Source: a virus
Length of the DNA: 24,690 bases
Virus record (IMG/VR): IMGVR_UViG_3300042691_009253
Location: 1-24,690 of that record
Direction: 5' to 3' (one strand)
Position numbers and translations under genes: made by a program. Position 1 is the stretch's first letter. The number at the start of each line of letters is the position of its first letter. Below the pieces are notes generated by a model. The model did no database searches, was not told the origin of the DNA, and was given only the letters and a program-made list of their open reading frames with translations. Below, piece after piece: positions 1-24,690 of this stretch.

Positions 1-633
1 AGTCAATGAAAATGTCGCAAGCGTGGTGTTCCACGAGTTAGTCCCACCGCGAGTAAACTTTCGCAGATAGGTTGTCCAGGTTCCGCCACTTCCAAGATTC
101 TCTTTCACGACGAATGAAGTTCCAGCAGCGAATCCTGCACCGCCAATCTGGTCAACAATCGTTGAGCCAGCAGCAACAGGTGAAAGCGAGACGGTGGCAA
201 TCGCTGTTGTGTTTCCAATATCCCAAGTGTAGAGGGTACGATTTGATGCAGAATAGTTGTTGTGATTGCTAATGGTCATAAAAGTTGATCCGCCGCAACT
301 AACGCCGATGCTAGCCGCACCAGATCCAGTCGCATATGCGAAAGCAGCAGTGCCAGCAGATGCTGTTGAGAATGTCGCTGTTGCCGTGCTAAGCGAAAGC
401 GCGCCGCTGGACGCTACGGCGGCAAATGTGGCGCCACCAGATCCGTTCGCAGTCAGCACCTGACCATTGGTTGCGCCAGTTGATTTAAGCGCAGTGCCTT
501 CAATCCGCGCGCCAGCATCAGCTGCGCCAGTATGCGTGTGACCTGTGCTTGCATCAAGCACATCGCTGCGAAGATTGTTGTATTGAGAGGCAAGCGCGAC
601 GCTGCCTGCTGTTACGGTACCGCTATTAGGCAT
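1..633 (-). CDS. Tail fibre protein, 3' end cut by window edge
   Basis: An open frame of 211 codons runs from an ATG at 633 to the window edge with no stop. AGGAGG and GAGGG lie upstream of the start. The N-terminal part carries a QYNNLRSDVLDA segment followed by a GHTHTG motif, GARIEGTAL and GQVLTANGSGG. This pattern is common near the start of siphophage tail fibres, where His-rich turns precede beta-repeat shafts. The rest is rich in Gly, Ala, Ser and Thr, as expected for a fibrous beta structure. It follows the other tail tip genes, so a role in the distal tail or host recognition is likely. The receptor-binding end lies outside the window. Confidence 0.75.
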   Translation of the reverse strand, partial: MPNSGTVTAGSVALASQYNNLRSDVLDASTGHTHTGAADAGARIEGTALKSTGATNGQVLTANGSGGATFAAVASSGALSLSTATATFSTASAGTAAFAYATGSGAASIGVSCGGSTFMTISNHNNYSASNRTLYTWDIGNTTAIATVSLSPVAAGSTIVDQIGGAGFAAGTSFVVKENLGSGGTWTTYLRKFTRGGTNSWNTTLATFSLT

Positions 634-647
634 GTTCCCTCATCCTC

Positions 648-1577
648 CTAGGCTGTTGTAGTCAGCGCCCAGCTGACATTAAGAATTGAATTGGGTTCCT
701 TGTAGATACCGCTCCCAGCGGCATAGCCAGTGATTGCCAAAAGATTTCCAGATCCATCTTGTAAGCCAAGTACATAGAATGTTTCGCCGATTGCGTCAGC
801 GAGCTGCCAGGTTGCAGAAGCAGTAACTGTTCGCGTTGAGCGCGAACGGGTAACAGCCTTGCTGTCATAAACCGAAGGAACAGCTGTAGCTGCGCTCGTG
901 ACATCCAGGTTTCCGTTCACAACAAATGCGTTATCAATGTATGCAGTCGCAGTGCCAGCCGTGCCAGCAACCAGGCTCAATCCGATCCCAGACGCAGTGG
1001 TCCACGATGGTGCGCCTGCGCTGATTGCAAAGCTGCTAATCGGCACGCGACAGCGCGCCCATGTAGCGTCGGCGAAGGTAACTCCAGCCGATGTTTCTAG
1101 GTCAGAAAGCGTAATGCCGTAGTACGACGAGGCGTTACCCGCACTAAAAATGCGAAGCTGGCTAGAAGCCTTATCTACGCGCGTAACAGTGGTAAAGCGA
1201 AGCCATAGCTCAATTGACGATCCAGTTGGAACATTTGTAGACGCGATAGTGCTCGCGTCGTAGACATACTGTGTTCCGCTAGCAGGAGCTTCAATCTTAA
1301 ATGCGCCGACGCCCTGGCGGTAGATGCCAGAGTCAAGCGTCGCGGTTCCAGTAAACCCGCTGGTTGAGTCAAAGTCGTAGATGCGCGGACCACCGCTGCT
1401 AGTCTGAATGGTTGTAACCGTAAGCGTTCCAGCTTCTCCAGCTAGCGCCGCTGCGATTCGTTCAGCCCCAACCAGTGTGAATGTGTTGGTCTGCACCTGG
1501 TTAATGAGGCTACCGTCTGGACGCGTAAGCGCCGTTGTGACGATACCGCTTGGCTTCATGATCGTGTCTTTAAACAT
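648..1577 (-). CDS. Putative receptor-binding or minor tail protein with jelly-roll-like region
   Basis: Encodes about 309 residues, almost all predicted beta strand (many Thr, Ser, Gly, Ala). I place the start at ATG 1577, one base after the preceding stop. An ATG at 1598 in the same frame is possible but has no spaced ribosome site. Residues about 60-225 resemble a carbohydrate-binding, LamG-like sandwich: a YDFDSTSGF opening, paired aromatic strands such as SIELWLRF, and a closing TATAYIDNAFV strand. The C-terminal 80 residues form a second beta region ending in SWALTTTA. Its place between the tail hub and a fibre gene suggests a tail tip adhesin. The family assignment is inferred from composition and context only. 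Confidence 0.6.
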   Translation of the reverse strand: MFKDTIMKPSGIVTTALTRPDGSLINQVQTNTFTLVGAERIAAALAGEAGTLTVTTIQTSSGGPRIYDFDSTSGFTGTATLDSGIYRQGVGAFKIEAPASGTQYVYDASTIASTNVPTGSSIELWLRFTTVTRVDKASSQLRIFSAGNASSYYGITLSDLETSAGVTFADATWARCRVPISSFAISAGAPSWTTASGIGLSLVAGTAGTATAYIDNAFVVNGNLDVTSAATAVPSVYDSKAVTRSRSTRTVTASATWQLADAIGETFYVLGLQDGSGNLLAITGYAAGSGIYKEPNSILNVSWALTTTA

Positions 1578-1578
1578 A

Positions 1579-3369
1579 TTAACCCCAGACCTCCTCATCC
1601 CAATTATTCAAATCCCATGTAAGTGGCGCTTCAACTGTGAATGTAATTGTATCTGAAAGGGCACCTACTTCGTTACCAATCCTTGTGGGATCTGGCAGCG
1701 GTCCCCATAGCGTGGTGCCATCCCATGTCAAAGCTGCTTGACCTGGATCAACTGGAGACCAATACCACGGTCCCTCTGGCGCTGCGAGTGAAATTGTGTC
1801 GGTAAGCGGCGCAATCGTATCGCCAATAAGTACGGAAGTCGGACCAGGCAGAGACGGAAGACCGTCAATGCTGCATGTGTATCCAGCCTGGGCATTGAAC
1901 TTCCAGTTGATCGTGGCTACCTGTTGCAAGTAGGTAGCCTTCTTGACGCTATCTACAACCCCGAATACCTCTCCAGCCTTAATCGGAATGCCAGGAGCTG
2001 AAGGGATGGAGACGCGGACGCGACGAACGCTCCTGAAGTACAGAAGGTCCTGGGCGCGTTGATACGCAACATCAACCGATGGAAGGTACGGATCGGTGAT
2101 CGTCTGCTCAAGTATTTGCCCAAGCAGATCCTGACCATCGCCATCGTCAGCCTGAACTGCGTAGGGAGATGATAGGCGTGATGGCTTGCCGACCAGCGTG
2201 AATGTGCGGACATAGACGGGAACACTGTTCATGTTCCTGAATGTGATCTGCGCTCTATTGCCGTCACCGCTGGCAGTTCCGCCAAGCGTCAATGAGTAGT
2301 ACAGCTTTCCATCCAGCGTCAGTCGCGCAGCAGGAGTCCCAGCCTCCATGACGATATTGGTCCCGCCGCCAGCTGAATCCGTGTTCGCCGTAGCCGCCGA
2401 AGGATTGCCAGTTCCCCAGACCACTGGGCTGAACTGAACCCACCGTGTCTGGTCCTGAGCATTGAGCGAGACGGTTACCTGACCTGGTAAGTAATAGGTT
2501 CCAACAGATCCCGTCGCTGTCTGCGCGGCTGGAATCTTGATCGGCGTAGTAACTTGCCAGACGGTTTCATCCGATACAGAGTTGGCGCGATCTTCGTAGG
2601 CAAGCGTTACGCGGTTGATTGCGTCGGATGTATTGCGAAGAATTGAGATGTCAAATGGAAAAGAATCCTTATCAATTGTAAGGATCGGCGTTCGGTATTG
2701 ATTCTCTCGCGTCTCGTTATCCGTAAACACGAGCGTCCCGCCGCTATCAACATGCACGCGACCACCTTCAGCAATCGCGAGAAGCCCAAGCTCATCCGCC
2801 AGGCGCCCGCCAACAGCAGCTGCGAATTGCGCTGTACCAAACGCCGTTCCAGCAGTTGTATACTCAGCGGTTCCAAGACCAGCCTTCGTCGCAAGCGCCG
2901 CGAATACATTGGTAAGCGGCTCATTGATGGTCGGACCGTAGAAGGCTGGGATGTTGACGAAGCGGCTTGAGATGTCAGTCAGTCGCAGCGTCGCGGTGCG
3001 ACCCTGCTCAGATGGCTCTAGCTCGCGCACAACAAAGACGCCGATCTGCCTAAAGTTTTCCTGACCAGCGTAGTAGTAGCCCAGGGAAATCCGTGCGCGT
3101 ACATCAAGGAACGCGCCCTGAATGTACGGATAGATTGGAGAATCCTCATTCTCAGCCGTGAAGCGATTGTCCAGGTTGTCTAGGACAAAGTTAGCCTCAG
3201 ATGGCTGAAGCGACCCAGTGTCTGGGTTGATGCTCTCAATACCAGTGGCATCAATAACATAGCCAGTCTCGTCAATGAACTCTGAGCCGTTCCACGCGAT
3301 CTCAAGCTTTAACAGCGGGCGCTGTTGCTTGTCTGCAATGGCAGCAACAAGATTTGCGCTAAGCGTCAT
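1579..3369 (-). CDS. Large minor tail / baseplate hub protein
   Basis: A 596-residue protein starting at an ATG with AGGAGG seven bases upstream. It follows the tape measure and a 134-residue tail protein, the usual place for the siphophage tail tip hub. The N-terminal part (LLKLEIAWNG, FVLDNLDNRF, VRARISLGYY, IGVFVVRELEP) has the look of a beta-barrel hub domain. A central all-beta region (about 290-420) may be an inserted accessory domain. The C-terminal region is Pro/Trp rich (GPWYWSPVDPG) and ends in WDLNNWDEEVWG. No peptidase motif was found, so any cell-wall hydrolase function is not supported. Confidence 0.65.
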   Translation of the reverse strand: MTLSANLVAAIADKQQRPLLKLEIAWNGSEFIDETGYVIDATGIESINPDTGSLQPSEANFVLDNLDNRFTAENEDSPIYPYIQGAFLDVRARISLGYYYAGQENFRQIGVFVVRELEPSEQGRTATLRLTDISSRFVNIPAFYGPTINEPLTNVFAALATKAGLGTAEYTTAGTAFGTAQFAAAVGGRLADELGLLAIAEGGRVHVDSGGTLVFTDNETRENQYRTPILTIDKDSFPFDISILRNTSDAINRVTLAYEDRANSVSDETVWQVTTPIKIPAAQTATGSVGTYYLPGQVTVSLNAQDQTRWVQFSPVVWGTGNPSAATANTDSAGGGTNIVMEAGTPAARLTLDGKLYYSLTLGGTASGDGNRAQITFRNMNSVPVYVRTFTLVGKPSRLSSPYAVQADDGDGQDLLGQILEQTITDPYLPSVDVAYQRAQDLLYFRSVRRVRVSIPSAPGIPIKAGEVFGVVDSVKKATYLQQVATINWKFNAQAGYTCSIDGLPSLPGPTSVLIGDTIAPLTDTISLAAPEGPWYWSPVDPGQAALTWDGTTLWGPLPDPTRIGNEVGALSDTITFTVEAPLTWDLNNWDEEVWG

Positions 3370-3377
3370 GCTGCCTC

Positions 3378-3782
3378 CTAGCTAGTGCGCGCGTCAACCT
3401 CAACGAGCACAATCGTGAAGTCTGCTTTGGTCACATCTGGATAGACGGTACTCAGTTCGCTTATCTCTTCAATGCGTACAGGAACGGCTGTCTGCGCGTC
3501 CGTCCACGGACCGCCAGACCAGAGGAAATCAGAAGTAGTCTGCCCTGAGATATTCGCCCAGTAAAGATCAACCAGGGATTCCCAGACCGATACATTGGCG
3601 TATTCAAATGCCAGAACATATCGGTATCGGTAGCCAACAGACCAGCTTCGGATTGATCCATTGATGGTCATGCGGCTACCACCGACAGACTCCCACGCCA
3701 GGCGCGTCTGGTTAGATCGTGCTGGGTACGGAAGAATGATTGTTGAAGCGCCAGAGGCTAGCTGTGGCTGTGAAACGCTCAT
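3378..3782 (-). CDS. Small tail protein, possibly distal tail protein
   Basis: A 134-residue beta-rich protein. Its ATG overlaps the tape measure stop as ATGA, so translation is probably coupled. Features visible are TRLAWESVGG near the N-terminus, then SWSVGYRYRYVLAFEY, and a conserved-looking DFLWSGGPWTD segment. It lies directly after the tape measure and before the hub protein, the position of distal tail (Dit-like) proteins in siphophages. It is shorter than typical Dit proteins (about 200-300 residues), so it may instead be a tail tip connector of another family. Confidence 0.5.
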   Translation of the reverse strand: MSVSQPQLASGASTIILPYPARSNQTRLAWESVGGSRMTINGSIRSWSVGYRYRYVLAFEYANVSVWESLVDLYWANISGQTTSDFLWSGGPWTDAQTAVPVRIEEISELSTVYPDVTKADFTIVLVEVDARTS

Positions 3783-6295
3783 ACTCCCGCGCCCCTCCTA
3801 ACTACTGGCTGAACCGAATATCTACGGCGAGTCTCATCTTCCATGGCGGTAAAGATTCTGCGTGCGAACTCGCGGGCATCTGCTCCAGACCCAAGGAACG
3901 CGCCAGCCTGCACGGTGACATTGATGCCGCCGACGCCGCCTGGAATAATCTGTCCGCTCATGTTCGGAACGAAAAGCTCTGGACCATTCTCGCCAACGAG
4001 ATAGCGGTTAGAAGCCGTGACTGGACCGCCCATAGCGCGACCGCCAAACTGACCAGGCAGTGGAACTGCTGGAGTTCGTGCCGTGGCAGTTCCAGCGGTT
4101 CCGCCCGTACCGCTGCTGCCCTTACCTCCGCCGCTTAATGGGTAACCGCTGCCGCCGCCGCTGCTGCCGCCGCCGCCATATCCTGGACCGCCCGCTCCGC
4201 CTGCATTTCCCTTTGGAACAGCCGTCTGCTTCCCAGAAAGTTCACTGATTAGTGCGATGGCGGTACGAAGAATCCCGATTAGATTTTCAATTCCTTTGAT
4301 GATCGGACCGATGGTGATGTCATATACAAATTTGATGGCATTAAAGACATCGCCAATGACCTTAAATGCCTTCTTGACATCCTCAGCAATCTTCGTCCAA
4401 TCCTTCATGCTCTTGGCGAATTCGCTATTCTCAGAAGCAACTGGCTCAATGCCATTCTTATCAAGATCTTCATAAGTCTTGAGCTGGTCTTTAAGCTTTG
4501 CGATCTCAGCATCAATGCTAGCAATGACAGCATTGGAGGATGTCTTTGCGCCTGCTGCGCGCTGCTTCTGGCGCTCAAGTTCGCGCTCTTGCGCGGCGAT
4601 CTGCTTGGCTTCCTGCTGCGCCCTGATTGCATCCTGAACCTGAGCAAGCTGAATTTCAATCAACTGGATAGCCGTTGAATCACCCCTGGCGCGCGCGATT
4701 TCCAACTGCGAATAAAGATTATCCTGAATGTTTTGAAGTGCGGCAATGTTTTGATTGAAGTTGTAGTCTGCCTCTGCAAGTTTCCGAATCTCTTCGGAAG
4801 CTTTCTGGGCTGCTTCAATCTTGGCGCGCTGCTCAGCGATTGCAGCCTGACGCTTGACTTCAAGCTCAAATTCTACAACGCGCTTTCGCGCCTCTGCGAT
4901 AGCCTTATCAAGCCGAACTGCTTCCTCAGCCTGCTGCTCTAGTAGACGCTGCTCGCGGTTCGCGTAGTCAACGGCAATCTGGAACTGCCTGTCTGCATCT
5001 GCCTCAGCAGCAATGGCAAGATCGCGCTCGCCACGAAGCGCGTTAAGGTCCCTCTGATATTGCAGGCGCGCGTCAGCGGCAGCCTGCTCAGCCTCAGCAA
5101 TATTGTCCTGAAGTTCCTTGCGTCGCTGTTCAATCTGATACTGCTGCTCTGCTGCATCAAGACCAGCTAGCAGACCCTGGAACGCAGCCGAAGCCTGCTC
5201 CATCTGCGCCCGCGTCACATCGCGAAGTGCCGTCTGCTGCTCGCGCAGTTTTGCAATCTGCTTATTGATCTCGTTAGTAAGCCTGGAGTTCGCACCGCCA
5301 AGGCTGGATGCACCAGCCCCAGAACTCATGTACGCCGCACGCTGCTTCTGAAGCGCCTGAATTTGTGCAGCGATTCCAGCCTTTGTCGTATCAACGGCAG
5401 AGCCAGATGATCGGAGACTGTTGATAAACCCAGACATTGCATTCGTAGCGCCAAGAATGCCAGTAATAAATCCAGCAATTGCGCCAGCAACTTGCGAAAG
5501 CACTCTGATCAACCCTTCGCGATTCTCCATAACCCAGTTACGAATCGCGTTGACAATGTTGATGATTGACGGAAGGAGTTGATTTGCAAGGGCAATCTGA
5601 AGACCGTCTACGGTCATCCCAAGTAGGTTGAAGCTGCGATCTGCGTCTTCGGCAGCCCTGACCGTCTGGTCGGTTAGGACAAGTCCCATCTTCTCAAGCT
5701 CAGCAGCCGCGTTCGCAGCAGCCTCATCGGAAAGATTGAGATAGTCCATCATGGACAGCGCGCTTCGTCCGAACAGATCTACGGCTAGCGCAGTCTTCGC
5801 GGCGCCATCGCCCATCTTGCTCAACGCACTTCGCGTGTTATCCAGGATGCTTACAGTGTTAAGAAGATTCCCGCCACTGTCACGAATCTGAATACCAAGG
5901 GCATTGAACTTTGCTTCATTCGTGACGATCTCAGATGAGAGCGTTCGGAATGTGGTCGCAAGCCCATCGGTTGGAATGCCAAGAATCTTGAGCGTTCCAG
6001 CCAGGACAGAAGCCTGGGATGCGCTCGCGCCAGTGGCGTCGGAGATTGCGTCAATAGAGCGCGCGTATTCCAGCGCCTTCGGGACAGCCTGAGTGAATAG
6101 GTCCGTAACGCCACGAATGGCGTCAAATGCTACGCCAGCAACCCTCTGACCGATGCCCTGCCCGATACCCGTGAAAACATTGCCCAGCTGCTTCCCTGAA
6201 GCCTGGAGAAGATTGAACTGTTTCTTGACCTCACGAAAGGCTGGGTCAACAGCAGCTTTACCCTCAATGACAATGCCAACACGCTTATCAGCCAC
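3779..6295 (-). CDS. Tape measure protein
   Basis: An 838-residue protein that sets tail length and is probably ejected into the cell. It starts at GTG 6295 with TAGGAG five bases upstream. Residues about 60-250 match the TP901/PhageMin tail region (ARSIDAISDATGASASQ, DLFGRSALSMMDYL). A hydrophobic stretch at about 266-290 is followed by a long Ala/Glu/Gln coiled coil (about 305-620). A second hydrophobic stretch lies at about 655-690, and a Gly-rich linker at 698-735. The tail end has GGPVTASNRYLVGENGPE, very typical of tape measure C-termini. From its length a tail of roughly 120-130 nm would be expected (inference from the usual length per residue). Confidence 0.95.
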   Translation of the reverse strand: MADKRVGIVIEGKAAVDPAFREVKKQFNLLQASGKQLGNVFTGIGQGIGQRVAGVAFDAIRGVTDLFTQAVPKALEYARSIDAISDATGASASQASVLAGTLKILGIPTDGLATTFRTLSSEIVTNEAKFNALGIQIRDSGGNLLNTVSILDNTRSALSKMGDGAAKTALAVDLFGRSALSMMDYLNLSDEAAANAAAELEKMGLVLTDQTVRAAEDADRSFNLLGMTVDGLQIALANQLLPSIINIVNAIRNWVMENREGLIRVLSQVAGAIAGFITGILGATNAMSGFINSLRSSGSAVDTTKAGIAAQIQALQKQRAAYMSSGAGASSLGGANSRLTNEINKQIAKLREQQTALRDVTRAQMEQASAAFQGLLAGLDAAEQQYQIEQRRKELQDNIAEAEQAAADARLQYQRDLNALRGERDLAIAAEADADRQFQIAVDYANREQRLLEQQAEEAVRLDKAIAEARKRVVEFELEVKRQAAIAEQRAKIEAAQKASEEIRKLAEADYNFNQNIAALQNIQDNLYSQLEIARARGDSTAIQLIEIQLAQVQDAIRAQQEAKQIAAQERELERQKQRAAGAKTSSNAVIASIDAEIAKLKDQLKTYEDLDKNGIEPVASENSEFAKSMKDWTKIAEDVKKAFKVIGDVFNAIKFVYDITIGPIIKGIENLIGILRTAIALISELSGKQTAVPKGNAGGAGGPGYGGGGSSGGGSGYPLSGGGKGSSGTGGTAGTATARTPAVPLPGQFGGRAMGGPVTASNRYLVGENGPELFVPNMSGQIIPGGVGGINVTVQAGAFLGSGADAREFARRIFTAMEDETRRRYSVQPVVRRGAGV

Positions 6296-6769
6296 GCTTA
6301 CTCCTAGCCCTTGCCGCAGACGCCTGCGATTGTGATTCTACTTTTTGGAAGTAAAGACCGCGAATAATCCAGTCAGCATTTGGAGCAGCCTCTAGCTCCC
6401 ATGGAGCGATGTGCCATCTCTTGGCTAGCGCATCAAGCGCGTAGTCAAGCGGCACGGCAATCGGTTTTCCGTTACCTAGTCCAGCGGCTGCGAGACTTCG
6501 GCTGAGTTGCTGTCTAGTGCTTTTGGGAGGGCGGTCTCCGTCTGCTCCGCTGCCCATCCCTGGAGAAGTGCCAGCGCCGTCTTCACATCGCAGTTATCCA
6601 GGAAGTCATCTGACCCCTTACCGAACGGATGCTCAACAGCTGCGCCCGCGAGGATCTCAATAAGGCTAGCCTCATCAATCTCGCCGCGCTGAATAGAAAT
6701 AAACTGGCGCGCAGACATTGCCTTCATGACAAATTGCTGCTCGCCCACTTTGACCTTAAATGTTCGCAT
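6288..6769 (-). CDS. Tail assembly chaperone long form made by -1 frameshift (gpGT-like)
   Basis: The second frame (ending at 6288, 89 codons open from 6557) has no usable ribosome site of its own. It is in the -1 frame relative to the upstream chaperone, with CCCAAAA at the overlap. Slippage after K83 gives a fusion of about 160 residues: 83 from the first frame, then 77 from the second. The second part contains PLDYALDALAKRWHIAPWELE, cut here as PLDYALDALAKRW and HIAPWELE, and a basic Ala/Ser/Arg tail. Base 6521 is read twice. This is the lambda G/GT arrangement, where the long form binds the tape measure. The next gene is the tape measure. Confidence 0.85.
6476..6769 (-). CDS. Tail assembly chaperone, short form (gpG-like)
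   Basis: A 97-residue protein starting at ATG 6769 with AAGGAGG four bases upstream. The N-terminus is a short beta part (MRTFKVKVGEQQFVMK) followed by helices (SARQFISIQRGEIDEAS, VKTALALLQGWAAEQ). This is the common pattern of the first tail assembly chaperone, which is short and acidic and lies between the major tail protein and the tape measure. The product ends at a TAG shortly after the slippery site. It should be the abundant form, with a minority of ribosomes shifting to the long form. Identity rests mainly on position, size and frameshift. Confidence 0.85.
   Translation of the reverse strand: MRTFKVKVGEQQFVMKAMSARQFISIQRGEIDEASLIEILAGAAVEHPFGKGSDDFLDNCDVKTALALLQGWAAEQTETALPKALDSNSAEVSQPLD
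6521..6527 (-). promoter_or_regulatory. Programmed -1 ribosomal frameshift site CCCAAAA
   Basis: Read on the minus strand, the zero frame is C CCA AAA and the -1 frame is CCC AAA. This is an exact X XXY YYZ slippery heptamer, placed where the upstream chaperone frame overlaps the downstream frame by 82 bases. Phage chaperone genes use the same logic with related heptamers, such as GGGAAAG in lambda. Confidence 0.85.
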
Positions 6770-6790
6770 TTTGCCTCCTTACCTTGTTTT

Positions 6791-6859
6791 GTTACCAAAT
6801 AGCCCGTCTAGGATCAACCAGGAGACGCGTTTACGCGTCCCCTGGTCTCATAGTACCTG
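6791..6859 (+). repeat. 69-bp intergenic element, copy D (inverted relative to the other three)
   Basis: Shares GTTAC, AAA, AGCCCGTCTAGGATCAAC and GGAGACG with the complement of the copy at 18687-18755. TAGGATCAAC to TAGTACCTG spans 51 bp, exactly as in the other copies. It has its own perfect-looking hairpin at 6818-6845 (12-bp arms, TTTA loop, one mismatch). It sits in the gap between the major tail protein and the tail chaperone. There it could reduce read-through from the highly expressed tail tube gene. Confidence 0.8.
6818..6845 (-). terminator. Strong hairpin between major tail protein and tail chaperone
   Basis: Inverted repeat with arms 6818-6829 and 6834-6845, loop of four bases and a single mismatch at 6823/6840. 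It contains GACGCG/CGCGTC in the stem. On the minus strand it follows the major tail protein stop by about 20 bases and has no long T run, so a partial terminator or an RNA processing/stability hairpin are both possible. Confidence 0.5.
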
Positions 6860-6866
6860 AAACAGA

Positions 6867-7856
6867 TCAGCTGATCGTTGCCTGGTTATTCTTCACCTTA
6901 ATGCTGAACGGAACGGTTGTAGTCGTACCATCAACAAATGGGCGAAGCGTAATCTCTTGCGCGACCGAACCATCAACATCTGCCTGTGTGATCTCGTCAA
7001 TCACGCCGAAGAAGTCCATGGTCATTTCATAGTTTCCGCCGCCAAGTGCAGGACCAGTCGTAACGATTCGGACGCGGCGAAGAGCCTTGTCTTCCCATGC
7101 GTCCAGCTCGCTATCGTTCTGGAAGTGTCGCGTTAGCGTGAGCACAGCCTCAGTCTTCGCGGTGCGATCAAGCGCGGCGCCAACATAGGAGCCGTCAAGA
7201 CCGAAGCGCGTATTAAAGCCGTTCGTCAGCGCGAGCGATGCGACTGCAACATTGGTGTCAGCCGTCGTACCGATTGGGTTCGCGGTGCCGTCAATGTAGA
7301 CGGTTGTGTTCACGCCAACCGCGTGTCGCTCAACGGTGTCAGACGGGGTTGCGCTCAGCGCAGTTCCCTGGGTCATGCCCTTGAACGAGACGATGCCCGC
7401 CTCAAAGGTGACCACATCATCCTTAACCCAGTTGATCGTCAGCGTGTTGACCTTGTTTCCTGGAACGCGGAACGAAGCAGGAATGCCTGCGCCGCCGTCA
7501 GCCCACGAGTATTCCATTGAGAATGATCGCGTGGTGTCAGCCGTAGAAGCTGCATTGAAGGTCCACTCATATGGAGCAGCCGTGCCAGTGGCAGTAGCGG
7601 AGCCGACGCCCGCGCTCAGCCAGAAGACAGACTGATCAAATGCGAACGGACCAGTGATAGAAAATGCGTTCGTCTCAACGCCTTCATAAACGGCGCGTGA
7701 CTGGTTGTAGGTTCCGTCCAGGTAGTCTGGTCGGATAGATGCAATAGTGCGCTCGTGCGTGATCTCTGTCCCGTAGAGCTTGCGCGTTGCATTTGCGAAG
7801 GTTCCCGCCGTGCTCTCAAGCGCACCCTGAACCCTCTGAAGTACTCGTGTAGCCAT
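6867..7856 (-). CDS. Major tail (tube) protein
   Basis: A 329-residue protein starting at ATG 7856 with AAAGGAG eight bases upstream. It is largely beta: the tube domain signs include SITGPFAFDQSVFWLSAGV, then a long beta half ending in DVDGSVAQEITLRPFVDG. It lies between a small protein that follows the gp10-like gene and the tail chaperones, the fixed position of the tube protein in siphophages. It is a little longer than simple tube proteins, so an extra Ig-like or decorating domain may be folded in. The gap after it carries a strong hairpin, consistent with separate control of this abundant product. Confidence 0.85.
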   Translation of the reverse strand: MATRVLQRVQGALESTAGTFANATRKLYGTEITHERTIASIRPDYLDGTYNQSRAVYEGVETNAFSITGPFAFDQSVFWLSAGVGSATATGTAAPYEWTFNAASTADTTRSFSMEYSWADGGAGIPASFRVPGNKVNTLTINWVKDDVVTFEAGIVSFKGMTQGTALSATPSDTVERHAVGVNTTVYIDGTANPIGTTADTNVAVASLALTNGFNTRFGLDGSYVGAALDRTAKTEAVLTLTRHFQNDSELDAWEDKALRRVRIVTTGPALGGGNYEMTMDFFGVIDEITQADVDGSVAQEITLRPFVDGTTTTVPFSIKVKNNQATIS

Positions 7857-7860
7857 CTAG

Positions 7861-8061
7861 TTACTCCTTTTCTGGCAGCTGCTTTGCCGCCGTTGGTTCG
7901 GCTGGCTTGTCTTTTGCGAGCACGAAGGCGCCGCTAGCAACAAGCTGCTGCGCCTCATCCTCAGTTACTTCCGCGAGGCGCGCGGGAACGCCAGGGATAA
8001 ACCGTCCCTGTACGGGTTCAACCTTTACCAGCTTCGCTGCTGGCTTAAGCGTCTCAGCCAT
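7861..8061 (-). CDS. Small protein between gp10-like and major tail protein
   Basis: A 66-residue protein. I choose ATG 8061 because GGGAG lies five bases upstream and it falls after the preceding stop; an upstream ATG at 8097 overlaps the previous gene and has no such site. The middle has RFIPGVPARLAEVTEDEAQQL followed by a short helix VASGAFVLA and a Lys/Glu/Pro-rich tail. This resembles small phage proteins with a single alpha/beta unit found near head-tail joining genes. Its function is unknown. Confidence 0.65.
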   Translation of the reverse strand: MAETLKPAAKLVKVEPVQGRFIPGVPARLAEVTEDEAQQLVASGAFVLAKDKPAEPTAAKQLPEKE

Positions 8062-8071
8062 CTTTACTCCC

Positions 8072-8581
8072 TCACTTAATTGGCGGTGTTGAGTCAATGT
8101 ACTTCTGTAGCGCGTCTCCGACTACTGCCTCAATGGACCCCTGAGCACCGTCAAAGGCTGGTCCAATGAATGGCTTCGGCTGAGTGCGCCGTCCGCTGTC
8201 AACACCGTCATGGCTGACGATGCGGTGACCGAACTCAATAAGATGCCTGTGCGCGCCCCAGGCTACGACTCGCGTGAGATCCCGTGCGAATGATCGCTTG
8301 ATCGTTCGCGTGCGCGACATCGGACCAACCCAGTATCCGATCTCTGAATACCGTCTGCGAATCTTCTTATACCGAATGGACTTGTAGAGACCATCGGCTG
8401 GATGTCGTACCTGGATTCCCGCGTTGCGATAGTTCTGGCGGATTCGGTTAGCGGTGGCAGCAGCGACCTTGCGCGTGCCTTCCAGGACTACTTTGTCCAT
8501 CCGCTTCTGCCCCAGCTGCTCTTCAAGCTGGCGGACGAAATCCTCTGGCTTGATGCTGAGTCGGATAATCTCGTTAGCCAT
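8072..8581 (-). CDS. HK97 gp10-like head-tail / tail completion protein
   Basis: A 169-residue basic protein. Its ATG overlaps the upstream stop as TAATG. An N-terminal helix (FVRQLEEQLGQKRMDKVV) leads to the VLEGTRKVAAATANRIRQNY region typical of HK97 gp10-like proteins. A beta part follows (YSEIGYWVGP, RTIKRSFARD) and the protein ends with an acidic/hydrophobic helix. In this family the protein acts at the head-tail joint or as a tail completion factor. Gene order (connector, completion protein, this, tube protein) supports the call. Confidence 0.75.
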   Translation of the reverse strand: MANEIIRLSIKPEDFVRQLEEQLGQKRMDKVVLEGTRKVAAATANRIRQNYRNAGIQVRHPADGLYKSIRYKKIRRRYSEIGYWVGPMSRTRTIKRSFARDLTRVVAWGAHRHLIEFGHRIVSHDGVDSGRRTQPKPFIGPAFDGAQGSIEAVVGDALQKYIDSTPPIK

Positions 8582-9027
8582 TAAGCTCCGATTTCAGTTA
8601 CGACTGATCTGAACCTGACTTCGGTTCGGCAGTCAATTGCAAAAAGATCATCGTCAGCGCCGTAGCTGACATCGCCCATCGTGACATTCGTTACCAGGCA
8701 TGATACCACTCCTACGACATCAAGATCCTGGTTTCCCACAGCGCCCTTCACAATCGCATCGCGCCACGCGTACAGCGCCTTGATTCCGCGATCTGTACCC
8801 ATTGAGCGAGGAATGATGAAGCGCACGGTGAAGACATGGATCTCATCAACCTGGCGATTCATTGAATACGACAGGGATGTGTCTGGCGGCAGAACGATCA
8901 CCGCTGGATAGGTTGAGATGTTATCTGGCGTGAATACGGTTGCGAGCTTAATCGCTTCGTATCCAGTCGGAGGCGTAATGCTTCCGAATCGCGCGGCGAG
9001 CGCCGTACCAACTCCGTAGGTATTCAC
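8581..9027 (-). CDS. Putative head closure or tail terminator protein
   Basis: A 148-residue alpha/beta protein starting with GTG 9027 immediately after the stop of the connector gene, with AGGCGG upstream. Recognisable parts are TYPAVIVLPPDTSLSY, then EIHVFTVRFIIPR, a helix around IKALYAWRDAIVKG, and a C-terminal strand TEVRFRSVV. The strand-helix-strand order resembles tail terminator proteins, which cap the tube at the head end. The gene comes before the gp10-like gene, so a head closure role is equally possible from position. Confidence 0.55.
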   Translation of the reverse strand: MNTYGVGTALAARFGSITPPTGYEAIKLATVFTPDNISTYPAVIVLPPDTSLSYSMNRQVDEIHVFTVRFIIPRSMGTDRGIKALYAWRDAIVKGAVGNQDLDVVGVVSCLVTNVTMGDVSYGADDDLFAIDCRTEVRFRSVVTEIGA

Positions 9028-9627
9028 TTAAACCGCCTGTGAAGGAATTCGGTACGGTCGGACTAGCTGCTCAACATCTGGGTCAAGCCTGGAGAGAAGA
9101 CGCATCGTCCCCGTCTCTAATGTCCCAGCGATTCCGAATGGTGTGTTCCTTCGGTTGAAAATGCGACCACTTTGCAGAATTGTTGCGGTAACGATTGGCT
9201 TTGGCACGGACGGAAATCCGCGCACCGCCGTCAGCTTCACGCCCTTCACGGTGTCCACTGGGAAGCTGTTATTGCCATTGGTCGCTACGCGAATCATTGT
9301 GTACGGGCGCCCAGTCAGAGCGGCGTTGAACGGCTCCACAACATAGTCGGCAGTTCCCCAGGTCGTACCGTATTGACCGTTTCCAGCGTCATCCGTCTGT
9401 AGCGAAACGATTGACGATACATCATCAATCAAGAGGCTGTGCGTCTGATCTGCCGTGTAGTACGAGACCACCGTGCCTGCGCTGTAGAAGAATCTCCCAG
9501 CGAAGTCATCAATCATGCGGCTGACGGTCTCAATCACAAGATCAATTTCGGTGTCTGACGCCGCGTCAATAATGCCCAGCGCTTCCTTAACGGCGCTCCC
9601 TGTCGTGTACCCGTTCGTGATTGCCAT
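9028..9627 (-). CDS. Head-tail connector (HK97 gp6-like adaptor)
   Basis: A 199-residue protein starting at ATG 9627 with AGGAGA four bases upstream. The N-terminal helices (AVKEALGI, DTEIDLVIETVSRMID) followed by FAGRFFY are typical of the gp6/gp15-like adaptor family that binds the portal. A beta region then follows (SYYTADQTHSLLIDD, SSIVSLQTDD) and the C-terminus carries VKGVKLTAVRGFPSVP. In other phages it directly follows the capsid gene; here a glycosyltransferase gene separates the two. Confidence 0.75.
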   Translation of the reverse strand: MAITNGYTTGSAVKEALGIIDAASDTEIDLVIETVSRMIDDFAGRFFYSAGTVVSYYTADQTHSLLIDDVSSIVSLQTDDAGNGQYGTTWGTADYVVEPFNAALTGRPYTMIRVATNGNNSFPVDTVKGVKLTAVRGFPSVPKPIVTATILQSGRIFNRRNTPFGIAGTLETGTMRLLSRLDPDVEQLVRPYRIPSQAV

Positions 9628-9635
9628 TCAGTCTC

Positions 9636-10871
9636 CTATCGGCGCTTTTCTAGTGCGCGACGCTGCTCACGGTTGAGCGCAACTGGCTTGCTAATTTCAT
9701 CCTCAAGCTGCTTGAGAATTGGTCTCCAGTGCTTTTCATAGACATAGTTGGTTTCATAATTCTTCATGAACGCCATCGCTTTTTCTTTTGTTTCGGCAAG
9801 TTCGGTTGGTTTCTGCTTCAGCTCATACGACTGCTGAAGTGAATCCATAATCTCTTTTACATTTGGCGTCATCCACCATCCGCCTTGCAGTGGATCGTAT
9901 TCAACTTGTCCGCCAACTTTCCATCCAGCGCCAACAAGTTCTGGCATTGCAGTCCACTCCGTTACCGCTGGTAACAGACCACATGCCTGACCCTCAATAA
10001 TGCTTACGCCAAATCCCTCGCCCTTTGAGCAGTGAAGAAGTATGTCACTTGCTGTATATAAACGAGCCATAACTTCTTGCGGTATACCCTGACGATATTC
10101 AAATTGCGGCACAACGCGCACGCGATCCATTGGCGCATTGCACGCCTGAAGAAGCTGCTCAATTTTTACGCCATTTGCAAGACCGAAGATATCTGTGTGC
10201 AGATAAAGATAGGCATCTTTCTTATCTTTTGCCCATGTTGACCAGGCAAGGATTTGTTCCCCCCAGCTTTTTCGCACGGGGCTGACCCCTTTATTGGCTG
10301 CTTGAATCATTGCCAAATGCGCGTCATCTGGAATGTTCAAGTCTTTACGAATATTAGATGGCGTTGGTTTATATATTGCTGGATTAAAACTATGCGGAGC
10401 ATAGAACACGCGCTCTCGCTCAACGCCAGCCTCAAGAAGTTCGCGCTCTCCGAATTGGCTCATGGCGATTGCCCACTTGCCTTTTCCGCGACGATCAAAC
10501 CATGCCTTTACTTCTGGCGGTACGACAGCATGATCTACTGGCGTCCATGATGCCATTGGGATTTCATCCCACTGTGGAGCCTTGTACACCCAGACATCGT
10601 AGAGCGATAAGCCCACCCCAGGAAGTTTTGGCTCTTGATTTAACCACCAAAGAATCTGCGCTGGGGTCAGATCGTTGCTGTACGCATCCATTCCCTGACC
10701 CATCATCGGGACGCCATTCCATTCAACGGTAGTACCAGCTAGACCGTAGTTCGCCATGATCGCCACAAGGTGACCGTCGCGCTTTAGTTGCGGAACAAGC
10801 TCAGACCCCTGGACGCCGTAGCCAGTATTTGACCAGAGAGCGTTCGTCGTAAAACCAATCCTGAGTGCCAT
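9636..10871 (-). CDS. Glycosyltransferase, GT-B fold, GT4-like
   Basis: A 411-residue protein starting at ATG 10871 with GGGGAGG upstream. The N-terminal Rossmann half starts with LRIGFTTNALWSNTGYG. The C-terminal half has VRVVPQFEYRQG, the YTASDILLHCSKGEGFG segment and E285-x7-E293 (GEGFGVSIIE), the sugar-nucleotide binding signature of retaining GT4 enzymes. The last 30 residues are basic and end in NREQRRALEKRR. Expected role is sugar transfer from a nucleotide donor to a protein or other acceptor. It is inserted between the major capsid and connector genes, so capsid or tail proteins are plausible acceptors (inference). Stretches of the gene look more AT-rich than its neighbours, which fits later acquisition. 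Confidence 0.85.
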   Translation of the reverse strand: MALRIGFTTNALWSNTGYGVQGSELVPQLKRDGHLVAIMANYGLAGTTVEWNGVPMMGQGMDAYSNDLTPAQILWWLNQEPKLPGVGLSLYDVWVYKAPQWDEIPMASWTPVDHAVVPPEVKAWFDRRGKGKWAIAMSQFGERELLEAGVERERVFYAPHSFNPAIYKPTPSNIRKDLNIPDDAHLAMIQAANKGVSPVRKSWGEQILAWSTWAKDKKDAYLYLHTDIFGLANGVKIEQLLQACNAPMDRVRVVPQFEYRQGIPQEVMARLYTASDILLHCSKGEGFGVSIIEGQACGLLPAVTEWTAMPELVGAGWKVGGQVEYDPLQGGWWMTPNVKEIMDSLQQSYELKQKPTELAETKEKAMAFMKNYETNYVYEKHWRPILKQLEDEISKPVALNREQRRALEKRR

Positions 10872-10907
10872 TCAGATTGCCTCCCCTATCTAGTTAATTT
10901 GGTGCTA

Positions 10908-10939
10908 CCCCGCTGGTCAGATTACTCCAACCAGCGGGG
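10908..10939 (-). terminator. Hairpin downstream of the major capsid gene
   Basis: Perfect 10-bp inverted repeat CCCCGCTGGT / ACCAGCGGGG with a 12-base loop, starting 24 bases after the capsid stop. No T run follows on the minus strand, so it may be a partial terminator or a stability element for the capsid mRNA rather than a full stop. Confidence 0.55.
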
Positions 10940-10962
10940 CTTGTCTCAGCTCGTGCCTAAGA

Positions 10963-12144
10963 TTAGGCGGTTGCTGAAACGAGTACGCGAAGCGCGGTCA
11001 CATCAGGGATGTTTCCGTCAACGCTGTAAAGCGTTCGCACTGCGGTCTGAGCGTAATCAAAGCGGAATTCCGTTGAGGAAGCCACTTCAATTGGAAGCTC
11101 GCGAATGTAGTACGAAGGCGCGTGAAGAATCGCCACTGACTTGGACGCAGAAGCGACCGCCGCCATGTGGACATTCTCCTTAACGCGGAAGCCAAGGAGT
11201 GTGTCTGGCTGACCAACAACGAGACCAGGGGTCCAAATTGGCTGACCAGTTGTGTCCTGAAGCTTGCGAATCTTTGACATCGCGGTTGAAGCAACCTGCC
11301 ATTCGGTGTTCGCATTGCGATACATCGGCTGGAGGCTGTAAGCAAGCGTGATTACATCAAGTGCGTCAAAGAATGTTGAAGTGACCGTTCCCGACTTCGT
11401 TGCGGTTGAAAGCTGTGCATTGCCAGCAGCGGTGACAAAGCCAAGCGGCTGAGTCGTACCAGTGCCAAGCGTGCATGCCGACCCCGCGAGGAAGGCGATC
11501 TGGTTACCAGCGGATTCGCCCACAAGCTGCGTAATGTTCACAGCGTTATCGCGAATCAATTCGTTGCTGAGAAGCGTCAACGCAGCGATCTTATTTGCAT
11601 ACAGCGTAATGCTGCTGATTGTAGGATCGGTTGGCGTGATCTGGTTTCCCTCTGCGATGAACGAGGCAGACTGGTTAGCCGTGAGGCGTGGCACAGTGAT
11701 CTGCTCGCCAGTTGCAGTTCGCAGCTTCGTTGCGCCTTCGTACACGCTGTTGCCAGCGGTCAACGCGACCACAACAAAGTCAGCGAACGAGACAGGCACA
11801 GTGGCTGAGCCAGATGCAAGTGCGCGAATGTCAAACTTCGCGGATCGCTTCTCGCCCGATGCAACGGCACGGAGGACATCCGCGTCATTGTCAGCCTTAA
11901 CTGCATTCTCTACCTTGAGTGCGCGCTCAGCGAGTGCGTCAATCTTGGCAGCGCGCTCTTCAGCCTGCTCAACTGCATCCATCTTGGACTTCTTGTCCGA
12001 CATGGCGTCATTGAGCTTCGTCCAGCGCTCTTCCTCTTCAGGTGTGAACTCTCGCTTCTCATCGGTTGCCTTAGCAAGAAGGGCTTTCGCCTCTTCCCAG
12101 TCATTTCGGTAACCAGCGAAAAGCTTCTTTGAAATCTCCGACAT
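10963..12144 (-). CDS. Major capsid protein, HK97 fold
   Basis: A 393-residue protein starting at ATG 12144 with AAAGGA upstream. Residues about 1-100 are an acidic and basic coiled coil (PEEEERWTKLNDAMSDKK, EQAEERAAKIDALAERA), the delta or scaffolding domain normally removed by the prohead protease. The capsid core follows, with VPVSFADFVVVALTAGNSV, the E-loop region, ITVPRLTANQSASFIAEG, and KIAALTLLSNELIRD. The C-terminal P and A domain strands include AILHAPSYYIRELPIEVAS and FRFDYAQTAVRTLYSVDG. The preceding gene encodes the matching protease. Confidence 0.95.
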   Translation of the reverse strand: MSEISKKLFAGYRNDWEEAKALLAKATDEKREFTPEEEERWTKLNDAMSDKKSKMDAVEQAEERAAKIDALAERALKVENAVKADNDADVLRAVASGEKRSAKFDIRALASGSATVPVSFADFVVVALTAGNSVYEGATKLRTATGEQITVPRLTANQSASFIAEGNQITPTDPTISSITLYANKIAALTLLSNELIRDNAVNITQLVGESAGNQIAFLAGSACTLGTGTTQPLGFVTAAGNAQLSTATKSGTVTSTFFDALDVITLAYSLQPMYRNANTEWQVASTAMSKIRKLQDTTGQPIWTPGLVVGQPDTLLGFRVKENVHMAAVASASKSVAILHAPSYYIRELPIEVASSTEFRFDYAQTAVRTLYSVDGNIPDVTALRVLVSATA

Positions 12145-12241
12145 TGGGAGTTCCTTTCTGCTTTACTGCTTTTCTATTCTTTGCCCAGTGGTGCTCTGGC
12201 AGTGGTGTCCGTCAGGACCCTCGTGCCTTCGCCCTCGTGGA

Positions 12242-13327
12242 TCAAATTCGGTTGGGATCTAGCGCCATAAGCGCCAGCTGGCGTTCACGCACGCTAAGCG
12301 GAATGGCACGATCTGTGCCAGCCATCTCTTCGTCATCCATCTCCTCATCCTCTGCGCCCTCTTCGGCGTAGTAGTCCAGGATGGATCGCGCACGGTCCAT
12401 GACATCTTGCGGGATGTCCGTCTGTGGAAGTCGCGATGCAGCCGCATTCAATCCTGCGCGGACTGCAACAAGTTCGCCGCCGATCACATCGGCAAAGCCA
12501 AGCTTGTAGGAGCCGCGCAGCTCTGGGGCTGCCGCGTCGTAAACGAGGAACGCGCGACGGGCAATGGAGGGATCAGGATTCTCCCCATCAAAACCAGCCA
12601 GGGCGAAAACCCTTTCAGCGGCTGCTGCACCATCCCAGTCGCGCGTTTCGTCAATCTCAAGTTCGCGGTCTGCGCCGATAACCCAAGGGCTTCGGACTTC
12701 AGGCGCAACCTTTCGGATTGCAAGATCAATAACCTCAGCGTCATCCGACTCAACCTTCCCGTTCAGGAGATTGTCAATCGCATGCGTGAGCTTTGTCGGA
12801 TCAATGGAAGTTCGCAGAGAAAGTCCGCGCACGGCGCCCAAGCCAATCGTGGCTGGATACGCTGGGACATTTCCAGTGAGCAGCGAGATCTCGTGCAGGC
12901 GAACGGACTTCAGTTCGCGGACGCCCTCTTCGTTGTAGGCATCGCCGCCCGATGGCACGCTGAACCCGAAGCTTAGCCCCATGCTTGCGCCATCGCGCTT
13001 AAGCATTGCGGCAAGATCTCGTGCGAATGAAACCTCTGGATTGAGAGCGACGCGCACCTTAAGTCCGCGATCATCCTCTGAGACTTCCAGCGTTCCAGTC
13101 TTCGTAGAGCCAAGGAAGAGCTTTGGATCGTGGTCCTGGAGCGCCTTCACTTCCCATTCGCCGCGAGTAGCGGCAGCAACAGACTTGCTGAATGCCTTCG
13201 GCTTGATTACTTCGCGGAAGCCAAGACCTTCCGATTCGGTGTTGAACAAAGCGGCGTATGACTCAAAAGTGTAGCCATCGCCCTCAGCGCGGATCTCTGC
13301 CTGCGCTTGTCGGAATTCCATCGCCAT
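12242..13327 (-). CDS. Possible nested protease-only product from an internal start
   Basis: Inside the fusion gene, ATG 13327 (residue M171, start of MAMEFRQAQ) is preceded by AAGGAG at a nine-base gap. This is exactly where the protease core begins. It would give a 361-residue protease without the two N-terminal domains. The two Met codons in a row and the domain boundary favour real use, but only the sequence supports this. Confidence 0.45.
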   Translation of the reverse strand: MAMEFRQAQAEIRAEGDGYTFESYAALFNTESEGLGFREVIKPKAFSKSVAAATRGEWEVKALQDHDPKLFLGSTKTGTLEVSEDDRGLKVRVALNPEVSFARDLAAMLKRDGASMGLSFGFSVPSGGDAYNEEGVRELKSVRLHEISLLTGNVPAYPATIGLGAVRGLSLRTSIDPTKLTHAIDNLLNGKVESDDAEVIDLAIRKVAPEVRSPWVIGADRELEIDETRDWDGAAAAERVFALAGFDGENPDPSIARRAFLVYDAAAPELRGSYKLGFADVIGGELVAVRAGLNAAASRLPQTDIPQDVMDRARSILDYYAEEGAEDEEMDDEEMAGTDRAIPLSVRERQLALMALDPNRI

Positions 13328-13837
13328 GTGTTTCTGCTCCTTACGCTCAGCGTTTTGGACAATATTGTCTGCCCATCGCTTGCCACTGTCTCCGCCCCAG
13401 AGCGACCATGCGATCCTTCCATTGGAAGGGTACCCGTCTTCTCCAGGGCTGAAGCCTTCTGCCTGCTTATCTACTTCATGGCGTGCAAAGAAGCTTGCCA
13501 TGCGCTGTACCGTTTCAAATGGGAGATTGCGCCCGTTCACGATGTCTCGCGCTCGTGCAATTCCAACCTCTGTTCCGCCGCGACCGAACTCGCTGCGCCA
13601 GTCAAGCCCGCGCTGGGCTTCGTCTTTCATTTCCCCTGTCGGCGTGTAGCCGTCTGGATCAATCGGAGCGCGCACGGCACGCTCTCCACCTGGCTCAATG
13701 CCCTCAGCCAGAGAGACCGCGACCATCTGATCAATGGCGTCCTGCTTTGTGGCGTGGCAGCCAATGACTTCGCCGTCATCCTTGACGGTAGCCCAGCCAC
13801 TGCAATCAGCAGCCTGATCAGTAACGAAGTAGGGCAT
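12242..13837 (-). CDS. Multidomain prohead protease (HK97/S78 family) with N- and C-terminal extra domains
   Basis: A 531-residue fusion; its ATG overlaps the previous gene's stop. Residues 1-45 form a small domain with CSGWATVKDDGEVIGCHATK. Residues about 70-160 contain RGLDWRSEFGRGG and GRIAWSLWGGDSGKRW, a module often found in phage head proteins. The protease core (about 172-340) has the expected triad positions H236 (ALQDHDP), S285 (GASMGLSF) and E316 (LHEISLL). Residues about 380-505 hold RDWDGAAAAERV and ELRGSYKLGFADVIGGEL, a domain also seen at the end of other phage proteases. The C-terminus is very acidic. It should cleave the capsid delta domain. An internal start at 13327 may make the protease alone. 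Confidence 0.9.
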   Translation of the reverse strand: MPYFVTDQAADCSGWATVKDDGEVIGCHATKQDAIDQMVAVSLAEGIEPGGERAVRAPIDPDGYTPTGEMKDEAQRGLDWRSEFGRGGTEVGIARARDIVNGRNLPFETVQRMASFFARHEVDKQAEGFSPGEDGYPSNGRIAWSLWGGDSGKRWADNIVQNAERKEQKHMAMEFRQAQAEIRAEGDGYTFESYAALFNTESEGLGFREVIKPKAFSKSVAAATRGEWEVKALQDHDPKLFLGSTKTGTLEVSEDDRGLKVRVALNPEVSFARDLAAMLKRDGASMGLSFGFSVPSGGDAYNEEGVRELKSVRLHEISLLTGNVPAYPATIGLGAVRGLSLRTSIDPTKLTHAIDNLLNGKVESDDAEVIDLAIRKVAPEVRSPWVIGADRELEIDETRDWDGAAAAERVFALAGFDGENPDPSIARRAFLVYDAAAPELRGSYKLGFADVIGGELVAVRAGLNAAASRLPQTDIPQDVMDRARSILDYYAEEGAEDEEMDDEEMAGTDRAIPLSVRERQLALMALDPNRI

Positions 13838-14100
13838 CAGTTCGGCTGATACAGGTAGTAGGAAATTGCGTGCGTCATGCTGTCGGTCACACCGTACAGT
13901 GAATCATTTCGCCCAATCTTCAGCGTGACAGTTGCTCCAGCTTGTAGATTCAGCCCAGTTGCGGTTGTGACATCGCTTCCGCCAAGCCACACATCTTTCC
14001 CCTTTGTCACGATTGTGATCTCCGCCTTGTCTGAATTTGATGGCGCGAGAATTAGCGTTGCCGCTGTTCCAACGGTTACTTGATTTACAGAGAATGGCAT
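13837..14100 (-). CDS. Small beta-rich head protein, possible decoration protein
   Basis: An 87-residue protein. Its ATG overlaps the portal stop as TAATG, and its own stop overlaps the start of the protease gene. The sequence alternates strands: VTVGTAATLILAPSN, then AEITIVTKGKDVWLGGSDVT, QAGATVTLKIGRNDSLYGVT and a final HAISYYLYQPN. The LGGSDV and DSLYGV motifs are common in small phage head or tail beta-sandwich proteins. A capsid decoration or minor head role is plausible from its place between portal and protease. The exact function is not known. Confidence 0.6.
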   Translation of the reverse strand: MPFSVNQVTVGTAATLILAPSNSDKAEITIVTKGKDVWLGGSDVTTATGLNLQAGATVTLKIGRNDSLYGVTDSMTHAISYYLYQPN

Positions 14101-15422
14101 TAGAGTCCCTCTGGCTGTACGGTTACTGGCGAAGCGCCAGTGTGCTTGACTCCACTAATTCCAGCAGCCTTGGCTGCATCGGCTGGGTTGTATCCAGCCC
14201 GCACAAGGATTCCTGCGATATCGGCGCGCTGTCGCAGATCCGCTGCGTCAGCAGCAGCCTGGTTGAGCGGCATTCGGTAGACATCGCCGCCCTCAATTGG
14301 AGTCATGTCTTCCATCTTCCTAATGTCATTAACGCTGCTCCAGCCCTCCTGGATGGCAATGCGGTGAACCTCAGCCCGTGCCTGTGCGGTGCCGCGAAGG
14401 ATTGAATCCATGTTGAATCGCACGAATGCATCTGGCGGAAGCAGCAGCGTGGAGAGCTGTCGCTCAATCGCCTCCGTGAGCGGTCGCAGCGTGTATTGCA
14501 CGAACGCAAGGTTCTGTTGCTCAACGGATGAATATGACATCGCGCCAGGTGTCGTAACGCCAATCAGAACTGGCGGAACCCTAAAGATTCTGGCGATCTC
14601 CTCAGTTGAGAAGCCGCGCGATGCGAGAAGTTGCGTGTCTTCTGGCTTGAATGAAAGCGGCTTCCAGGTGCTACCGCCAGTCAAAACGCCAGGCGTGTGC
14701 ATGTTGGCGCCCGTGTGATGACGCAGCCAACCAGCCTTCAGCGTCTCTGCCTGCTCCTTCGTCAGCTCGTGCGGAACCTCAATGATGCCAGACGGCATGC
14801 TCGCGGATGCGAATAGCGACGCTGCACTTTCGTCTAGCGTCGCGCTAAGACCAAAAGTTCGGCGCAACTGCTCAATCGGATTGACTCCACGGAGTTCGCC
14901 TGGCATGGTGACCAGCGGAATGTGGATGATTGTTTCTTGACCGTAGACTACATACTCAGCGCCCATGCCCTGCTGCACGCGGTACTTTACTTCGCGCCCT
15001 TCGCGGAAGATTGTGACGCGACGCGGATCAATGACCCTGACTTCTAGAACTTCTCCGCTCTCCGCGCGCGGGCAGTACAGGAAGGTGTTCCCCTCTGTGA
15101 AGAGGCTGACGATCACTTCCGAAATAAGTTGATTGAAAGTGTAGCCAGGCTCATCTGGAATCGGAACGAGCATCCACGATGGCTTTTCACCGCCTGGGCG
15201 ATACGGACGGCGCACGCCTCCCGTGCGAATAAATGCGTCGGCAGGGAAGCTACTGACCACATCTGCCAGCAATCGCACCGATGCCCATGCGCTGCTTAGT
15301 GCAAGCGCGCCCTTAGCATCCATGCTCGTGTTCGCAAATGGAACGCGGTCAAATTTAAGACCCTGAATATTCGTGATCGCGCGCTGGTCCTGTTCGCCAA
15401 GGATTCGTCGTAGAAGGCTCAC
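14100..15422 (-). CDS. Portal protein, HK97 gp3-like
   Basis: A 440-residue protein that forms the dodecameric DNA entry channel. The start is GTG 15422, overlapping the previous stop as GTGA, with AGCGAGG upstream. Typical portal segments are ALSSAWASVRLLADVVSSFP near the N-terminus, GNTFLYCPR in the wing, and GVNPIEQLRRTFGLS. The strongest sign is the C-terminal half: EEIARIFRVPPVLIG, then SYSSVEQQNLAFVQYTLRP and AIERQLSTLLLP. It follows the terminase and precedes the protease, the standard order. The C-terminal tail (AAGISGVKHTGASPVTV) is short and probably disordered. Confidence 0.95.
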   Translation of the reverse strand: MSLLRRILGEQDQRAITNIQGLKFDRVPFANTSMDAKGALALSSAWASVRLLADVVSSFPADAFIRTGGVRRPYRPGGEKPSWMLVPIPDEPGYTFNQLISEVIVSLFTEGNTFLYCPRAESGEVLEVRVIDPRRVTIFREGREVKYRVQQGMGAEYVVYGQETIIHIPLVTMPGELRGVNPIEQLRRTFGLSATLDESAASLFASASMPSGIIEVPHELTKEQAETLKAGWLRHHTGANMHTPGVLTGGSTWKPLSFKPEDTQLLASRGFSTEEIARIFRVPPVLIGVTTPGAMSYSSVEQQNLAFVQYTLRPLTEAIERQLSTLLLPPDAFVRFNMDSILRGTAQARAEVHRIAIQEGWSSVNDIRKMEDMTPIEGGDVYRMPLNQAAADAADLRQRADIAGILVRAGYNPADAAKAAGISGVKHTGASPVTVQPEGL

Positions 15423-15559
15423 TCGTTATTACCTCGCTTGTAGCCGATAGCGGCAAGAAGGATGCCAGCAGCAACCAGGAGGCTGAGCGGCTCAATAAGT
15501 ACAAGCCCACTGACGATCAGTGCGGCTCCGATAAGTTCAAGTGCGGTTGATTTGCTCAC
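15419..15559 (-). CDS. Small two-helix membrane protein between terminase and portal
   Basis: A 46-residue protein. I place the start at GTG 15559, which overlaps the terminase stop as GTGA. Two hydrophobic segments, ALELIGAALIVSGLVLI and LSLLVAAGILLAAIGY, are separated by a short EP turn, and the end is KRGNNE. Translation is likely coupled to the terminase and the portal (GTGA overlaps on both sides). Small membrane peptides are known in this position in some phages, but no function is established. It could affect the membrane during infection or be a pinholin-like peptide; neither can be shown here. Confidence 0.7.
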   Translation of the reverse strand: MSKSTALELIGAALIVSGLVLIEPLSLLVAAGILLAAIGYKRGNNE

Positions 15560-17055
15560 AGGCTTATAAACTCCGCTGTAGGCTTCTTTACCACATGTTG
15601 CGAATGATACTTTGCACGGTCCCAGCTCATGATCGCGCACACTGCTGCGTCAATTTTCCTCGCGCTACCTTTGTGCTCTTTTACTACGCGTGGACCGAAT
15701 CTGTCAATCTTAACAGTGCAGTTATCAAGATGCCTTGCAAGCACTGGATCGCCGTTGTGTGAAAGTTTTTCTTGTGCAACTGCGTCCGCGAAGCCCGCAC
15801 AGGCAGGCACCATTCGCGCAGGATTTTGACTGTATAGGACCACTGGCAAGCCATCGGCTTCCCACTTCTGTAGGACAGAAGCCCATCGGTATGGGTCAGC
15901 TGCGATTTCTCGCACCTGATAGGTCTTGCAGATGTCGTACATCTTCGCTTCAACTTCGTCCATTGGAACTTGCCAATGCGGATCGCCAATCGGCTTTTCC
16001 CAAATTGCAAGCGTCTGGATGTATCCGTCTAGCGTACACGCGGTGATGGCTGAGCAGTCATTTGAGAAGGCGCCATCAAACGCAAGAACTACTTCTTCGC
16101 CTTTATTCAACTGTCGTTCAACTGCGAGACGATCCCAAGCGCCTTGCGGAAGCCATGCAGTGTTCGTTGTGGTCCACTGATTTAGCCGCTTAGTCCTCAG
16201 CTCCATTTCGCTAATGGACTTGACTGCGCTCTCAAAATCTTCTGGGTTCAGGTAATCGCCGTAGGCTGGATTTGCAGCAGCCCAGACCGCTGGGTCGCGG
16301 TAGTCGGCGCCGTCTGGAGCGCCCCACCATCGGAAGAAGAATGTTGGATCTTCAATCTCGCCAGACTTGACGCGCATCCCGTATTGCCAGAGCTTGTAGC
16401 AGATCGTGTCTTGCCCGTGGCTGTCGGTGCGGCTTCCCGCCGTTGTGATCGCCACAATCAGCGGCTGCTTGCGCGTTCCAGAACCCAGGTTGATGGTGTT
16501 CCAGAGCCTATCGTCTGGCTGGACATGCAGCTCGTCTACGACCGCCAGCGAAGGGTTGAGACCCTCAGCGCGGGAGGCGTCGGCGGAGAGCACGCGGAAC
16601 ACCGATCCGTTCGTTGGATACTCAATCACATCGCGCATTACGCGCAGGCGTTGGCTCAAGATTGGATCAAGCTGAACCATGCGTGCAGCTTCAGAAAAGA
16701 TAATGCGCCCCTGCTGTCTGTCTCCAGCTAGAGCATAAACTTCAGATCCTGGCTCATCAAGAATTAAGCCATGCAATGCGATGCCTGCACCCAAAAGTGA
16801 TTTACCATTCTTCCTAGGTAGACCAATGAGTGCGCGTCGGTGTTTACGAAGTCCGTTTTCGTCGGTCGCGTAGAGTTCGCGTAAAAGCGTTTTTTGCCAT
16901 GGTCGCAGTTGTATAAGTTGTCCTGCAACATCGCCTTTAGTTAATCGGCAGAAGTTCTGGATGAAGTCAATGACTTGATCGCCCTGGCTAGCGTGCTCGC
17001 TTTGCTGCGCTGATGAGCGCGTCAAGTTTCGCTGCCGCCGTGTTCGCTTCGCCAT
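15556..17055 (-). CDS. terL: Terminase large subunit
   Basis: A 499-residue ATPase and nuclease that packages DNA. I choose ATG 17055 with AGAGG upstream over a GTG at 17064, which lies too close to the site. The ATPase has a Walker A-like GLPRKNGKS at 78-86 (lysine-rich variant seen in this family) and Walker B LAVVDELH ending at 177. The coupling motif is probably VAITTAG near 204. The RNase H-like nuclease has candidate metal ligands D327 (LAFDGAFSND), D387 (EIAADPYRW) and D469 (KIDAAVCAI). It overlaps the end of the small terminase gene by 68 bases. Confidence 0.95.
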   Translation of the reverse strand: MAKRTRRQRNLTRSSAQQSEHASQGDQVIDFIQNFCRLTKGDVAGQLIQLRPWQKTLLRELYATDENGLRKHRRALIGLPRKNGKSLLGAGIALHGLILDEPGSEVYALAGDRQQGRIIFSEAARMVQLDPILSQRLRVMRDVIEYPTNGSVFRVLSADASRAEGLNPSLAVVDELHVQPDDRLWNTINLGSGTRKQPLIVAITTAGSRTDSHGQDTICYKLWQYGMRVKSGEIEDPTFFFRWWGAPDGADYRDPAVWAAANPAYGDYLNPEDFESAVKSISEMELRTKRLNQWTTTNTAWLPQGAWDRLAVERQLNKGEEVVLAFDGAFSNDCSAITACTLDGYIQTLAIWEKPIGDPHWQVPMDEVEAKMYDICKTYQVREIAADPYRWASVLQKWEADGLPVVLYSQNPARMVPACAGFADAVAQEKLSHNGDPVLARHLDNCTVKIDRFGPRVVKEHKGSARKIDAAVCAIMSWDRAKYHSQHVVKKPTAEFISL

Positions 17056-17476
17056 CCAATTCACCTCTCAAGCCGCTGCGTGCCGCAGGGGTTAGTCCAA
17101 GCTTAGAGGCAAGCTGGAGCATAAGCACGGCATTGTCGCGAACGATTTGGTGGAGCGGTGACTTTACGACCTCGCCGTTCTGACCCCGCGTGAGCGGTCC
17201 AGTCTCCAAATACATTTGCTCCGCTTGCCTGTACCGAACAGCCGCTTCGCAATAAAGCCGAAGCGTATGAAGATCCGCCGAAGTCAACATGCCCGTGTGA
17301 GCCACTGCCTCAATGACTTCTTCCCAGACTACGCGAGCCTGGACGGACAAATCCTCTGGCGGAGAGAAGTTAGCGCGCTTTGGAAGCGGCTCTTCGTAGT
17401 TAACACGGCTGGGTCTGGTCTCGCCTTTGAGCAGCTTCAACCGTGAAGGCTGAGGCGCTGGACCGCGCTGTCCCAC
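16988..17476 (-). CDS. terS: Terminase small subunit, P27 family
   Basis: A 162-residue protein starting at GTG 17476. It opens with GQRGPAPQPSRLKLLKGE and PKRANFSPPEDLS, strongly typical of P27-like small terminases. Helices follow (LTSADLHTLRLYCEAAVRY, AVLMLQLASKLGLTP), ending in a Lys/Arg-rich tail. It recognises phage DNA and recruits the large subunit. It follows the HNH endonuclease after a 127-base gap. HNH proteins next to the terminase assist cos cleavage in related phages, so a cos site near here is likely. Confidence 0.9.
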   Translation of the reverse strand: MGQRGPAPQPSRLKLLKGETRPSRVNYEEPLPKRANFSPPEDLSVQARVVWEEVIEAVAHTGMLTSADLHTLRLYCEAAVRYRQAEQMYLETGPLTRGQNGEVVKSPLHQIVRDNAVLMLQLASKLGLTPAARSGLRGELDGEANTAAAKLDALISAAKRAR

Positions 17477-17550
17477 TCTGCACCATCCGTTTCTTGTAAC
17501 AATCTAAACTCAAAAACCTGTCTGAGCGTGTAAAGACTTTTCGGCGCGGG

Positions 17551-17565
17551 TCAGGAGCGCCCTGA
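17551..17565. other. Small perfect dyad in the gap before the small terminase gene
   Basis: TCAGG-AGCGC-CCTGA is a 5-bp perfect inverted repeat in the 127-base gap between the HNH gene and the small terminase gene. Nearby are TTTACA and TTTAGATT-like strings but no clear promoter spacing. It could be part of a cos or terminase-binding region, or a weak terminator; the sequence alone does not decide. Confidence 0.3.
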
Positions 17566-17603
17566 TCGTCCAGGAAAAGACCCCCTACCCACGGTGACGC
17601 CCC

Positions 17604-17918
17604 CTAGATGTGCTTTGTTCGTCGCGTCTTGCCGTAACGGGAATGACAGTCGGAACAGATAACTCTTAGGTTTCCAGGCTCGTTCGTACCGCCAAGACTC
17701 TGCGGGATAATGTGATCAACCGTCAGGTTCCGATCTCGCGAGCCGCATAGTTCACACCATGGTTGGCGAGCGCGAAGCATCGTTGACAATCGCTGCCATG
17801 CATATCCGTAGCCGCGCTGCGCTGTGGTCCCGCGTGCGCCACTGGTCTTAGGTAGCTTGTGTTTTGAACAGCGAGATCCGTTCGTCGGTATCCCGCATGT
17901 TAAGCATGGTTGAAGCAC
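17604..17918 (-). CDS. HNH endonuclease beside terminase
   Basis: A 104-residue protein. I start it at GTG 17918, because GGAG lies five bases upstream and PCLTCG is the usual beginning of these proteins; a longer frame upstream is only Arg-rich noise. A zinc-binding pattern is formed by C55, C58, C88 and C91. The HNH core is VDHIIPQ (D68 H69), N83 (GNLRVIC) and H92 (DCHSRYG). In phages with this arrangement the HNH protein works with the terminase in specific cleavage at cos during packaging. A lone homing-type nuclease is the alternative. Confidence 0.85.
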   Translation of the reverse strand: MLQPCLTCGIPTNGSRCSKHKLPKTSGARGTTAQRGYGYAWQRLSTMLRARQPWCELCGSRDRNLTVDHIIPQSLGGTNEPGNLRVICSDCHSRYGKTRRTKHI

Positions 17919-18186
17919 GGTGACTCCTCTGCGTCCAGGGCGCCTGCGCTGCCGTGCCAACGGCTGGCATGAGGCGCCAGCTCCTAACCGCAACACCATG
18001 CGCGTGGTCTGCGATGTATAAGACAGGGACAGCAAAGCCAGTCCCGTGCGACATTGTATTCCAGGGCGCCTTCATGTCGCGAGGCTTAATGCCCAGCAGA
18101 GTCAGCCTAGGTTCGTGATCTGCCTTGCGTGAAGAATACTACATCGCATCTTCACACATGTGTCAGATGTGTGGCACAGGTGTGAT
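17919..18186. other. Gap without a clear gene, upstream of the HNH gene
   Basis: Together with the 12-bp repeats this gap is 323 bases. It has a 10-bp palindrome ACACATGTGT at 18154-18163 beside further CACA/TGTG strings, and GC-rich palindromes such as GGCGCC. A minus-strand frame from ATG 18075 to 17848 (75 codons) lacks a ribosome site and overlaps the HNH start, so I do not call it a gene. The region may hold a promoter for the packaging genes or a cos-related site, but no clear -35/-10 pair was found. Confidence 0.4.
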
Positions 18187-18246
18187 CGCGCCATCACTCG
18201 CGCCATCACTCGCGCCATCACTGGCGCCATCACGCCCGCCATCACA
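18187..18246 (-). repeat. 12-bp tandem repeat, five copies
   Basis: Five consecutive 12-mers on the plus strand: CGCGCCATCACT three times exactly, then GGCGCCATCACG and CCCGCCATCACA. The last unit overlaps the stop codon of the zinc-peptidase-like gene. Tandem sites of this size can be binding sites for a phage repressor, a replication initiator or the terminase. The repeats are directly adjacent with no spacers, so this is not a CRISPR. Confidence 0.85.
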
Positions 18247-18649
18247 GGCTGGGCAGAGGCAGTGTTGGTGCAATCAGCTCAGCGATAGCGTCAGTCCCTC
18301 GCTCATAGTGATCTTCGTAGACCAGGTGCCACGGTGTCCAGGCTGCTGATCCAAGCACATCCTCTAGCGCACTGACTGCATGGTCAGCCATGGCTAGGTG
18401 AACATGGCACAGCTCATGGCAGATGGTCAGTCGCTGCTCATCAGGCTTCTGCTGCCAGAAGAGATTACCGACACGCAGCGTCACGCTGGCTGCCTGGCTA
18501 TGGACTTCAACATCCGCATACCGATCTTCAGGGGCTACCTCAGCGACCACACTGATCTTCCAGTTCGCAAGGTTCATGAGCGCAGCGCATTCACGGACAT
18601 ACGCCTCTAGCTTGTTCAACTTGTCGGAGCGCGGTGTTACCTTCGCCAT
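18242..18649 (-). CDS. HExxH zinc metallopeptidase-like protein (ImmA/SprT-like)
   Basis: A 135-residue protein starting at ATG 18649 with GGGAGA three bases upstream. The motif ICHELCHVHL gives H78-E79-x-x-H82, a zinc-binding active site. A third ligand is probably in HLVYEDHYERGTD (E112 or E116). The rest fits a compact single-domain peptidase: helix, beta sheet, HExxH helix, C-terminal helix. ImmA-type proteins cleave phage or element repressors, whereas SprT-like proteins act on DNA-protein crosslinks; the sequence does not decide. Copy A of the 69-bp element lies 37 bases upstream, so it is probably a separate transcription unit. Confidence 0.75.
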   Translation of the reverse strand: MAKVTPRSDKLNKLEAYVRECAALMNLANWKISVVAEVAPEDRYADVEVHSQAASVTLRVGNLFWQQKPDEQRLTICHELCHVHLAMADHAVSALEDVLGSAAWTPWHLVYEDHYERGTDAIAELIAPTLPLPSL

Positions 18650-18686
18650 ATCTCTCCCAATACTTCCGCAATTGCCTACACAGTTT

Positions 18687-18755
18687 CAGGTGTCTAAGTA
18701 TTACCCCGCTCCGAAACGCCCGTCTCCGTTGATCCTAGACGGGCTTTTTAGTAAC
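18687..18755 (-). repeat. 69-bp intergenic element, copy A
   Basis: Plus strand begins with CAGGTGTCTA (18687-18696) and, 41 bases on, GTTGATCCTA (18728-18737), then ends with GTAAC. It begins 37 bases upstream of the zinc-peptidase-like start and ends just after the previous gene's stop. Between them lies GTATTACC. The same two 10-mers, at the same distance, occur in copies B and C and inverted in D. Confidence 0.85.
18718..18749 (+). terminator. Intrinsic-terminator-like hairpin, plus-strand orientation
   Basis: Perfect 8-bp stem GCCCGTCT / AGACGGGC, 11-base loop, followed directly by TTTTT. This is a good intrinsic terminator, but reading on the plus strand, opposite to all genes. It lies inside copy A of the 69-bp element and could stop antisense transcription. 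Confidence 0.65.
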
Positions 18756-18756
18756 A

Positions 18757-19284
18757 CTAGACCGAATCAGCCGCTTCAGCGTCAAGTTGAGCGTCCGACT
18801 TGGAAGCGCCGATCATAGCAGTTGGAGCCTCCTGGTACCTCTCCATGATCAGTGTCAAAGTTCTATCCACTGCCTCAAGCCACGGTTCACGGTGCAACAT
18901 CAACGGGTATCTCCGACCAATGGCGTCTTGAGCAAGGAAGAGATTCCCACGAGCTGCAAGCAGAGCGCGACCGACCTCAACTGGTCTTGGGTCACCCGCC
19001 CTAGCCCTGCATCGCTGAAGTCTCTGGATCGCAGCGCGCATCGGGTAGCGATAGCGCGTGGAGATTGTGGTCTGCTTCGTAGCCTGCTCCGCCTGAGTAC
19101 CTTCGTTGACATAAGACTCCTCCCTCTCCGATACGGTTGCGAACGCAGCGTGATCAATGAACCCGCTGAACTCTTTTGTCCAGGCTGGGTTGCCACCATC
19201 ATCCATCTCCTTGGCGCGATGCATTGCCAATGGCAGCGCGTCCAAATGCTTTACGAACCATACGAGCTTACCCGATAGCGTCAT
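18757..19284 (-). CDS. Unknown protein following the HTH gene
   Basis: A 175-residue protein. The ATG at 19284 overlaps the stop of the HTH gene as ATGA and has GGGAGG eight bases upstream. Visible parts are KLVWFVKHLDALPLAMHRAK near the N-terminus (cut here as KLVWFVKHLDALPL), a polar middle rich in Glu, Gln and Thr, then a basic helix AAIQRLQRCRARAG and a C-terminal helical part with ALLAARGNLFLAQDAIGRRY and EAVDRTLTLIMERY. No signal peptide or enzyme motif was seen. Coupling to the HTH gene suggests a common job, perhaps regulation. No family is recognised. Confidence 0.7.
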   Translation of the reverse strand: MTLSGKLVWFVKHLDALPLAMHRAKEMDDGGNPAWTKEFSGFIDHAAFATVSEREESYVNEGTQAEQATKQTTISTRYRYPMRAAIQRLQRCRARAGDPRPVEVGRALLAARGNLFLAQDAIGRRYPLMLHREPWLEAVDRTLTLIMERYQEAPTAMIGASKSDAQLDAEAADSV

Positions 19285-19841
19285 GCCCTCATCCTCCCAG
19301 CTACTGTCAACCTCTCGCACGGCACGCGCATCGCCATGCCGCTGATCTCTTGCGCTGACTCGTCTATCGCCGCGATCTCTTCACAGCGTTCGCACATGCT
19401 AACCCAGTCGTAGTCCATGTCATCTTCTGGATGGCGAATCCAATCCCCCATCTGATGCTTCTGGAGCTTGAGTGCGATCTCTGCCACGGACAGCTGGGCG
19501 AGCTTGCGCCATTCGCCGTCATACCGCTCTGCCTTCCAGAAGCTTTCAACCATCGGCTTCGGCGGCTGGAGCGTCTCCTTCTGATCTCTCCTGACCTGTC
19601 GCAGCGTCACCGTTCGCCACGCATCGGCTGGCGGCTCACCGTATCGCTGAGTAATCCTGGCTTCAACCTCTTCAGGGACTCTCCGCTCTTCTGAGATGAA
19701 CGCCAGCAGCGACCGCTTACTGATCCCAAGGGAGTCAGCCATCGCCTGCGTCTGGATTCCACGCTCTCCGTAGCTTGATGGAAAGTATTGATCAATGAGC
19801 TGCACCAGGTACCTTCCCGTTAGTGATGAGATCTTCAACAT
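19281..19841 (-). CDS. HTH-domain protein, possible regulator
   Basis: A 186-residue protein with ATG 19841 and GGGAGG upstream. Residues about 31-60 (TQAMADSLGISKRSLLAFIS) form a Cro/XRE-like helix-turn-helix. It continues with PEEVEARITQRYGEP. The middle is helical and charged, and the C-terminal part has MCERCEEIAAID and another Cys (PCERL), which could bind metal. It is the first gene after copy B of the 69-bp element, which ends 51 bases upstream. A DNA-binding regulator is the most likely role; the full family is not recognised. Confidence 0.65.
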   Translation of the reverse strand: MLKISSLTGRYLVQLIDQYFPSSYGERGIQTQAMADSLGISKRSLLAFISEERRVPEEVEARITQRYGEPPADAWRTVTLRQVRRDQKETLQPPKPMVESFWKAERYDGEWRKLAQLSVAEIALKLQKHQMGDWIRHPEDDMDYDWVSMCERCEEIAAIDESAQEISGMAMRVPCERLTVAGRMRA

Positions 19842-19892
19842 CTTGCCTCCCTAAGTGTGGAGGCGAGTCGGCGTATTCAGCCACCGACTCGC

Positions 19893-19961
19893 CAGGTGTC
19901 TACATATTACCTAAGTGTTTTTCGTGCCTCCTGGTTGATCCTACGGGGTCATTTTCGTAAC
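19893..19961 (-). repeat. 69-bp intergenic element, copy B
   Basis: CAGGTGTCTA at 19893-19902 and GTTGATCCTA at 19934-19943, the same 41-base start-to-start distance as copies A and C; ends with GTAAC. On the plus strand GATCC-TACG-GGGTC forms a short hairpin with a UACG tetraloop followed by ATTTTC (19937-19956). It occupies almost all of the gap between the RlpA-like gene and the HTH gene. Confidence 0.85.
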
Positions 19962-19975
19962 AGTCCGCGCAAATC

Positions 19976-20494
19976 TTACGGAATCACCTCAACTTTCACT
20001 TTCAACACTCCATGCGACAAAGGCTTGTTCGGTCCAGCGATTGCAGTCCAGGCTGCTGGCGCCAAGTCAATGAGCTTCTCATTCTTCCCAGCCCTGCACT
20101 GGCACCAATCTACGACCCAGGCAATGATTGATCTGCCGTTCACCATGTTGGTCACAATGACGCGATACGGCTTCTTGCCCCACCTGAAGTCGCACTTCGC
20201 TCCGCACAACTTGCGAAGCTCTGGACCAGCGGCTGCGTAGAACGCGAATGGACCTCCCTCTTGATTTCTCTTTGCTGCTCCAGGTCGCGGCTTCTGCGTG
20301 AACCATGCTCCGTTAAGCGACGCGTCGTACCAGGTTGCTTTTCCGATTGCCTTCGGCATCCCAATGAGTTGCGACTCAAGCTTCGTGCGCTCTGGCGCGA
20401 ATGAGTCGCGCAGCTCTAGCGCTGGCGCGTAGTTCCAGAGTCCGACTACCAGCCCGATGGCGATAGCCAGCAGAAGCGTCACCTCGCGACGCAT
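19976..20494 (-). CDS. RlpA-like double-psi beta-barrel protein with N-terminal membrane anchor
   Basis: A 172-residue protein. Its ATG overlaps the preceding stop as TAATG. Residues about 5-22 (VTLLLAIAIGLVVGLW) are a membrane anchor or uncleaved signal. The rest matches the RlpA/expansin double-psi barrel: GKATWYDAS at the start, YRVIVTNMVNGRSI, the acidic VVDWCQC, LIDLAPAAW, and the closing GVLKVKVEV. RlpA-family proteins bind or cleave peptidoglycan glycan strands. D128 in VVDW is the expected catalytic-type acid. Two Cys pairs (LCGAKC, WCQC) could form disulfides outside the membrane. As the only cell-wall-type gene in the window, it may serve lysis or envelope modification (inference). 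Confidence 0.75.
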   Translation of the reverse strand: MRREVTLLLAIAIGLVVGLWNYAPALELRDSFAPERTKLESQLIGMPKAIGKATWYDASLNGAWFTQKPRPGAAKRNQEGGPFAFYAAAGPELRKLCGAKCDFRWGKKPYRVIVTNMVNGRSIIAWVVDWCQCRAGKNEKLIDLAPAAWTAIAGPNKPLSHGVLKVKVEVIP

Positions 20495-20706
20495 TACTGC
20501 TCCCGCGTCTCCACGCGAGACGAGATGATCGCCCGCTCAATCTCCGCGATGCCAGACACGATCTTGATGGCAGCGGTCACGCCATCCATGTAGCCGCTTG
20601 CGTAGTCGGTCTCTCCCAGGATCTTGCCGACCGTCTCGCGATGGTTGATCAGCTTGATGACCCTGGCTTCCACCGTGTCTTCTGCCTTAAGTTTACGAAC
20701 GGGCAT
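20494..20706 (-). CDS. Small helical protein
   Basis: A 70-residue protein starting at ATG 20706 with AGGAGA six bases upstream, overlapping the methyltransferase end by 14 bases. The visible pattern is RKLKAEDTVEARVIKLINH, then ETDYASGYMDGVTAAIKIV, and EIERAIISSRVETREQ. It looks like two or three helices. No signal or enzyme motif was seen. Function unknown. Confidence 0.65.
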   Translation of the reverse strand: MPVRKLKAEDTVEARVIKLINHRETVGKILGETDYASGYMDGVTAAIKIVSGIAEIERAIISSRVETREQ

Positions 20707-21301
20707 ATTCAATCTCCTTCCAGGTAGGTCCGCCATCTGGCTTTTGCCAAATCGTGATGTAGGAATCCAGGTTCGGCTTAACAGCAACTGCATCAAGCCG
20801 TGATCGGATGATCTCGCCCTTACCCCTACCGTCTGGGAAACAGTCATCCACGGCGATCACCGCCCCAGGCTCCAACTGGTCCCAGCAAATTGCAAGCTCA
20901 TCAAAATGGTGGAGTGCCGATCTTGCGGTGCCGTCCCAGTCCATTGAGTCCAAGTAGAGAAGATCAATGTCTTTCTTGTCTTTCATGTACATAAGGTTTT
21001 CAACGGAATCGCCGCAAATAATCCGCGCCCCTGGCACAAGACGAAGTGCCGTCTCGCACGCCTGCTTGTCTAGGTCAATAGATGTGAGACTTCCGCCAAC
21101 CTGAGAGATAACCCAGTCCCAGATCACCGTGCTCTGACCATCGCCGTCCCAATTGTCCCTAGCTCGCACGCAACCAGTCTCTACGATTTTTACTGGTCTT
21201 CCTAGCGAAAGAAGGTAATCGCAGATCATCTTGAATGCCTCAAATCTTGGCGTGCCGTACAGCACTGGAGCGAACCTCTGTTCAAAGCTTTCGCTACTCA
21301 T
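20693..21301 (-). CDS. Class I SAM-dependent methyltransferase, Methyltransf_24-like
   Basis: A 202-residue protein starting at ATG 21301 with AGGAG seven bases upstream. Motif I is VKIVETGCVR (37-46); motif II has the acidic SIDLD (74-78); a middle GDS (98-100) and the DLLYLDSMDWDG loop (113-124) follow. GAVIAVDDC (146-154) is the expected next strand. This order fits the Methyltransf_24 group, which often modifies small molecules or sugars rather than DNA. No DPPY or similar DNA-methylase motif is present. With a glycosyltransferase elsewhere in the genome, sugar or surface modification is a reasonable but unproven guess. Confidence 0.75.
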   Translation of the reverse strand: MSSESFEQRFAPVLYGTPRFEAFKMICDYLLSLGRPVKIVETGCVRARDNWDGDGQSTVIWDWVISQVGGSLTSIDLDKQACETALRLVPGARIICGDSVENLMYMKDKKDIDLLYLDSMDWDGTARSALHHFDELAICWDQLEPGAVIAVDDCFPDGRGKGEIIRSRLDAVAVKPNLDSYITIWQKPDGGPTWKEIEYARS

Positions 21302-21683
21302 CCTGCTTCTCCTTTGTGAAGTGCGCGACGAACTCATCAAGAGACATGATCACGATGCTGCGCCGACGCGTGCCAGGTCCAGGGCTATCGCCCATGATCA
21401 AGACGCGGATCTGGTCGCTCTTGGCTGGCACCTGGGTTAGCCAGTTCCACAGCCGCTCTGGAAAGCTCTTGCCAACCTTCGTCTGCGCGACGATGCTGCC
21501 ATCTCCAGATTGCACATCAATCTTCGTACCGAACTGACCGACGCGCATTCCACCAAGCAATGCCGCGACCTCCCTTTCATAACTGTTACCCCTTTGCCTG
21601 CTACGGCGTCCGCGAACGCGCTTCGCAGTCATGGCTGGATCTTCGTTCGCAGCCTGGATCTGTTGGTCTTTGAAGTAGCCCAT
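21294..21683 (-). CDS. PD-(D/E)XK-like nuclease, resolvase-like
   Basis: A 129-residue protein starting at ATG 21683, which shares a base with the preceding stop (TAATG). A second in-frame ATG at 21632 is possible. Basic N-terminus RGRRSRQRGNSYEREVA precedes the core: E36 (SYEREV), D56 (KIDVQSGD) and Q67-x-K69 (VAQTKVGKS). This is the PD-(D/E)XK pattern, with Gln in the usual acidic position of the last motif. Phage proteins of this type are thought to cut branched DNA or act in recombination. The variant residue leaves activity open. Confidence 0.7.
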   Translation of the reverse strand: MGYFKDQQIQAANEDPAMTAKRVRGRRSRQRGNSYEREVAALLGGMRVGQFGTKIDVQSGDGSIVAQTKVGKSFPERLWNWLTQVPAKSDQIRVLIMGDSPGPGTRRRSIVIMSLDEFVAHFTKEKQDE

Positions 21684-21886
21684 TAGTTTCGTCCGTACTT
21701 CTGTGCAAGGTACAAATCCATTTGTTCCAGGCACATATTGCAGTGAACTGATTCGCGATATTGGTCGCGCGTCAGCTTGGCGTCGCATTCAACGCATCGG
21801 AATCCGCGTGACCTTACGCGCTTTTGGTGTGGCTTGCCAAGCATCTCGTTAAACATCGCGTCTAGTGGATTCTTTGCGCTACGCAT
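21683..21886 (-). CDS. Small Cys-rich zinc-ribbon-like protein
   Basis: A 67-residue basic protein starting at ATG 21886 with GAGGAGG six bases upstream. CVEC and CNMC, 18 residues apart, form a probable zinc ribbon. The N-terminus is MRSAKNPLDAMFNEMLG. Similar small phage proteins bind DNA or RNA polymerase partners, but nothing specific can be said here. It is coupled to the following nuclease gene by a TAATG overlap. Confidence 0.7.
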   Translation of the reverse strand: MRSAKNPLDAMFNEMLGKPHQKRVRSRGFRCVECDAKLTRDQYRESVHCNMCLEQMDLYLAQKYGRN

Positions 21887-22271
21887 GTGCAACCTCCTCT
21901 AGCTTGTGGGTTCCTCTTTCCCTATTTACCTTGTATCCGTTTGACTTGGCATCGCGCTCCCAGGAATCCATTGACCGTCGCACCCCTGCGCCGCGCGCAG
22001 CGTCTGCAAAGTCTCCCGTGTAGCTGTACATGTCCTGAGCGCAGTCCGCCACATCCAGGAGTTCCTGGAGTTGGAAGACTGTTGGCACGAACTTTTTTTG
22101 CGAACTAGCTGCGATGTAGAGAGCGTAGAGTTCCTGAAACTGTTCGTCGGTTAGGTGCTCGCAGTCTCCGCACGATGTGCGATCCACCGTTCCGAACAGG
22201 TGCGTCTGGCTAAAGCTAGTGCCTTCCATGTAGCTTGCGAGTGCGGCGCCGATCTTGATTGCCTTGAACAT
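21879..22271 (-). CDS. Unknown protein
   Basis: A 130-residue protein. The ATG at 22271 overlaps the preceding TAA as TAATG, with AAGGAGGAG upstream. The N-terminus (FKAIKIGAALASYMEG) is helical and mildly hydrophobic but no clear membrane anchor. A RTSCGDCEHLTDEQF segment has two Cys. The middle is helical (LYALYIAASSQKKFVPTVF) and the C-terminal third is charged. Second gene of the transcription unit that starts at the 22607-22636 promoter. No family recognised. Confidence 0.65.
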   Translation of the reverse strand: MFKAIKIGAALASYMEGTSFSQTHLFGTVDRTSCGDCEHLTDEQFQELYALYIAASSQKKFVPTVFQLQELLDVADCAQDMYSYTGDFADAARGAGVRRSMDSWERDAKSNGYKVNRERGTHKLEEVAHA

Positions 22272-22558
22272 TATCGCTCCTCCTTCATGTAGTGCTGTCG
22301 GCGGAGTGAGTTGAGTGTTGACTTGGCGCTGCTCTTGACTGAGCGCTCTTCCCACTCGCCCATGTCATATGCGTAGTGGTAAGCGTCACTCCAGAGTTCG
22401 TCAATCGTTTCTTCGGTCATCTTTAGTGTGACGGTGAGCTTGTTCCTGGAGATTTCTTCTGAAGTAAAGTCCAGGTCTCGTGAGAAGTGATCGTCCCAGA
22501 AGATTGCTGGGACCTTCAGGATGAAGGTCTCTGTTTTAGTAGCTACCTGGTCTGCCAT
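22271..22558 (-). CDS. Unknown acidic protein, first gene after a strong promoter
   Basis: A 95-residue protein. ATG 22558 with AAGGAGG eight bases upstream is chosen; a longer frame from 22636 would begin inside the promoter. The N-terminus (KTETFILKVPAIFWDDHFSR) leads to LTVTLKMTEETIDELWSD and a polar C-terminus rich in Ser and Lys. It is the first product of a strong, probably controlled promoter, so an early or host-takeover role is plausible. Not recognised. Confidence 0.7.
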   Translation of the reverse strand: MADQVATKTETFILKVPAIFWDDHFSRDLDFTSEEISRNKLTVTLKMTEETIDELWSDAYHYAYDMGEWEERSVKSSAKSTLNSLRRQHYMKEER

Positions 22559-22578
22559 TTTCTGTACCTCCTTTTTCG

Positions 22579-22597
22579 GGAGAGCTGTCTTCTCTCC
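22579..22597 (-). other. Hairpin at the start of the transcript leader
   Basis: GGAGAG / CTCTCC arms with a 7-base loop lie immediately after the expected start of transcription and before the ribosome site. A 5'-end stem of this kind usually protects mRNA from decay; it is short of the Shine-Dalgarno site by about 9 bases. Confidence 0.5.
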
Positions 22598-22601
22598 TCT
22601 G

Positions 22602-22636
22602 GTACAAGTGTACAACACCCCTGCTACCATTGTCAA
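22602..22636 (-). promoter_or_regulatory. Sigma70-type promoter with a palindrome over the -10
   Basis: On the minus strand TTGACA (22636-22631) and TACACT (22612-22607) are separated by 18 bases. The palindrome GTACA-N2-TGTAC (22602-22613) overlaps the -10 hexamer, a good place for a repressor. It lies between the Cys-rich gene ending at 22659 and the gene starting at 22558. Confidence 0.85.
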
Positions 22637-22658
22637 CCCCTATTTTTGAGCACGATTT

Positions 22659-22850
22659 TTACTTGCCCCAGCAGTTGCGATGCCACCAGGTCCATCGTTC
22701 GGTGAATCTGGCTGAAGAATAATCGCGCGACAAGACGCGCAAAGAATCTTGCAGCTTCGCAATTTCAGAATTGCATTTCACACAAGGTCGCACCGACCAG
22801 GAAACTTTTCCTTTAGTTTCCGCAGTCTTGGCAGGCTTCTTCGGCGCCAT
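22659..22850 (-). CDS. Small basic Cys/His protein
   Basis: A 63-residue protein. I choose ATG 22850 with GGGAG five bases upstream; it overlaps the previous gene by 38 bases, more than usual. The N-terminus is a Lys/Pro/Ala-rich tail (APKKPAKTAETKG). CVKC and a later WHRNC could form a zinc site. A WTWW patch is present. It resembles small DNA-binding phage proteins only in general character; no family recognised. Confidence 0.6.
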   Translation of the reverse strand: MAPKKPAKTAETKGKVSWSVRPCVKCNSEIAKLQDSLRVLSRDYSSARFTERWTWWHRNCWGK

Positions 22851-23058
22851 GTTCACTCCCTTCATCCGCAATGATTAGCCTGTGCGTTGCAACATGCACC
22901 GCATCTTCTACATCGGAACCCTGGTACGCAAGCTCTTGACCATCGGCATCAACAAGAATCACGGCGGTTCCAGATTCAGTCTTGACCACGCCGTCAAATT
23001 TGTAGCCCATGTTTTCCGCGAGTCGGTTCAGCGTCTTGAAATCTTCTTCGCGCGTCAT
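22813..23058 (-). CDS. Unknown small protein
   Basis: An 81-residue acidic protein. ATG 23058 is preceded by AAGGAG five bases upstream; a GTG at 23064 is less well placed. It has DFKTLNRLAENMGYKFD at the start, then a strand pair GTAVILVDADGQELAYQG, a helix DAVHVATHRLII and an acidic C-terminus with CQDC. A single alpha/beta fold is likely. Last full gene of the set that begins with the dNMP-kinase-like gene. Function unknown. Confidence 0.65.
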   Translation of the reverse strand: MTREEDFKTLNRLAENMGYKFDGVVKTESGTAVILVDADGQELAYQGSDVEDAVHVATHRLIIADEGSEHGAEEACQDCGN

Positions 23059-23060
23059 GC

Positions 23061-23258
23061 TCACTCCTTCACGCGAATGCTTCGCGCGATGCGATCAGTC
23101 TTTGAGATCCTTCCATCCTTTGCCAGCGCGTACAACTCTCGCTGCACTGTGCCGTGCGAAAGATCCAGGATGTCCACTAGCTCTCTGACAGTCGGCGCGT
23201 AGCCGTTCTGCTTTACGAACTCGCGGATCGCCTTCACCATTTCATGCTGTCTTGTCAT
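23061..23258 (-). CDS. Winged helix-turn-helix protein, LexA N-terminal-like
   Basis: A 65-residue protein. ATG 23258 overlaps the kinase stop as ATGA and has GGAGGAGG upstream. The whole protein is one winged HTH: AIREFVKQNGYAPTVREL, then DILDLSHGTVQRELYALAKD and a wing RISKTDRIARSIRV. This is the LexA DNA-binding domain layout without the LexA protease part, so it cannot self-cleave. It may be a small repressor of a promoter in this region; the palindrome at 22602-22613 is a possible target (inference). Confidence 0.75.
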   Translation of the reverse strand: MTRQHEMVKAIREFVKQNGYAPTVRELVDILDLSHGTVQRELYALAKDGRISKTDRIARSIRVKE

Positions 23259-23821
23259 GCCTCCTCCTCTCCTGTCATCCACTCATGCAGTCTCACAAAT
23301 GTCTGGTTCGCGTCAAGGTGTGTCGTATCAAGTGACAGGTCAAAGCTGACCTTGTTCCATTCCTGTTCGGTAATGTCTTTCGGTCGGATGACGCCACCAC
23401 GCACGCGCCAGTTTCGCTTTGCCGCGTCAGCGTTCAGCTGCACGATCTTGAAGTTGCGGTTGAGCGCGCGAAGGAAGTCCACCTCGCGGACCAGGCGCAG
23501 ATCATCTACGACCACGCTGCGTCCCATCATCTTCGCGCCTTCATACTTTCGCAGCCACAGCTTCAGCCAGGCATCTTCGTCAACCGTTCGGATCGCCGCA
23601 CCAATGTCCTGGTACAGCTCGCGACCCTGGGCAAGCCAAAACTTTCCGTTGCGTGTCGTATCAAAAAGATTGCCCTTCTGAATTCCTGGATAGAACTGGT
23701 TGGCAATTTCCTTCACCGCATCCGCAATGCCAATGCGGACATAGTTCCGATGTTCAACCAGGTTCAGAGCCAGCGTAGTCTTTCCAGAGCCTTGTGGTCC
23801 AATGATCGCAATGTCGGTCAT
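23255..23821 (-). CDS. P-loop kinase, deoxynucleoside monophosphate kinase-like
   Basis: A 188-residue protein starting at ATG 23821 with GGAGG upstream. The Walker A is GPQGSGKTT (8-16). VVVDDLRLVREVDFL (103-117) fits the DR/E motif after the second strand, and the basic RNWRVRG (136-142) is a possible lid. The layout matches phage dNMP kinases such as T4 gene 1 type, which phosphorylate nucleoside monophosphates for DNA synthesis. A general AAA/adenylate-kinase-like protein remains possible. Copy C of the 69-bp element begins 29 bases upstream. Confidence 0.75.
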   Translation of the reverse strand: MTDIAIIGPQGSGKTTLALNLVEHRNYVRIGIADAVKEIANQFYPGIQKGNLFDTTRNGKFWLAQGRELYQDIGAAIRTVDEDAWLKLWLRKYEGAKMMGRSVVVDDLRLVREVDFLRALNRNFKIVQLNADAAKRNWRVRGGVIRPKDITEQEWNKVSFDLSLDTTHLDANQTFVRLHEWMTGEEEA

Positions 23822-23850
23822 TTGATTTCCTCCAAGTGATCCAAATGTTC

Positions 23851-23920
23851 CAGGTGTCTAGACATTCGCCAACGCATTTGCGTGGCTCTCCGTTGATCCT
23901 ACGGGGTCATTTTTCTGCAC
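23851..23920 (-). repeat. 69-bp intergenic element, copy C (70 bp)
   Basis: CAGGTGTCTA at 23851-23860 and GTTGATCCTA at 23892-23901 (41 bases apart, start to start). It overlaps the 3' end of the nuclease-like gene: the TAG stop of that gene is inside the first 10-mer. Between the two boxes is a dyad ACGCA-TT-TGCGT. GATCC-TACG-GGGTC followed by ATTTTTC (23895-23915) reads as a plus-strand hairpin. Start of the dNMP-kinase-like gene is 29 bases downstream on the minus strand. Confidence 0.85.
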
Positions 23921-24460
23921 ATCGCCCCAAAACTGGCGAATCGCAGCTTCGTCCAGGAATTGGCGGACTGGCACCAACCGACCGACATGCAGCCTAAGCC
24001 GCGTGCCGTGTCCGTAGTCATGCTGCTCGCACTCGCGCATGAAGCGCGCGCGGGAGCAGACGCCACCGACGCGGAAGGTGCCGTCAACTGGATGTCGGCG
24101 GTCCCCCAGCATCTGAACCAGGACAGCCGCGTCAGCTTTGAATGCCGCCGCATCGTCAAAGATCAGATCGGTGAGCGTTGATGTCTTGGCGTCCCAGGTC
24201 AGACCGAACGCCGTAAAGTCGGCGCCGCTGTCTCCAGCGTGACCGATCTCCCAGTTCAAGACATCGTAGTCCAGCCCGAACGCGGTTACTGCCGCCATCT
24301 CTCCCAGCCTTCCCATTAGGTCCACAGCCTCAGAGCTGCTATGTCTGTCATACCACTTATCTTTGACCAAGTGTTCCACCTTAAATGCCTGCTTCGCAGC
24401 AGTCCAGTCCAAGGCTCTCTTCAAAGAAGCTGGCGTCAAAGTCACTTCAGTCCAGTTCAT
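23858..24460 (-). CDS. PD-(D/E)XK-like nuclease
   Basis: A 200-residue protein. ATG 24460 overlaps the previous stop as ATGA. The core has E54 (RLGEMAAVTAF), D81 (SGADFTAFG) and D90-x-K92 (WDAKTS), the spacing and sequence style of the PD-(D/E)XK nuclease fold. The C-terminal half (VGGVCSRARFMRECEQ, GTRLRLHVGRLVPVRQF) is basic and probably binds DNA. The last codons are within copy C of the 69-bp element, so the repeat may have supplied the C-terminus. The specific reaction is unknown. Confidence 0.7.
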   Translation of the reverse strand: MNWTEVTLTPASLKRALDWTAAKQAFKVEHLVKDKWYDRHSSSEAVDLMGRLGEMAAVTAFGLDYDVLNWEIGHAGDSGADFTAFGLTWDAKTSTLTDLIFDDAAAFKADAAVLVQMLGDRRHPVDGTFRVGGVCSRARFMRECEQHDYGHGTRLRLHVGRLVPVRQFLDEAAIRQFWGDVQKNDPVGSTESHANALANV

Positions 24461-24690
24461 TTCAATCCTCGCTTCAGGATATTTGCAATAGTTTCTGGCT
24501 TATTAAAAGAATTAAGTCTCATGTCTCTTGTATCTTGTCTCTTGTCTCCTGTCTCTAGTCTCGCGCCGTTATTCCGCGTGACATCTGCCGTGACATGTCC
24601 GTTATCAAAACGCACTGTATCCGTGACAGACCTCTCCCGATGGCGCTGCTGTCGGAGGGCTGCGGTCGGATCAATCTGGAACTTCGCCCA
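24457..24690 (-). CDS. 5'-truncated protein with a coding 7-bp tandem repeat
   Basis: An open frame of 77 residues runs in from the right edge and ends at a TGA that overlaps the next ATG. It begins WAKFQIDPTAALRQQRHRER and ends NSFNKPETIANILKRGLK. The middle is strongly charged because the DNA is a heptamer repeat (about 6.7 copies of GAGACAA-like units at 24516-24562). Charged C-termini of this kind are frequent in phage replication proteins, but the missing part prevents any firm call. Confidence 0.7.
   Translation of the reverse strand, partial: WAKFQIDPTAALRQQRHRERSVTDTVRFDNGHVTADVTRNNGARLETGDKRQDTRDMRLNSFNKPETIANILKRGLK
24516..24562 (-). repeat. 7-bp tandem repeat inside a coding frame
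   Basis: On the minus strand the units are GAGACTA, GAGACAG, GAGACAA, GAGACAA, GATACAA, GAGACAT and a final GAGAC: 47 bases, 6.7 units. As 7 is not a multiple of 3, loss or gain of one unit changes the reading frame of the gene that contains it. Confidence 0.9.

Follow-up and report, generated by a model that had tools for sequence, protein, structure and literature searches.

The loss of restriction sites from phage genomes is an already known phenomenon, and such avoidance is usually partial; plasmids, too, reportedly avoid the restriction targets of their hosts. In a survey of phages, near-elimination of orthodox Type II sites was elevated only in non-temperate dsDNA phages; 3.9% of phage-site pairs were excluded, Type I and IIG sites showed no elimination, and few Type III sites were under-represented (PMC6286503, Rusinov et al. 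2018). Here, we analysed a window of 24,690 bp, which is the entire IMG/VR record IMGVR_UViG_3300042691_009253, a full-genome check being possible through relatives only. The window is like the surveyed cases in that observed/expected ratios lie below 0.1 at palindromic Type II sites, no integrase was found and escape from cutting would be cheap; it is unlike them in having four palindromes and an asymmetric word at exact zero, and in belonging to a family within which the absent set turns over. As with the plasmids, mobile DNA appears to have been shaped by the restriction systems met, although in this case elimination is complete and concerns a phage family. With five words at exact zero and a set that differs between close relatives, this is an unusually clean case with respect to completeness, number of words, fast turnover and the elimination of an asymmetric word.

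The closest named phage is the Pontimonas phage phiPsal1 (MG835450), which is 44% identical in the terminase, 37% in the portal protein, 34% in the capsid protein and 40% in the protease. It shares the head-gene order of the window, including a glycosyltransferase gene after the capsid gene; unlike the window, phiPsal1 has no eliminated word and carries an annotated N6 DNA methylase. Its own relatives have 0 or 1 eliminated palindromic word each. Among bacteria, the freshwater Thioflexothrix psekupsii D3 methylates GGCC, CCGG and CCGAG (PMC5578853), three motifs that match absent words of the window, while TCGA and ACGT are not in its motif list (PMC5578853); this comparison is made by motif and does not treat the bacterium as the host.

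Gene content of the window

The window is part of an uncultured lake siphovirus in which no integrase was found. Nearly all genes lie on the minus strand, in the order terminase, portal, prohead protease, HK97-type capsid protein, glycosyltransferase, head-tail genes and tape measure, and one end of the window holds genes of nucleotide metabolism and regulation. The annotated features are the following:

3779..6295, minus strand: tape measure protein (phrog_2276, 2e-16)
9636..10871, minus strand: group 1 glycosyltransferase, adjoining the capsid gene (PF00534, 3e-7; phrog_2170, 8e-32)
10963..12144, minus strand: major capsid protein, HK97 type (PF05065, 6e-43)
12242..13837, minus strand: prohead protease (PF04586, 9e-32)
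14100..15422, minus strand: portal protein (PF04860, 7.5e-74)
15556..17064, minus strand: terminase large subunit (Pfam TerL_ATPase, 1.2e-25; TerL_nuclease, 5.6e-23), used to find and order relatives
16988..17476, minus strand: terminase small subunit (phrog_83, 8e-33)
17604..18035, minus strand: HNH endonuclease near the terminase genes (PF01844, 3e-13)
20693..21340, minus strand: SAM methyltransferase-like gene, Methyltransf_24 (PF13578, 4.5e-6), not a recognised DNA methyltransferase

No match to the integrase and resolvase profiles PF00589 and PF00239 was obtained in 15 family records, which may be incomplete, and the head genes are those of a tailed phage. A preliminary description of the window had seen no DNA methylase gene. 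This holds for PF01555 and PF02086, neither of which has a match in the window, where the Methyltransf_24 gene is the sole methyltransferase-like gene; the search for PF00145 covered 25 relatives. DNA methyltransferases are present in four relatives (G007, G016, G019 and G024).

The glycosyltransferase is common to phiPsal1 and to the Microcystis phage Mae-JY09, at 32-34% identity. Mae-JY09 was considered through this match as a comparable case and set aside, since it displays no comparable avoidance. Besides, a domain of the prohead protease (residues 64-183) matches part of a protein in the Roseobacter phages CRP-821/831 at 67% identity, far above the remainder of the protein.

Words absent from the window

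The preliminary description had noted, from reading alone, that GGCC, CCGG, ACGT and TCGA appear to be absent, and the computed counts show that this is exact. Each word occurs 0 times on either strand, against maximal-order Markov expectations of 84 for GGCC (z -11.4), 70 for CCGG (z -10.3), 73 for ACGT (z -10.6) and 85 for TCGA (z -11.7). These are the lowest four z-scores among the 256 tetramers, the next lowest being -5.5, and when all 16 palindromic tetramers are compared with the Markov model, as had been proposed, the remaining 12 are close to expectation. The same description was right that other palindromes are frequent (GCGC 276, CGCG 273, GATC 161, AGCT 129, CATG 103, CTAG 55), that GGCGCC occurs more than ten times (18 copies) and that non-palindromic neighbours are common (TCGG 117, ACGG 88, CCGT 142, GGCG 126).

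Words could also become rare if the host favours certain nucleotides, dinucleotides or codons, and some dinucleotides of the window are indeed uneven (GG 0.66, TA 0.61). In order to hold proteins and codon usage fixed, synonymous codons were shuffled within the coding part (300 shuffles), which gave expectations of 96 for GGCC, 78 for CCGG, 69 for ACGT and 124 for TCGA, with a minimum of 53. Taking observed/expected below 0.1 with an expectation of at least 15 as site elimination, all four palindromes are eliminated (0 versus 69-124). Their one-mismatch neighbours, which share their dinucleotides, are enriched and not depleted (observed/expected 1.11-1.24), and ACGT is present in close relatives of similar composition. 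The effect is therefore word-specific: codon-fixed shuffles and slightly enriched neighbour words agree that neither composition nor CpG nor codon use gives rise to the zeros, and a compositional or codon bias, refuted by the codon-preserving null, has next to no chance of being the cause.

Zeros of this kind are rare elsewhere. As a control, we used an unrelated 14-mer to draw 44 IMG/VR contigs at random, none shorter than 8 kb, cut them to 12 kb and scored a tetramer as zero when its count was zero with an expectation of at least 14. No zero tetramer was found in 41/44 of them, one was found in 3/44 and none had two or more, while in the family at least one occurs in 28/30 contigs and at least two in 17/30, these contigs being related and not independent. 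Terminase-bearing loci from bacterial genomes have almost no eliminated words.

The four-word set proved correct as far as it went, all four words being gone, and incomplete in that the asymmetric pentamer CCGAG/CTCGG is eliminated as well. Under a stricter null, which exchanges synonymous codons but lets none of the four absent words arise (100 samples), 55.4 copies are expected and the lowest sample has 40, while the window has 0; the Markov expectation is 31. GGCC, CCGG, TCGA and ACGT are palindromic Type II targets, CCGAG being the exception. The survey saw no eliminated Type I or IIG site and few under-represented Type III sites (PMC6286503), which places CCGAG outside the usual rule. The methylome of T. 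psekupsii D3, in which CCGAG carries m6A from a Type III system (PMC5578853), establishes that such a motif does occur naturally, host identity not being implied. A system recognising CCGAG in the hosts of the window phage would probably be of Type III or IIG.

Weaker losses under the stricter null concern GGCGAC (0 versus 18), GACGAC (0 versus 17) and CTGCAG (0 versus 12.6), and the permitted palindromic hexamers are jointly low (216 versus 278 expected, sd 15). Asymmetric words of the CGAC type are selectively missing from the window: TACGAC occurs 29 times, A/C/GACGAC (VACGAC) 1/2/0 times, GGCGAC 0 times and CCCGAC once. In the clade A records G001 and G003-G006, the missing set is shifted to SACGAC and SCCGAC.

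Turnover of the absent set among relatives

The terminase of the window led to 74 IMG/VR viral loci, in which the absent words form a patchwork with its own set in each clade. Clade A comprises the window and 14 loci with terminases 88-95% identical. GGCC and TCGA are fully absent from all 14 other loci, CCGG is absent except for one site, and CCGAG is present in 0-2 copies per locus. One close relative of 33.8 kb (G005), from a Lake Soyang virome dataset (PMC7553992), has the same layout and 0 copies of GGCC, CCGG and TCGA versus 110, 105 and 105 expected. Within clade A, ACGT is at zero only in the window and in L006, L007 and L012. Clade B (terminase 72-75%) is without varying combinations of ACGT, CATG, AGCT, AATT, TCGA and GGWCC, one of its sub-groups being without GGCC, CCGG, AGCT and CATG, and in clades at about 55% terminase identity varying sets are missing that include CATG, AATT, AGCT, TGCA, GTNAC, GRCGYC and CTYRAG. 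Nearly all the words lost in other clades are Type II specificities. On the terminase tree, seven words each require a minimum of 2-7 changes. The absent set is thus changeable, and the other sets found in relatives are what turnover in the repertoire of encountered hosts would produce.

We also followed how ACGT sites differ between the window and four ACGT-bearing relatives, whose alignments allowed 38-56 sites to be placed. None of the relatives' placeable ACGT sites is kept in the window, whereas 24-84% of control words are kept. Of the aligned sites, 44-54% differ by CpG transitions to ACAT or ATGT and 14-29% by single transversions, giving AAGT, AGGT, ACCT or ACTT, the rest being mostly multiple changes. 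The large share of transitions, together with the over-representation of TTGA, TCAA and CTGG in the window, is what would follow if a host enzyme methylated the words and the methylcytosines then deaminated (CpG to TpG/CpA) without cutting exerting any selection. The ACGT substitution spectrum led us to reject deamination as the cause, since the transversions and the sites with at least two changes speak against it; moreover, deamination would yield partial and not exact loss across four words together, GCGC and CGCG remain common, and AATT, CATG and AGCT, which relatives have lost, contain no CpG. Such methylation-driven mutation is very unlikely, and the replacement pattern results from selection against the word and not from mutation alone. 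In the DNA tree, the ACGT-bearing clade is well supported and the ACGT-free rows are not firmly placed (AU test of whether they form one clade, p 0.116); on this tree the change could have run either way, as loss in the line of the window or as regain in the other line.

Several partial losses resolve into longer words. The ACGT-bearing relatives of clade A hold about half the expected number of ACGT sites, and in 10/10 of these loci YACGTR has 0 copies, versus 3-16 for RACGTY and 7-21 for mixed sites; five clade B loci have the same YACGTR pattern. MaeII and HpyCH4IV recognise ACGT, whereas BsaAI recognises YACGTR. Clade B offers a further example, in which partial loss resolves into palindromic hexamers centred on GGCC. 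Separately, in records G007, G009 and G012 (L088-L093), TCGA is left almost only as RTCGAG/CTCGAY (G009, G012) and CCGG mainly as DCCGGC/GCCGGH (G007, G012), with other contexts near zero; this survival looks rule-based and is not what merely adding up Type II sites would give.

A non-restriction host defence, or a DNA-binding process that recognises short words, might likewise remove their carriers. The absence of asymmetric words (CCGAG and some VACGAC-like words in the window, CTGA/CTGC in distant relatives) would suit such a process, but the palindromes are classical targets of Type II enzymes, sharply delimited and accompanied by nested degenerate variants (YACGTR, GTNAC), which makes it highly improbable. 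The HNH endonuclease at 17604-18035 could point to a nuclease encoded by the phage or by a co-infecting competitor, which cuts the words so that phages must be without them. A single HNH gene cannot account for five unrelated words, and the absent set varies among relatives that have their capsid and terminase module in common, so that a nuclease of this origin is an exceedingly slim prospect.

Probable host restriction, and phage methylation

The lineage has very probably been driven to purge the recognition sites of several host restriction-modification systems, largely of Type II. The preliminary description had attributed the missing words to selection in hosts with several restriction enzymes, and this remains supported as the only reading found to explain the exact zeros, the codon independence, the differing absent sets, the nested specificities and the losses by transversion. 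We infer that the host population carries restriction enzymes with these specificities and that they brought about the losses. The enzymes in play would be specific for GGCC (HaeIII-like), CCGG (HpaII-like), TCGA (TaqI-like) and ACGT (MaeII/HpyCH4IV-like), with the CCGAG system in addition, and their sites would have been removed mostly by synonymous changes. With no sites left, incoming unmethylated DNA would remain uncut and a phage methyltransferase would therefore be unneeded; as the host repertoires encountered turn over, relatives would come to differ in their absent sets.

Since the terminase searches found no host, the named enzymes are inferred from the absent words. Scanning GTDB contigs with the terminase as a single protein gave no match, and a terminase alignment scan of host genomes returned only relatives at ≤53% identity. 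The best cellular terminase matches are actinobacterial prophages (49-53%), other bacteria being lower, and 300 genomes from the family of a Microbacteriaceae MAG held nothing closer. No WhiB gene, a marker of actinobacterial hosts, was found, and no tRNAs occur in the phage records examined. From phiPsal1 and the actinobacterial prophages, an actinobacterial host is plausible.

Chances seem even that the words missing from each phage can be read, at high resolution, as a record of the restriction systems of its uncultured freshwater hosts, one that includes CCGAG-type Type III/IIG specificities and tells ACGT from YACGTR. Possible uses are the tracking of gain and loss of host defence pressure and the prediction of hosts of uncultured phages from missing words. 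The family may also offer a test of whether phages purge asymmetric Type III/IIG sites, which was hardly seen in the earlier survey.

Finally, three distant relatives (G016, G017 and G019; L094-L099) have nearly lost the non-palindromic CTGA (5/111, 2/61 and 0/98, respectively) and CTGC (1/69, 0/60 and 8/67), CTGG and CTGT being common. A 127-base direct terminal repeat in G019 (L098-L099) makes it probable that this record, about 32.5 kb long, is complete. In G017, where no methyltransferase was found, CCGG stands at 0 of 180, compared with 127 of 257 in G016 and 168 of 278 in G019, both with a C5-methyltransferase. These three genomes hint that phage methylation and word avoidance are alternatives.
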